Shown here one piece after another: positions 1 to 50,377 of a DNA stretch of 50,377 nt (positions are counted from its first letter, which is position 1; every line of letters starts with the position of its first letter). A model generated the notes under the pieces. The model was not told the origin of the DNA, searched no databases, and saw only the letters and a list, made by a program, of their open reading frames with translations. Position numbers and translations under genes: made by a program. The DNA comes from Oribacterium sp. NK2B42 (lineage in GTDB: Bacteria > Bacillota > Clostridia > Lachnospirales > Lachnospiraceae): NCBI RefSeq assembly GCF_000424445.1, contig NZ_AUJX01000031.1:1-50377 (forward strand), in the 5' to 3' direction.

Positions 1-1095
1 TGAGTCCTCAAGGATGAATCTGATTCTCTCCTCCGGATACTCTGGGTCGATTGGTAAAAATGCTCCTCCGGCTTTTAGTACACCGTCACGCATCACATAG
101 GCATAGCTGTCCCTGTCTGCCATGACTGCCACAATTGTATCAGGTGCGAGACCATATGAACCTTCTGACCCATCACCTGTTCCGGTCGATAAACCACCAC
201 ACCTTGCACCGGTCACAGCACTTTCGCCTGGCACACAGCTTGTATCATGTACTAAACTTCCAACAAAAGTTACATCTGGTCCATGACCAGAATCAGCGAT
301 TAAACCAGTCCGAACCTTTCGTGCCTCTGCGATGAGCGCATGACCTACAGCATTGGCCTCTTCGTTGAGCTCCCTGTAGGTAAGAGTTCTGTCAACTGCA
401 ACAAGGGCAACCTTATCAGGATTCTTTTCGGCACTGTCCTGAAGCAGTCTGTATGCCGGCTTTTCTGTAACAGTGAACTCTGTATCATGAAGAGTGAGAA
501 TGTCTTTTTTATCCTCTTCAGAAACAAGTTCGATATCTCCTATTGTTTCTTTCCGAGTCAGTTCTAAAAGAATCCTATCATACATCTTCACAAACCTGTT
601 TATGATATAGCTGCTTGATCTGACAGAATCCCACTCTGACTTAATTATGATCTTATCTTCTTCAATACCTATGATATATGCCTGTGAGATTCCGAAAAGG
701 TTTTCTGAAGCATCTTTTTTGTCCCTCGAACAATGTTTTATATCCTGTTGATAGTTTTCACCTTGATACACATAAAGTACATCCGACTCATTTTCAACAA
801 CATCATGAATCTTCAGCCCTTCAATTATCTCCTTAATTCTTTTTTCGACACTTACTTCAAAGGTGATCTGCTGTACTTTATCATAGTATCCATCACTGTC
901 TGTTTTTATAACGTTAAATGTCGCATACTCCAAACAGTTAAAAGCCTGTAGGGCTACACCAAAAGAAGTACCTAAAAATTCTTCCGGATTCACCCCATTA
1001 TCATTGCACCATTTTCTTATCTCCTCTATACCCACATCTAACACAAAAGAGTCATTTTCAATCATTTTATGCTTTTCATTTAATATAAAACTCAT
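1..1095 (-). CDS. Non-ribosomal peptide synthetase, N-terminal part (runs off window)
   Basis: Reading from the ATG at 1095 the frame stays open to base 1, so only the first 365 residues are present. Residues about 1-190 resemble the C-terminal half of a condensation domain without a visible HHxxxDG motif. From about residue 215 an adenylation domain begins: core A1 is seen as LTYREL and core A2 as LKAGGAFLPID near the window edge. Between these, about 55 residues (roughly 259-314, Gly/Ser rich) are inserted in frame where other A domains have only a short loop. The MATE exporter gene lies 57 bases upstream on the same strand, so the two probably form a peptide synthesis and export operon. 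The product cannot be predicted because the specificity pocket lies outside the window. Confidence 0.85.
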   Translation of the reverse strand, partial: MSFILNEKHKMIENDSFVLDVGIEEIRKWCNDNGVNPEEFLGTSFGVALQAFNCLEYATFNVIKTDSDGYYDKVQQITFEVSVEKRIKEIIEGLKIHDVVENESDVLYVYQGENYQQDIKHCSRDKKDASENLFGISQAYIIGIEEDKIIIKSEWDSVRSSSYIINRFVKMYDRILLELTRKETIGDIELVSEEDKKDILTLHDTEFTVTEKPAYRLLQDSAEKNPDKVALVAVDRTLTYRELNEEANAVGHALIAEARKVRTGLIADSGHGPDVTFVGSLVHDTSCVPGESAVTGARCGGLSTGTGDGSEGSYGLAPDTIVAVMADRDSYAYVMRDGVLKAGGAFLPIDPEYPEERIRFILEDS

Positions 1096-1152
1096 TACTT
1101 CCCCTCTTAAATATAGTTGTTTTTATCTATACTTCTTTTAAATATCCTATTA

Positions 1153-2859
1153 CTACTTATCGCTGAGAATGATCATCAGCCTTCTCATACCAAGAAATTC
1201 TGATCTGATACATGTATCAACCGGCACTTCTTCATCTTTGTCGTCTTCATCATCGTCATCCAATTCAATCTCAGGAAGATTTTCGAGTAAATCTTTCTTT
1301 GACTCATAATGAAGATTAACCGCCATTTTATCGTCATCGCGCTTAAGAATACTAAAGCTACATTGACGTACTTTCTCTTCTGACAACACCTGCATAAGCG
1401 GAGCTATCATTTCCTTTTTTAATATCTCAATTTGGCGAACACTGATTATCTTTTCAGCTTCTTTTGAAAAATCCGATACAAAACTCTGCGTCAGATAACC
1501 ACCTTTTAGTAGCTGTAAATTTTCCTTTTGGTAATATCGCATTCCTTTAGGAAGATCACCACAGAAAAAACACAAATAAATGAGTACCGCGAACTGAGCT
1601 ATAATGGATGCATACCATGGAGAATTCATATGCGTCCAATTGTTAAGTATAACTATCAAAGGAATATTTATGATGAATTGTACCAAAAAAGCAATATTGG
1701 CCTTACCTTCCTGTTCTGTAGCAGAAAGATAATCAATGAAAAGAGTGCAAATAAAAATAACAAGTTGATTGATACTGACCAGACGAATTGCAGATGGAAG
1801 CGTTCTTAACATAACCGGATCATCTATTCTGTAAGGTATGATAGTAAGTTGCGGAAAAATCATAAGTATACTGACTGGAATCATCAAAAGCAGGAATCCG
1901 GTCTTTGTTAGATTTCTCTTCACCATCAACATACCACTTTTGTTCTGCTCCCCATGATATGCCGAAGCCATCGGGAAGATAGCATCAGTACAACCAGCAA
2001 TAACAATTGTGAATATCAATGATAGATTCTCAATTATAGCGGAATTGCCAAGTCCACTTGTTCCACCATCATCCCGAAGAATGAAGTTCTGTACCGCAAG
2101 TTGAACAGCAAATCCTAAATACATTATTGCCTCTGCAGCCCCGGCTTTTAATATATCGTAAATATTCGGATCACCATCTTTACATTCCGGCTTAACCAAA
2201 CGACATAGTCTGTCTTTCTTAGTAAAATGAAGCAAATAAACCAACATGCACACAAAAGAACCGGCCACAGTTCCAAATCCAACTATCCATATACCCTGAT
2301 GCAATACAAATATACCAACATAATCGATTATCATATTTACCACAGCACCGGTAATATCCCCGGCAACAGCAAGATTTTCGTTGTTGTCATTGGCAAGAAT
2401 ATAATCTCCTACGAAATTAATTACTGTAAATACACTTCCTGCCAAAATAACAAGAAAATACTCTTTGGCATAAGAAAAATTTTCTGGTGTGGCAGAAAAA
2501 ATCATCAACAGCTGATCTATAAAAACAATACCTAAAACTGATATCAATATCGTCAAGGTAATAATATAAATAATAGTTCTGGTAAATATCCTGGCCGCCT
2601 TAGCTTTTTCACCAGTTCCTGAACAACGCGAAATAAGCACACCACATCCGATGCCAAAAAGCGCACATATAATATTGAGTACGTATACAAAAGGTCCAAC
2701 TATACCAATTGCAGATAACGCATCTTCTCCTATACCTCCGGAAGCAACAATTCCATCTACAACAGGCGCCATTTGTGCAAAAACCATCCCTATCATTGGT
2801 GGAAATATATATCGATAACTACTGTGCCTAATGAGTCGATCTTCTGATTCAAAATCCAT
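1153..2859 (-). CDS. MATE family efflux transporter with C-terminal extension
   Basis: This 568-residue protein has a multi-helix hydrophobic body over about residues 15-455, with Gly/Pro-rich helices typical of MATE (multi antimicrobial extrusion) transporters, which exchange Na+ or H+ for drugs or metabolites across the cytoplasmic membrane. MATE proteins are usually about 450 residues. Here about 110 extra residues follow, soluble and containing an acidic run (ELDDDDEDDKDEE). The extension faintly resembles an RsbW-like ATP-binding domain, but I cannot prove this. It ends in TAG, 57 bases before the NRPS start, so it probably exports the NRPS product. Confidence 0.85.
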   Translation of the reverse strand: MDFESEDRLIRHSSYRYIFPPMIGMVFAQMAPVVDGIVASGGIGEDALSAIGIVGPFVYVLNIICALFGIGCGVLISRCSGTGEKAKAARIFTRTIIYIITLTILISVLGIVFIDQLLMIFSATPENFSYAKEYFLVILAGSVFTVINFVGDYILANDNNENLAVAGDITGAVVNMIIDYVGIFVLHQGIWIVGFGTVAGSFVCMLVYLLHFTKKDRLCRLVKPECKDGDPNIYDILKAGAAEAIMYLGFAVQLAVQNFILRDDGGTSGLGNSAIIENLSLIFTIVIAGCTDAIFPMASAYHGEQNKSGMLMVKRNLTKTGFLLLMIPVSILMIFPQLTIIPYRIDDPVMLRTLPSAIRLVSINQLVIFICTLFIDYLSATEQEGKANIAFLVQFIINIPLIVILNNWTHMNSPWYASIIAQFAVLIYLCFFCGDLPKGMRYYQKENLQLLKGGYLTQSFVSDFSKEAEKIISVRQIEILKKEMIAPLMQVLSEEKVRQCSFSILKRDDDKMAVNLHYESKKDLLENLPEIELDDDDEDDKDEEVPVDTCIRSEFLGMRRLMIILSDK

Positions 2860-2969
2860 TTTAAATAATTTTCCCTCTCATAATGTTATGTAGGTGTCAA
2901 AAGTATTTGCCACTTACTGATTAGCGCGAACGCACAGATCCGTGTGCAAAGTTCTACATCATAATATGT

Positions 2970-4097
2970 TTATTTAACAACACACAGCTCATAATCTCTT
3001 GATCCAAGACCTATCTTCTCCCCATGTTCAAGTGCTTCTTTCCAACGGATATTAGGGTTGTTATCCTTGAAATGATCATGATGATGCTCCAACTTTGGAT
3101 TTGCCAGATTATCTCCTAACTGACTGTTACGTATAGGTGTTGCCTTTAAACACAGATCTGCACAAGCCTGATCCAATGCCACCGGATCAAAAGATGCCAA
3201 CATGCCAATATTCGGTAATATAGGCGCATCATTTTCGTCGTGGCAGTCACAATTTGGAGAAACATCCATGATAAGACTTATATGGAAACAAGGACGACCA
3301 TAGCATACTGCCTGTGTATACTCTGCTATCTTACAGCACAGAATTTCATTGGCTGTATCGTATATGCTGTCTATGGCATCAAAATTGCAGGCTGTGATAC
3401 ACCTTCCGCACCCTTTACATAGATTTGGTTCTATATACGCCTTACGATCCGGGCCATAGGAAATAGCATTGCTGCCACATACCTTTGTACACTGCTTACA
3501 TCCACGACACATCTCCTGATCTACTTCCGGTGTTCCTTCACTGTGCATATGCATTTTCCCTGCACGGCTTCCGCATCCCATTCCTATGTTCTTGAGTGCA
3601 CCGCCAAATCCAACGTCTTCATGCCCTTTGAAATGTGAAAGAGAAATGAACACATCTGCATCCATAACTGCCTTGCCAATAAGTGCTGTATTACAATACT
3701 CTCCATTCGGAACAGTTACCTCTACTTCGTCTGTTCCCTTAAGTCCATCTCCGATGATAACGTGGCAGCCTGTTGTGACAGAATTGAACCCATTCATTTC
3801 AGCACATTCAAGGTGCCTTACTGCATTATTTCGACTTCCCGGATACAGTGTATTACTATCAGTTAAAAAAGGTACTCCACCCAACTCTTTGACAATATCT
3901 ACCACTGCACGCACATAGTTTGGCCTGATATAAGCACAGTTTCCCAACTCTCCAAAATGCATCTTTATAGCTGTAAACTTACCCTCAAAATCGATATCTT
4001 TTATACCAGCCTTACGAATAAGCTTTTTTAATTTTTCACATTGACTAACACCTATCTTTGTTCTGAAATCTGTAAAAAATACCTTTGACTTTCCCAT
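2970..4097 (-). CDS. DUF362 family protein with two 4Fe-4S ferredoxin motifs
   Basis: The 375-residue protein has an N-terminal DUF362 region (HFGE near residue 48, FISLSHFKGHEDVGFGGALKNIGMG around 150-175). It is followed by two cysteine clusters of the bacterial ferredoxin pattern CxxCxxCxxxC, CRGCKQCTKVC and CKGCGRCITAC, at about residues 198-240, which should bind two 4Fe-4S clusters. The family is common in anaerobes and probably handles electron transfer, but its reaction is unknown. It is a single gene with its own ATG and a Shine-Dalgarno-like AGGAGATAGCA in front. The gap to the MATE gene holds a small GCACA/TGTGC hairpin. Confidence 0.85.
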   Translation of the reverse strand: MGKSKVFFTDFRTKIGVSQCEKLKKLIRKAGIKDIDFEGKFTAIKMHFGELGNCAYIRPNYVRAVVDIVKELGGVPFLTDSNTLYPGSRNNAVRHLECAEMNGFNSVTTGCHVIIGDGLKGTDEVEVTVPNGEYCNTALIGKAVMDADVFISLSHFKGHEDVGFGGALKNIGMGCGSRAGKMHMHSEGTPEVDQEMCRGCKQCTKVCGSNAISYGPDRKAYIEPNLCKGCGRCITACNFDAIDSIYDTANEILCCKIAEYTQAVCYGRPCFHISLIMDVSPNCDCHDENDAPILPNIGMLASFDPVALDQACADLCLKATPIRNSQLGDNLANPKLEHHHDHFKDNNPNIRWKEALEHGEKIGLGSRDYELCVVK

Positions 4098-4347
4098 TGC
4101 TATCTCCTCTTTTTATAAAAGTAAACTTCAAAATAATGTAAATATATATGTCCATCGTCATGCCTTATCGAATACATAAATTCTTTTTTTGATAATTTTA
4201 TTATGCTTCCTGTTGTGCAGATTCTTTGATAGACTTATACCCCATACATGTTTGAGCTAAACGATATGTATGCCAAAGGGCAAAGGTGTAAACTAAACCA
4301 TTTTATTGATTACTATACTCAGCGGAATCCAAAGTAGTTATTTACAA

Positions 4348-4381
4348 AACAGGTCTCTAATCAAACGATTAGAGACCTGTT
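4348..4381 (-). terminator. Terminator hairpin after the DUF6465-like gene
   Basis: A perfect 15-bp inverted repeat (AACAGGTCTCTAATC, loop of 4) is followed on the minus strand by TTTTG. It lies about 130 bases beyond the stop of the 4512-5000 gene. The stretch 4098-4347 between this hairpin and the DUF362 start holds no gene I can support. Confidence 0.75.
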
Positions 4382-4511
4382 CCCATATTTCAATGCTATT
4401 TGAGCAAGATGGGGCTTTCTTCATTTTTCAGATTTTTCCTCAAAAAAATTTAATTGGTTTTTATTTCGGATTTTTCTTCAAAAATTATTTTTGGTTTTAG
4501 AACTGTCATTC

Positions 4512-5000
4512 TTATAAGTCGATTGTAAAGTCGGCATTCCCGAACCCGTCTACAGTGAAGTAGATTCGTTTTTCACCGATATTGACGAATGTCTCGATTT
4601 TTTCAGCGCTAATATAGGGATGCTTATTGAGATACTCTAAAACTTTTGCATTAATGCTTTCTGCAGTAAACTTCTTACCATCATACTCAAAAGTTGTTTT
4701 AGCGAAATCAAACTTTGTTGCTGGAGCAGCCTTTGCAGGTGCTTTTGTTGCTTTCTTAGCAGTTGTCTTTGCAGCCTTCTTAGGACCTCTCTTAGCAGGA
4801 GCCTTAACATCATCTTTCTTTACTTCTGCAGCTGCTTCCTTCTTCGCTGCAGTTTTCTTTACCGGCTTCTTAGCAGCACTCTTTGCTTTAGGTCCTCTCT
4901 TCTTAGGAGCTGCCTTTGCAGGTGCTTCAACCTTCTTTTCTTCTGCCGGCTTTTCTTCTGTCTTTGGCTGATCAACTACCTTTACTTCTTCGTTTTCCAT
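4512..5000 (-). CDS. Ala/Lys/Pro-rich histone-like protein (DUF6465-like)
   Basis: The first 90 or so of 162 residues are a low-complexity tail of Lys, Ala and Pro with repeated AKKAAKT/APKKRGPKA blocks, like a histone H1 or HU tail and suited to binding nucleic acid. The last 70 residues form a compact domain (FDFAKTTFEYDGKKFTAESI through YFTVDGFGNADFTIDL) that resembles DUF6465 of Lachnospiraceae. The start is set by AGGAGGAAACGAGT just before the ATG at 5000. No function is known. A role in nucleoid or RNA binding is only inferred from composition. Confidence 0.8.
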   Translation of the reverse strand: MENEEVKVVDQPKTEEKPAEEKKVEAPAKAAPKKRGPKAKSAAKKPVKKTAAKKEAAAEVKKDDVKAPAKRGPKKAAKTTAKKATKAPAKAAPATKFDFAKTTFEYDGKKFTAESINAKVLEYLNKHPYISAEKIETFVNIGEKRIYFTVDGFGNADFTIDL

Positions 5001-5012
5001 ACTCGTTTCCTC

Positions 5013-5288
5013 CTATGAATAATTAGTAGATAAACGTATTTGTTTTTTATTATAAATACGAGTAAATATTTTTTCCATAGAATTGATACGTAATTTTCTA
5101 TTTTCTTCGTCCTCTTTTGAAACAGTACAGCCGGCGGCAAACCCCTTGCTCTTATACTTCTTTTTCAGGGACTTTAATTCCATATCCTTTGTGCTCTTTG
5201 ATGGTCTCATAAGTGCCGCAGCCCAGATAAGTCCTGTAAGTTCATCTGCAGCAAACAGAACCTTTTCCATCTCATGTATAGGTTCCAC
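5013..5288 (-). pseudogene. Fragment of an HD-domain hydrolase gene
   Basis: The stretch MEKVLFAADELTGLIWAAALMRPSKS and the following KKKYKSKGFAAGC match the C-terminal half of HDIG-type hydrolases of about 190 residues common in Clostridia. The catalytic HD part is missing: codons upstream of the GTG at 5288 stay similar for only a few residues. After FAAGC the reading changes to unrelated sequence (SKEDEENRKLRINSM). Both ends are therefore lost and the gene is probably a relic, left where the mobile region begins. Confidence 0.6.
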
Positions 5289-5401
5289 ATCTATTGTCAG
5301 TTGTTTTGCTGCTTCGCACAGCAGAAATACACCATTGCACAGTCAACATGTATGTCAACGCCCTTGTATCATACCATATCTGCTACACTATTCCATTTTA
5401 T

Positions 5402-5424
5402 TAAAAAAATAACCCTTCAGGGTT
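5402..5424 (-). terminator. Small rho-independent terminator, minus strand
   Basis: A stem AACCC/GGGTT with a 4-base loop is followed on the minus strand by ATTTTTTT. It would stop leftward transcription coming out of the mobile region. Confidence 0.7.
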
Positions 5425-5452
5425 CCTTTTCGACGATTGAAATAGTTTTTAT

Positions 5453-5514
5453 GTAAAAGATCAGTCGGTGGGCCAGGGGGGACGGGGTTGGTGGTCCACC
5501 GACTGATCTTTTAC
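5453..5514. repeat. 19-bp perfect inverted repeat with G/C-rich loop
   Basis: GTAAAAGATCAGTCGGTGG (5453-5471) is repeated exactly as its complement at 5496-5514, with a 24-base loop that is C-rich on the minus strand. It begins 4 bases beyond the stop of the coupling-protein fragment. No T-tract follows on either side, so it is not a standard terminator. It may be a mobile hairpin or an RNA-processing structure. Confidence 0.7.
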
Positions 5515-5518
5515 GTTT

Positions 5519-6139
5519 TTATCTTTCTGTTTCTGAATGTATTATGTTCTTTTCAAATGTATCCGGATCAAAGTTAATCCCGTTCACAGGGCTTTGTCCT
5601 CTTCTGAAGATCCAGTTCGTTCCAACCGGCATGTTTAAAATCTTTTTGACCGGCATATCGCATCGTTCGGCAACAGCCTTTGCGGTTTCGATGTCATTTC
5701 CGCCCAGATAGACATAGGTATCGCAGTTACCGATTATCGTTTTACCATCGTAACCATAATTCTCCGTGAGCTGTGGCTCGGCCTGGATCATTAGCATCGT
5801 GGAAATGCCTCTTGAACGGATGGAGGCGATCATTCTCGGGAACTCCTCGATTTTGCAGTTGGTTGCAAAGTCATCAAGGATAAATCTGACAGGTACCGGC
5901 AGGCAGTTATTTTTACACTCCCTGTCCGCAACCCTGCAGAGTTCGTTCATGGTTTGAGTGAGGAAGATATTAACCAGTCCGTCCATGGAACGATCGGTGT
6001 CACTATGCTCATGGTTTTTCCAGAGCCCGATAATGTCAACCCTGTGACACAAACTTTTTGAAAAACTTTTTCCCATAAAACAAGGATTTCTCGCTAAATC
6101 ACCCCCAAAATCGGACGGTGCGTGTCCGACAAGTGCCAT
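5519..6139 (-). pseudogene. C-terminal fragment of a VirD4/TraG-type coupling protein
   Basis: From SDTDRSMDGLVNIFLTQ (about residue 47) to the end the protein matches VirD4/TraG conjugative coupling ATPases: FILDDFA is the Walker B region, followed by IASIRSRGISTMLMIQAEPQL and IIGNCDTYVYLGG. These proteins normally have 550-600 residues with two N-terminal membrane helices and a Walker A, which are absent. The first 46 codons are unrelated, so the original 5' two thirds was lost. It is a relic of an integrative conjugative element. Confidence 0.75.
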
Positions 6140-6187
6140 AAAATCAGCAATCTGGTGTTATATAAGTGAAATCATCTTTCGCTGCAT

Positions 6188-6727
6188 TTACTGTTGTTTT
6201 AAAGCCCCGTATATGGCTCTAAGATGATCATATTTTAACATCATAAAAGCCCCCAACTTCTTTGGCTTTGAATCGGAACCAGTTTCATTCCATAATATGT
6301 AATAACCACCAACTTTATAATAGTTACCGTGGGCAAATGAATTGCGTATTCTTATGTAGAGAGAATCCATTTCTTCATTTTTCCCTTTTGAAAAAAAGAT
6401 AACTGCCTTATGTCTTTTATTATACAAATCTAAAATGTCATCAATAAGATTCTCCATCTCTCCACTTTTACAATACTTGTAAGTGGTACCTTTTTCCACA
6501 TTCACAGCAGCAAGTATTCGATTCTTTAACCTCTTGTAATCCGAAGGATGACTGATTCCATAATCATCGAACCCTCTTGCATTGGCCGGACCTTCATTTG
6601 ATGGACAATTGTCCACAAACCAGAATACAAGATTTCTTCTTTCATTATCAAATTTTCTCGATCTAGACGGCCACCTATTGTCATTTCTTATTAGTTCTCT
6701 AAATTGTCTTAATGCCTCACTACACAT
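6188..6727 (-). CDS. HEPN-like protein, possible RNase toxin
   Basis: This 179-residue protein contains RNSFAHG at residues 128-134, an R-x4-H motif of the kind that forms the active site of HEPN RNases. Downstream are a small beta-rich segment and a terminal helix (MLKYDHLRAIYGALKQQ). The N-terminal part (RNLVFWFVDNCPSNEGPANARGFDDYG) is not familiar to me. A small HTH gene lies 57 bases upstream on the same strand, an arrangement like a toxin-antitoxin pair, but that role is inferred. Other HEPN proteins act in phage defence. No good ribosome binding site precedes the ATG. Confidence 0.6.
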   Translation of the reverse strand: MCSEALRQFRELIRNDNRWPSRSRKFDNERRNLVFWFVDNCPSNEGPANARGFDDYGISHPSDYKRLKNRILAAVNVEKGTTYKYCKSGEMENLIDDILDLYNKRHKAVIFFSKGKNEEMDSLYIRIRNSFAHGNYYKVGGYYILWNETGSDSKPKKLGAFMMLKYDHLRAIYGALKQQ

Positions 6728-6783
6728 TTATGTCAAACATAATCCTTTGTAATATAATGAATGGTTACTGAACAGAAACGAAT

Positions 6784-7026
6784 TCATTCATCCCTTGATT
6801 TCAAGAGATTCACTTGTTCATCCCTCTTCACATAATGCAGTTCGATATCATACCCCAGTGCCTCCATCATCTTGACGAAGGTATTATTGACCACGCTCTC
6901 ATTCTTCTTGATCACGCGGTTCACATAGGTCTTGGTGGTATCAATCTCTTCCGCCAGCTTCGCCTGCGTCTTTCCCTGCTCTATGCACTTTACCTTAACA
7001 TCTACTTCTATATTATTTCTGACCAT
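6784..7026 (-). CDS. Small XRE-like helix-turn-helix protein
   Basis: This 80-residue protein has a clear helix-turn-helix at about residues 15-45 (GKTQAKLAEEIDTTKTYVNRVIKKNE), followed by a helix and a short strand (MMEALGYDIELHYVKRD). It is the size of a Cro-like repressor or antitoxin. AGGGAGTCAGATC precedes the ATG at 7026. It is followed by the HEPN-like gene and may regulate it. It is separated from the recombinase operon by a strong terminator. Confidence 0.75.
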   Translation of the reverse strand: MVRNNIEVDVKVKCIEQGKTQAKLAEEIDTTKTYVNRVIKKNESVVNNTFVKMMEALGYDIELHYVKRDEQVNLLKSRDE

Positions 7027-7105
7027 GATCTGACTCCCTGACCAAATCCAAAATTATCTTATTTGTACAATTTATAGCATACCATATTTTAGGGATTTTT
7101 CAAGC

Positions 7106-7138
7106 AAAAAAGAGGCCTGCCATCTTTGACAAGCCCCT
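7106..7138 (-). terminator. Terminator of the serine recombinase operon
   Basis: An 11-bp stem (AGAGGCCTGCC with GACAAGCCCCT, some GU pairs) with a 6-base loop is followed on the minus strand by T6. It lies 12 bases after the last recombinase codon. Confidence 0.8.
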
Positions 7139-7150
7139 AGCTCACATTAT

Positions 7151-7501
7151 TTACTTCCAGCTGATCTTGACCTCATTTTCTGGATGAACCTCAATACTCT
7201 CCACGTATTCATCCAGAAGTTCGTCCGTCAACTTCGTAACCGCAAAACTCTCATGTACCTTCATCCGGTTCAGTTTCCTGATCTTATCCTCTGCTTCTGA
7301 CAGCTGCTCCATCAGCGCCTCATGCTTCTTCCTAAGCGCCTCCACCTCATCGATAGAAGCATCATAGCTTTTCTTCTGTCCCAGGGCGTAGGCTTCAAAC
7401 TCCGCCATCCTCTGAGCCTTCGCCTTGTCTATCGCCCTTTCCGCATCCCGGCATTTCCTCCTTAAAGTCTCGGCTTCTGCTGCCGCCGCTTCCTTTTCAG
7501 C
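7151..7501 (-). pseudogene. Detached C-terminal coiled coil of the third serine recombinase
   Basis: This stretch continues the frame of the 7502-8650 recombinase exactly: after the TAG at 7502-7504 it reads AEKEAAAAEAETLRRKC and on through a long charged coiled coil to ...VESIEVHPENEVKISWK and a TAA. That is the normal tail of a large serine recombinase. An internal ATG at 7408 would allow an 85-residue product. If the TAG were read through, the full protein would be 499 residues. Confidence 0.75.
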
Positions 7502-8650
7502 CTACAGAAGCTTATCTGACTCTCCCAGTTCCATGATATGCTGCTGGATCTGGAACAGGAGCACTTCTTCCAGATAGAAATCCTCGATCCGCTTCACGCA
7601 TCCGTCCATATGGTAGATATTCAGACCAGGACACCAGTAATACGGCTGACCAACGCCTGTACTGTGCCGCAGATTATGACCACAGCATCCGCAGGTCACT
7701 CTTCCCACAAGCACATGATGATCTCTTCGTTTCCACTTCCTGCCGCTCTTTTGGAACCGCTCCTGCACTTTATCGAAAGTCTCCCGATCGATGATTGACT
7801 CATGGTGGTTCTCTGAGATGATCCATTTCTCCGGATCCGTCACGCGCCGGTCATCCCTGATTTTCTTGCATTCAGTAACACCTTGAACCAGATCACCAAC
7901 ATACGTCCTGTTCTTCAGCATACGGAGCATCCCGGAATGCTGCCAGACAAAAGTTCCGCCCTTCGGCTCAGCTTTTCGGATTCCCTTCTCATGCCAAACC
8001 TGAGAAGGAGGCTTGACCCCTTCCTCATTAAAGATCCTTGCAATCTCCACCGTGGACATTCCATCCGCATACATCTTAAACAGCCGCCTGACAACCACCG
8101 CTTCATCCTCGGCAATTATGAACTTATGCCTGTCGTCCGGATCCTTTGTATAACCGAACGGCGGCGTAGAACACACCGCTTTCCCCTGCTCCTTAACAGC
8201 CCTCACAGACGCTTTTATCTTTAAGGACAGATCCTTACTGTACAGGTCATAAAGCAGATTCTTGAAATTCACATCGATATCCGCCACATTGCCGGAATAC
8301 TGATCACCGTCATACTTATCGTTGATTGAGATGAACCGCACACCCATGAACGGAAAAATCTGTTCCAGATAGGAACCCAGTTCAATATAATCTCTTGCGA
8401 ACCGCGAAAAGTCCTTCACGATAATGCAGTTGATCTCCGCATTCTTCACACCGTCCAGAAGTGCCTGCACGCCCGGACGGTCAAAGTTCGTGCCGGAATA
8501 TCCGTCATCCGCGAACTCCAAAACTTTTGCCTGCGGAAAATGCTCCCGGACATAGTCCCGGAGCAGAAGCCGCTGCATCGTTATACTATTGCTTTCCTCA
8601 TGGCTGAACTCATCCTCTTTGGAAAGCCTCATATAGATCGCTATATTCAT
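7502..8650 (-). CDS. Large serine recombinase, truncated by an in-frame TAG
   Basis: The 382 residues carry the resolvase catalytic domain (IYMRLSKEDE with the nucleophile serine near residue 10, then FADDGYSGTNFDRPG and DFSRFARDY), a recombinase domain, and the zinc ribbon (CGCCGHNL...YYWCPG). The frame is stopped by TAG at 7502 although the coiled coil continues in the same frame for another 116 codons. The coiled coil controls synapsis and direction of recombination in this family, so the truncated enzyme may be altered or dead. Its ATG overlaps the stop of the preceding recombinase (ATGA). Confidence 0.85.
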   Translation of the reverse strand: MNIAIYMRLSKEDEFSHEESNSITMQRLLLRDYVREHFPQAKVLEFADDGYSGTNFDRPGVQALLDGVKNAEINCIIVKDFSRFARDYIELGSYLEQIFPFMGVRFISINDKYDGDQYSGNVADIDVNFKNLLYDLYSKDLSLKIKASVRAVKEQGKAVCSTPPFGYTKDPDDRHKFIIAEDEAVVVRRLFKMYADGMSTVEIARIFNEEGVKPPSQVWHEKGIRKAEPKGGTFVWQHSGMLRMLKNRTYVGDLVQGVTECKKIRDDRRVTDPEKWIISENHHESIIDRETFDKVQERFQKSGRKWKRRDHHVLVGRVTCGCCGHNLRHSTGVGQPYYWCPGLNIYHMDGCVKRIEDFYLEEVLLFQIQQHIMELGESDKLL

Positions 8651-10314
8651 GACCTGCCACCGCCTTCCAGATCCATGATCTCTTTGCCGGAATAGATGAA
8701 ATGCACCTTCACCCTCTTATCTTTGAATACCTCAATCTTCTCGATCAGAGCATGAAGCACTTCAGCCGTCAAAGGTGTTCCCTTCCTGCACTTCATCAAT
8801 GTCCGCAGATAATGGTTCCGTTTCTCAGTCTTGCCATCAATCTCAGCCAGCCTTCTTTCCAGAACCTTCTGCCTGTCCTGCATTCTGCGGATCTCCTTCT
8901 TTCGCTTCTCTGCAGCTTCCGTCATGGCCTGCTCGGTCATCTCCCCTGACCGATACCGGATATAATCCTCACTGCCGGATTTCTTCAGTTCTTCAATCTT
9001 ATAGGAAATCTCCGATATCTCCTTCTCCAGCTTTTTCTTCTCGTTCTCAGCCTGCCTTTTGCTTGCAGTAACCAGATCCTTATGCTTCATGGATGTAAGG
9101 GAAAACTCTTTCTCCAACGCTTCTTCCACCAACCGGTTCAGTATGATCAGCGAAATCCTGTCATTATCACATTTACGGTCATCTATGGTCTCTTTGTTCA
9201 CACACCTGTACTGATAGTTCCTGACTTTTCCGCCGGAACGATTGGTAAGACCGCACTCCCTTGTAAACTTGCTTCCGCACAATCCGCAATAGATTAGATC
9301 CTTATAGATATCCTCTTCCATCGGCAGGTTCCTGGATGAGCCGGAAGAGAATTTCTGCGATCTCGCCTCGAACTGCCTGGCCACTTCCTGAAATACCTCT
9401 TCTGAAATGATCGGCTCGTGGTTATTCTCACGCACTTTCAGTTCCCCGGTCAGAACCTTCGTGCTGGTCCTTCCAGTGACGCGCTCTCCATCCTTCTGTT
9501 CACAGATCAGCCACCCGATATACGCACAGTTATTCAGAATCTGGTTCAGCGTTGCCTTATGCCAGTTGTGCAGTTCTTCGCCATCCCTCTGATGCACATG
9601 GCCATATTTCCTGTAATCACTCGGTCTGTGGATCTTCTCGGCATAAAGCCACTCGATCATCTCCACATAACCCTCGCCGCGCAGGAACCGGTCAAACAGT
9701 TCCCTGACAACTACCGCCGCTTCTTCATTGACAACAAGTACCCTGCGGTTCCCTTCCTTCATGACATCATATCCATAGACCGGATGACATCCTGAGAAGC
9801 TTCCCCTCTCAAACTGCTTCACTCTGGAACTCCGGATCTTCACCGCGATATCCTTTGCGTACAGTTCATTGACAAGATTCTTCAGCTGCACTCCCAGTGT
9901 TTCCGGATCCCCATCCATGTTGTCGAAATTATCATTGACGGCAATAAACCTTACTCCGAGAAACGGAAAAATCTTTCCCAGATAATTCCCCATTTCCAAA
10001 TGGTTCCTGCCAAATCTCGACAGGTCTTTTACCACGATGCAGTCCACTTTCCGCATTCTGACATCCGCCATCAACCGTTCAAAATCATCCCTTTGGAAGT
10101 TCGTGCCGGTCTTGCCCAGATCGCTGTAGCAGTCGAAAACTTCCATATCCTCATGCGACCGGACATACTCCCGGCAAAGCTCCAGCTGATTGTCTATGGA
10201 TTCATTCTTCCTGTCCGTGCCATCCACCGACAGTCTGGCGTAAATGCCGACAGAATAAATCTTATCCTTCTTTACAGGCACCGCTGCCTGTCTCTTCTTA
10301 GATGTTCTTGCCAT
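8647..10314 (-). CDS. Large serine recombinase, second of three
   Basis: This 555-residue protein has an N-terminal resolvase domain (GIYARLSVDGTDR with the catalytic serine, SDLGKTGTNFQRDDF, DLSRFGRNHLEMG), a recombinase domain, and a zinc ribbon at about residues 345-385 (CGLCGSKF...YRCVNKE with a later Cys). A coiled coil follows at about residues 395-500 (KRQAENEKKKLEKEI). It starts directly after the TAA of the upstream recombinase and overlaps the next one by 4 bases. The three are clearly co-translated and presumably act together in integration or excision of the element. Confidence 0.92.
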   Translation of the reverse strand: MARTSKKRQAAVPVKKDKIYSVGIYARLSVDGTDRKNESIDNQLELCREYVRSHEDMEVFDCYSDLGKTGTNFQRDDFERLMADVRMRKVDCIVVKDLSRFGRNHLEMGNYLGKIFPFLGVRFIAVNDNFDNMDGDPETLGVQLKNLVNELYAKDIAVKIRSSRVKQFERGSFSGCHPVYGYDVMKEGNRRVLVVNEEAAVVVRELFDRFLRGEGYVEMIEWLYAEKIHRPSDYRKYGHVHQRDGEELHNWHKATLNQILNNCAYIGWLICEQKDGERVTGRTSTKVLTGELKVRENNHEPIISEEVFQEVARQFEARSQKFSSGSSRNLPMEEDIYKDLIYCGLCGSKFTRECGLTNRSGGKVRNYQYRCVNKETIDDRKCDNDRISLIILNRLVEEALEKEFSLTSMKHKDLVTASKRQAENEKKKLEKEISEISYKIEELKKSGSEDYIRYRSGEMTEQAMTEAAEKRKKEIRRMQDRQKVLERRLAEIDGKTEKRNHYLRTLMKCRKGTPLTAEVLHALIEKIEVFKDKRVKVHFIYSGKEIMDLEGGGRS

Positions 10315-11961
10315 TTACTTCCCCTTTCCTTCCGCTTCACTGTGCTTCAGGAAGTCAGAGAGCATCGCCACCTTGATGAACTGGTTCTGGTGACGGAGCA
10401 CTACATGCACCCGCTTATCGTCATACACATAGATCTTCTCGACCAGATGGACCAGTGTCGTGCGGTTCAAAGATTCCACCTGCAGGACATCTTTGTACTG
10501 TTCCAGCTTCATCCCGGCTTCCAGTCCGTTCTTAAAAAGCTCCTTCAGATTCTGCATCTGTTTTTCCAGATCAGACTCAATGGCGGCATACTTTTCCTCA
10601 TAGATTGCGGAAAAGGTCTTGAAATCTTCCTCACCGATGATGCCCTTCTTATAATCTTCATACAGGGCAGCCCGAAGCTTCTTATACTTCTCTTGTTCCG
10701 CCTTCAGGTCAACGATCTCTTTATCAAACGCCACAATATCGTCATAGCGCATATCCAGATCTTTTACCTTGGAGATTACGGCAATCTGATCAAGGATCAG
10801 TTCCACGCGGCTCTTGATGCCGTACAGAACCAGTTTATCCAGGTCATCCTGCAGAATGCTGTGCCTACTGCACTTCTTATTCTTGTTATAGTTGGAGCAG
10901 ATAAAGTAAACCTTCGTCTGTTCCTTGTACCGGTTCACACGCCTTGTCATCTGCTCTCCGCAGTCCCCGCAGAACAGAAGCCCAGAATACAGATGGGATG
11001 TATTCTTCCCGCTTGCGGACCGGCAGTCCGTTTTCAAAAGCTGCTGCACAACCTCGAACAGGTCTTTGGATATGATCGCTTCATGAGCGTTCGGCACCCG
11101 CACCCATTCTTCCGCAGGCTTCACGACCGATTTCTTCACTTTATAATTCACACGCTCGGACTTTCCCTGTACCAGGGTACCGATATAAGTCTCATCCATC
11201 AGGATTCGTCTCACTGCCTGCGCCGACCACTTGCTCCGCTTCTTTGTCCGGAAACCTGTGGTAAACTTCTCGCCATTTGACCGCTTATACTCCATAGGCG
11301 ACAGAACACCCATGCCGTTCAGCCTGTCAGCGATAGCTTCAAAGCTGTATCCGTCAACCTTCCACTCGAAGATGCTCTCGATGATACCGGCAGCATACTT
11401 GTCGATAATAAGATGGTTCTTATCCTCCGGATCCTTTCTGTATCCGTACATGGCAAAAGCACCGATGTACTGGCCGCTCTCACGCTTCATCTTCTGCTGG
11501 CTCTTGACCTTCACGGAAATATCCCGGCAGTATGCGTCATTGATAAAATTCTTCACCGGCAGCACAAGCGATTCCTCATTGAAATCAGCTGTCAGGGAAT
11601 CATAATTATCGTTGATCGCGATGAACCGGACTTCATGCTCCGGGAATGTCTTTTGTATCAGCCTGCTGGAACCGATGTAATCCCTTCCAAGTCTCGACAA
11701 ATCTTTTACGATCACGCAGTCGATATGGCCGGACTCGATGTCGCCCATCATCCGCTTGAAAGCCGGCCGGTCAAAGTTTGCTCCGGACCATCCGTCATCC
11801 ACATAAAAATCAAAGATCTCCATGTTGTCCTGTTTCCTGATAAAGCTGCGGATGATATCCCTCTGCGATGTAATGCTGTTGCTCTCCGCCTTCCCAGCTT
11901 CCCCGTCATCCTTGGAGAGCCTGAGATAGACAGCCACGTTATAATAATCTTTCGTTTTCAA
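10315..11961 (-). CDS. Large serine recombinase, first of three
   Basis: The 548 residues include the resolvase domain (VAVYLRLSKDDGEAGKAESNSITSQ with the catalytic serine; VDDGWSGANFDRPAF; DLSRLGRDYIG), recombinase domain, and zinc ribbon CGDCGEQM...FICSNYNKNKKC. A coiled coil lies at about residues 400-500. The start is a TTG at 11961, chosen because AAGGAGACTGAAGCC lies directly in front and no ATG fits. It is separated from the DUF6870-like gene by 126 bases in which I see no other gene. Confidence 0.92.
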   Translation of the reverse strand: MKTKDYYNVAVYLRLSKDDGEAGKAESNSITSQRDIIRSFIRKQDNMEIFDFYVDDGWSGANFDRPAFKRMMGDIESGHIDCVIVKDLSRLGRDYIGSSRLIQKTFPEHEVRFIAINDNYDSLTADFNEESLVLPVKNFINDAYCRDISVKVKSQQKMKRESGQYIGAFAMYGYRKDPEDKNHLIIDKYAAGIIESIFEWKVDGYSFEAIADRLNGMGVLSPMEYKRSNGEKFTTGFRTKKRSKWSAQAVRRILMDETYIGTLVQGKSERVNYKVKKSVVKPAEEWVRVPNAHEAIISKDLFEVVQQLLKTDCRSASGKNTSHLYSGLLFCGDCGEQMTRRVNRYKEQTKVYFICSNYNKNKKCSRHSILQDDLDKLVLYGIKSRVELILDQIAVISKVKDLDMRYDDIVAFDKEIVDLKAEQEKYKKLRAALYEDYKKGIIGEEDFKTFSAIYEEKYAAIESDLEKQMQNLKELFKNGLEAGMKLEQYKDVLQVESLNRTTLVHLVEKIYVYDDKRVHVVLRHQNQFIKVAMLSDFLKHSEAEGKGK

Positions 11962-12087
11962 GGCTTCAGTCTCCTTATGATTTTAGCCAGGCATCCGTCC
12001 TACGGGATATGACCGCAATCAAAAGGCTGATTTAGTCTTACCAGAACAATATGCCATGTAATAAACAGGAAAAACATATACCAAAAC

Positions 12088-12360
12088 TCAAAGCGGTATC
12101 CTTGTCATTCGCTTCGCAAGCTGGATCATCTTATCCTCCAGTGTTTCCTCCGATGTTCTGGAATACGTAACCTGCAGGATGTATTCCCCTACATTTTCCG
12201 CATAGGGATTCTTTGTCTTCTCCAGGAACTCCCTCATGCGCTGATTGGCAGGTTTCTGTCTGTCGATCACAATATTCTCTGCATTATCCAGATCCTCTCG
12301 TCTCAAATCGCGAATATCCATATCTTCCAACCTTTTCAGCTCTTCAACTGTTAACAACAT
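12088..12360 (-). CDS. DUF6870-like small protein
   Basis: This 90-residue protein has the layout LKRLEDMDIRDLRREDLDNAENIVIDRQKPANQRMREFLEKTKNPYAENVGEYI in pieces that resemble DUF6870 proteins of Lachnospiraceae (DIRDV...FLEQ..NPY...G). It has no recognisable catalytic site. AAGGAGGTGCCGT precedes the ATG. It is the first gene of the recombinase operon, so it may help to control integration or excision, but that is a guess from position. Confidence 0.7.
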   Translation of the reverse strand: MLLTVEELKRLEDMDIRDLRREDLDNAENIVIDRQKPANQRMREFLEKTKNPYAENVGEYILQVTYSRTSEETLEDKMIQLAKRMTRIPL

Positions 12361-12439
12361 ACGGCACCTCCTTCAAAATCTCGAAGGAACACACCAAATA
12401 AAATGAATCCTCCCACATGGGATGTGGCTTTTCCTTCAC

Positions 12440-12473
12440 ATCCCAGTCAAAGAATTTCCCATGTTTTAAACCC
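12440..12473 (-). repeat. 34-nt intergenic motif, copy 1
   Basis: On the minus strand: GGGTTTAAAAC, eight variable bases, then TTCTTTGACTGGGAT. The same pattern without gaps occurs at 41871-41904 and 46498-46531. Here it sits between the terminator of the HTH regulator and the DUF6870-like gene. It runs into a hairpin GGGATGTG...CACATCCC. It may be a structured RNA, a binding site, or part of a tiny coding sequence (GLKHGKFFDWD). Confidence 0.75.
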
Positions 12474-12483
12474 TTTCACGCAC

Positions 12484-12523
12484 AAAAAAAGACGGCCAGC
12501 AGAGATAATCTCTACCAACCGTC
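12484..12523 (-). terminator. Terminator of the HTH regulator gene
   Basis: A 15-bp stem (12491-12505 pairing with 12509-12523, with GU pairs) is followed on the minus strand by T7 at 12484-12490. It stands 57 bases beyond the regulator stop and directly before motif copy 1. Confidence 0.85.
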
Positions 12524-12580
12524 AGTGCTTAATCCTCCTACAGCGCAGATATCATAATCAGCCACTCAGCCCAGGAATAG

Positions 12581-13390
12581 TTATATGTCCTTTTCATGAG
12601 CTTTTAGTATTTTCCGTTTGTTAAGTTCACTTCTATAATACATTTCTCCGTAATTCGGGTGTTGCTGTTCTGCCCATTGATCAGCATACTGATTCAAAAA
12701 ATGTTCAATACAAGAGAGCATTTTATGGTGAGCGCCAAGAATAGAATCTTCTTTCTCCCTTCTAATGATTCGCAGCGACTTATGATTGTCATCATCTACT
12801 AACAGCTTTGTTATTAAATCTAATTCAACTTCTGAAGATGCTTTTTCTGCGGCTTCGATGTGCTTATCAATATCTAATATTTCTACAATTCTACTAGCAT
12901 AATCTAGCCATGACATGGGTATAGCATAAAAGCTATCTCCGTTTAGCAGTTCTGACCACCAGGATGAATATGAGAATACATTATCATCATTATTTACCTG
13001 CTTATTCTCTTGCAGGCAATTGACCGCCTCTTCCGACAATCCTGTTATTTCGCATATTTTTCTAATCTGAACATCAGGAGTCCGAATGTCAGTAAACCCA
13101 AATAAGAAGTCAGCCGAACAATCGAAATACTTGCAATAGGCATTAACAAATTCCCCCTGCAAACATGTTGCGTCTTTTGCATGCAAGTGGATACGGATTT
13201 TCTTCTCGATGCTTCCTACAGCATTATCTTTGTTCTTGAATACATCATTTCCTCTAGTATTAACTGTAACGAGCTTTGCCTCCAACAGTTTTTTCGCTAA
13301 AGCTTTTGGCGTATCACAATCTTTCTCCGACATTAGCCCCAAAAGCTTCTGTCCAAACGGAGTCAAATTATCATCGTTTCTTATCGCCAT
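12581..13390 (-). CDS. HTH-type regulator, probable prophage repressor
   Basis: This 269-residue protein begins with a region that reads as an XRE-like DNA-binding domain (FGQKLLGLMSEKDCDTPKALAKKLLEAK, then DNAVGSIEKKIRIHL and FVNAYCKYFDCSADFLFG). A longer helical C-terminal part of unknown fold follows. The motif CKYFDCSADFLFG is typical of phage and ICE repressors of the Cro/CI type. An inverted repeat lies just upstream, and two genes of opposite strand start on the other side, as at a lysogeny switch. I infer, but cannot show, that it represses the element. Confidence 0.7.
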   Translation of the reverse strand: MAIRNDDNLTPFGQKLLGLMSEKDCDTPKALAKKLLEAKLVTVNTRGNDVFKNKDNAVGSIEKKIRIHLHAKDATCLQGEFVNAYCKYFDCSADFLFGFTDIRTPDVQIRKICEITGLSEEAVNCLQENKQVNNDDNVFSYSSWWSELLNGDSFYAIPMSWLDYASRIVEILDIDKHIEAAEKASSEVELDLITKLLVDDDNHKSLRIIRREKEDSILGAHHKMLSCIEHFLNQYADQWAEQQHPNYGEMYYRSELNKRKILKAHEKDI

Positions 13391-13410
13391 AATAATCCCT
13401 CACTTTCAAA

Positions 13411-13428
13411 AAAGATATTTTTATCTTT
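13411..13428. promoter_or_regulatory. Candidate operator between regulator and Smr-like gene
   Basis: The inverted repeat AAAGATA-TTTT-TATCTTT lies 21 bases upstream of the regulator start in the divergent intergenic region 13391-13556. This region is very AT-rich and should hold the two divergent promoters; I could not place -35 and -10 boxes with confidence. Confidence 0.4.
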
Positions 13429-13556
13429 TTATTGTTATTTATCATCTGTAAAAGACTTATAAAAAGACGAATTTTTCTTTTCTTCCTGTGAAAAGGATTG
13501 TACTATAAAGACACGGAACAAGCAAGAGCATTTTACAAAAATGAAAGGAGGCTCGT

Positions 13557-13868
13557 ATGATTCGCACAAGATTGAGAATGGTTCTAACACAAAGTGAGAT
13601 GAACCGGATAAAGATTTCTGAAAGCCACAGCGAAAAAATCCGTATCACCGCCGACGTACACGGCATGAAGTGCTACGAAGCAAGACGGTTCATCAACAAT
13701 ATCATCAATATTGTGCGAACAGCCTTCCAGCTTGTCATAATCCACGGATACAATCACGGAACCGCCATAAAGGAGATGCTTGCACAGAACTTCAGCAACG
13801 ATCATATCTATGAACAGTTCCCTGATCCTCGTAACCAAGGTGTAACACACATGCTGATCGCCGCATAA
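13557..13868 (+). CDS. Smr-domain-like small protein
   Basis: The 103 residues contain the two signatures of the Smr (MutS2 C-terminal) domain: DVHG at residues 33-36 and HGYNHG at 63-68, joined by helix-strand EARRFINNIINIV...LVIIHG. Smr domains are nicking or RNA-cleaving nucleases. This one stands alone with no MutS part. AAAGGAGGCTCGT precedes the ATG. It is one of only two element genes on the plus strand before the right-end IS and starts next to the repressor, a place often used for lysogenic or anti-repressor genes. Confidence 0.7.
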   Translation: MIRTRLRMVLTQSEMNRIKISESHSEKIRITADVHGMKCYEARRFINNIINIVRTAFQLVIIHGYNHGTAIKEMLAQNFSNDHIYEQFPDPRNQGVTHMLIAA

Positions 13869-13934
13869 AGGAAGGAGTAAACAGACATGGCAAAAGCTAC
13901 AAGAAACAACACAACTAACAAGGAGGAAACAAAA

Positions 13935-14372
13935 ATGGCAAAGTATATCGTTGAAGCGCCGGAGCCCAAGAAAGGTCAGAAATTAAGCTCAGGTGGCATT
14001 CGTGAAAACGGGAAGCTGGCGACGCAGTTCAAAAACCCGGTTCCTTACAAAGAACCGACGCTGCCACCCGCCGTTGTAACCCAAAAGCCAAACATTGAGC
14101 TTATTCGTAAAGAGCAGGCAAGAGCACGAAGAAATGAAGCGGGAATGTATTTACTCAGCTTAGCCTGGCAAGAATTCGGAGAGCCACTTCTCCGTTCCGG
14201 TCTCCGTAAACTTGGAAATTCAATCATCGATAAGATTGAGGGTCCTTACGACCAGCCTACGCAGCACATTCCTTCACAGGATCCTGTCGTTATCGATGTA
14301 GAAGCGGATGAAATCGAAACCGTTTACGACGATGATAAGATCATCCGCTTCCCCAACAGAAAAGTTATCTAA
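13935..14372 (+). CDS. Hypothetical phage protein
   Basis: No family is recognised. From the preferred ATG at 13935 (preceded by AAGGAGGAAACAAAA) the protein has 145 residues: a basic N-terminal half, a helical middle (EQARARRNEAGMYLLSLAWQEFGEPLLRSGLRKLGNSIIDKI) and an acidic tail (VEADEIETVYDDDKIIRF). An in-frame upstream ATG at 13887, also with a binding site (AAGGAGTAAACAGAC), would add 16 residues. It is 18 bases downstream of the Smr-like gene and collides with the endolysin gene: the two stop codons overlap by two bases. Confidence 0.65.
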   Translation: MAKYIVEAPEPKKGQKLSSGGIRENGKLATQFKNPVPYKEPTLPPAVVTQKPNIELIRKEQARARRNEAGMYLLSLAWQEFGEPLLRSGLRKLGNSIIDKIEGPYDQPTQHIPSQDPVVIDVEADEIETVYDDDKIIRFPNRKVI

Positions 14373-15862
14373 AGCTTTCTGGCATAATCAAGGCTAATCC
14401 AACCGACACCGCTCTTCAGTCTTCCCCAGCCGACTGAAGAGCCTTGTCCGGTTCTCACTTCCATGATCGTATACACACCGATTGGAATAAACTGAACCCT
14501 GTCATAATCCGTCCCCGGTCCTTTCCTTATATTTAGATCAGAGATACTGACCTTCACCAGAAACGGCACCTTCACCGCAGACTCCGCCGCCTTCGATGCA
14601 TACACTACCTTGCCATCCGCATCGAACACCTTATATCCCGGATTCTGATCCGCGCATTTCTTCGCGTTGTCCAGGATCTTATAAGCTCCCTTCTGGCTCT
14701 TGGCATCCGCCCATGACTTTCTAACACGGTACCAGCGGATCACCTCACCGCCGGAGTCCTTAACATCATACTGAGTCAGGTTCCACCTCTCAATGATGGA
14801 GATAAGCTTCTCCACATAGGTCAGGCTTGTCGCATAGCCGCCGTCCTTTATGATCTGCACAGCCTTCTTGTAATCCTTGCATCCCTTCAGCCCTGCATAT
14901 CTCAGCTTGCTACCGTTCTTTGCCCCAAGCAGATAAGCGGAATGGTCAGCAATGGAATCCTCAATGCAAGGATACTTTCTGAAGTCTGCAGTAATCGTGA
15001 CCATACTGCCGTCAGGATTCTGTTCCTGCGTCTTCTTCGTATACTTGCTCTTGCCGTCCCAACTGGACCCGCTCCAGGTATTCCCGGACTGGCTGCACTT
15101 CATCCCGAAGATATTGTTGGCATTCTGCGCAAGCTCACTCTTCCCATAACCAGATTCCAGAATGAACTGAGCCAGCGATACCGATGCCAGGATACCGCTT
15201 TTCTTCTGATCCGCAGTGAATAGCGCACCGACCTTCTTAATCGCATCTGACTCAGACAGGTCCTTCAGGACAGATGCCTGAGTCCCCTTTGCAGCCGAAC
15301 CGCCACCGGAATCAGCGGAACCCTGCAGCGCCTTCGTCACCTTCTCAGCCAGATCTCCCATTCTCGCATACATCCAGTTACCCGGACAGGACTTATTCGC
15401 AAACCACCTGTGAACCGTCAGGATCATCTCCCCGCTCTTTGGAGAATAGTTCAGCGTTTTGTCCTTATCCCCGAACCAGATCAGTTTGTTCTTGCCGTTG
15501 CGCTTGCAGATGTCTATGCAGAGCTTGATCAGAGTCTGATACACCACATCCCTGAAAGCATACGGCTCCGTGGTATCGGAAGCGCATTCGATCGTGATTG
15601 CCCTCTGGTCATTGGCATTGCTGGAAGTACACCAGGAACGATTCTTCTCTTCCACGTACAAAGCCACCCTGCCGTCACGATCAATGCCGTAGTTGCTGGA
15701 TGCCTGCGTGGACTGCTTCTCAAACCATTCTCCCAGGCCTTCCGCCGTACACTGACCGACCACACAATGAGGCGTGATCCGGTCAATGCTGTGCGTCCTC
15801 TTGCCAGAATGGTTCGGAGAAAGCTTCTTATAAACCACCATAGAACTGTTCGTATAAGTCAT
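14369..15862 (-). CDS. Endolysin: amidase, glucosaminidase and SH3b domains
   Basis: The 497-residue protein has an N-terminal N-acetylmuramoyl-L-alanine amidase domain to about residue 180 (TPHCVVG, EEKNRSWCTSSNANDQRAITIE, LTVHRWFANKSCPG, with zinc-type His and Cys). A glucosaminidase domain of the FlgJ type follows at about residues 200-370 (ASVSLAQFILESGYGKSELAQNANNIFGMK), then a short repeat, and a C-terminal SH3b cell-wall binding domain from about 440 (VSISDLNIRKGPGTDYDRV). It cuts both glycan and peptide links to release phage. It follows the holin, with overlapping stop and start (TAATG). Confidence 0.92.
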   Translation of the reverse strand: MTYTNSSMVVYKKLSPNHSGKRTHSIDRITPHCVVGQCTAEGLGEWFEKQSTQASSNYGIDRDGRVALYVEEKNRSWCTSSNANDQRAITIECASDTTEPYAFRDVVYQTLIKLCIDICKRNGKNKLIWFGDKDKTLNYSPKSGEMILTVHRWFANKSCPGNWMYARMGDLAEKVTKALQGSADSGGGSAAKGTQASVLKDLSESDAIKKVGALFTADQKKSGILASVSLAQFILESGYGKSELAQNANNIFGMKCSQSGNTWSGSSWDGKSKYTKKTQEQNPDGSMVTITADFRKYPCIEDSIADHSAYLLGAKNGSKLRYAGLKGCKDYKKAVQIIKDGGYATSLTYVEKLISIIERWNLTQYDVKDSGGEVIRWYRVRKSWADAKSQKGAYKILDNAKKCADQNPGYKVFDADGKVVYASKAAESAVKVPFLVKVSISDLNIRKGPGTDYDRVQFIPIGVYTIMEVRTGQGSSVGWGRLKSGVGWISLDYARKL

Positions 15863-16329
15863 TATTCTTCACCTTCCTTTTCGTCTTTGCCATCCTTGCC
15901 ATCCTCGCCATCCTTGCCATCATCTTCCTTCTCACTTCTGTCATGCAGCTGCTCCAGCACTATATGAAGTTTCCCTGGAATCGGAAGTCCCAGATACGCC
16001 GCATTCTCCACAAGACTCAGGCCTTCGTTGGAGATATAGAAGAAAATGATCGCGGTTCTGAGCACACCGGCTTCTCCGAAAATGTGCGTATCCAGCAGAT
16101 GCCCGATGCCAACCAGCGCAAAGATCAGAACCTTCCTGCAGATCCCCTTGAAGCCCACTGCGCTCGACAGCTTCTTATCTGCCACCGCGCACATGACCCC
16201 TGTGATGTAATCCAGCACCACAAAAGCCAGAAGCGCATAAAGCAGGCCGTCATTTCCGCCCAGGAAATAACCAAGCCAGCCGCCCACCGCCGCAAAGATT
16301 GCCTGAATCACATTCCAAAACTCCTTCAT
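15862..16329 (-). CDS. Phage holin with collagen-like acidic tail
   Basis: From the ATG at 16329 (preceded by AAGGAGGGCATGTGA) the protein has 155 residues with three or four hydrophobic segments (VIQAIFAAVGGWLGYFLGG, GLLYALLAFVVLDYITGVMCA, VLIFALVGIGHLL, TAIIFFYISNEGLSLVENAA), matching the phage_holin_4_1 (Cph1/TcdE) family. These make membrane lesions that let the endolysin reach the wall. The last 22 residues are a charged repeat of DGKDGE type, which is unusual. An in-frame ATG 21 bases upstream has no better binding site. Confidence 0.88.
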   Translation of the reverse strand: MKEFWNVIQAIFAAVGGWLGYFLGGNDGLLYALLAFVVLDYITGVMCAVADKKLSSAVGFKGICRKVLIFALVGIGHLLDTHIFGEAGVLRTAIIFFYISNEGLSLVENAAYLGLPIPGKLHIVLEQLHDRSEKEDDGKDGEDGKDGKDEKEGEE

Positions 16330-16350
16330 TTCACATGCCCTCCTTCGCAT

Positions 16351-16385
16351 AAAAATAGGCGGCTCCCATATCGGGATAACCGCCT
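16351..16385 (-). terminator. Terminator between tail fibre-like gene and holin
   Basis: A stem (AGGCGGCTCCC with GGGATAACCGCCT, small mismatch) is followed on the minus strand by ATTTTT. It separates structural and lysis genes and may lower transcription into the holin. Confidence 0.7.
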
Positions 16386-16413
16386 TAACAACACCTATTC
16401 ATTTATCCAACCC

Positions 16414-17817
16414 TTACGTCACCGTCTGCTCCGTCAGCGTATACGTGATCTTCATTGTCTTATCTGCATTCTTCACCACTACCTGACTCAGATTGCAGAT
16501 CGTAGCCAGATACGGAGTCAGCAACCATGTATATCTGTACTGGTTCAGATAAGCGCCGCCCCATGCGAAAACATATTCCTTGTACTGGAAGAACGGCGTA
16601 GATACATTCCCGCAATGCTCCCCGGCAAATAACGGAATCACATGATCATTCACATCGATCTCAAAATCATAAGCCACGATAATGTCATTGAGGGTGGTCA
16701 GGCAGCAGTCTGTACTTCCGGTCTCCCCGATGCATCTCATGGCGGAAGTAAATCCCAGACTGATCAGCGTCACATCCGTACTGTTGGAAATATTGATCTT
16801 ATACACGCCGGTCTTGTCATAAGACGGCACATACAAATACCCGTTTCTTACCACAGCACTTCTGTTCCCGGAAGGATAACTGGAGCCTTCCTTGAAGCTT
16901 CCCATCGTCATCAGCGTGGCATTGGAAAGCGTCCACTGACCTTCCGTAAAGGTGTAATCGCTCTTCTTGATCTTGATCCAAAGCACTGTTGCATTTCCGG
17001 ATGAATTTCCCTGATTGGCAAAGCCATACCAGTACCCGTCTCCACCGTCCATGAAGATTCCATACGGCGTATAGCTTCCGTAGAAATGGAAGGTGCTGCA
17101 CTGAAGGACCGTTGTATCCTCCAGCACCAACGTAGAATCATCCAGCTTCTCATTCAGGCCGATATCAAACACCGGGATCCGGTATCTTTTGATTGTTACG
17201 GTATTGCTCGCATATCCCAGGGAATAAAGCTTCGCATTCTCAAAATCCACGGTAACTGTCCGGAACAGGTCATTGATAAAACCATCCCCGTCATCCAGGC
17301 TGACCTTCTTGATCTGAAGCAGCGTAGTATCCACAGCCACCTCAGAGCCGTAAGCATTTGCTCCGCCCTGCTTGGAAGTAAGGCCCACCGCCGTGATCGT
17401 GCCGTTTCCCTGCGAAGGCGTAAACTCCCAGACGAACTTGTAACCATCTGTCAGCTTCATGCTCTCCGTCAGGTTCATGCTTCCCCTCTTCGTATTCGCC
17501 GTAGCATTGACATCATTGGAAGCATAAGCCACTGGCAAATTTGTTGACGGCAGATAAATGTTATCCGCCTGCTCCGTGATGGAACCCGGAAAAAGCAGGA
17601 TGCCTCCGATCATGTTCGGGCAAATCGGAAGCAGCGCATCGTTCCAGGTCAGAGAATCATCATACTGACCGCCGGCCTTATACATGACACCCATCGGATT
17701 TACTCCCAGAATGTCATTGACGGCATTGGTGACCATGTTGGTTTCCGATACCGTCTCCACATTTCCTGTATTCTGGTCTTCCAGTTCAATGACCAGATTT
17801 CCTGTATATCTCTTCAT
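16414..17817 (-). CDS. Phage tail or receptor-binding protein
   Basis: From the ATG at 17817 (AAGGAGGCTTTT in front) the product has 467 residues, mostly predicted beta structure with many Tyr, Asn and Gly. I see no known domain name. It begins MKRYTGNLVIELEDQNTGNVETV and later has repeated strand patterns (NGYLYVPSYDKTGVYKINI) like a beta-propeller-type fibre. Its place after the large tail protein and before the holin is that of host-recognition or baseplate proteins in siphoviruses. Confidence 0.65.
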   Translation of the reverse strand: MKRYTGNLVIELEDQNTGNVETVSETNMVTNAVNDILGVNPMGVMYKAGGQYDDSLTWNDALLPICPNMIGGILLFPGSITEQADNIYLPSTNLPVAYASNDVNATANTKRGSMNLTESMKLTDGYKFVWEFTPSQGNGTITAVGLTSKQGGANAYGSEVAVDTTLLQIKKVSLDDGDGFINDLFRTVTVDFENAKLYSLGYASNTVTIKRYRIPVFDIGLNEKLDDSTLVLEDTTVLQCSTFHFYGSYTPYGIFMDGGDGYWYGFANQGNSSGNATVLWIKIKKSDYTFTEGQWTLSNATLMTMGSFKEGSSYPSGNRSAVVRNGYLYVPSYDKTGVYKINISNSTDVTLISLGFTSAMRCIGETGSTDCCLTTLNDIIVAYDFEIDVNDHVIPLFAGEHCGNVSTPFFQYKEYVFAWGGAYLNQYRYTWLLTPYLATICNLSQVVVKNADKTMKITYTLTEQTVT

Positions 17818-17827
17818 AAAAGCCTCC

Positions 17828-19711
17828 TTAAGCGTTACTGCCCGGCACATCTACGACCATTGCAAAAGCGCCAATGGCTGTCCTGCCATTCTTCACATCC
17901 GAATAGTACCGTCTCATGGTTTCCTTGACCTCCCATTCATCCGCTTCCGTGAACGCCTTCACCTGCAGCCGTCCGTTCTGACTGCCATTGCCGATTCTGA
18001 ACAGGTCAACATACTCTTCAATATCGATCCTGCCATCCCATGCCGCAGAAGCACCCATGCTCTGGCCGGAAATGGACGCAATACACATCCCGGTATCCAC
18101 CGCAGCCGTACCGCCCACGCACCGCATATAGACATTGAAGATATTCGTATAGTTCGGCACAACATCCTCGATCGGATAATACAGGAGGATTGTATGCCTG
18201 CCGGAATGCCAGTTCTCCTGCGGATAATGCACCGGGATCATCTGGTTATTGAACTCAAAGGAAAAGATCACATCTGCATGACCATCCTCCTGCCAGCTCA
18301 TCGGAAGAGATATCGTAATGGTCTGCTCTTCTGTATTGCCAATCACCACCGGCTCTTCCTCCGGATCTTCCGGATCCACCGGCACCCCGTCAACATTCAC
18401 CGAAGGGATCACCACATCCCCGGATGCTGTAACAGACCTTGTCACCGGCTGAGCTGTCACATCCACTATCACCTGCCCGAAGAACTGCGCATGGTTCGCT
18501 TCAGTCGTAGCAAACTCGATGGAAATGATCTTCGTATCCACATCCGCCACCGTGAATGCCGATGCATTGGTGAAGGTATGAATCCCGATCTTCCCTGCCT
18601 CGATCTGAGCCAGCAGCCCGGAGATGTTCTTATCATTCTTACTCTTTGCCTGGGACAGCTTCGGATTCTTTCCCACGCACTTGATACTCTGCCTGCCTCC
18701 GATCTTTATGCTGTTCGATGTAATGCAGGCATACTTCGTAGCGTCCGCTTGTCCACCGCTGAATGACAAAACATCGCCAACATCCAGTGCCGGATTCCCG
18801 ATGGTATCCGAATCAAACGGAACATAGTTCACCACGGCCAGATCATTCAGGATATTTGTGCAAAGCTGCCGCCTGGTCTCTTCCAGACCGAACTGCAGAA
18901 GCGGATTCACGCCCAGGTTCATCGTCAGCCCGTCATCCGGATCCAGCGCATAATACTCCGCAATCTGTGTTCGAAGGTTCGTTGAACTGACCGCAGTATA
19001 TCTTGTGATAAAGTCCGAAAAGCTGGAAGAAAACCTGTGCTTCCGCTCTACTGTCAGCACAGGTGTATTCCCATACTTCCGAAGCTCCAGCTCCCCGGCT
19101 CTGTTGATCACGAAAAAACCGCCAAGCACTTGTCCCACATAGAACAGTACATCGCGGTAAGTCTCAATATCATTATCAGAATAAATGGACAGGTTCTCAG
19201 AACCATTCGGCATCGCCTCAATCGTTGCCCTGTCCTGAGCCAACGTCACATTGCAAGCCGTGCTGCAGAGTACCATAAAATCATAAGCGTTACCGATGGA
19301 TTCCAGGGAAGTAAAAGCCTTCTCAAACCGCACCATGTAATCATAGGCTTTGATTTCCAGGCACTTCGCTTTCCGGTTCGCCTCCGACACTTCAAAGATT
19401 CCCATAGGGATTCTCTCATAGGAACCGCCAGCCACCTGCAGATGATAGAACAGCTCCACCTTCGCATCTTCCAGCGTATACCTGTTGATCTCGGAGAAAA
19501 GTGAAATCCCCATCTCCGCAGCGTACACCGTTCCCAGTTCGATCTCCGTGGATCCGCAGCACTGAGAAGTGATATACCCGCTGCCCTTGACCATATCATC
19601 CTGATCAAACTCATAAACCGTTCCGGCAGTCGTTGTGATCCTGCCGGTCCAGTAATATTTTCTTGTATTCGCCTTCACTGCTTCAAGGAAGGCATTGCTC
19701 ACTGGGTACAT
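17828..19711 (-). CDS. Large phage tail/baseplate protein
   Basis: The ATG at 19711 is chosen because AAGGAGGGCGGCT precedes it; an upstream in-frame start at 19756 would overlap the previous gene. The 627-residue product has an N-terminal part (TGRITTTAGTVYEFDQDDMVKGS) similar to tail proteins that connect the tube to the baseplate (Tal/prophage endopeptidase tail group). A middle part resembles a late-gene baseplate hub (VGQVLGGFFVINRAGELELRKYG), and the C-terminal third is beta-rich. I see no peptidase active site. The next gene starts 10 bases after the stop. Confidence 0.7.
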   Translation of the reverse strand: MYPVSNAFLEAVKANTRKYYWTGRITTTAGTVYEFDQDDMVKGSGYITSQCCGSTEIELGTVYAAEMGISLFSEINRYTLEDAKVELFYHLQVAGGSYERIPMGIFEVSEANRKAKCLEIKAYDYMVRFEKAFTSLESIGNAYDFMVLCSTACNVTLAQDRATIEAMPNGSENLSIYSDNDIETYRDVLFYVGQVLGGFFVINRAGELELRKYGNTPVLTVERKHRFSSSFSDFITRYTAVSSTNLRTQIAEYYALDPDDGLTMNLGVNPLLQFGLEETRRQLCTNILNDLAVVNYVPFDSDTIGNPALDVGDVLSFSGGQADATKYACITSNSIKIGGRQSIKCVGKNPKLSQAKSKNDKNISGLLAQIEAGKIGIHTFTNASAFTVADVDTKIISIEFATTEANHAQFFGQVIVDVTAQPVTRSVTASGDVVIPSVNVDGVPVDPEDPEEEPVVIGNTEEQTITISLPMSWQEDGHADVIFSFEFNNQMIPVHYPQENWHSGRHTILLYYPIEDVVPNYTNIFNVYMRCVGGTAAVDTGMCIASISGQSMGASAAWDGRIDIEEYVDLFRIGNGSQNGRLQVKAFTEADEWEVKETMRRYYSDVKNGRTAIGAFAMVVDVPGSNA

Positions 19712-19722
19712 AGCCGCCCTCC

Positions 19723-20007
19723 TTAAAACTCTTTCAGTGTGAAGGACACCTCCCACAAGCTTCCATAGCTTGTATCACTGACCAGCTTCACCTGATACCC
19801 GTCAATGTACATCTGCGTGTTTACGATGTTCATAGTCTCCATATCCAGATATCCGACTGTAATGCTTGCCAGCTTCTTATACGCTGAAAACTTATTCAGC
19901 CACTTCTTCGATACCCGGAAGGTCACGCCGATCTGAACCACGCCTTCCCGGACAACATCCCTCTGTGTGGTTCCAGCCTCCGTCACGCCGCCGCTGTCTG
20001 CCTCCAC
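19723..20007 (-). pseudogene. 5'-truncated phage tail protein (distal-tail type)
   Basis: The 94 residues are a beta-rich small tail protein (DVVREGVVQIGVTFRVSKKWLNKF, ITVGYLD, YGSLWEVSFTLKEF), like the DUF6711 group of about 115-120 residues that follow the tape measure. The beginning is missing: the frame opens only at a GTG (20007) with no binding site in front, inside the end of the tape-measure frame. Preceding bases GTGGAGGCAGA are shared with the expected tape-measure end (AGT GGA GGC AGA). A deletion between two such copies would explain the junction. It may still be made at low level. Confidence 0.6.
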
Positions 20008-22819
20008 TTCTTAAATTCATTCTCTGCTGAGCCGTTACCACAATCTCATCGATCATGTCACCGCCGATATAAACCGGGATCACAATATCCCCTGCAGCAC
20101 CGCCACCGGCTAGAGCCGTATTCAGTGCCGTATTGATACCGGAGATCAGATCACCGCTCGATGCCGCTGATCCAGAAAACCCTCCCTGAGCCGCCATCAC
20201 TCTCGGAGTAATGGTCAGATCAGAAGTCACGCCATTCATGGCATTCTCGATCATGCCCCGGCTCTTCTCAATGCCCTTCGCCAGACCACCGATAAAGTCC
20301 GGCATCCAGCTTTCATAATCCGTAAGCGGACCTTCATCTGGGACTGAGAAATGCAGGAAGCTCCGGATCTTATCCGCAACTGAAGATACTGCATCCCCGA
20401 CCTTACCGATCATGGACTTAATACCGTTCACGATACCGCCGATGAAATCAACGCCCCACTGGAACGCCTGCGATGCCAGTCCCTTGATAAAGCCGATAGC
20501 CTTGTCAAAGCCACCCTTCACCGCACCATAGATATTTCCGCAGATATTTTTGATGCCGTTCAGCATAGCATTGAAGGCATTCGTCACGCCGGTCTTGATC
20601 GCGTTTGCCGCATTGGATACGGCAGTCTTGATATTGTTCCAGGCTGTCGTGACTGCATTTTTGATTGCGTTCACGATAGTTGTGATCGTATTCTTGATGC
20701 CGTTCCAGACCGTAGTAACCGCTGTCTTAATAGCATTCAGCACCGTAGTAATAGCGGTTTTGATCCCGTTCCACGCCGTACTCAGGAAGGTAGAAATCGC
20801 ATTCACCACTGTCGTGATAACTGATTTGATCCCATTCCAGATCGTCATGAAGAATGACTTTATCGCATTCCATACGGTCGTCACAGTATTCTTGATCGTG
20901 TTCCATGCCGTTGTCAGGAACGTGCTGATTGCATTGACCACTGTTGTGAAGATATTCTTGATACCTTCCCACAAACCGGAGAAGAAATCTTTGATAGCAT
21001 TCCAGACCGTTGTTGCCGTGGTCTTGATTGCTTCCCACGCCGCCTGGAAGAATGCCTTCAGTGCTTCCCACACGGCAATAGCAATCTCCTTAATACTCTC
21101 CCACAGGTCTATCCAGAACTGCCGGAACTCTTCACAGTTATTCCAGAGATAAATGAACGCCGCCACCAAGGCAACAATCGCTGCGATAATCAGCACATAC
21201 GGATTCGCCGCACATACCGCATTGAAAGCTGCAAATACACCCTTCGCTGCATTGATCACGCCTGCCAGCTTCGGCACCAGAGTCATAATAGTACCGACCG
21301 CAGAGATGACTTTACCGACTATGATCAATACCGGACCGATTGCAGCCGCAACCAAGGCAATCGTTACGATTACCTTCCTGGTTCCCTCATCCATCGAATT
21401 GAGCCAGTCCACAAACTTCTGGATCCAACCCACAATGGTTCGGATCGCGGGCATCAACAGTTCACCAAAAGAAATCGCCAGCTCTTCCAGTTGGGACTTC
21501 AGGATCTGCAGCTGACCGGCAAGGTTATCATTCATGGTCTCAGCCATACTTGCCGCAGAACCATCGCAGTTATCAATCGCACTGGAAAGCTTGTTGATAT
21601 CCGCTTCTCCGGCGTTCATCAGAGCCAGAAATCCGGACATCGCATTCTTGCCAACCAACGATTCAGCCGCTGCCGCCTTCTCTGATTCAGATAGACCTGA
21701 AAATGCCGTTCGGCAGTCAGCCAGAATGTCCGACAGATCCCTCATGGAGCCATCTGCATTGGTCGTTGCAATCATTACCTCTCCGATTGCGGATCCGCAG
21801 ATCGTCACATCCCCGGACAGGTTATTCATAATGGTTCTGAGGGCAGTGCCAGCCTGAGAACCCTTGATACCGGCATTCGCCATCAGGCCGATTGCTTCCG
21901 CCGTATCCTCCGCAGAGAATCCCAAAGCACCGGCAATCGGAGCGCAATACTTGAAGGTCTCGCCCATCATGGAAACATTCGTATTCGCATTACTGGATGC
22001 AGCAGCAAGGATATCCGCAAAATGCCCGGAGTCCTTCGCGGTGAGCCCAAACGCTGTCAGCGCATCTGTCACGATATCAGAAGTCGTTGCCAGATCCTCA
22101 CCGGAAGCTGCAGCCAGGTTCATGACACCTTCGATGCCGGAAAGCATATCCTCTGTCTTCCAGCCGGCCATCGCCATGTAGTTCATGGCTTCCGCTGCTT
22201 CTGATGCAGAGAACTTTGTCTTCTCACCCATCTCACGGGCTTTATCCCTTAAGGCTTCCAGATCAGAGCCAGTCGCACCGGATACCGCTGCCACTTTACT
22301 CATGGCAGAATCAAAATCAGCGGCAGTTTTCACCGCCGCCGTACCTAATCCCATAACGCCCAGAGTTACCGGCATGAACTTCTTTCCCACATTGGTGATA
22401 TTGTCGCCAACTGTCTTCAGCTTCTCACCCTTTGCGGCAATCTCCTGAAGTGCAGTACCAGACTGTCTTGCCTGTTCTTCTAAAGTCTTCAGCTTTGCCT
22501 CGGTCTCTGCAATCTCACGCTGCAGGCCATCATACTGATCCTGCGTGATCGTTCCATCCTTCAGTGCCTGCTCAGCCTGTTCCGCCGCCGTCTTCAAGGT
22601 TTCCAGCTTTTCCTTCGTTTCCTTGACCGCATCCCCCAGGAGCCTGTGCTTCTGTGCAAGCAGTTCCGTGTTCCCCGGATCAAGTTTCAGGAGCTTATCG
22701 ACATCACGCAGCTGGCTCTGAGTATTTCTGATCTCTGTATTTACGCCCTTCAGGGCTGTCTGTAGTTTGGTGGTATCGCCGCCGATCTCAACGGTGATAC
22801 CCTGGATCCGTCCAGCCAT
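19892..22819 (-). CDS. Phage tail tape measure protein
   Basis: This 975-residue protein opens with a long coiled coil (residues 20-160) and a tape-measure core (SAMSKVAAVSGATGSDLEALRDKAREMGEKT, residues about 175-450; family PhageMin_Tail/TP901). A hydrophobic stretch at 490-550 is followed by about 15 repeats of an 11-residue unit (TTVWNAIKxxF type) over 580-780, which set tail length. A normal C-terminus of this family is RSGGR; here the frame goes on past that point (19997) for 34 basic, unrelated residues to a TAA at 19892. The end has therefore been altered. Confidence 0.92.
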   Translation of the reverse strand: MAGRIQGITVEIGGDTTKLQTALKGVNTEIRNTQSQLRDVDKLLKLDPGNTELLAQKHRLLGDAVKETKEKLETLKTAAEQAEQALKDGTITQDQYDGLQREIAETEAKLKTLEEQARQSGTALQEIAAKGEKLKTVGDNITNVGKKFMPVTLGVMGLGTAAVKTAADFDSAMSKVAAVSGATGSDLEALRDKAREMGEKTKFSASEAAEAMNYMAMAGWKTEDMLSGIEGVMNLAAASGEDLATTSDIVTDALTAFGLTAKDSGHFADILAAASSNANTNVSMMGETFKYCAPIAGALGFSAEDTAEAIGLMANAGIKGSQAGTALRTIMNNLSGDVTICGSAIGEVMIATTNADGSMRDLSDILADCRTAFSGLSESEKAAAAESLVGKNAMSGFLALMNAGEADINKLSSAIDNCDGSAASMAETMNDNLAGQLQILKSQLEELAISFGELLMPAIRTIVGWIQKFVDWLNSMDEGTRKVIVTIALVAAAIGPVLIIVGKVISAVGTIMTLVPKLAGVINAAKGVFAAFNAVCAANPYVLIIAAIVALVAAFIYLWNNCEEFRQFWIDLWESIKEIAIAVWEALKAFFQAAWEAIKTTATTVWNAIKDFFSGLWEGIKNIFTTVVNAISTFLTTAWNTIKNTVTTVWNAIKSFFMTIWNGIKSVITTVVNAISTFLSTAWNGIKTAITTVLNAIKTAVTTVWNGIKNTITTIVNAIKNAVTTAWNNIKTAVSNAANAIKTGVTNAFNAMLNGIKNICGNIYGAVKGGFDKAIGFIKGLASQAFQWGVDFIGGIVNGIKSMIGKVGDAVSSVADKIRSFLHFSVPDEGPLTDYESWMPDFIGGLAKGIEKSRGMIENAMNGVTSDLTITPRVMAAQGGFSGSAASSGDLISGINTALNTALAGGGAAGDIVIPVYIGGDMIDEIVVTAQQRMNLRSGGRQRRRDGGWNHTEGCCPGRRGSDRRDLPGIEEVAE

Positions 22820-22846
22820 TCATGTCCCTCCTTCCTGATTTTGGGT

Positions 22847-22874
22847 AAAAGAAAAGAACCGGTCTCCCGATTCT
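22847..22874 (-). terminator. Terminator after the radical SAM cassette
   Basis: An 8-bp stem (AGAACCGG, loop of 4, CCGATTCT) is followed on the minus strand by TTTCTTTT. It stands between the last cargo gene and the tape-measure start, so transcription of the tape measure must pass or start after it. Confidence 0.7.
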
Positions 22875-22905
22875 TCTCAAAAACATTTCACTTTGTTTAT
22901 ACGCG

Positions 22906-23820
22906 CTATTTGCGCTTTCTTTTTCCTGTATTATCGGATCCGCGGATTTCTTCATGATAAAAATAATCCACGATTACCGGATGCCCCTGCGGAACCCTTC
23001 CATAAGGCATTTCATTATCCACAAACGGGCAATCATACTTCTCGGCAAGTTTCTCGGCTTTGTTTTCCAGAGCCTCGAAATAGCTTCTGTTATGCTTGTT
23101 ATAAATCTCATCATAGAGCGGCACTAAATCAGGATACTCTTCAGCGATATAGTCCATAACGGTATTCTTAAATCCGCCTCTCAGATTAAGATTCTCCAGC
23201 CAAAACAGATCACATTGGTCTTTTACACGTTCAAAGATAGCCTCAAAATCCGTAATGCCCGGAAATACCGGGGATACAAAGCATACTGTCCTGATACCGG
23301 CGTCATATATCTGCTTCATCGCAGCAATCCTTCGTTCAATGGAAACCGCTGCATCCATATCGTCCTTGAACTTCTCGTCCAGCGTATTGATCGACCACGA
23401 TACTGTTACCTGTCCGATCTCTTTTAGCAGGTCAATATCTCTCACCACAAGGTCGGATTTTGTGCAGATCAGAATATCTGCTCCGCTCCCCCGCAGCTGT
23501 TCAAGCAGTTTCCTTGTGTTTCCGAACTCTTTTTCCTGCGGATTATACCCGTCTGTCACGGATCCGATCACAACGCGCTGTCCGGCATATTTCTCAGGGT
23601 GCTTGATTTCAGGCCAGTGCTTGATATCAAGAAATGTTCCCCACTCTTCCGTATGTCCTGTAAACCTTTTCATGAAAGAAGCGTAACAATACTTGCAGGC
23701 GTGCGTGCATCCGACATACGGATTCACAGAATACCCTCCCACCGGCAGGTTTGACTTTGTCATGATATTTTTGGTTTCCACATCCCTTATCAGGATATCT
23801 TCCATTCTCACTTCTTCCAT
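22906..23820 (-). CDS. Radical SAM protein B of a mobile pair (SPL-like)
   Basis: The 304-residue protein has the radical SAM motif CTHACKYCY (CxxxCxxC, about residues 38-46) binding a 4Fe-4S cluster that cleaves S-adenosylmethionine. It also has the GSVTDGYNPQEK, CTKSDLVVRDIDLL, VSWSINTLDEKF and ENLNLRGG motifs of the spore photoproduct lyase-like group. It closely resembles what is catalogued as radical SAM mobile pair protein B. The ATG at 23820 has GGAGGTACAGCGGGC in front and overlaps the stop of partner A. It ends in TAG. The substrate is unknown; it is probably modified together with the partner. Confidence 0.85.
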   Translation of the reverse strand: MEEVRMEDILIRDVETKNIMTKSNLPVGGYSVNPYVGCTHACKYCYASFMKRFTGHTEEWGTFLDIKHWPEIKHPEKYAGQRVVIGSVTDGYNPQEKEFGNTRKLLEQLRGSGADILICTKSDLVVRDIDLLKEIGQVTVSWSINTLDEKFKDDMDAAVSIERRIAAMKQIYDAGIRTVCFVSPVFPGITDFEAIFERVKDQCDLFWLENLNLRGGFKNTVMDYIAEEYPDLVPLYDEIYNKHNRSYFEALENKAEKLAEKYDCPFVDNEMPYGRVPQGHPVIVDYFYHEEIRGSDNTGKRKRK

Positions 23821-24497
23821 GCCCGCTGTACCTCCAATACCTTCTCAAATGCTTCAGGAAATTCCTGCACCATATTTTCATCGCCTATGATCGGTTCAAG
23901 ATCTTCCTTCATAAAAACAGGTATATTCCTTTGATGCGCCTGATCCGTAAGCGACCATGCCCATTCCGGCTCAGTACGGATTTTTCTGCTCTGAGCGCCT
24001 GTCATGGTTCCTACAACGATCCAATCAATACCAGAAAGATCGACCTCTCCAGGATCATCAAAAAGCGGCTCAAAGGTCACATGATAATGCTTTGCCCTTA
24101 CATGATTCCTCAATGCTTCAATGCGCCAGAGTTCTGATCTTCTGGTAACCGTCACCCCAAACCAGGCGTTTTCAAGATCCGTTTCAAAATCCAGGAGATC
24201 AGGCCTTTTCGACAGAAATAAAAACTGATGCTGCGGATTTTTCCGGATCTTTTCAAACACCTCTTCTCGCCATTCTTCTTTCCATCCCGCAAGATCACTC
24301 ATACCGGTCAGAAGGAAATTCTGCGGTCTTGCCTTGTCCATCATTTTAAGCTTGCCTTCAAAAAATTCAGGCTTACTGAAATCCGGTATCGTATGCCACC
24401 GCTTCACATTATTCCGTGCATAGCAATAATCGCAGCCTACCGTGCAGCCGATGACAAGGTTCATATTCTGGATATTGTCTTTTATACAAACACTCAT
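23808..24497 (-). CDS. Radical SAM protein A of a mobile pair (DUF5131-like)
   Basis: From the ATG at 24497 (GGAGAGCT in front) the 229-residue protein has CTVGCDYCY, the CxxxCxxC of radical SAM enzymes. It also has phage Gp37/DUF5131-like features: FLLTGMSDLAGWKEEW, FLFLSKRPDLL, NAWFGVTVTRR, VTFEPLFDDPG and WIVVGTMTGAQS. It overlaps partner B by 13 bases and the two are surely translated together. Partners of this kind travel between mobile elements. The reaction is not known; the pairing suggests a two-enzyme modification. Confidence 0.85.
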   Translation of the reverse strand: MSVCIKDNIQNMNLVIGCTVGCDYCYARNNVKRWHTIPDFSKPEFFEGKLKMMDKARPQNFLLTGMSDLAGWKEEWREEVFEKIRKNPQHQFLFLSKRPDLLDFETDLENAWFGVTVTRRSELWRIEALRNHVRAKHYHVTFEPLFDDPGEVDLSGIDWIVVGTMTGAQSRKIRTEPEWAWSLTDQAHQRNIPVFMKEDLEPIIGDENMVQEFPEAFEKVLEVQRAWKK

Positions 24498-24509
24498 AGC
24501 TCTCCACAT

Positions 24510-24551
24510 AAAAAGTTATGGACATCTGCTTGCAGAAATGCCCACAACTTT
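24510..24551 (-). terminator. Long hairpin between cupin and radical SAM A
   Basis: A 16-bp stem (24512-24527 with 24536-24551, two GU pairs) and an 8-base loop end in TTTTT on the minus strand. It could stop part of the transcripts before the radical SAM genes, giving more cupin than enzyme (attenuator). Confidence 0.65.
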
Positions 24552-24562
24552 AAAACTCATAC

Positions 24563-24916
24563 TTACTCGATTACTGCATCATCGGCGGTATACGCTTCAA
24601 GAGAACCTGCCTTCACCTGGATACAGGCATAGCTGATCTCAGAATCATCTGCCGCGAAGAACTGTCTTTTCCCATCCGGCGCAATACGCACGATATCACC
24701 GGCAGAAAGCTCTATATCCTCACCGTCAACTACCGCTTTTCCCTTGCCGGAAAGAATGATGTAAATCTCTTCATTGGTCTTATGATAATGAACAAAAGGA
24801 ACACTCGCACCTGCCGGAAGATGGTTGATGCTGATCTCAGCCCCTGTAAGTCCCAGCTGATCATGAAGTTCAGTTCTCGGATCGTTTGCAACACTTACCT
24901 TACTATAGTTAGACAT
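24563..24916 (-). CDS. Small cupin-domain protein
   Basis: From the ATG at 24916 (TGGAGGTATCAGAA in front) the protein has 117 residues with a single cupin barrel: motif 1 as PFVHYHKTNEEIYIILSGKG and motif 2 as LSAGDIVRIAPDGKRQF. The His/Glu positions (HYHKTNEE) fit metal binding, but the motif 2 His is not obvious. It is the first gene behind the promoter at 24960-24988 and is followed by the radical SAM pair, so it belongs to the same cassette. It may bind or process the substrate of the pair. Confidence 0.85.
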   Translation of the reverse strand: MSNYSKVSVANDPRTELHDQLGLTGAEISINHLPAGASVPFVHYHKTNEEIYIILSGKGKAVVDGEDIELSAGDIVRIAPDGKRQFFAADDSEISYACIQVKAGSLEAYTADDAVIE

Positions 24917-24933
24917 TTCTGATACCTCCATTT

Positions 24934-24998
24934 GTTGTGATATTGATTGATACAACGAAAGTGTACCACCACCATGTTGTGATGTCAAGTGTTACAAC
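24934..24998 (-). promoter_or_regulatory. Cupin promoter with two GTTGT-N13-ACAAC operators
   Basis: On the minus strand TTGACA (24983-24988), a 17-base spacer and TACACT (24960-24965) make a strong sigma-A promoter. GTTGT-N13-ACAAC occurs at 24976-24998 over the -35 and at 24934-24956 just past the -10. The same site recurs before the Rrf2 gene, so these are very probably its operators. Confidence 0.85.
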
Positions 24999-25006
24999 AA
25001 AACTTT

Positions 25007-25441
25007 TTAAGATTCTATCAGCTTGTTCGCATCCGCCATTACATCAGCTATGGTTATTCGCCGCATTTTATCTTCCATGGCATTCTGTATTTCTTCAAGC
25101 CTGTGATCCATGATCCTGTGAATGTTCCGTCCCACAGGGCATAACTCATTCGGATTCTCATGGAAATGAAACAACTGTCCATTTTCGACAGGCTCCACGG
25201 CATTGTAAACATCCAGAAGCGTTATCTCCGTCAAGGATTTCTCTATATCGGCACCGCCGCTTCCCCGCTTCACTGCTACAATCTCCGCCTTCTTCAGCTG
25301 CTGCAAGAGTCTTCTGATTACCGTCGGATTTACATTTGCGCTGGACGCAAGAAATTCACTGGTGATTTTATGGTCATTCTTAAATGTTTCAATTGCTATA
25401 AGCACATGAACCGCTATTGTAAATCTGCTTGAAATCTGCAT
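25007..25441 (-). CDS. Rrf2 family transcriptional regulator
   Basis: The 144-residue protein has the Rrf2 layout: winged helix in the first 65 residues (MQISSRFTIAVHVLIAIETFKND..., then NPTVIRRLLQQLKKAEIV) and LTEITLLDVYNAVE followed by a dimerisation helix. Fe-S regulators such as IscR and NsrR carry three cysteines; only one (NELCPVG) is visible here, so it probably senses something else. Three identical-pattern operators near its own and the cupin promoter show self-regulation and control of the cassette. Confidence 0.9.
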   Translation of the reverse strand: MQISSRFTIAVHVLIAIETFKNDHKITSEFLASSANVNPTVIRRLLQQLKKAEIVAVKRGSGGADIEKSLTEITLLDVYNAVEPVENGQLFHFHENPNELCPVGRNIHRIMDHRLEEIQNAMEDKMRRITIADVMADANKLIES

Positions 25442-25462
25442 TCTGACACCTCCATCGACTCT

Positions 25463-25501
25463 ATCTTAAATCATTTTCGTTGTAATTTCAATAGTCACAA
25501 C
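25463..25501 (-). promoter_or_regulatory. Rrf2 promoter with overlapping operator
   Basis: On the minus strand TTGAAA (25486-25491), 17 bases and TAAGAT (25463-25468) fit a sigma-A promoter. The -35 box lies inside GTTGT-N13-ACAAC at 25479-25501, the third copy of the site found before the cupin. Binding should block the promoter, giving autorepression. Confidence 0.8.
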
Positions 25502-25519
25502 AAGGTACGATTATCCCTT

Positions 25520-25690
25520 CTAGAATCGATCCATATCATCCTGAGATGCCAGAGTGCTGTATGATCCCTGGTTCTCATCATTCTGCATTTCCGTGTACAT
25601 ATCGTTGATGGTTCCGATCGTCAACAGTTCCAATTCGCTGATATGGATTCCCAACTGCACACACCTAAGCAAAAGCAGAGGCGTTGTCAT
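25520..25690 (-). CDS. Tail assembly chaperone, T part (frameshift extension)
   Basis: This 56-residue frame (MTTPLLLLRCVQLGIHISELELL...) begins at an ATG overlapping the stop of the upstream chaperone (ATGA) and is open upstream to the slippery site at 25711-25717 in the -1 frame. In siphoviruses the tail tube chaperone is made in two forms, G and the fusion GT, by such slippage. The same-frame continuation reads LRATDREMTTPLL. It ends in TAG. The cassette 22.8-25.5 kb separates it from the tape measure, which normally follows. Confidence 0.75.
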   Translation of the reverse strand: MTTPLLLLRCVQLGIHISELELLTIGTINDMYTEMQNDENQGSYSTLASQDDMDRF

Positions 25691-26067
25691 TTCCCGGTCA
25701 GTCGCTCGAAGTTTTTTTTACTCTCCACCTGCGTCTGTACATTCAAGCCCCAAAGCTCGATGATCTCAGGAAGCACCTGGTAAATGGAAAAGGTCCCGAA
25801 CTGGTCAAGCCATTCATCCGGAGTATCGGGAACTCCCTGCGGATCCGCATGCTTCGCCATGATATAGCTGATATCCTCGAACAGTTCCAAAGAGAAAGTA
25901 TCCAAAGCAGATGCCTCCGGATCTTCCTGATCGATACTCTTCTGAAGGTCATGCAGATCCTTATAAATATCACGATGGAATCTGTTTCTGTATATTCTCG
26001 GAATGGCTGCCGATGCCTTAAAAGTCACATCCTTGCCATCAATATTCACTGTCTTTGTAAGTGCCAT
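25687..26067 (-). CDS. Tail assembly chaperone, G part
   Basis: From the ATG at 26067 (TGGAGGAAAGTGAA in front) the protein has 126 residues: MALTKTVNIDGKDVTFKASAAIPRIYRNRF resembles the gp13/Gp24-type tail assembly chaperones of Gram-positive siphoviruses. These coat the tape measure while the tail tube grows. Near its end an A8 run contains A-AAA-AAC, the classic -1 slippage site. It lies just downstream of the tail tube gene. Confidence 0.85.
   Translation of the reverse strand: MALTKTVNIDGKDVTFKASAAIPRIYRNRFHRDIYKDLHDLQKSIDQEDPEASALDTFSLELFEDISYIMAKHADPQGVPDTPDEWLDQFGTFSIYQVLPEIIELWGLNVQTQVESKKNFERLTGK
25711..25717 (-). promoter_or_regulatory. Programmed -1 frameshift site A-AAA-AAC
   Basis: In the chaperone frame the codons are AGT AAA AAA AAC TTC, so the heptamer A-AAA-AAC is correctly phased. 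A -1 slip enters a frame that is open and continues through the 25690 ATG into the 56-residue T part. This is the known arrangement of the tail chaperones of siphoviruses. Confidence 0.8.
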
Positions 26068-26125
26068 TTCACTTTCCTCCAATCACAAGAATGGGCAGAG
26101 CGTACAGCCCTGCCCTCAACACTTA

Positions 26126-26986
26126 TCAACCCTGTCCGTTCTTCGTTACCGTTACGGTATATGCCGTACTTACTGCTCCGGTCTTGCTCGCGATCACTGT
26201 CACAGTATTGGTTCCGCTCTCCCATGTCGCATCGCTGCCACTGGTATGAGCCGCCCCGTTTACAAGTATCGTGACCGCCGTTCCGCTTGCCGCAGTAGCC
26301 GATACAGCATCCTCATCATTCACGGTCTCAGCCGTGTAAGAAGTGGTACCGGCATCAAAAGCAGGCGTAAGCTGAAGGCTTCCGATCGTTATACCTGTAA
26401 GAACCGCCGACACCTGAGCGCTCTCCGTCTGATAGACATTGGAATACCATCCGTTGTAAACCGCGTCGGAAGTATTCGCGCCGGTCTTCACCTTTACAAG
26501 CCCGTTCGGAAGCGGAGTCGCCGTGATCTCCAGCTTCTCCGTCTGGACTTCCTTGGAATCCTCATTGGTCTTGCCCTCGATAGTCGGTCTTGCAGCAGTG
26601 CAGTAATACATGCAGTGCCTGATCTTTTTCTTGTCCCCGGAGAACTCGAAAAGCAGAGCGAAATGCTCCGGCTCCACCGTGGAATCCTCTACCAGGACAC
26701 CGTTCGTATCCTCAGTTTCCTTCAGGATGTCCTTCCTGAAGCTGTCCGGGATCAGCGCGATCTCCAGATCACCCGAATAGCCGTTATTGGCCACTGTGGT
26801 GTAATACACCATATCGTCCGCATAAAACGGCTCGGTATCTCCCTCCGGATCCAAAGACAGATTCACAGCTCCGGGAATCGCGACAGGCGTACCAAATGTC
26901 ACGGCATTAGTATCCGGATCAAGTGTCGCCTTCGCATAATGGCAGTTCTTAAGGCCGAACTTCACCTTGTTATTTGTACTCGACAT
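26126..26986 (-). CDS. Major tail (tube) protein with cadherin-like C-terminal domain
   Basis: The ATG at 26986 follows GAGAGGTTGATT. The N-terminal 190 or so of 286 residues (VKFGLKNCHYAKATL..., EPFYADDMVYYTTVANNGYSGDLEIALIPDSF) match major tail proteins of the phi13/PhiC2 type. Residues about 200-286 form an added beta sandwich (LTPAFDAGTTSYTAETVNDEDAV...GTNTVTVIASKTGAVSTAYTVTVT), as in the cadherin-like family that decorates tail tubes and may bind sugars. It follows the tail terminator gene with an 18-base gap. Confidence 0.9.
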   Translation of the reverse strand: MSSTNNKVKFGLKNCHYAKATLDPDTNAVTFGTPVAIPGAVNLSLDPEGDTEPFYADDMVYYTTVANNGYSGDLEIALIPDSFRKDILKETEDTNGVLVEDSTVEPEHFALLFEFSGDKKKIRHCMYYCTAARPTIEGKTNEDSKEVQTEKLEITATPLPNGLVKVKTGANTSDAVYNGWYSNVYQTESAQVSAVLTGITIGSLQLTPAFDAGTTSYTAETVNDEDAVSATAASGTAVTILVNGAAHTSGSDATWESGTNTVTVIASKTGAVSTAYTVTVTKNGQG

Positions 26987-27004
26987 AATCAACCTCTCTT
27001 TCCG

Positions 27005-27322
27005 CTATACCGTCATCTGGTACAGCACTTCGTATAGTTTTTCTGATTCGATCCATACCTCCGATTTGTTCCAGAACAATTCATGTGCGTTCAGCACCGC
27101 TTCCACGCTGTCTTCCAGTTCCGGATCCTTCTCATCGGTATAAAGTTCAATACTCAGGTTGGAAAACTCCATGTAAACCACATCATCCGCGGCAAAGTTC
27201 TCCGAACCCGGAAACAAAAAGCAGATGAACGGCGGATCAGGCGATTCACCTTCTGCAAAATGGTCATACGCAAAAGGGATCTTCGTTTCCGCCAGCATCT
27301 GCATCACTTCTTCATGCGTCAT
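27005..27322 (-). CDS. Tail terminator / completion protein
   Basis: From the ATG at 27322 (inside the end of the small Cys-rich gene) the product has 105 residues: MTHEEVMQMLAETKIPFAYDHF, FICFLFPGSENF, LSIELYTDEKDPELEDSVEAVL. This is the size and pattern of the tail terminator group between the HK97 gp10-like protein and the tail tube. Its stop is TAG. I rely mainly on gene order for the name. Confidence 0.65.
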   Translation of the reverse strand: MTHEEVMQMLAETKIPFAYDHFAEGESPDPPFICFLFPGSENFAADDVVYMEFSNLSIELYTDEKDPELEDSVEAVLNAHELFWNKSEVWIESEKLYEVLYQMTV

Positions 27323-27491
27323 TCTTCTTCCTCCCGATCTCGATAATGCATTCCGCAGCATGACGGCAGGCTGGGCAGTTATACGGATAACCATGACAAT
27401 CCTCGCCCCTCCGGGTACCGTGGTAAACGGCAGCGCCGATCACCGCAATCCCAAGGGCGATCACGAATAACAAAAGCAATATCTCCATCAT
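27312..27491 (-). CDS. Small membrane protein with four cysteines
   Basis: A 59-residue reading frame, MMEILLLLFVIALGIAVIGAA..., begins with a hydrophobic segment of about 20 residues like a membrane anchor. It continues with C-x6-C-x2-C-x5-C (positions about 32, 39, 42, 48), which could bind a metal. It fits exactly between the gp10-like gene (stop 27494) and the terminator gene (overlapping its start by 11 bases). It has only a weak AAAGGCGG site. The fit in the operon supports it being real. Confidence 0.5.
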   Translation of the reverse strand: MMEILLLLFVIALGIAVIGAAVYHGTRRGEDCHGYPYNCPACRHAAECIIEIGRKKNDA

Positions 27492-27493
27492 TA

Positions 27494-27877
27494 CTAACCG
27501 CCTTTCTGCAGGTCACGCTCGATATCCCTTGTCAGCTGCTCGATACCTGCCTGCTCCGCCGGCGCGATATGAGGAAACGCCCTTGTTCTTCCACCGCAGC
27601 GCTTCGCATGGCCAAACTCCAATAGATGTGTCAGCTGGTACCGTTTGGAATGCACTACAATCTGGATGGAATCGGATGTTTCCCTGGTCTTCTTCACCGC
27701 CCAGCTCTTGGAATACTTTCCCGTCTTCTTCGGAGCCGTGCTTTCGATCTGCTGCTTTACGGTCTTGCCCGCCTTCTGGACATCTTTCTTCAGGTCATCC
27801 GCAGCAAGCTTCGCGTATTCCTCCATACCCTTCATCACGGTATCCGCCAGCTGGTCGATCTTTATCGTCTGTGCCAT
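27494..27877 (-). CDS. HK97 gp10-like head-tail protein
   Basis: The 127 residues contain an N-terminal helix (MAQTIKIDQLADTVMKGMEEYAKLAADDLKKDVQKAG) and the family signature APKKTGKYSKSWAVKK...QLTHLLEFGHAKRCGGRTRAFPHIAPAEQ of HK97 gp10/HK97-type tail connector proteins. It overlaps the previous gene by one base, as in a tightly packed structural operon. It ends in TAG. Confidence 0.88.
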   Translation of the reverse strand: MAQTIKIDQLADTVMKGMEEYAKLAADDLKKDVQKAGKTVKQQIESTAPKKTGKYSKSWAVKKTRETSDSIQIVVHSKRYQLTHLLEFGHAKRCGGRTRAFPHIAPAEQAGIEQLTRDIERDLQKGG

Positions 27878-28218
27878 CAGCGCCGCTCCTTCCTGCAGGT
27901 AAACTTCAATGACTTCTTCCGGAAGTTCATATGGTCAATGTTCACGATGTTGTAGATTTCATCCATGAACATCACCCGGAAATGCGTGGAATCGATTGCA
28001 GCAGCCTTCCGGCAGTACCGGACAGATACAGTCATAGAGAAATCCTCAACCGTAGTTCCGGCAGCCTGTTCTTCCTTGGAACTTGCCAGGCCTTCTCCGC
28101 CGATCGTGGCGAAGCAGGTATAGTAATCCGTCCAGGCATTCTTGTGATTGCCGTACTTGTCGGTCACTGTTTCATTCTTCTGGAATGTCACTTTAGATCT
28201 CAAAGCTGCCACATCCAT
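27877..28218 (-). CDS. Phage head closure protein
   Basis: 113 residues, MDVAALRSKVTFQKNETVTDKYGNHKNAWTDYYTCFATIGG, with the SPP1 gp16-type (Phage_H_T_join) head-tail joining fold and IDSTHFRVMFMDEIYNIVNIDHMNF. It joins the connector ring to the tail and closes the filled head. Its neighbours are the connector and the gp10-like protein, in the usual order. Confidence 0.85.
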   Translation of the reverse strand: MDVAALRSKVTFQKNETVTDKYGNHKNAWTDYYTCFATIGGEGLASSKEEQAAGTTVEDFSMTVSVRYCRKAAAIDSTHFRVMFMDEIYNIVNIDHMNFRKKSLKFTCRKERR

Positions 28219-28502
28219 CAGAATCCCTCCTTCCGGCTGCCGAACAGCAGAGCCCGAAGCGTCAGATCCATCGCATGATGATCGGCTTCTTCCCTGTGCT
28301 CATACAGATAAGCCACCGTGAACATCACAGCGATCTTCCCATTCTGAGCCGCATCCAGGTCCGTCTCATCGTCAGTCCGCAGGATATCCATGCACTGCTT
28401 CTTTGCCGCCGTTATAAAGTTTTCGATCAGGGAATCATCATCCTCGAAATCAACCCGAAGATAGCTCTTCATCTCTTCCACAGTCACAGTCATCTGCATC
28501 AC
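28218..28502 (-). CDS. Head-tail connector protein (gp6-like)
   Basis: 94 residues, VTVEEMKSYLRVDFEDDDSLIENFITAAKKQCMDIL, with the typical helical pattern of the HK97 gp6/SPP1 gp15 connectors (DUF3199-like). It forms a ring under the portal. It overlaps the head closure gene by one base. Confidence 0.85.
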   Translation of the reverse strand: MMQMTVTVEEMKSYLRVDFEDDDSLIENFITAAKKQCMDILRTDDETDLDAAQNGKIAVMFTVAYLYEHREEADHHAMDLTLRALLFGSRKEGF

Positions 28503-28545
28503 TCCTTAAACCGGGACGGCAGATTACTCCACCGCCCCGCATTTT

Positions 28546-28794
28546 TTACTCTGTTCCGGCAGTATCATCATCCGCTGTCATAAGACCGGCAGCCTTCAGC
28601 TTTGCCAGAAGACTGTTGAAATCTTCCTTCAGTGCCTCAACCGTAGTCGCTTCACTGGCCGCCTGATTCTCCGCCGGTGTAAAGGAAGAAGGAAGCCCCT
28701 CTACGGAACTTCCATCCTCAAATATCAGCTTTCCTCCGATATGGGTGACATCGCCGCCCTGCTCGGTATAATTCTTTGCATTGTAATCACTCAT
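28546..28794 (-). CDS. Small head fibre-like protein
   Basis: 82 residues (MSDYNAKNYTEQGGDVTHIGGKLIFEDGSSVEGLP...EALKEDFNSLLAKLKAAGLM). The first half resembles the phi29 head fibre proteins, and the rest is a helix. It directly follows the capsid gene (stop at 28808, gap 13 bases). A GC-rich hairpin follows its stop. Confidence 0.6.
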   Translation of the reverse strand: MSDYNAKNYTEQGGDVTHIGGKLIFEDGSSVEGLPSSFTPAENQAASEATTVEALKEDFNSLLAKLKAAGLMTADDDTAGTE

Positions 28795-28807
28795 GCTTCG
28801 GCCCTCC

Positions 28808-29989
28808 TTAGTGCTTCATCTTCAGAAGCTGGATGCCTTCAGGAAGGATCACCTTGCCGTCAACACGCTCGGTTGCGACAAATCCTACCTGGCCATTGGT
28901 GCTGTAGAGCTCGTTGAGTCTCTGCACGGTTCTTCCGGAACGATCAGCGATCCAGTAGTTCTTGAAATCACCGAAAGCCACGGTGAGCGCATCCGATGCA
29001 GCCGTAGGAACATAAGGCGAAGTGTAAAGGTCATAGCCAAGAAGCTTATCCGGCTCGCCTGCCTGAAGAGAAGGCTGCCAGAGATAAACACCGTTGCCGT
29101 CCTTCAGCTTTCTGATTGCAGCGATAGTCGCATCGTTCATAAGGAACTTCGCGTTTCTGCGATAAGGACTCTTAAGCGCATACACAAGGCTGATCAGTTC
29201 ATCCGCAGTGATCGCGTTGTTTGCCGCAGCGGTAACGCCCACCTGTCCGCCGTTCGCGGTAAAGATACCCGTAGGCTGACCGGTTCCGGTACCTACGCAG
29301 AAAGCCTCTTCCTCTGCGATACCGAAAGCTCTTGCGAATTCAGCCGCAATATAAGATTCCAGATCAAACATGGAATCCTGAAGAAGCTCGATGGAAACCT
29401 TCACAAGGTCAGTCAGCTTGAAGGCATCGATGGTCTTCTGGTCGAAGGAAGGATCACTCGGAGTATAGGCACCATTCTCAGCCGTCCATGCAGCGGTAGA
29501 ATGAGTCGCCGCAATCGGGATCTTTCTCTCAGCGCTTGTGGTAATGACCTTCGCAAGCCCTCTCACCACATTTGCTTCATCAAGGCCCATTACAATCTGA
29601 CGCTCAAACTCTTCCGGCACAAGATAGCCGCCATCCGCCTGCACACCCTCGGAAAGGACATTATGCACAGGTCTCTTTCCACGGAGATGCGCACCGAAGT
29701 CTTCCTTGTATGCATTGGAAGCACGGCCGGTCTTTTCCTCAACTTCCTGTCTTGCAGGTCTTCCTGTAAGAGGCATATTGACAGGCTTGTTGAACTCAGC
29801 CTCTCTTGCCTCAGCTCTCTGCTGACGGTCGATTGCCGCAGTCAGATCCTCGATTTCCTGCTCCATACGGCTGTAAGTCGCGTTATCCTCCGCAGACAGA
29901 ACGCCGTTCTCATTCTCGTGGGTATCCACAAAGTTCTTCGCGGTCTCCCACACCTTTGCTCTCTTCTCGATCATATCTTTGATAGTCAT
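28808..29989 (-). CDS. Major capsid protein, HK97 fold
   Basis: 393 residues. The first 100 are a coiled-coil scaffolding-like delta domain (MTIKDMIEKRAKVWETAK...EIEDLTAAIDRQQ) that the prohead protease should remove. The mature part has the HK97 signatures GGYLVPEEFERQIV, AFKLTDLVKVSIELLQDSMFDLESYIA and FAVAFGDFKNYWIAD-type strand (here VAFGDFKNYWIADRSG). It forms the capsid lattice. It lies after the protease, as usual. Confidence 0.93.
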   Translation of the reverse strand: MTIKDMIEKRAKVWETAKNFVDTHENENGVLSAEDNATYSRMEQEIEDLTAAIDRQQRAEAREAEFNKPVNMPLTGRPARQEVEEKTGRASNAYKEDFGAHLRGKRPVHNVLSEGVQADGGYLVPEEFERQIVMGLDEANVVRGLAKVITTSAERKIPIAATHSTAAWTAENGAYTPSDPSFDQKTIDAFKLTDLVKVSIELLQDSMFDLESYIAAEFARAFGIAEEEAFCVGTGTGQPTGIFTANGGQVGVTAAANNAITADELISLVYALKSPYRRNAKFLMNDATIAAIRKLKDGNGVYLWQPSLQAGEPDKLLGYDLYTSPYVPTAASDALTVAFGDFKNYWIADRSGRTVQRLNELYSTNGQVGFVATERVDGKVILPEGIQLLKMKH

Positions 29990-30003
29990 AGCTCGATTCC
30001 TCC

Positions 30004-30780
30004 TTAAATGAATCTCTTGATAAAATTCAAGCGTTCCCTGATCTCATCACAGGAACGCCCGTTATCCGTTGTCTGTTCAGTTTCTGCACCGCTCTCCGGT
30101 GCCTTGATGTGACACTTCGCCGCGATCTTATCCATCAGCGAATTGGTCACCGCCGCCCTGGAATAGAGCATCGACACTTCCGGTGCTTCCAGGTCTTCGC
30201 CCTCCGATGCATCTACCCTCTGCAGCACATCATCCGCAAATCCCAATTCCACCGCCTTGTGCGCGTCCATCCAGGTCTCCGCATCCATCAGATGTGAGAT
30301 TTTCGTCCTGCTCATGCCGGTCTTGATCTCATAGGCATTCATGATGGATTCCTTCACTTCGGCCAGCATGTTGATCGCCTTCTGCATCTCCGCCGTATCG
30401 CCAAAAGCGATAGTCGCCGGATTATGGATCATCATCATGCTCACAGGACTCATGAGCACCTTCGTCCCCGCCATCGCGATCACGCTTGCTGCCGAAGCCG
30501 CAATGCCATCGATTTTCACCGTGACATCGCCCTTATAGTCCATCAGCATGTTGTAGATCTGAGCCGCCGCCACGCAGTCACCACCCGGACTGTTGATCCA
30601 GACCGTGATGTTTCCTGTTCCGGCATTCAGTTCTTCTCTAAAAAGAGCCGGTGTGACATCATCGTCAAACCAGCTCTCTTCTGCTATGGTTCCATTCAGG
30701 AAAAGCACTCTCTCACTGACCTCTTCGCCGGAAGCCTGGTCTCTGATCTTCCTGCTTTTCCAGTTCCAAAACTTCTTCAT
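30004..30780 (-). CDS. ClpP-type prohead protease
   Basis: From the ATG at 30780 (preceded by GGAGGAAGGAGATTCCG) the protein has 258 residues. ITVWINSPGGDCVAAAQIYNML and VKIDGIAASAASVIAMAG carry the ClpP-like oxyanion loop and serine, and MSPVSMMMIHNPATIAFG the histidine. It cuts the capsid delta domain during head maturation. It starts 68 bases inside the end of the portal gene, in another frame. The C-terminal tail (about 190-258) is not conserved. Confidence 0.9.
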   Translation of the reverse strand: MKKFWNWKSRKIRDQASGEEVSERVLFLNGTIAEESWFDDDVTPALFREELNAGTGNITVWINSPGGDCVAAAQIYNMLMDYKGDVTVKIDGIAASAASVIAMAGTKVLMSPVSMMMIHNPATIAFGDTAEMQKAINMLAEVKESIMNAYEIKTGMSRTKISHLMDAETWMDAHKAVELGFADDVLQRVDASEGEDLEAPEVSMLYSRAAVTNSLMDKIAAKCHIKAPESGAETEQTTDNGRSCDEIRERLNFIKRFI

Positions 30781-32056
30781 CGGAATCTCCTTCCTCCTTT
30801 CCGTTGTTGCCTGCCGCAAATATCCCGGCATCCTCCAGCTTCGTCATATTTCCATTGATCAGATACAGATCACCACCCTGTTCTGCCGGGATCCTGTCCA
30901 GGTTCTCCAATTCACGGATGTCATTGGCGGACATCCAGCCGTTCTGTCTGGCTGTCGCATAGCCGTTCATCCTGCTCTGGTAGTCTCCACGGAGCAAACC
31001 ATCCACATTGAACTTAAAGAAGTATTTCTTCTTCTCATCCGGAGTCAGCAAGGCTCTCACCATTGCCTGCTCCCAACGGCTTACCCAGGGATCCAGCGTG
31101 TACTTCACGAACTCCAGCGACTGCTGCTCAATGTTATTGAAGCTGGACTTTTCCAAGTCTCCGATCATATGAGGCGGCACACGGAAGATCCTTGCGATCT
31201 CATCGATCTGGAACTTTCTCGTTTCCAGAAACTGAGCCTGTTCCGGCGAAATGGAAATCGGCGTATACTTCATGCCTTCTTCAAGGACTGCTATCTTATT
31301 CGCATTCCCTGAACCGCCGAAAGTTGCCTGCCAGCTTTCTCTCACCTTGCTCGGATCCTTGATAGTCCCCGGATGCTCCAGTACCCCGGAAGGAGCCGCA
31401 CCGTTCGCAAAGAACTTGCTGCCATACTCTTCCGTGGCGATTGCCAGGCCGATCGCATTCTTCGCCATTGCAATCGGTGAATACCCAACCAGACCGTCAA
31501 AGCCAAGTCCCGGAATATGAAGCACATCATGAGGCTGAAGCCTCACGGTTCTTCCAACCTTATTGGTGCCCTTCCTGCCGTCCACATCGTCCGAATCATA
31601 AACGGTGTATTCGTAATAGAGCCTTCCGTGCTCATCACGATCCACCTTCATTCGATCCGGCATCAGCGGATACAGAGCTACGACTTCACCCTTGCCATTG
31701 CGGATGATCTGCGAATACGCATTCCCCCATAAAAGCAGGTGTGTCATCAATGTCTCCCTGAAAATGAAGGAAGTCATCTCCGGATTCGGCTCATCATGGA
31801 GCAAAAAATAAAGCGGATGTTCCACCGCTTTCTCCTTACCGCCATCATCGGTATATCTGTAAAATTGTAATGGCAGACTCGCCACAGCCTCCGACAGGAT
31901 CCTCACGCAGCAGTACACCGCCGTCATCTGCATCGCAGACCTCTCGGTAACATACTTGCCTGAAGCCGTCCCGCCTAAGAAAAACGAATACGAACTTCCC
32001 GCCGTCCTGTTCGTGGGCTTATCCCTGCTCCGAAATAAACCGCTCAATATTCCCAT
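30713..32056 (-). CDS. Phage portal protein (HK97 family)
   Basis: 447 residues with portal signatures: YCCVRILSEAVASLPLQFY, HPLYFLLHDEPNPEMTSFIFRETLMTHLLLWGNAYS, ILHIPGLGFDGLVGYSPI-type (HDVLHIPGLGFDGLVGYSPI), KFQIDEIARIFRVPPHMIGDL. It forms the DNA entry ring at one head vertex. The C-terminus is acidic and overlaps the protease gene. Confidence 0.93.
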   Translation of the reverse strand: MGILSGLFRSRDKPTNRTAGSSYSFFLGGTASGKYVTERSAMQMTAVYCCVRILSEAVASLPLQFYRYTDDGGKEKAVEHPLYFLLHDEPNPEMTSFIFRETLMTHLLLWGNAYSQIIRNGKGEVVALYPLMPDRMKVDRDEHGRLYYEYTVYDSDDVDGRKGTNKVGRTVRLQPHDVLHIPGLGFDGLVGYSPIAMAKNAIGLAIATEEYGSKFFANGAAPSGVLEHPGTIKDPSKVRESWQATFGGSGNANKIAVLEEGMKYTPISISPEQAQFLETRKFQIDEIARIFRVPPHMIGDLEKSSFNNIEQQSLEFVKYTLDPWVSRWEQAMVRALLTPDEKKKYFFKFNVDGLLRGDYQSRMNGYATARQNGWMSANDIRELENLDRIPAEQGGDLYLINGNMTKLEDAGIFAAGNNGKEEGDSDEEVLELEKQEDQRPGFRRRGQ

Positions 32057-32073
32057 CGCAATTCCCTCCTTCG

Positions 32074-33699
32074 TTAAAACACAAGTAATCCGCGCTCATC
32101 ATAAACACTCCCCTGCGGCTCCATCTGATTGCGGATGCACCGGTCAAGAGCCATGATTGCAGCCACAATGCCATCGATCTTTTCTTTCGATTTTGCCTTC
32201 GTCACCTTGATGTTCCCGGCAGGATCCGTATCGACCACCACGTTGCCGGCCATCCACCTGAGAACCGGATGCCCTCCGTGAATGATCTGACCTTCCATAA
32301 GCAGACGATAAAAATCCTTTGTCGGTCCGGACATTGAAGCAAAGCCCTGGCCGAACGGAACCATCGTGAAGCCATCGCCTTCCAGGTTCTGGATCATCTG
32401 TGTGGCATTCCATCTGTCCACTGCGATCTCAACGATGTGGTATTTCTTCGCCAAATCATTGATAAACTTCTCAATGAAGTCGTAATGAATCACGTTGCCC
32501 TCGGTCGATAACAGGTATCCCTGCCTCTCCCAGATGTCATAAGGAACGGATGCTGCCTTCACTCTCTGCGGTATCGTTTCTTCCGGTACCCAGAAAAACG
32601 GAAGCAGAATATACTTCTCATCCTCATCCCTCGGAGGAAACATCAGAACCAGAGCCGTGATATCTCCCGTGCTGGATAAATCCAAACCACCGTAACAGTC
32701 CCTGCCTTCCAGAGCTGCCAGATCAATTTCCTCATTCCCTTTCATGAATATCTCATCCGGTATCCATGCCACAGTGCTTGAAACCCACATGTTCAGCCTC
32801 AGCCACTTGAAGGTCACTTCGTCTGCAGGATTTTGTTTTGCCTCCCGGTAGGCATCGCGCAAGCGCTCGATGTCTACGGTATAGCCCAGTGAAGGATTGA
32901 CCTTGTACCAGTTCGCTTCATCCTCCCAGTCCTCATCATCCTTCAGTCCATAGACCACCGGATAGAAAGTCGGATCCACACGCCGGCCTTCCAGAATGTC
33001 CACCGCTTTCGTATGAAGCTCATAGGCGATGGAATGCCTATCGGTACCTGCCGTGGTGATAATGAAATGCAGCGGATTCTGTCTGGCATCCGAAGATCCC
33101 TTTGTCAGAACGTCATACAGTTGCCTGTTCGGCTGCGTATGAATCTCATCAAATACCAATCCGCTGACTGAAAATCCATGCTTACCCCCGACCTCTGCAC
33201 TGAGCACCTGGTAATATCCTGAATTTCCATAATTCACGATTCTCTTTGTTGCCGTCATCAGCTTCGATCGCTTCAGAAGCGCCGGTGACATCTCCACCAT
33301 CTGCTTTGCCACATCAAAAACGATGCTGGCCTGCTGCCGGTCAGCGGCAGCGCCATACACTTCAGCGGATGGTTCGTTGTCTGCATATAAAAGATAAAGA
33401 GCGACGGCTGCTGCCAATTCGCTCTTACCTACCTTCTTGCATATTTCCACAAAAGCTGTCCGGAACTGCCGGTATCCGTCAGGCTTAACAATTCCGAAGA
33501 TATCCCGGATCAGCTGCTCCTGCCAGGGAAGCAACCAGAACCGTTTGCCTGCCCATTTTCCTTTGGTGTGACACAGATTCTCGATAAACTTCACAGCCCT
33601 GTCAGCCTTCGCTTTATCATAATGAGATGTCGGAAGCATGAATCTTGACGGCTTATAATTCTTCAGCTTTGGATAACCCGCAGGTCTTCTCTCCGCCAT
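32074..33699 (-). CDS. Terminase large subunit
   Basis: 541 residues. The ATPase part has VEICKKVGKSELAAAVALYLLY (Walker A-like) and GLVFDEIHT (Walker B with DE). The nuclease part starts with CYGGLDLSSTGDITALVLMF, has DRWNATQMI and ends with KSKEKIDGIVAAIMALDR. It pumps and cuts DNA into the head. It overlaps the terS stop by one base (TAATG). Confidence 0.95.
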   Translation of the reverse strand: MAERRPAGYPKLKNYKPSRFMLPTSHYDKAKADRAVKFIENLCHTKGKWAGKRFWLLPWQEQLIRDIFGIVKPDGYRQFRTAFVEICKKVGKSELAAAVALYLLYADNEPSAEVYGAAADRQQASIVFDVAKQMVEMSPALLKRSKLMTATKRIVNYGNSGYYQVLSAEVGGKHGFSVSGLVFDEIHTQPNRQLYDVLTKGSSDARQNPLHFIITTAGTDRHSIAYELHTKAVDILEGRRVDPTFYPVVYGLKDDEDWEDEANWYKVNPSLGYTVDIERLRDAYREAKQNPADEVTFKWLRLNMWVSSTVAWIPDEIFMKGNEEIDLAALEGRDCYGGLDLSSTGDITALVLMFPPRDEDEKYILLPFFWVPEETIPQRVKAASVPYDIWERQGYLLSTEGNVIHYDFIEKFINDLAKKYHIVEIAVDRWNATQMIQNLEGDGFTMVPFGQGFASMSGPTKDFYRLLMEGQIIHGGHPVLRWMAGNVVVDTDPAGNIKVTKAKSKEKIDGIVAAIMALDRCIRNQMEPQGSVYDERGLLVF

Positions 33700-34169
33700 T
33701 AAGCCTCACCCCCAAGTAATGCCTCCATCTCATCCTCTTCATCTTTTCCGACACCGGATGCTGCCATGATCCTTGATCTGGCAGACGGAGTCAGACCAAA
33801 CTCAGATGCTGCCTGCATCATGAGCTTCTGATTGGTGTTTGCAATGCCGACCCATGGTGTCTGCTGCTGATATCCTTTATCCGTCTCAAAGATTGAACCT
33901 TCAGAATCAATATGCTCCTGAGCTTCTTTCCATCTGGCGTAGGACTGGCAGTAAGCAGCAAATGCTACCATATCAATCTCAGTGAGCACACCCATCTCAG
34001 ATAACTTCACGCAGAGTCTCTCCCACTCCTTCTTCGCTTCCGGAAGCAGCCACTTCGGACAGTCGGGCATTCCTTTACCCGGCACCGGCTCTTTCGTATT
34101 CAGTTTTCTTTTCCCCGGATTGCCTTCCAGCTTCTTTAGCGCTGTAGGCTTCGGTTTCCTCCCATCCAT
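33699..34169 (-). CDS. Terminase small subunit, P27 family
   Basis: From the ATG at 34169 (GGAGGGATTCCG in front) the protein has 156 residues: RKPKPTALKKLEGNPGKRKLN is the N-terminal signature of the P27 family, and CPKWLLPEAKKEWERLCVKLSEMG the next helices. It recognises the phage packaging site and starts the large subunit. It is normally next to HNH; here AbiE genes stand between. Confidence 0.92.
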   Translation of the reverse strand: MDGRKPKPTALKKLEGNPGKRKLNTKEPVPGKGMPDCPKWLLPEAKKEWERLCVKLSEMGVLTEIDMVAFAAYCQSYARWKEAQEHIDSEGSIFETDKGYQQQTPWVGIANTNQKLMMQAASEFGLTPSARSRIMAASGVGKDEEDEMEALLGGEA

Positions 34170-34189
34170 CGGAATCCCTCCTTTCCGCA

Positions 34190-34221
34190 AAATAAAAGGA
34201 CCATGCTCTTCACATGATCCT
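34190..34221 (-). terminator. Terminator after AbiEii, before terS
   Basis: A 9-bp stem (AGGACCATG with CATGATCCT, one GU pair, loop of 7) is followed on the minus strand by TTTTATTTT. It would end the AbiE transcript and separates the cargo from the structural operon. Confidence 0.7.
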
Positions 34222-34242
34222 CTTGATGTTCATTTCACTTCT

Positions 34243-35139
34243 TCATTTCCAGCTTCGAGATTCATGATCCCATTTTGCTGAATAGTCGATGTTTCCGGTT
34301 ATACTCTCCACAATTGGAAGCAGTAACGCTTTGAGCAGTTTAACCACATCTTCCAGTTCTGCATTCACAAGCGCTTTCTTCTTTTTCAGAAAGGCTTTCC
34401 ATCTGCTCTGGTGAATCTCACTGGCCAAAAAGTCATCAGTGAAAGCAAAGATATCATCAAAACCCGTCCCTCTATGCTCAAAGGTTTCTCTGACTGCTTC
34501 CTTCAGTTCTATTCCGTCAAGGTCATATCTGTCAGCCAGGATATAAATATCGTAAAAATCCTTATATCTGCTGTTAGCATCTCCCAGAGAAACGATTGCT
34601 TCAAATTTCTCGGATATTACCGATGAAATGGAATATGCATAAATCTCTGGAACCTCCATATCCAGTAGAACGGGGAACTCCATTTTCACCCTGTCCGGAT
34701 AAACAACATCCCCAAATCCGATATCAATAGATACCGGAACTTTCGTCCTGTCCAGATATGCCATGATGGAAACATTCACACCGTGATATTCCTTGAACTC
34801 GGTGATGTCTATTACCTCCAGCGTATCCAGATCATACCGCAGGGCATCATCACACTCGATGGCGAAGATATTTTCAAATACCTTCTTCATATCCTCCACA
34901 TTATTCGGCATATTCCTTGCCAGAAGGTCTATGTCTCTTGTGGCTCTTGCGAACTCTCCCTCAAAGAGCGCATACAGGAATATCCCGCCCTTAAGTGTAA
35001 ATCGCTCCACATATTCTGACACCGACAGTCTGTATACGGTTCTTTCCAACCCATACGCCGTCAATGCTTCCTGAAATGTTTTTCCGCCGGCCACTGCCTG
35101 GTTCTTCAACCTGTCCTTTACAGATATTGCACTTATCAT
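34243..35139 (-). CDS. AbiEii nucleotidyltransferase toxin
   Basis: From the ATG at 35139 (GGAGGTGCTCGT in front) the protein has 298 residues. LKGGIFLYALFEGEFARATRDIDLLARNMP holds the GG...RxTxDxD nucleotidyltransferase motif of AbiEii/AbiGii toxins (DUF1814). VPVSIDIGFGDVVYPD and FEAIVSLGDANSRYKDFYDIYILADRYDLD are the later motifs, with KDFYDI typical. The toxin blocks growth of phage-infected cells. It overlaps the AbiEi stop by 4 bases (ATGA). Confidence 0.92.
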   Translation of the reverse strand: MISAISVKDRLKNQAVAGGKTFQEALTAYGLERTVYRLSVSEYVERFTLKGGIFLYALFEGEFARATRDIDLLARNMPNNVEDMKKVFENIFAIECDDALRYDLDTLEVIDITEFKEYHGVNVSIMAYLDRTKVPVSIDIGFGDVVYPDRVKMEFPVLLDMEVPEIYAYSISSVISEKFEAIVSLGDANSRYKDFYDIYILADRYDLDGIELKEAVRETFEHRGTGFDDIFAFTDDFLASEIHQSRWKAFLKKKKALVNAELEDVVKLLKALLLPIVESITGNIDYSAKWDHESRSWK

Positions 35140-35723
35140 ACGAGCACCTCCAGATATTGTCTCATCGCTTTGTCGCATTTCATCAGTTCTGCATATTTCA
35201 GAAGTCGGTTCAGATTCCGGTCTTTCCTCTGCAGATAGGTCACAAGGATCTCCTTGGTTTCTTCAATCCCGACCTTCTCTCTGTAAAACACGATATCCAC
35301 GACGGTTTTTTCCATATCATAGATCTGGAATTCATTCTTGCCTTCCCTAACCGTAGTAACGCCCAGCTCATGCCTGTCATCAGTATAATGATGGACATTC
35401 ATCTGCGGCCAGTCCGGCACGGTAGATATCTTTGACTTCCTCGGTATAGCTACATCAACAGCATCCGGAATGAATGTTGTCAGATGATAATAAACCGCTG
35501 CGCTGAGCAGGCAGATCACACCCCTCGGTGCGTATGCTACGGTATAATAGAAGTCTGATTCCTCACCACGATACTCTGCGTTCTCGTAATAGCTCTTATT
35601 CAGTTTTATAAGCTTTCCTTCATCGACCAGCCTGCTGACCTTATACTGCGAGAAGCCTTTTTCCTTAAGCTCCTTCATGGAAAAGATCTTCTGATCTTCA
35701 GGAAGTATTGCTGTACCTGCCAT
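35136..35723 (-). CDS. AbiEi antitoxin
   Basis: From the ATG at 35723 (GAGGTGGAAAAG in front) the protein has 195 residues: an N-terminal winged helix (FSMKELKEKGFSQYKVSRLVDEGKLIKLNKSYY), which binds the promoter, and a C-terminal domain with GVICLLSAAVYYHLTTF and VYDMEKTVVD-type (IYDMEKTVVDIVFYR). Together with AbiEii it forms a type IV toxin-antitoxin system giving abortive infection. Likely self-regulated from the 200-base gap upstream. Confidence 0.92.
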   Translation of the reverse strand: MAGTAILPEDQKIFSMKELKEKGFSQYKVSRLVDEGKLIKLNKSYYENAEYRGEESDFYYTVAYAPRGVICLLSAAVYYHLTTFIPDAVDVAIPRKSKISTVPDWPQMNVHHYTDDRHELGVTTVREGKNEFQIYDMEKTVVDIVFYREKVGIEETKEILVTYLQRKDRNLNRLLKYAELMKCDKAMRQYLEVLV

Positions 35724-35933
35724 CTTTTCCACCTCGATTTCATTTAATTTATTTTCGGCATTTTTCTCTTTTGCCGTATTTCAATTAAATATTACAACCA
35801 AACGTGCCGTTTGTCAATCGAAATCTGAGATGACAATGCAGGCTCATACCCCCCGTCTTTCATTTCGCGATTTTGCACGCGTGACCCCCGCGCCGTTCCC
35901 TGGGAGCCGTACCTGTAGAGATTTCACCCGCCC
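35724..35933. other. Intergenic region, candidate AbiE promoter and cos-like site
   Basis: There is no gene here. The left part (about 35740-35815) is AT-rich and suits the AbiE promoter. The right part (35850-35930) is GC-rich, with several G/C runs (a C6 run, CGCGTGACCCCCGCGCC, CCCTGGGAGCC). In many Firmicute siphoviruses the cos or packaging site lies between HNH and terS, so this is the best candidate. No cut site can be fixed from sequence alone. Confidence 0.35.
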
Positions 35934-36302
35934 CTACCCGCGATGGTTTCCCCAATAGTCCCCTCTCTTCGCGTGTATAGTTGAGTGACACGACTTGCAC
36001 AACGCGATCAGGTTACTTCGATCGTGCGTACCACCTTCACTCAAAGGCAGCTTATGGTGGATCTCTTCAGTCGGCACGATAATTCCACGTTCAAAACACA
36101 GCTCACAGAAGGGATGCTCCGCAGCATACTTGTCACGGATCCTCTTCCATGCACGACCGTATCTCTTCTTCGTAGACTTATCTCTGCCGTACTTCTCATA
36201 GTTGCTGTTGCTCAGCTTCTCATGCTCTTCACAGAACCGTTTGTCTGTCAGCTTCGGGCATCCGGGATAAGAGCATGGATGCTTCGGTTTCCTTGGCATC
36301 AT
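35934..36302 (-). CDS. HNH endonuclease of the packaging module
   Basis: 122 residues: an N-terminal zinc-type patch (CSYPGCPKLTDKRFCEEH) and the HNH core HPFCELCFERGIIVPTEEIHHKLPLSEGGTHDRSNLIALCKSCHSTIHAKR. HNH proteins of this position act with the terminase to nick at cos. The gene ends in TAG. Confidence 0.92.
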   Translation of the reverse strand: MMPRKPKHPCSYPGCPKLTDKRFCEEHEKLSNSNYEKYGRDKSTKKRYGRAWKRIRDKYAAEHPFCELCFERGIIVPTEEIHHKLPLSEGGTHDRSNLIALCKSCHSTIHAKRGDYWGNHRG

Positions 36303-36320
36303 TTCACCTTCTTTCCCATA

Positions 36321-36356
36321 GAAAAAGCCGCCACGGTATTCTGCTCCGTAACGGCT
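36321..36356 (-). terminator. Terminator of the replication/early operon
   Basis: An 11-bp stem (AGCCGCCACGG with CCGTAACGGCT) is followed on the minus strand by TTTTTC. It lies after the DUF1492-like regulator and before HNH, the usual place where late transcription is antiterminated. Confidence 0.75.
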
Positions 36357-36419
36357 CTCTCATCTTTCGCTTTTGCCAGTTTAACATTATCACATAGGCT
36401 TACTGTACCGAACTTGATT

Positions 36420-36851
36420 TTACTGTATTGTTTCCGGAATCATTATTTCATCCAGGGCATTCCTGTGAAGACGGAATACATTATCGATTCCATAACCAAG
36501 TTCAATGGCGATCTCTTCCCATCTCATATAGGACAAGTACCGCAGTTCCAGTATCGTCTGAAGCTCTGCACTCTCCACTGCTTTGATCCTGCGGATGATA
36601 TCCTTCTTCAGTTCTACAAGCTTCATCATATCCTGATTGATCTCATTCTCCAGGTCGATGATCTTGATAATGGCATCTTCCATTCTGGAGCCATCTCTGT
36701 TCGGGCTCTTCGGCATATCCGAATATGTCACCGTTGCTTTAGTGGCCAGGTCATGAAGATCTTCGATCTGTCCCAGCTTGCTCTCGATCCGCTGGTTCAG
36801 CCCGAAGGCCTGTGATAAATATTTCTTGGCTTCCTGCTGATGTCTGTTCAT
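36420..36851 (-). CDS. DUF1492-like late-gene regulator
   Basis: 143 residues, helical, ending in a sigma-70 region 4-like helix-turn-helix (LETILELRYLSYMRWEEIAIELGYGIDNVFRLHRNAL, here starting LQTILELRY). Members of DUF1492/ArpU/RinA act as activators of late phage genes. It is the last gene before the packaging module and lies just before a terminator, in agreement with this. Confidence 0.8.
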   Translation of the reverse strand: MNRHQQEAKKYLSQAFGLNQRIESKLGQIEDLHDLATKATVTYSDMPKSPNRDGSRMEDAIIKIIDLENEINQDMMKLVELKKDIIRRIKAVESAELQTILELRYLSYMRWEEIAIELGYGIDNVFRLHRNALDEIMIPETIQ

Positions 36852-37183
36852 AAGCTACCTCCGATTGGATTTATTTTTTCTCCCTCGGATTGACTGCGAC
36901 GTAAAGGTCCACTGGACCTTCCCGCTGCACGCTTGGCGTCTGATTGTCTTATTTCGTCCTGAAGCCTTCGGATCAGGTATTCACCGTCCACGCTTGTCAG
37001 CTGGCTGTACCAGCCGGAACGAAAGAACCTCTCGACCTCCAAGGCCTCATCTATCGCTTTTCGATCCTTCGGATGTGCCTTGATCTTCTTAAGTGCCACC
37101 CTGTAATCAGCGACTGCCTGCAGAATGATTGCATTTGCTAATCGCTCATACGGATCCTCTGCCAGATTTTTATTTCCTGCCAT
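36848..37183 (-). CDS. Phage protein of unknown function
   Basis: From the ATG at 37183 (GGAGGTAAGTGCCT in front) the protein has 111 residues. NLAEDPYERLANAIILQAVADYRVALKKIK and EALEVERFFRSGWYSQLTSVDGEYLIRRLQDEI are helical. Proteins like this are frequent beside phage SNF2 helicases, and no function is known. The end is basic (SSGPLRRSQSEGEK). It overlaps both neighbours. Confidence 0.75.
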   Translation of the reverse strand: MAGNKNLAEDPYERLANAIILQAVADYRVALKKIKAHPKDRKAIDEALEVERFFRSGWYSQLTSVDGEYLIRRLQDEIRQSDAKRAAGRSSGPLRRSQSEGEKINPIGGSL

Positions 37184-38546
37184 AGGCACTTACCTCCGCT
37201 TTTACGGCATCGATCAGTCTGGCCTGCGTATCGTCCTTTGCGGATAAAGCTTTCATAATACGTTCGTCCACGGTTCCAGCTGTCAAGATATGCTGTACCA
37301 CGACTGTCCCGGATTCCTGTCCCTGTCTCCAAAGTCTGGCTACTGTCTGCTGGTATAGCTCCAGGCTCCAGATCATACCGAACCATACAATAGTGCTGCC
37401 TCCGCTCTGAAGGTTCAGTCCGTGTCCCGCAGAAGCCGGATGTATAAGTCCAACCTCCAGTCTTCCTGCATTCCATTCCCGGATACTCTCATCTGTATCA
37501 AGCTTTCCATAATGAACGCCCAATGCATCAAGACGTTCTGTAATTCTTGACAGGTCATGCTTGTACCAGTACGCCACCAGCAGATTCTTCCCGTTTGCTG
37601 CTTCGATAATGTCCTCCAGGGCATCCAGTTTTCTGTCATGGATCTTCTCGATACCGCCGGCATCGGAATAAACAGCACCGTTGGCCATCTGCGTCAGTTT
37701 TCCGGACAAAGACGCTGCATTCGCCGCAGTTACTTCGCCACCGGGAAGACTCAAAACAAGGTCATTTTTCATCTGCTCATATTTCTTCCGCTCAGCTTCA
37801 TCCAGATACACCATGTATTCTGAATTAATCAGTTCCGGCATCTGCAGGTGGTCTGTACCCTTCATGGAAATCGTGATATCGGAGATACGGTCATAAATCC
37901 TTTTGTCCGCTCCCGGTCTTAATCGGTAACTGTACACAATCGGACCGTTCATCTGATCCGGTACGAAATATTCCATCCTGTACTGACTGATGAACCTTCC
38001 AAGTCTCTCTCCCATATCAAGAACCTTGTATTCCGCAAAGAGATCCATCAAACCGTTACTGGAAGGCGTTCCAGTTAGGCCTACAATCCGCTTCACCCTC
38101 GGTCTCACCTTCATAAGTGCCTTGAATCTCTTCGCCTGCCAGTTCTTAAAGGATGACAGCTCATCGATCACCACCATATCGTAGTCAAACGGCATCCCGC
38201 TCTTTTCAACAAGCCAGGGAAGGTTTTCACGGTTTATGATGTAGATATCCGCATCCGCCTTCAGCGCCTTCTTCCTTTCTGCTGCCGTACCGACCGCAAT
38301 ACTGTATTTCAGATCCGACAGATGATCCCATTTCTCAATTTCCGCAGACCAGGTATTCTTTGCCACTCGTAGCGGTGCAACCACAAGCACTTTCCGTATA
38401 TCGAAGCTGTCAAACATCAGGTCATTCACCGCTGTCAAAGTGATCGAACTCTTACCCATACCCATGTCAAGCAGCACTGCCGCAACAGGATGGTCTTTTA
38501 TGAATCCGACCGCATATTTCTGATAATCATGTGGATCGTATCTCAT
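37170..38546 (-). CDS. SNF2-type DEAD/DEAH helicase
   Basis: From the ATG at 38546 (GGAGGGATTTTGG in front) the protein has 458 residues. Motif I is LLDMGMGKSSI, motif II is VVIDELS (DEXX), motif III is GLTGTPSSNG, and the last motifs are IHPASAGHGLNLQSGG and QQTVARLWRQGQE. This is the small SNF2 helicase found in many Firmicute phages; it probably opens DNA during replication or recombination. The first 19 bases overlap the end of the VRR-NUC gene. Confidence 0.92.
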   Translation of the reverse strand: MRYDPHDYQKYAVGFIKDHPVAAVLLDMGMGKSSITLTAVNDLMFDSFDIRKVLVVAPLRVAKNTWSAEIEKWDHLSDLKYSIAVGTAAERKKALKADADIYIINRENLPWLVEKSGMPFDYDMVVIDELSSFKNWQAKRFKALMKVRPRVKRIVGLTGTPSSNGLMDLFAEYKVLDMGERLGRFISQYRMEYFVPDQMNGPIVYSYRLRPGADKRIYDRISDITISMKGTDHLQMPELINSEYMVYLDEAERKKYEQMKNDLVLSLPGGEVTAANAASLSGKLTQMANGAVYSDAGGIEKIHDRKLDALEDIIEAANGKNLLVAYWYKHDLSRITERLDALGVHYGKLDTDESIREWNAGRLEVGLIHPASAGHGLNLQSGGSTIVWFGMIWSLELYQQTVARLWRQGQESGTVVVQHILTAGTVDERIMKALSAKDDTQARLIDAVKAEVSAYGRK

Positions 38547-38808
38547 CCAAAATCCCTCCAATCTGATCCGGCTCATCCAGGACATACACCTTGAAGCCCA
38601 GTTTCCGCAAAAGCGTCAGCCGTGATACCTGCAGCGGCCTTGGTTTCTTTCCCGGTGCTTTCACCTCGACAAACCCGATCTTTGCTCCCGGCAGAAGCAC
38701 TATGCGGTCAGGCATCCCATCGAATCCGGGAGACACCCACTTAGGGCAGATGCCTCCCGTCTTCTTTACCGCCGCGACAAGCTTCTGCTCGACTGTCTTC
38801 TCCCTCAT
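38527..38808 (-). CDS. VRR-NUC domain nuclease
   Basis: 93 residues, TVEQKLVAAVKKTGGICPKWVSPGFDGMPDRIVLLPGAKIGFVEVKAPGKKPRPLQ, with the catalytic residues of VRR-NUC domains (PGFDGMPDR, EVKAPGKKP, Q later). It is a PD-(D/E)XK-type nuclease. It commonly pairs with the SNF2 helicase and forms a branch-cutting unit. It overlaps its neighbours. Confidence 0.93.
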   Translation of the reverse strand: MREKTVEQKLVAAVKKTGGICPKWVSPGFDGMPDRIVLLPGAKIGFVEVKAPGKKPRPLQVSRLTLLRKLGFKVYVLDEPDQIGGILDEIRST

Positions 38809-39116
38809 TGCTTAAATGTGGGAGACTTCGCGCTGATCCGGTATATCCAGTTCAGCATATTGGGATCAACCGGCTCGAATCCGCACATCATCATTGCGTC
38901 CTTGAACTCATTGTTCGTGAGATAGATCTTCACGTCATGTTCAAGCAGATGCTTCAATCCGTAGCTGGTCCTTCCATGCAGAACCGTCTTTCTCGGAAGG
39001 ATGTTCCTGCGGATCCAGTCCATCACGATTTTTTGTTCTTCCTCCGGATGGTCAGTAATAAGTCCCGCATCCTCCCATCCGTTTTCATTGGTATAAGGTC
39101 TTCCATTTCTGATCAT
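38805..39116 (-). CDS. Phage protein of unknown function
   Basis: From the ATG at 39116 (CGGAGGATATCAAAA in front) the protein has 103 residues. I recognise no domain. IVMDWIRRNILPRKTVLHGRTSYGLKHLLEHDVKIYLTNNEFKDAMMMCGFEP looks like a small DNA-binding or replication accessory protein often seen before VRR-NUC in Firmicute phages. Confidence 0.75.
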   Translation of the reverse strand: MIRNGRPYTNENGWEDAGLITDHPEEEQKIVMDWIRRNILPRKTVLHGRTSYGLKHLLEHDVKIYLTNNEFKDAMMMCGFEPVDPNMLNWIYRISAKSPTFKQ

Positions 39117-39366
39117 TTTTGATATCCTCCGTTTCTGTAAGGAACAAGTGGAACACCAAATCCCTATACGCGCGTAATACGTGCGCTCACGCACACACGC
39201 GCCGGTGTAATCTCTTAAAAACACCTATTTTTTGTGCTATATAGAAATTCCTGTTCCGTTTGTTCCGATTCTCTGTTTTCCGCCAGTTTTCAGGTACTTT
39301 GGAAGGAACAACTTCGGGAACAGGGAACAAGTTATGTTCCTTGTTCCGTATACTTGTTCCATGCCA
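39117..39366. repeat. GGAACA/TGTTCC-rich intergenic region
   Basis: In 250 bases without a gene there are five GGAACA and five TGTTCC elements, most in 39250-39362, some as close pairs (GGGAACAGGGAACAAG; TGTTCCTTGTTCC). It also has a GTGCG/CGCAC palindromic piece near 39180. It lies within the replication module, downstream of the primase/helicase gene. Such clusters can be origins or binding sites for replication proteins. Confidence 0.6.
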
Positions 39367-39819
39367 TCACCCTTTTCTGGCATATATCCTCTGCTTCCCG
39401 TAAATTGGGATGGTCTTCGTCTTCCCGGTCTTAACCCAGCCGTCCAGCCTTGCCATAATGGCTGAGATGGCATAGGAATCCGCATTCTTCATATCTTCCT
39501 TAGGCTTCCCGAAGCATTCCGCCCAGATCTCGATATTGGAGACCTCCATCCGCTTCGTTACGCCTTCCTTCCGTGTCGGATCCCCTGTATCACGCACATA
39601 GTCCCTGCGCTTATAGACATCCATCGACTCCCAGCCCTCCGGCAGAAGCATTTCCAGATACTCCACCACCAGACCTTCACGGTCATCACGCTCCATCGCC
39701 GCCCGCTGCTCATCTTTGGCAAATTCCTCCAGCTCCGCCGGAAGATATAACTTTTCTCCCGCTTTGGCGATCACCTTGACTTCCGCCCAGATCTGCTGCA
39801 CCGTATCCTGATCAAGATC
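39367..39819 (-). pseudogene. Detached C-terminal part of the VapE-like protein
   Basis: The reading frame of the 39820-41691 gene continues after its TAG without shift: DLDQDTVQQIWAEVKVIAKAGEKLYLP through ...GKQRIYARKG and TGA. QIWAEVKVIAKAGEKLYL is a conserved part of the family just after NRRYWNVKV. An internal ATG-type start at 39801 gives a 144-residue frame. Whole length with read-through would be 774 residues. Confidence 0.75.
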
Positions 39820-41691
39820 CTACGCTTTATGCTTTCCTTTGCCGGTCACTTTCACATTCCAGTACCTACGGTTCCCGGTAATATCCCGGAGATAGCCATT
39901 CTCATTGTTTGTGGTACCGAAGAATACGCACTGTCTCGGATGCGGCGTTACCCTTCTACCGAAACTCGCACGGTACTTATCGTCCTGTCTGGAAATGAAA
40001 GCCTTCACCTTGTCCAGGTCAGCTTTTTTCATGCCGGCCAATTCGCCGATCTCCATGATCCAGTACCCCTGCAGCTTCTCCGCCGCCGTCTTGTCGTTCA
40101 TGTCTGAGAGGTTCAGGCTGTCCGAATACCACTCACCGCCCAGTTTAGAGATGAAAGTACTCTTTCCGATGCCCTGATCTCCGTTCAGTACGATCATGTT
40201 GTCGAACTTCACTCCCGGATTATGGACACGGACATAAGCAGCGCACAAAAGCTTCCTTGTCACCGCCCGGACATACGGTGTATCTTCCGCTCCCAGATAA
40301 TCCACCAATGCAGTCTCGACACGTTTCACCCCGTCCCACTCCGGCAGGTTCTTAAAGAAATCCCTGATCGGATGGTAGGAACGGTCATCCACGACCTTTG
40401 CAACCGCGATGTTGTAATTTCTCTGGGAGAAGGAGCCGTACTTTTCGTCCACATAACAGATGAGCTGTGCATCGTCCGCGTCTCTCCAGAACTTGGACGG
40501 ATGCTTCCACAGAACCGGATCCCTGATCTCCATACCGTCTGCAAGCTGGTTGAACACAATCTGCTTCATGTACTCATCGTTTTCCATGATCAGCTTCAGG
40601 TTATGAAGCGTATTCTCGATCTCAGCCGTCTTCTTCTGATAGGTCAGCTGTGTCTTCCAGGCATCAGGATCTTCCTCGTCGAATTCCATCGCTGCCGACT
40701 GCTGCCGTTCTGCAAAGATGGTCAGCTTCACCTGCTCATCGCTGCTTGCGAATTCCGCCATCGCATTGAAGGACTTCTTCTCATCATCATCCGGGAACTT
40801 ATGAACCCTCACGACATCAAAGGCATTGAGCAGCTTCCCGCAGGCGGGATCAGAAGCATGATGGCTGTATGCGAACTTTTCATCCAGGATCTGCACGCCG
40901 GCGGAACTGTCTGCAGGAATGTAGTCATACCTGCCTTCCATCGCCGAAGCTTCATACACATCCGGCAGGAACTTCTCAATAGCGTCCCTGATCCCGTAAG
41001 TACGACAGAAAACGCCGACGATTCCTTCCTTCGTCAGTGGATCAGCCTGCTTCTGCACATTACTCTTTACGACTTCCGACTCCCTGGACGATACCGGCCA
41101 TGTGGAGATATCGTGCCAGTTGTCATACTTTGCAAGGTATTCATCCGGATCCAGAAGCTCACCGTCCATGACCTCGTATACGTATTCTCCGTTGCTTGAC
41201 GTGGACGGCCAGTACATAAGCCTGTTCGGCTCGTAGGTGGAATCATCGAAAAGATCCATCCCGATTTCCTGTGCGACCTTCCTTCCGACCGCCGGATATT
41301 CATCCTCACTGACTTCTCTCTTAAGCGGGATCACCAGCCTGAGTCTCGGAGCATCCGGCGTATGCTTATGTGTGGAATAGACGCACATTTTGAAATCCGT
41401 CAGCATCTTCAGTTCATCCAGAATCCCCGGCATCCCGTAATCCATATCCAGTGTCAGCATAGAGCGGCAGAGAACATTCCCGACCTTACGCCTGCCATCC
41501 TTCAGATGCCCGGCAACATAGCCGCCCACATCCTTAATGGCATCGCGCCTGGCCTTCGTCATCTTCTGGTACTCTTCCACGGTCTCTGTTGTGACCTGCG
41601 TGGTGCTTACCCTCCTGCAGAAGTCCTCCCAGGAGATCTCGTTGTTCTTCCATTTCTTCGCTGATCTGGAATCCCCATACGCAATCTTCAT
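39820..41691 (-). CDS. VapE-like primase/helicase, interrupted by in-frame TAG
   Basis: 623 residues. The first 200 contain a primase-like domain (RSMLTLDMDYGMPG, YSTHKHTPDAPRLRLVIPL, DDSTYEPNRLMYWPS). The second half has the VirE/D5-type ATPase: LNGDQGIGKSTFISKLGGEWYSDS (Walker A), DMNDKTAAEKLQGYWIMEIGELAG and FFGTTNNENGYLRDITGNRRYWNV. It then stops at TAG (39820) although the family goes on. The likely original codon is TGG. It initiates phage replication; the truncated protein may be inactive. Confidence 0.88.
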   Translation of the reverse strand: MKIAYGDSRSAKKWKNNEISWEDFCRRVSTTQVTTETVEEYQKMTKARRDAIKDVGGYVAGHLKDGRRKVGNVLCRSMLTLDMDYGMPGILDELKMLTDFKMCVYSTHKHTPDAPRLRLVIPLKREVSEDEYPAVGRKVAQEIGMDLFDDSTYEPNRLMYWPSTSSNGEYVYEVMDGELLDPDEYLAKYDNWHDISTWPVSSRESEVVKSNVQKQADPLTKEGIVGVFCRTYGIRDAIEKFLPDVYEASAMEGRYDYIPADSSAGVQILDEKFAYSHHASDPACGKLLNAFDVVRVHKFPDDDEKKSFNAMAEFASSDEQVKLTIFAERQQSAAMEFDEEDPDAWKTQLTYQKKTAEIENTLHNLKLIMENDEYMKQIVFNQLADGMEIRDPVLWKHPSKFWRDADDAQLICYVDEKYGSFSQRNYNIAVAKVVDDRSYHPIRDFFKNLPEWDGVKRVETALVDYLGAEDTPYVRAVTRKLLCAAYVRVHNPGVKFDNMIVLNGDQGIGKSTFISKLGGEWYSDSLNLSDMNDKTAAEKLQGYWIMEIGELAGMKKADLDKVKAFISRQDDKYRASFGRRVTPHPRQCVFFGTTNNENGYLRDITGNRRYWNVKVTGKGKHKA

Positions 41692-41822
41692 CTTCTCCTG
41701 GCTCCTTTCCTGCGGGATACCTGCATCAGCTGTAACCTCTGGTCACGCTCTACAGTCCGCACGTTCCTGGATGGATCAGCATTCCTGCGACCATCTTTAT
41801 TACCTCGTGGTCTGTCTTTCAT
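41688..41822 (-). CDS. Small basic phage protein
   Basis: A 44-residue frame from the ATG at 41822 (AAAGGAGGAACTGCC in front): MKDRPRGNKDGRRNADPSRN... is rich in Arg and ends in RRKGARRR. It overlaps the VapE start by 4 bases. No domain is recognised. A longer frame starting at TTG 41915 has no ribosome binding site and would translate the repeated motif; I consider the ATG the start. Confidence 0.5.
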   Translation of the reverse strand: MKDRPRGNKDGRRNADPSRNVRTVERDQRLQLMQVSRRKGARRR

Positions 41823-41870
41823 GGCAGTTCCTCCTTTAACTGAAAAATCCGGAGGGACAGTTCCCTCCGA

Positions 41871-41904
41871 ATCCCAGTCAAAGAAATCCGCAGGTTTTAA
41901 ACCC
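41871..41904 (-). repeat. 34-nt intergenic motif, copy 2
   Basis: GGGTTTAAAAC-N8-TTCTTTGACTGGGAT on the minus strand. Upstream bases GAAATCCG pair with CGGATTTC in the variable part, making a stem that closes over the conserved GGTTTAAAAC loop. A second hairpin GGAGGGA-ACTG-TCCCTCC with TTTTT follows. It lies right after the DNA polymerase stop. Confidence 0.75.
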
Positions 41905-41920
41905 CCGGATTTCAAAAAGG

Positions 41921-43912
41921 TCAGTCTTTTTTGTAAAACATGGTTTCGTATCCGTCCGCCCGAAGGACAAGTCCATCTGCCCAGGGCGGAGTCCGTCCCA
42001 TCTGTTCACAGATAGCGTTCAAATCAACATTCATGCTGCACTCGATGATCAATTCATCATGGACATGAGCACAAATAAAACAGTGCCGAAGCGTCTTCAT
42101 GGCATAACACAGAATATCTCTGGATATCGCCTGCACAATGTTCTCTACGAACTTCGGACCGTAGCTCTCAATCCGCTCCCATTTCTTTGTGGCACCTACT
42201 CCCTCATAGGTAACGGATTCACCGCCAAAACGATTTTCCCCCATCCTCGGCTTCACATAGGACAGCTGCCTTCCTGACGGTAGCGTAATAAACAACATGC
42301 CGTTCCTGCATTCAAAACAGATGCCTTTAAGCACAGACGGTTCCCGCTGCCGGATCGCCTTTTTGACAGCCCTGTCCACGTCCCACCAGAACCGAACGAT
42401 ATTCGGATTTGCAGAACGCCAGGAATCTACCAGCGGCTGCAGTTCCTCTTCCTGTAGTCCCATTTCGATAGCTCCCATGGATTTCAGGGCACCGACTGAT
42501 CCGCCATAACCAAGCGCCAGTTCAGCGATCTTGCCCTTCTGCCTTAACTCCGCATTCTGGCCATGCTTCTCAACCGGAACGCCGAACATCGCAGACGCTG
42601 AGGCACAGTAGATGTCACCGTTGTTTACGAATACGTCCGTTCTCCACTGCTCCCCGGCAAGCCATGACAATACTCTTGCCTCGATAGCGGAAAAGTCGGA
42701 TACGATGAACTTCCTTCCAGCTGCCGGTACAAACGCCGTCCGGATCAATTCTGACAGCACCGCCGGTACATTCTCATATAACATCGTCAGAGCATCCAGA
42801 TCCCCGGTCTTCACTAGGTCCCTCGCCTGTTCCAGATCCTCCATGTGATTCTGAGGAAGGTTCTGCAACTGAATCAGCCTTCCCGCCCATCTGCCTGAAC
42901 GATTGGCTCCATAGAACTGGAACATTCCCCTTGCCCTGCCATCCAGACAAACTGCATTCTGCATCGCCTGATACTTTTTCACAGATGACTTAGCCAGCTG
43001 CTGCCGGAGTCGTAAAACTTCCTTCTGATCCTCAGGGACTTCCTCGATTAGCTTCGCCACGTCCTTCTTTCCCAGTGACTCCACTTCCGTTCCCTGATCA
43101 GACAGCCACTGCTTCATCTGTGCCACACTGTTCGGATTCTCCAAGTCAGTCAGTTCTTTCATTGTCTCCTGCAGTTCCTCGCGTGTCTGTCCGTCCAGTT
43201 CGATTGCTTCCTCCACGACCTTCATATCAAGAGCAATACCCCTGTCGTTGATTTCCTGATCCAGATGATATTCATCCCATACAAAGCCGGGCACCGGATA
43301 CCCCGAAAGCCTTTTCTGAATCGACATCTCCACCTCCACGTCCATCTTGTTGTAGGATTTGAAGAGATCCCATTTCTCCGGATCATGCTCCGGCAGATTT
43401 CTTGTCCTGCCTCCGTTTACTTTCGTAGCCTTACACGGCACACAGAAATACCTGATCAGATCACGGCCTTCCTTCAGTTTCTGTTGTTCAAGACCTAACA
43501 CCGCACCGGAACCCTCCAGTGACAGCGGAAGACCCATATAGGCAGACCACACCATTGAACACCGCCACGCCTCCGGATCCAGATAATTCCGGACAGAATC
43601 TCCATCTATGCTATAGCTGCGGAAGTGCTCCGGATGGTTCCGCCGCAGCCACATGGACAGACACACCCTCTCAAAGGAAGCATTGAACGCCCATTTCACC
43701 ACAGACTCATCCGATAAGGCAGAGATCACGTTCTCCGGTATCTCTTCCCCGCAGGCAAGATCGACCACCTGCACTTCGCCGCCATTTACGGCGTACCCAA
43801 ACAACAGGATGTCAAAATCCGGATGCTCCACATACTTGTACACGCCGCACTTGTTCAGGTCATATCCTGAGTAAGTCTCGATATCTATACTCAAAGTCTT
43901 AATATCAGACAC
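41921..43912 (-). CDS. Phage DNA polymerase (family A)
   Basis: The GTG at 43912 is preferred, since GGAGGTGGATACA in front is a proper binding site; an ATG at 43927 would overlap it. The 663-residue protein has a 3'-5' exonuclease part (SIDIETYSGYDLNKCG) and the polymerase motifs DFSAIEARVLSWLAG (motif A), KIAELALGYGGSVGAL (motif B) and HVHDELIIEC (motif C). It copies the phage genome. It ends in TGA, directly followed by motif copy 2. Confidence 0.93.
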   Translation of the reverse strand: MSDIKTLSIDIETYSGYDLNKCGVYKYVEHPDFDILLFGYAVNGGEVQVVDLACGEEIPENVISALSDESVVKWAFNASFERVCLSMWLRRNHPEHFRSYSIDGDSVRNYLDPEAWRCSMVWSAYMGLPLSLEGSGAVLGLEQQKLKEGRDLIRYFCVPCKATKVNGGRTRNLPEHDPEKWDLFKSYNKMDVEVEMSIQKRLSGYPVPGFVWDEYHLDQEINDRGIALDMKVVEEAIELDGQTREELQETMKELTDLENPNSVAQMKQWLSDQGTEVESLGKKDVAKLIEEVPEDQKEVLRLRQQLAKSSVKKYQAMQNAVCLDGRARGMFQFYGANRSGRWAGRLIQLQNLPQNHMEDLEQARDLVKTGDLDALTMLYENVPAVLSELIRTAFVPAAGRKFIVSDFSAIEARVLSWLAGEQWRTDVFVNNGDIYCASASAMFGVPVEKHGQNAELRQKGKIAELALGYGGSVGALKSMGAIEMGLQEEELQPLVDSWRSANPNIVRFWWDVDRAVKKAIRQREPSVLKGICFECRNGMLFITLPSGRQLSYVKPRMGENRFGGESVTYEGVGATKKWERIESYGPKFVENIVQAISRDILCYAMKTLRHCFICAHVHDELIIECSMNVDLNAICEQMGRTPPWADGLVLRADGYETMFYKKD

Positions 43913-43930
43913 TGTATCCACCTCCATTCA

Positions 43931-43966
43931 AAGAAGGCACCGACCGCTCCCGACCGATGCCCTCCG
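43931..43966 (-). terminator. Hairpin before DNA polymerase
   Basis: A 12-bp stem with GU pairs on the minus strand (AGGGCATCGGTC with GGTCGGTGCCTT) and a short loop ends in CTTT. It may weaken transcription into the polymerase gene. The T-tract is short, so the call is weak. Confidence 0.4.
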
Positions 43967-43972
43967 TCTGAT

Positions 43973-44140
43973 TTACTGAGCAGTTTCTTCCTTCTTAGCC
44001 TGCTCTTCACGTTCCTGCTTTTTCTTCTCACGATGGTCGTGGATCTTTGTGCCGATCCACATAGTGAGCATTGAAATGATAATCACCACATTGATGGTCG
44101 TGCAGGTAATAAGCACCTGCGAATATACTGTCTGATCCAT
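43973..44140 (-). CDS. Small membrane protein
   Basis: A 55-residue frame: MDQTVYSQVLITCTTINVVIIISMLTMWIGTKIHDHREKKKQEREEQAKKEETAQ in parts. A hydrophobic segment of about 20 residues is followed by a highly charged tail. It has the form of a single-span membrane protein. It fits between the hairpin and the DUF2815 gene with a leader GAGGTAAAAAGA. Function unknown. Confidence 0.55.
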   Translation of the reverse strand: MDQTVYSQVLITCTTINVVIIISMLTMWIGTKIHDHREKKKQEREEQAKKEETAQ

Positions 44141-44207
44141 TCTTTTTACCTCGATTCTTAGATTGTCACCGGCGGCAGCTTATACTACCGCCAGCTTTGG
44201 TTTTCAG

Positions 44208-44777
44208 TTATGACAGGAAATCGTCATCCTCATCCGTAGCAAAGTCATCCTCTGCCCTGGACTTACCTCCAAGAGGCTCGCCGTCACGGATCTTCTGAAG
44301 GTTATTCAGACCGCAGGCGATACCACGGTTTCCGTTGCTGTTGAATGCGTAGAAGTTAATGGAAGCCCTGCCGTACACACCGGAATAAACCTCCGAACGG
44401 TCAATGATAGGCTGTCTGTCGGCGTCCACGATCCCCGGAGCCATTCCGCTGTTCGCGTTGACAAAGTAAGCGTTGGCATAGGCCTCATCATCCGGTCTCT
44501 CCGTATCTCCATCCCTTAAGGGAGTCTTCAGTGCGGAAAGAGCAGGAACACTCTTGCCGTTGCCCTTCAGCTTGCTCTGTCCCTCATCGTATGCTGCCTG
44601 AATCGCCGCCCTGATCTTTTCCAGCGTCTTTGTGTCAGACTTCGGAATGATCAACGACACCGAAAACTTCGGAGCACCGCCGTTGATGGACTTCGCGTCC
44701 CAGACGTTTGCATAAGACCATCTGGTCTCAGGACCTGTGATAACCTTTGTCGGATTGATAAAATTCTTGTTAGACAT
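44208..44777 (-). CDS. DUF2815 protein (probable ssDNA-binding)
   Basis: 189 residues with the DUF2815 pattern: RWSYANVWDAKSINGGAPKFSVSLIIPKSD, YANAYFVNANSGMAPGIVD and VYSGVYGRASINFYAFNSNGNRGIACGLNNLQKI. The family stands in for single-strand binding proteins in Firmicute phages. The acidic tail DDEDDDFLS resembles an SSB partner tail. It is preceded by the DUF2800 nuclease gene. Confidence 0.92.
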   Translation of the reverse strand: MSNKNFINPTKVITGPETRWSYANVWDAKSINGGAPKFSVSLIIPKSDTKTLEKIRAAIQAAYDEGQSKLKGNGKSVPALSALKTPLRDGDTERPDDEAYANAYFVNANSGMAPGIVDADRQPIIDRSEVYSGVYGRASINFYAFNSNGNRGIACGLNNLQKIRDGEPLGGKSRAEDDFATDEDDDFLS

Positions 44778-44790
44778 AATGTATTTCCTC

Positions 44791-45912
44791 CTAATTGTCT
44801 TTGAAATCTTCAGCCGCCGTATTCATGGCAGGCCGTTTGTCACTCTCCGGCACAAGCGCCGGTTTACCTGGCGGCTTATGAGTAAGTCCGCCCAACAGTT
44901 CCTCAAATCTCTTCTTCCCAAGCAGGGAAGTCATCGCTGTAATACCAAGCAGCTTTTTTTCAAAAGGATCTTCCCCTGCTGCCTGTACCGCTTCAGCGAC
45001 TGCAGCTTCATCGGTATACTTCCGGTTGCTCCTGCCCTCGACCACTTTGAAGCCCGGATATTCTGTTCCGGAAAGAGCCTGCTGCAGTGCATATTCCTTA
45101 ACATCGCCCGCCCATGAAACAAGACTGTCGATCTTTGGCAGGATCGCCGCGATCTCTTCTTCATCCAACGTGTCCGGCATCTCAAAGTCATACCGTGCAA
45201 GCTCCAGATTGTACTCTGCACGCTTCCTGCAGGTCGCCTTAATCTTGCAGAACTGGCAGTGTTCTCCGGCTTTAAACTCACCCTTGCCTTCATATGCCAG
45301 CTTTGCGGTCGGCACCAGGACCTCTTCCGCCCAGGCAAGCAGTTCTTCCTTTGTCATGGAATATGTGCTGACATTTTCCCTGCGTGGCTGGTAGATCGTC
45401 ATCCGGATCTCTCTGATATCGTAGATACCGTCAAACAATTCCACCGCTCCCAGCGCATAACACATCATCTGCGGATTCTTCTCTGCCGATACCAAAACGC
45501 CAAGACCATGTTTGTAGTCAATGATCTGAAGCACATCATCCGCCACGATCACGCAGTCACCGGTTCCGAAACCATCCTCTACCCATCGGGAGAAGTCCAG
45601 TCTCTGCTCCACCATGATCTGTGGATCCGGACAGTGCTTCTTCGCCTCTTCCACCTGTTCCATTACATAGGAGCAGTATCCTTCAGCGCAGTCCTGCATT
45701 TCCTGATCGTAGTAGTCAAGGTTCTCCGTCGGATCTTCCACATCCCTTCCAAGAGCCTTTTCTACCAGATAGGCACAGAGCTCATGGCAGTCCGTCCCCT
45801 GCCGTGCATAGGGACTTGCCCTCTCATCCACACCTTCGCAGGCTTTCGCTGACGGCGGACATTCAAGCCACCTGTGCGCCGATGATGCCGACAGAAATGC
45901 GTGTTTAGCCAT
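44791..45912 (-). CDS. DUF2800 protein (PD-(D/E)XK nuclease family)
   Basis: 373 residues. SSAHRWLECPPSAKACEGV at the N-terminus is followed by TGDCVIVADDVLQIIDYKHGLGV (catalytic D-x-K-type) and a cysteine patch CQFCKIKATCRKRA near residue 225, as in Cas4/RecB-like nucleases (DUF2800). These take part in phage recombination next to DUF2815. It ends in TAG just before the ribosome site of DUF2815. Confidence 0.9.
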   Translation of the reverse strand: MAKHAFLSASSAHRWLECPPSAKACEGVDERASPYARQGTDCHELCAYLVEKALGRDVEDPTENLDYYDQEMQDCAEGYCSYVMEQVEEAKKHCPDPQIMVEQRLDFSRWVEDGFGTGDCVIVADDVLQIIDYKHGLGVLVSAEKNPQMMCYALGAVELFDGIYDIREIRMTIYQPRRENVSTYSMTKEELLAWAEEVLVPTAKLAYEGKGEFKAGEHCQFCKIKATCRKRAEYNLELARYDFEMPDTLDEEEIAAILPKIDSLVSWAGDVKEYALQQALSGTEYPGFKVVEGRSNRKYTDEAAVAEAVQAAGEDPFEKKLLGITAMTSLLGKKRFEELLGGLTHKPPGKPALVPESDKRPAMNTAAEDFKDN

Positions 45913-46252
45913 CTCCCAGCACCTCCGCTTCCGCCTTCAGTTCACCGTACTTCGCCGGATCTACCTCAGACAGCTTGTCCGCGCCATACTTGGAAAGCAG
46001 CTCCTTCACCTCGCTGGTGTGTCCCTGTCTGGACTTCTCCGCAAGAACCGCCCTGACCTCTGCAAGTGTGACCTCTTTTGCCTTCTGCTTCTTCTCCGTC
46101 TTCTTTGCAGGCTTTTCTTCCTTTGTCTCTGCTGCCGGTTCCGCGTCCGCTCCGGAGAACATCTCCGTCAGCGTTTCAGAGATCCCGATCAGCACCTCGC
46201 CGCAGTGCTTAAGCTCTGCAAGTTCCGCCGCAAGCTCGCTCATTTTTCCCAT
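45905..46252 (-). CDS. Phage protein of unknown function, Lys/Ala-rich linker
   Basis: 115 residues. An N-terminal helix (SELAAELAELKHCGEVLIGISETLTEMF), a Glu/Lys/Ala-rich linker (PAAETKEEKPAKKTEKKQKAK) and a C-terminal helical domain (TLAEVRAVLAEKSRQGHTSEVKELLSKYGADKLSEV), like rRNA biogenesis or Rho N-type helices that bind nucleic acid. GGAGGAAGCGGCA precedes its ATG. It overlaps DUF2800 by 8 bases and the next gene upstream by 44. Confidence 0.75.
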   Translation of the reverse strand: MGKMSELAAELAELKHCGEVLIGISETLTEMFSGADAEPAAETKEEKPAKKTEKKQKAKEVTLAEVRAVLAEKSRQGHTSEVKELLSKYGADKLSEVDPAKYGELKAEAEVLGDG

Positions 46253-46454
46253 TGCCGCTTCCTCCTTCTTTGACTTCTTTCACATCCACCGACTCGACCG
46301 ACTGTCCAGGCTTAAGCAGATACACCTGCGTAAAATCCCCGAACAGGAATCTGATCAGTCTCGCAGGAAGCCTTACATCCGCTCCTTTGAGAACCGTCCC
46401 GGTATTGCCGTGTGGATCAGTGACGTTGATGGTGATTCTGTGTTTCAATGCCAT
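46209..46454 (-). CDS. Small phage protein of unknown function
   Basis: From the ATG at 46454 (GCGAGGTGGAAAAG in front) the product has 81 residues: KHRITINVTDPHGNTGTVLKGADVRLPARLIRFLFGDFTQVYLLKPGQSVESVDVKEV. The first part is a small beta-rich domain. No family is recognised. It is the first gene of the early operon after motif copy 3 and overlaps the next gene by 44 bases. Confidence 0.7.
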   Translation of the reverse strand: MALKHRITINVTDPHGNTGTVLKGADVRLPARLIRFLFGDFTQVYLLKPGQSVESVDVKEVKEGGSGNGKNERACGGTCRA

Positions 46455-46497
46455 CTTTTCCACCTCGCTTTCTGCAGGAAGTTCCTCTCCCTTGCAT

Positions 46498-46531
46498 ATC
46501 CCAGTCAAAGAAAGAGGGGCGTTTTAAACCC
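46498..46531 (-). repeat. 34-nt intergenic motif, copy 3
   Basis: GGGTTTAAAAC-N8-TTCTTTGACTGGGAT on the minus strand, 17 bases after the stop of the sigma-like gene. Here GAAGAGGGG pairs with CCCCTCTTTC around the TTTAAAAC loop: the stem differs in sequence from copy 2 but pairs again. Confidence 0.75.
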
Positions 46532-46547
46532 CTCTTCCGAAAAACTT

Positions 46548-47081
46548 TTAAATTTCTTTCCTGCACATCTCAGTCAGTGTCTTCTGGATGCGACGCAGCT
46601 TCTTTGAAATGGTGTTCTGCGACACACCTTTCTTCTCCGCAATCTCTTCCTGAGAATAGCCTTCCGTGAAATACAGTCTGTACAGATCCTGGTCTTCCTC
46701 CGGCAGCTCCGCCAGTTTCTCATAAAGAAGTTCCTTCTGCGGATCAGGCTCTTCCGCTGTCATCTCCGCAAGCTGTCTGGAATAGATACTGGTATCCTGG
46801 TTCTCCGTCTTCATAAGGCCGTCCATCGAAAGATTCCAGTTCTTCTCAGGTTCTTCGCCCGGATGCTGTGCCTTCCATTCCTCAACTGCCTTCTTCTGCC
46901 AGGATTCCATCTGCGGTCTGCTGTTCTTAATGTTGTTGTAGACCTCAGCGTCATCGAAGGAATGCAGGGCCTTGATCCAAACCTCTGCCTCGCTGCCTTC
47001 GGTAATGACAGATACCGTCCCGTCATTGAACCTGTACACATACTTGTCTCTCTCACTTGTCGGTGTTTTCCTGAATAACAT
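46548..47081 (-). CDS. Sigma-70 region 4-like regulator
   Basis: From the ATG at 47081 (CGGAGGCAAAAG in front) the protein has 177 residues. The C-terminal 70 end with LPEEDQDLYRLYFTEGYSQEEIAEKKGVSQNTISKKLRRIQKTL, a region 4 helix-turn-helix. The N-terminal half (RKTPTSERDKYVYRFNDGTVSVITEGSEAEVWIKALHSFDDAEVYNN) has the layout of the short phage sigma factor-like proteins. It probably turns on early genes. Confidence 0.85.
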   Translation of the reverse strand: MLFRKTPTSERDKYVYRFNDGTVSVITEGSEAEVWIKALHSFDDAEVYNNIKNSRPQMESWQKKAVEEWKAQHPGEEPEKNWNLSMDGLMKTENQDTSIYSRQLAEMTAEEPDPQKELLYEKLAELPEEDQDLYRLYFTEGYSQEEIAEKKGVSQNTISKKLRRIQKTLTEMCRKEI

Positions 47082-47415
47082 CTTTTGCCTCCGTTCTGGC
47101 CTGGAGGCAGTGAGAGCAGGGTACCCGGTACGAACTTTCGATCGAAGTACCCCCGAACCGGCTAAGAAAAGCGCAGAAAAACAAGGGTACTTACACCCAC
47201 GTTCCATCAGTTGCCTTTATCGCAACTGCTTTCACGTGGTATGTCGTATCCTGCCTCACTGCGCACATGTGGCCGATATGAATTTTTTATTTGAGCATCC
47301 GTGGATACCCATCAGAGCAGTCATCCGCAGATAGCTGCTCTGATCCGTACCCAAATCTTTAGAATCCTAATACTTAAACAGGGGATATTTTCTGTTTTTG
47401 AAAACTCACAAAACG
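47082..47415. promoter_or_regulatory. Regulatory leader of the early operon
   Basis: No gene of normal size fits. I see four GGGTAC/GTACCC elements (47119, 47147, 47185, 47347), the palindrome TTCGATCGAA (47137-47146) and a nested hairpin at 47197-47239 (CCACGT...ACGTGG around AGTTGC...GCAACT). There is also a 10-bp inverted repeat ATCAGAGCAG...CTGCTCTGAT at 47311-47344. A 25-codon frame (MCAVRQDTTYHV...) crosses the nested hairpin. This looks like an operator-rich promoter or leader, but -35 and -10 boxes are not certain. Confidence 0.5.
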
Positions 47416-47508
47416 AAAAAAAGCCACTCAGATGCTACTTTCAGAATTCAAAGCATGAAACCTATAACCTTTCATGTCTTTGAGTCCTGTAATACGCATC
47501 TGAGTGGC
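47416..47508 (-). terminator. Long terminator hairpin after the Cys-rich gene
   Basis: GCCACTCAGATGC (47423-47435) pairs with GCATCTGAGTGGC (47496-47508). Inside lies a second stem CAAAGCATGAAA/TTTCATGTCTTTG, making an 86-base hairpin followed on the minus strand by T7. It starts 18 bases after the 47526 stop. The size is much greater than normal terminators. Confidence 0.75.
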
Positions 47509-47525
47509 TTACGAGTGACTCACTA

Positions 47526-47879
47526 TTATCTTTTTCGTCTGGCCGCCGATCCTGCATAAACCGGTATCTTTCGATTACCGCAAAGACGGCATTTTATATT
47601 CAAGACCTCCTTCTCTTGAAGCGGCTTAGGCGTTCCTACTACAAAGCAGTTAGCCTTCGCCGGACATTTCGGAATGTATGGACAACGATATTCAATCTCA
47701 TCTCCTTTCTCGAAATCCGCTTCTGGCGGCATTTCATAGTCTGATCCAAACATCCCAACCAGGTCTTGGTAAGTTGTTTCCGCCCTTATAATAGGCCTCA
47801 CCTCCCATTCCTGTGGTATCAAAAATAATAAAGCCGAAGCCAATTCCTTCACCTCCAGTGAAAAAACCAACTCCGGCAT
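47526..47879 (-). CDS. Cys-rich protein of unknown function
   Basis: 117 residues. Two cysteine patches, CPYIPKCPAKANC (about 65-78) and CRLCG (about 97-101), suggest a zinc-bound fold. FSLEVKELASALLFLIPQEWEVRPIIRAETTYQDLVGMFG precedes. I know no family. It lies alone between the long terminator and the small protein at 47926. Confidence 0.65.
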   Translation of the reverse strand: MPELVFSLEVKELASALLFLIPQEWEVRPIIRAETTYQDLVGMFGSDYEMPPEADFEKGDEIEYRCPYIPKCPAKANCFVVGTPKPLQEKEVLNIKCRLCGNRKIPVYAGSAARRKR

Positions 47880-47925
47880 GACGACCTCGATATTAACGGA
47901 TCTGAGCTCGGCTCATTATTCTTTT

Positions 47926-48150
47926 TTATACGTGATATGACGATAAGCGCCTTAACGTGCTCTTACGTTCGCGTTCTGTCATGTGTACCCAAGCAGGGTA
48001 AATCAAGTCGCTGACAGCAATTACTACATCTTTTGCATGGCCGTGTTTATCACGGTATTTCATGTGATAACAGAGTGAATCATCGTCCTCACGAACTAAA
48101 TCACAAGCTCTGTCATCAGTAGCATTTTTTACTTCAAGTATTTTTCTCAT
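47926..48150 (-). CDS. Small protein of unknown function
   Basis: From the ATG at 48150 (TTGGAGGAAATTC in front) the product has 74 residues: ILEVKNATDDRACDLVREDDDSLCYHMKYRDKHGHAKDVVIAVSDLIYPAWVHMTERERKSTLRRLSSYHV. No family is recognised. It follows the DGQHR gene closely (16 bases) and is surely in its operon. Confidence 0.65.
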   Translation of the reverse strand: MRKILEVKNATDDRACDLVREDDDSLCYHMKYRDKHGHAKDVVIAVSDLIYPAWVHMTERERKSTLRRLSSYHV

Positions 48151-48166
48151 GAATTTCCTCCAAATG

Positions 48167-49456
48167 TTACTGTATCTTCTGTGGAAGTTCGTCCTTTTCT
48201 CCGTTTGTAGAATTGCTAATAACTCTACGTACTTCCTCAATTTCTTCAGTGGTCATATAATCACCCATAACCATATAAGAAATGACTAGTCCTGCAGCTT
48301 TTATAGATTCCTTGCCCGTGATCATCTTCTTATTTGCACTACCTATAACGAGGATATTGAACCAGAGAGGATTATCCATAGACCAATCAACTTTATCAAG
48401 CTTCATAACAATATCAGCCCAATCGAGATCCTTCTTCTGCGCCATATATGCAACATGAGCCAGTGCCATATGCGTAACAGGTTTCATAAGAAGACTCTGT
48501 TCTCGTAGTTTTGAAACTGTTTTATCTTCACGGGTTAAAGCCAAATACTCTCTGTATATGGACAGCCCTTTTAGTAACTGTTCCCAAAAATAGGTGTTAT
48601 TCTCAAAAGCCTCCTCTATTGACTCTTCATCAGTAGGAAGCACCTTTGCTGACCATCCACGGTCCTTTTCCAATGTTTCCGCGATTGTATACAATGCACT
48701 CACTGTTGTAAGTTGTTTGCTGCGCTTCGACAGGGTATTACTTCTCCAGTTTACCAGTTCGATATCCCCAATCTTAGCAAGGACTTCTCCTTCACTAAAT
48801 AAGCGCCTTGCCAGTGACGCCCAAATGTCATCATCAGCGGTGATTATGTTTTGTCCACGCCCCGTCTGTCTTGCGTATTTATTCACCTTGTTGAAGATTT
48901 TACGGATTTTCATGTTGTCCGTATGCTCTACAAATATTACGCTTATTTCTTCCTTTGCTAATTCGGGATGCGGCTCCAAGGCTAACATCTGCGTTGTCAT
49001 TTTCTTCCCACCAAGCATCGCCGCAGAAATAGCACTTGATCCTTTTAAGCACAACTTCATCGCAATAATACGATGCTGCCCGTCCAAAGCTATAAGCCGT
49101 TCTTGTCCTGGTAATGTAAGGAATCCAACATCTTTTAAAGGGATTCTATATGCAGCACTAAGCTGTGGAATGACATCCGTTATAGGCTCAAAAATCATAT
49201 CCTCAAAGCCCGAATAAATGTCAACGATTACGCATCCAAAGAACCGATCCTTATCCTCTGTAAAATATGGGCAAATCTCATTTACAACTCTATTAATATC
49301 TGGCTCACGCTGCATTTTTTCATCTGCAGTCATATCTTTCCATTCTGGCAGTTCAACCGCCAGTCCAACTGTATCTACAAGTTCACCAACGGGCATTTTC
49401 CCAAGATAATACTCTGTGGTGCCCAGCTTTCCTTTCTGTACGCATATTGTTTTCAC
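48167..49456 (-). CDS. DGQHR domain protein (DndB-like)
   Basis: The start is a GTG at 49456 with AGGAGGTGTCGC in front. Of 429 residues, about 100-185 carry LIALDGQHRIIAMKL, the DGQHR motif of DndB and related proteins, and VNKYARQTGRGQNI resembles the ParB-like/DGQHR core. DndB regulates phosphorothioate DNA modification, but no dnd genes are seen in the window. Free-standing DGQHR proteins occur in many mobile islands, often by HNH genes, as here. It has its own operator-rich promoter. Confidence 0.85.
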   Translation of the reverse strand: MKTICVQKGKLGTTEYYLGKMPVGELVDTVGLAVELPEWKDMTADEKMQREPDINRVVNEICPYFTEDKDRFFGCVIVDIYSGFEDMIFEPITDVIPQLSAAYRIPLKDVGFLTLPGQERLIALDGQHRIIAMKLCLKGSSAISAAMLGGKKMTTQMLALEPHPELAKEEISVIFVEHTDNMKIRKIFNKVNKYARQTGRGQNIITADDDIWASLARRLFSEGEVLAKIGDIELVNWRSNTLSKRSKQLTTVSALYTIAETLEKDRGWSAKVLPTDEESIEEAFENNTYFWEQLLKGLSIYREYLALTREDKTVSKLREQSLLMKPVTHMALAHVAYMAQKKDLDWADIVMKLDKVDWSMDNPLWFNILVIGSANKKMITGKESIKAAGLVISYMVMGDYMTTEEIEEVRRVISNSTNGEKDELPQKIQ

Positions 49457-49468
49457 GCGACACCTCCT

Positions 49469-49551
49469 ATGTTTTTCAAAAACATCCATGATCATGATAC
49501 TTCATGTATTATTTTTTGTCAAGTGTTTTGATGTATGTTTTCTGCAAACAT
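49469..49551 (-). promoter_or_regulatory. DGQHR promoter with ATGTTTT...AAACAT operators
   Basis: On the minus strand TTGACA (49517-49522), 17 bases and TATCAT (49494-49499). Palindromes of 17 bases lie on both sides: ATGTTTTTCAAAAACAT at 49469-49485, near the ribosome site, and ATGTTTTCTGCAAACAT at 49535-49551, next to the -35 box. A third copy is at 49598-49614. They should bind one repressor, perhaps the DGQHR protein. Confidence 0.8.
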
Positions 49552-49561
49552 TTTTCAAAAT

Positions 49562-49592
49562 AAAAAACAGAGGGTCTCATCCTCTGTTTTTT
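49562..49592. terminator. Bidirectional terminator between HNH and DGQHR genes
   Basis: AAAAAACAGAGG, a 7-base loop, and CCTCTGTTTTTT: a perfect 12-bp inverted repeat with T6 on each strand. It ends the HNH transcript before the DGQHR promoter. Confidence 0.85.
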
Positions 49593-49597
49593 ATCAA

Positions 49598-49614
49598 ATG
49601 TTTTTCAAAAACAT
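49598..49614. promoter_or_regulatory. Third ATGTTTTTCAAAAACAT palindrome
   Basis: An exact copy of the operator at 49469-49485, 12 bases after the HNH stop codon and beyond the terminator. Being so far from the promoter it may help DNA looping, or it is only a relic. Confidence 0.6.
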
Positions 49615-49626
49615 TCTATTAAGTTG

Positions 49627-50112
49627 TTACTTCACAGGAGCCTCTGCAATACCTACCCGCTCTCTAATTCCACTCATTTTTGCATAACGCCACATGCGTT
49701 CAAGAAGACCATTGTAATATCCGTTAAACTCATTTCTAATAATATTTTCAGTTGAGGTTCCGATAATAAGCTCATTTCGATGTTCTATTTTAATAATGTA
49801 ATCATGGCTTACGAGGCTATTGCTCTTCCGCAGATTACATCTCGGACATGACAATACAAAATTCCACAAATTATCGTTTTTTACAAAGGTCCAAGGAATG
49901 AAATGGTCCACATGAATATTGTTAGTCAGTTTCTTTCCACAGTAAAAGCACCGGTCTTCTTGAAATTCCTTATACAAAATATCCCTATACATAGATAAGT
50001 CTTTTCTATGTGGAGTAGCTAGCTCCAACTTCTCCAACACCCTCACCAAAGCATCGTCATTATTAACTTTGGTGTTAGTGTGAAAATGGGTCGGTAGTGC
50101 ATTATTTTGCAC
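49627..50112 (-). CDS. HNH endonuclease, 5' end cut by an IS
   Basis: 161 residues with the HNH core CFYCGKKLTNNIHVDHFIPWTFVKNDNLWNFVLSCPRCNLRKSNSLV at about residues 55-100 and a helical C-terminus. The first 14 residues (MQNNALPTHFHTNT) come from the insertion sequence end; the original sequence seems to begin at KVNNDDALVRVLEK. The N-terminus has been lost, so the protein may be dead. Its stop is next to the third operator. Confidence 0.8.
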   Translation of the reverse strand: MQNNALPTHFHTNTKVNNDDALVRVLEKLELATPHRKDLSMYRDILYKEFQEDRCFYCGKKLTNNIHVDHFIPWTFVKNDNLWNFVLSCPRCNLRKSNSLVSHDYIIKIEHRNELIIGTSTENIIRNEFNGYYNGLLERMWRYAKMSGIRERVGIAEAPVK

Positions 50113-50377
50113 GAGGCATTTGAGATAATGGTCATATCAAAGGAAAGGCGGATATGACTATGAAAGATATCAAAAAAGCCATCGACATTCTGAGGGATTT
50201 CTCCAAAGAGGAAATCCTTATCATTTTCAATACTATTATGGAGAGCGTACACTCGGATAAAAAGAAAACCGAGTTGTATGACTGTCCATATTGCTCTGGT
50301 AAAAAGGTTATCCGTTATGGCAAGAAGCACGGTAAACAGCGTTTCCTCTGTAAGGAATGCCATAAAACCTACATAAC
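50071..50377 (+). mobile_element. IS1595-type insertion sequence, left end (runs off window)
   Basis: The IS probably starts at about 50071 (GGTGTTAGTGTG...), where the HNH gene reading turns foreign. Base 50154 opens the transposase. The right end is outside the window, so the target duplication cannot be seen. Confidence 0.6.
50154..50377 (+). CDS. IS1595 family transposase, N-terminal part
   Basis: A frame from ATG 50154 (GGAAAGGCGGAT in front; a second ATG at 50160) to the window end, 74 residues: DIKKAIDILRDFSKEEILIIFNTIMESV and a zinc ribbon CPYCSGKKVIRYGKKHGKQRFLCKECHKTY. This is the N-terminus of IS1595/ISXO2-like transposases, whose DDE domain should follow outside the window. Confidence 0.85.
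   Translation, partial: MTMKDIKKAIDILRDFSKEEILIIFNTIMESVHSDKKKTELYDCPYCSGKKVIRYGKKHGKQRFLCKECHKTYI

Follow-up and report, generated by a model that had tools for sequence, protein, structure and literature searches.

The three copies of a short motif in the window (the whole analysed stretch of 50,377 nucleotides from Oribacterium sp. NK2B42) were found to represent a single version of an element in two parts, which related phages also carry, and not one conserved RNA. The element is best read as a promoter-like DNA site and probably represents a set of terminator-insulated promoters at the start of three phage operons. These would be recognised by a protein of the phage itself that has a sigma-70 region 4 (the sigma4-like protein), the gene of which directly precedes site 1. 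Block 1 (GGTTTAAAAC, preceded 8-11 bases upstream by a T tract) would lie near -35 and block 2 (TTTGACTGGGAT) near -10, followed by a transcript start just past block 2 at the base of the following hairpin; the transcript of site 1 would thus carry the hairpin after that site at its 5′ end. The upstream operon is ended by an intrinsic terminator, which at the third site stands just upstream of the element, whereas at half of the first sites and most of the second ones it overlaps block 1. With this arrangement the phage could turn on its replication genes together with the integration module and a further replication-associated operon (here that of VapE), each of them insulated from read-through.

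The element and its three copies in the window

The sequence GGGTTTAAAAC-N8-TTCTTTGACTGGGAT was found to occur exactly three times in the window, in all cases intergenic and on the minus strand (Table 1), just as the sequence-only reading had reported for three copies of 34 nucleotides. No fourth match was found in the window at up to three mismatches, and none was found in 100 dinucleotide shuffles. The site 1 copy was located past the stop codon of the sigma-region-4-like gene (ORF end 46548), the site 2 copy past that of polA (ORF end 41921) and the site 3 copy past a terminator; the same reading had placed two copies after a gene stop and one after a terminator, and this was confirmed. The new gene sets that it had seen downstream (DUF6870-recombinases, VapE and early genes) were identified as named.

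Table 1. Coordinates of the element, its neighbouring genes and the associated hairpins in the window
Feature	Positions	Strand	Remarks
Sigma-region-4-like gene	46548-47081	-	177 aa; start set at the MLFRKT methionine
Inverted repeat GAAGAGGGG/CCCCTCTTTC	46510-46537	-	overlaps site 1 block 1, then TTTG; -13.9 kcal/mol, z -4.0
Site 1 copy	46498-46531	-	before early replication genes
Site 1 block 1, GGGTTTAAAAC	46521-46531	-	
Site 1 block 2, TTTGACTGGGAT	46498-46509	-	
Hairpin GCAAGGGAG/CTTCCTGC	46474-46495	-	directly after site 1; similar hairpin in relatives
Genes following site 1	44208-46454	-	phrog_7234, phrog_408, DUF2800, ssDNA-binding protein
polA	41921-43927	-	next after the ssDNA-binding protein gene block
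Inverted repeat GAAATCCG/CGGATTTC	41883-41913	-	overlaps site 2 block 1; -13.9, z -4.6
Site 2 copy	41871-41904	-	directly after polA, before VapE
Hairpin CGGAGGGA/TCCCTCCG	41850-41869	-	directly after site 2
VapE gene	39820-41691	-	downstream of site 2, with a 44-aa ORF between
ArpU-like gene	36420-36851		below cut-off
Intrinsic terminator	12491-12523	-	just upstream of site 3; 15 pairs, T7, -21.7 kcal/mol
Site 3 copy	12440-12473	-	before DUF6870 and three serine recombinases
Hairpin GGGATGTG/CACATCCC	12419-12444	-	at the site 3 end
Integration module	7502-12360	-	after site 3; DUF6870 and three serine recombinases

Each of the nine Candidatus Heliusviridae core genes had a match in the window phage, namely DUF2800, PF10991 (which we take to be the DUF2815 core gene), polA, TerL, VRR-NUC, SNF2, portal, Clp protease and capsid. 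The nine core genes are listed for this group in the available part of PMC9226167, which also reports its presence in >90% of people in one cohort. In the same available text the word "promoter" was absent and "sigma" occurred once, as a supplier, and the literature found on the group was silent on how its genes are switched on.

Versions of the element in related phages

Absence from other genomes, which the sequence-only reading had named as counting against the motif, was not observed; copies of the exact type were found in other genomes, and other versions in many phages. In the leader-copy search, 20 genomes or records were considered and 18 were taken in (G456 and G458 were left out), and the records of G120, G450, G453, G459 and the named phages (only to 50 kb) were covered in part. 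The 18-phage set contained several fragments, some of them near-identical to one another. These phages, which were picked for having the first leader, contained three copies in six cases, two in nine and one in three. Three of six distant phages contained three copies, two contained two and one contained one, as counted without a shuffle control. The third copy of G047 was the weakest of the distant-phage copies (24 of 39 letters against 21 for the next best), and it lay before the sigma4 gene of that phage. The leader architecture was recognised by eye in 17 of 20 leaders other than the window phage's own and was not clear in L184, L198 and L199.

The sigma4-like gene was found directly before site 1 in 22 of 22 cases (18 by blastp and four by profile). 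Of the 19 second-site copies, 15 stood immediately behind polA, and eight of the nine third-site copies were followed by serine recombinases. The second copies of G463 and G000C2 did not follow polA, and those of G455 and G462 showed a gap or an extra ORF; the G463 copy was entered as site 2 in the within-phage distance and correlation statistics. Among six named phages, two of them already examined, the repeated element was found in four and was not found in two, and two of the four held-out phages were positive. The induced Gardnerella phage vB_Gva_AB1 contained sites after a "sigma-24" gene, after the DNA polymerase and after the muramidase. G127 and G145 were found to contain two to three sites each, without a recognisable sigma4-like phage gene.

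Both blocks and their spacing were nearly constant within a phage and different between phages, and none of 5000 permutations was as tight. Over 39 copies of 16 phages, the within-phage distance was 0.10 against 1.38 expected for the block 1 core and 0.33 against 2.09 expected for block 2, whereas the spacer was partly alike (4.3 against 5.8 expected, of nine letters) and the flanks were not different from expectation. Concerted copying of a short repeat within each phage (gene conversion), with no reader protein, would also give copies that are alike within a phage and a spacer somewhat more alike than expected. It is nevertheless very improbable, since about half of the spacer letters differ and the flanks show no relation, yet both blocks agree, and the match with the sigma4-like protein described below would be left unexplained.

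In wider searches, a sequence-only model was run on 397 genomes of the family and 31 were found with a match at E 0.01, the own genome not being among the 31 listed. The matches were real in G040, G367 and G380, and the remaining matches inspected were half matches, many of them coding, such as an NlpC-like FFDWD stretch. Among viral-contig stretches, eight of 13 were dropped as being without the spacing and flanks, followed by 25 of 29 in a second set for the same reason, and a further search retained one of 40 stretches among the matches listed (L082). A Blast comparison with phage and plasmid records gave nothing convincing for the element, and a 14-base pattern of block 2, searched in eight genomes with one mismatch allowed, was found to have no common place in the host outside the element.

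Hairpins and terminators at the sites

The inverted repeats that overlap block 1 of sites 1 and 2 are read as intrinsic terminators, that of site 1 as the terminator of the preceding gene; neither was picked up by a simple terminator pattern scan. In related phages, a terminator overlapping the element was found at 16 of 19 second sites and a separate terminator upstream of the element at all nine third sites, and no terminator was found at 11 of 22 first sites. An element located beyond a terminator cannot influence that terminator as an RNA, and a promoter role is possible for it.

The pairing described by the sequence-only reading was real in the 41871 and 46498 copies (-18.6 and -18.2 kcal/mol for the stem region), and the 12440 copy contained no stem (-3.8). 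In shuffling tests of 14 exact-type members, stem 1 was found at p at most 0.01 in W2, W3 and L082 (L082 by the fold test only) and was suggestive in L047 and L048. It was not seen in the other nine members, and neither stem 1 nor the overlapping hairpin was found in any of nine third-site copies of related phages. Where the stem forms, it was found to run into a T stretch as in an intrinsic terminator. The regulatory RNA with a covarying stem proposed earlier was not upheld, the stem not being seen in these nine members and at these third sites. Pairing of block 2 with downstream sequence was nominally significant in three of the 14 (W1, W2 and L082). General covariation of an RNA stem was rejected on the same 14 members. 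No Rfam match was found in the window at the curated cut-off, and the six matches of up to E 10 in 41500-47500 were all below it.

The hairpin and a boxA-like stretch (UUCUUUGAC) could also form an RNA antitermination site of the nut/put type, to which host Nus factors or a phage protein would bind so that the operon is read through, and this was considered unlikely. The stretch TTCTTTGACTGG was only partly like the rRNA-leader boxA GTACCTTGAAAA of the host's relatives, taken from same-genus genomes (the window's own assembly was without a 16S match), and a B. subtilis-type boxA pattern gave scattered single-mismatch matches in the genome. Several copies show the hairpin loop, the boxA-like stretch and a second hairpin always in this order, and element-encoded RNA antiterminators are described for Gram-positive mobile elements (canT of Tn916, in the available part of PMC11658703). 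However, the first hairpin was not general and was missing at nine of nine third sites, where the terminator stands upstream of the element, and the spacing was nearly constant with or without the hairpin.

A leader peptide had been offered as a further option, and the GLKxxxFFDWD frame was indeed open in all three window copies. The frame was not general, since a stop was found inside it in the relative L046 (TTTGACTAG) and immediately after it in L047 (GGGATATGTAA), and the same positions in related phages read TTTGCCTGTGAC and similar. The leader peptide was thus refuted as a general explanation, with next to no probability left to it.

Match between the element and the sigma4-like protein

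The sigma4-like protein has the region 4 domain of the sigma-70 family. Sigma70_r4_2 was found to match 15 of 15 aligned homologues and TIGR02937 was above cut-off over the C-terminal half only, and in the structure model the C-terminal domain (pLDDT about 90) could be laid over region 4 chains at 1.1-1.7 A. Foldseek gave no match for the model at E of at most 0.001, and no profile match for region 2 (core binding and -10 melting) was found in the protein or its homologues. The N-terminal model was poor (pTM 0.35, low confidence), so that a very diverged region 2 may be present. The protein may bind the sites either as a complete sigma factor or as a partner of a host sigma factor.

The distance of the motif was correlated with that of the sigma4-like protein with rho 0.78-0.79 at site 1 and 0.81 at site 2 (18 phages each; site 2 mostly 4.3-5 kb away, beside polA), followed by 0.91 at site 3 (nine phages; about 30 kb away). 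In non-redundant phages the values were 0.80 (17), 0.85 (15) and 0.90 (8) at sites 1, 2 and 3. The motif against polA gave rho -0.11 to -0.22 and against SSB and DUF2800 about 0 (18, 18 and 9 phages at sites 1, 2 and 3), and the mutual correlation of DUF2800, SSB and polA was 0.61-0.81. Most of the signal stems from the deeper groups, and without the five most distant phages it was weaker, with 0.49 at site 1 (n 12, p 0.03), 0.31 at site 2 (n 11, p 0.10) and 0.67 at site 3 (n 6, p 0.06). The pattern of a promoter set with a dedicated factor, that is several sites, constant spacing and coordinated change, was found over the whole set and in weaker form in this core group. Here block 2 against sigma4 gave 0.38-0.85, and block 1 was not significant (0.17-0.28). 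Block 1, and not block 2, would be the expected target of region 4, which runs counter to the core-group result.

Among the three options of the sequence-only reading, a coordinated binding site was supported by the coordinated versions and the sigma4 match, and the RNA and the leader peptide were not. The sites could be operators for another phage regulator (repressor or activator) beside an unrecognised promoter, as coordinated change at several sites needs some trans-acting factor and the link to sigma4 is a statistical one that is weak in the core group. Within small sets of phages, phrog_7234 (0.66-0.67, n 10) and VapE (0.59 and 0.69, n 9; partial correlation 0.50, p 0.049, at site 2) were also found to track the element. 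In an open scan of 24 families, sigma4 was fourth, below a minus-strand frame (n 8), phrog_7234 (n 10) and VapE (n 9), whereas among families present in at least 12 phages it was first (0.64 against 0.42 for the next). This ranking and the two long blocks around a spacer of free sequence, with no palindrome common to the versions, make the operator improbable.

No canonical promoter was found at or near the sites, as the best TTGACA/TATAAT score was 7.48 against 7.75 in mononucleotide shuffles (50 sites, of which four reached 9), and when the three sites of the window were scanned for promoter patterns, no promoter appeared on the strand of the element. As a -10 for a housekeeping sigma, block 2 is poor.

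The phage proteins gp28 and gp33/34 of SPO1 and gp55/gp33 of T4 are sigma factors or sigma-like coactivators with their own promoters. The promoters proposed here resemble these systems in the combination of a sigma-like phage product with a phage promoter set of its own two-part sequence. They differ in that no part of the protein other than region 4 is recognisable, each genome has up to three sites, the site sequence changes from phage to phage with the protein, and the sites are joined to terminators. The late regulators ArpU and RinA are small sigma-region-4-like regulators of Gram-positive phages; the sigma4-like gene is a different gene, and the ArpU-like gene of the window was located near packaging genes with no link to the three sites. 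The put sites of HK022 reportedly exert control near terminators at the operon start by acting as RNA on downstream terminators, whereas here the terminator overlaps the element or stands upstream of it. Control at operon starts of a mobile element near terminators is shared with canT of Tn916, which, according to the available part of PMC11658703, also acts as RNA on downstream terminators, unlike the upstream or overlapping arrangement found here.

The window's version of the element was also found in some integration modules of draft genomes where the sigma4-like protein was not found, and such orphan modules would be either decayed or helper-dependent. It is conceivable, though rather doubtful, that one of the most widespread gut phage groups carries a fast-diversifying private transcription code, in which the sigma4-like protein is matched to its own sites, and that orphan modules borrow the code of one phage without the protein as helper-wired satellites. 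Such modules, having the code without the protein, would then depend for their expression on the activity, in the same cell, of a phage that shares their code. The many natural versions of matched protein and site would make it possible to test directly how DNA is selected by a sigma-region-4-like protein. They would also provide a collection of promoters that may be independent of one another, and a sequence signature with which mobile elements could be assigned to the phages that they answer to. The orphan examples were the L044 element (DUF6462 and a Tn916-type integrase) and the recombinase modules of L042 and L015.

Copies of the element and their neighbouring genes

The two-part element (block 1, a spacer of about nine bases and block 2) had been claimed to occur three times in the window, and an exact count gave three copies; no further copy with up to three mismatches was found elsewhere in the 3.8-Mb draft genome (G000). 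For counting the Candidatus Heliusviridae core genes, DUF2815 was taken by us as equal to PF10991. The window prophage was found to contain matches to all nine core genes by which that group is defined in PMC9226167.

Related phages were collected by the common first gene after site 1 (phrog_7234), and the leader between the sigma-region-4-like (sigma4-like) gene and phrog_7234 contained the same plan in other letters in 17 of the 20 examined, for example GAGGTTAAAAT ... TTTGCCTGTGAC. Scanning of each phage with its own letters gave three copies in six, two in nine and one in three of the 18 phages fetched, which were picked for having one copy and included several fragmentary records and some near-identical phages. 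Six more distant phages were scanned without shuffle control; three of them contained three copies, two contained two and one contained a single copy, and their block 1 sequences were quite different (e.g. AAAACGTCCTTTT, AATCCTCAACTT, CTTCGGATT). One of these phages is another prophage of the genome that holds the window, with the version ACAGGGGGTTGTTT ... TTCGG.TTGTAGTAGA and two copies found. In six named phages compared with 40 shuffles, the repeated element stood above all shuffles in four, with three sites each in MW387018 and PV036412 and two each in PV036425 and PV036416; no repeated element was found by this comparison in PV036426 and PV036433.

The neighbouring genes were checked for 50 copies. 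By blastp, the gene immediately preceding site 1 was sigma4-like in 18 of 22 copies, and the preceding gene of the remaining four (G450, G463, G054 and the second prophage, G000C2) matched the sigma4 profile. The end of polA was located 31-74 bases upstream of site 2 in 15/19 copies; G455 and G462 contained an extra ORF or gap between them, whereas in G463 and G000C2 the second copy was located elsewhere, not after polA. Recombinases were present downstream of site 3 in eight of nine copies. The ninth (G047:C23, loci L295 and L302), one of three copies in that phage, was found about 300 bases ahead of the sigma4-like gene of the same phage, a position compatible with self-activation. G145 (L298), G127 C1 (L292) and G227 C23 (L296) seem to have lost the DNA that separates the third site from the first, and none of them gave a sigma4-like phage gene at this place; G145 contained two copies 84 bases apart downstream of a lysin-like gene, and the first site of G127 and G227 came after a lysin-like gene followed by a terminator.

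Table. Location of the element copies and associated features
Feature	Location	Remark
Site 1 copy	window 46498-46531 (-)	before early replication genes
Site 2 copy	window 41871-41904 (-)	after polA, before VapE
Site 3 copy	window 12440-12473 (-)	before DUF6870/serine recombinases
Terminator	window 12491-12523	belongs to site 3 copy
Sigma4-like gene	window 46548-47081 (-)	
DndB-like gene (DNA sulfur modification-associated)	window 48167-49495	near prophage start
AbiEii-type nucleotidyltransferase toxin gene	window 34243-35178	among phage genes
TraG/TraD-type coupling protein fragment	window 5519-6139	beyond recombinases
Second prophage of window's host	G000:C2:93374 (L217)	has sigma4-like gene
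Window-version copies	L002, L011, L015, L082	viral contigs
Window-version copies	L018, L040, L042, L044	genome contigs
Window-version copies	L046, L047, L048	3/396 other genomes of the family
Window-type site of G444	L082:6650-6682	strand opposite to replication genes of G444
Integration module	L044:2510-4545	DUF6462 gene, Tn916-type integrase, further ORF of 621 aa

Hairpins and terminators at the three sites

By thresholds set for this analysis, a strong hairpin over block 1 running into a T stretch was found in 16 of 19 copies at site 2, where the T stretch lies before block 2, and in 11 of 22 at site 1. No strong hairpin over block 1 was found in the nine copies of site 3, and all nine contained a separate terminator directly upstream of the element. 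Such an arrangement is typical of places where the end of one operon adjoins the start of the next. The stem that the sequence-only reading had seen at sites 1 and 2, but not at site 3, was recovered as such. It is read here as the terminator of the preceding gene (the sigma4-like gene at site 1, polA at site 2), and the site 3 copy has a terminator of its own, which explains the difference between the copies. The evidence speaks against the element being an RNA antiterminator, because the site 3 terminator lies before it.

Among the 14 copies of the window version, pairing of spacer bases with an upstream arm was clear in the window copies at sites 1 and 2. For L082 one of the two tests was nominally significant, L047 and L048 gave suggestive results, and the remaining nine showed no such pairing; a generally conserved RNA fold was therefore rejected.

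Statistical match between the element and the sigma4-like protein

The 39 copies of 16 phages were compared within each phage, with copies dealt out among phages as expectation. The block 1 core differed by 0.10 letters within a phage against 1.38 expected and block 2 by 0.33 against 2.09, followed by a partial effect in the spacer (4.3 against 5.8); the flanks of these copies contained no excess likeness. Each phage should thus have a factor reading its sites.

The distance between element versions followed that between sigma4-like proteins, with rho of 0.78-0.79, 0.81 and 0.91 at sites 1, 2 and 3 (up to 18, 18 and 9 phages), and of 0.80 (17), 0.85 (15) and 0.90 (8) when each sigma4 type was represented by a single phage. 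Leaving out the five most distant phages lowered the values to 0.49, 0.31 and 0.67 (p 0.03, 0.10 and 0.06), and in this reduced set the protein was tracked by block 2, not block 1. The correlation of polA (adjoining site 2), SSB and DUF2800 with the element was near or below zero, and the mutual correlations of these three proteins were 0.61 to 0.81; TerL agreed with none of the three. The element was also followed by phrog_7234 (0.66-0.67, n=10) and VapE (0.59-0.69, n=9). An open scan covered 24 families; three small ones outscored sigma4, which ranked first among families present in at least 12 phages (0.64 against 0.42 for the next).

A Sigma70_r4_2 match was found in 15/15 aligned homologues, and superposition of the predicted C-terminal domain (pLDDT near 90) on structures of sigma region 4 gave 1.1-1.7 A for about 60 aligned columns; no Foldseek hit of the model reached an E-value of 0.001. 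No region 2 was recognisable by profile matching, and the protein may be either a regulator that has region 4 alone or a sigma factor whose N-terminal part has diverged very far. Most likely, the sigma4-like protein is predicted to bind the element and to direct RNA polymerase to start just past block 2; the transcript would start in front of the hairpin, which would protect its 5' end. With the start at the first G of the hairpin, the putative hexamers are about 17-18 bases apart, and a T tract was found at a fixed position upstream of block 1, so the positions roughly fit a promoter. No canonical promoter was found near the sites on the element's strand.

Phages are known to encode sigma-like factors that act on promoters of their own. 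In the system predicted here, the new part is the several-place, terminator-joined arrangement matched phage by phage. No match to an Rfam family was found in the window, and no description of the sites was found by a literature word search, mostly of papers outside subscription, or in passages of PMC9226167 and PMC7996455; the paper on the Gardnerella phage gives ORF3 only as 'RNA polymerase subunit sigma-24'.

Window-version copies and candidate orphan integration modules

Eleven more copies of the window version were found outside the window, giving a total of 14, with identical block-to-block distance in all and variation in the nine bases between. The named hosts were Lachnospiraceae, to which we take Butyrivibrio and Porcincola to belong. 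A search for the window-type protein covered 13 genomes or records, of which 12 carry window-type sites and one, G120, has a different version. The protein was present in the window genome, followed by a close homologue (84%) adjoining the copy of G367, a 38% relative in G120 and weak matches (E near 1e-3) in G380 and G441; it was not found in G040, G440, G442, G443 and four virus records (three being 5-kb fragments). Some integration modules therefore carry the putative start signal of the window phage as orphans; the search of their draft genomes, which are possibly incomplete, gave no reader. Such modules may be decayed or dependent on a helper phage. L018 looks decayed, and L044 is the best candidate for an orphan, helper-dependent module: its DUF6462 gene is preceded by a window-type site, and no window-type protein was found in the draft genome.

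The TraG/TraD-type fragment beyond the recombinases suggests that the window prophage may adjoin or sit inside a conjugative element. The block 2 letters, or nearly these, also encode an in-frame FFDWD in what are presumably NlpC/P60-type coding sequences from the family (L119-L122, L135-L136, L138-L139), and no link of these to the element was found. In G444, a 53-kb phage of the same kind, the letters of the early leader differed from those of its window-type site.
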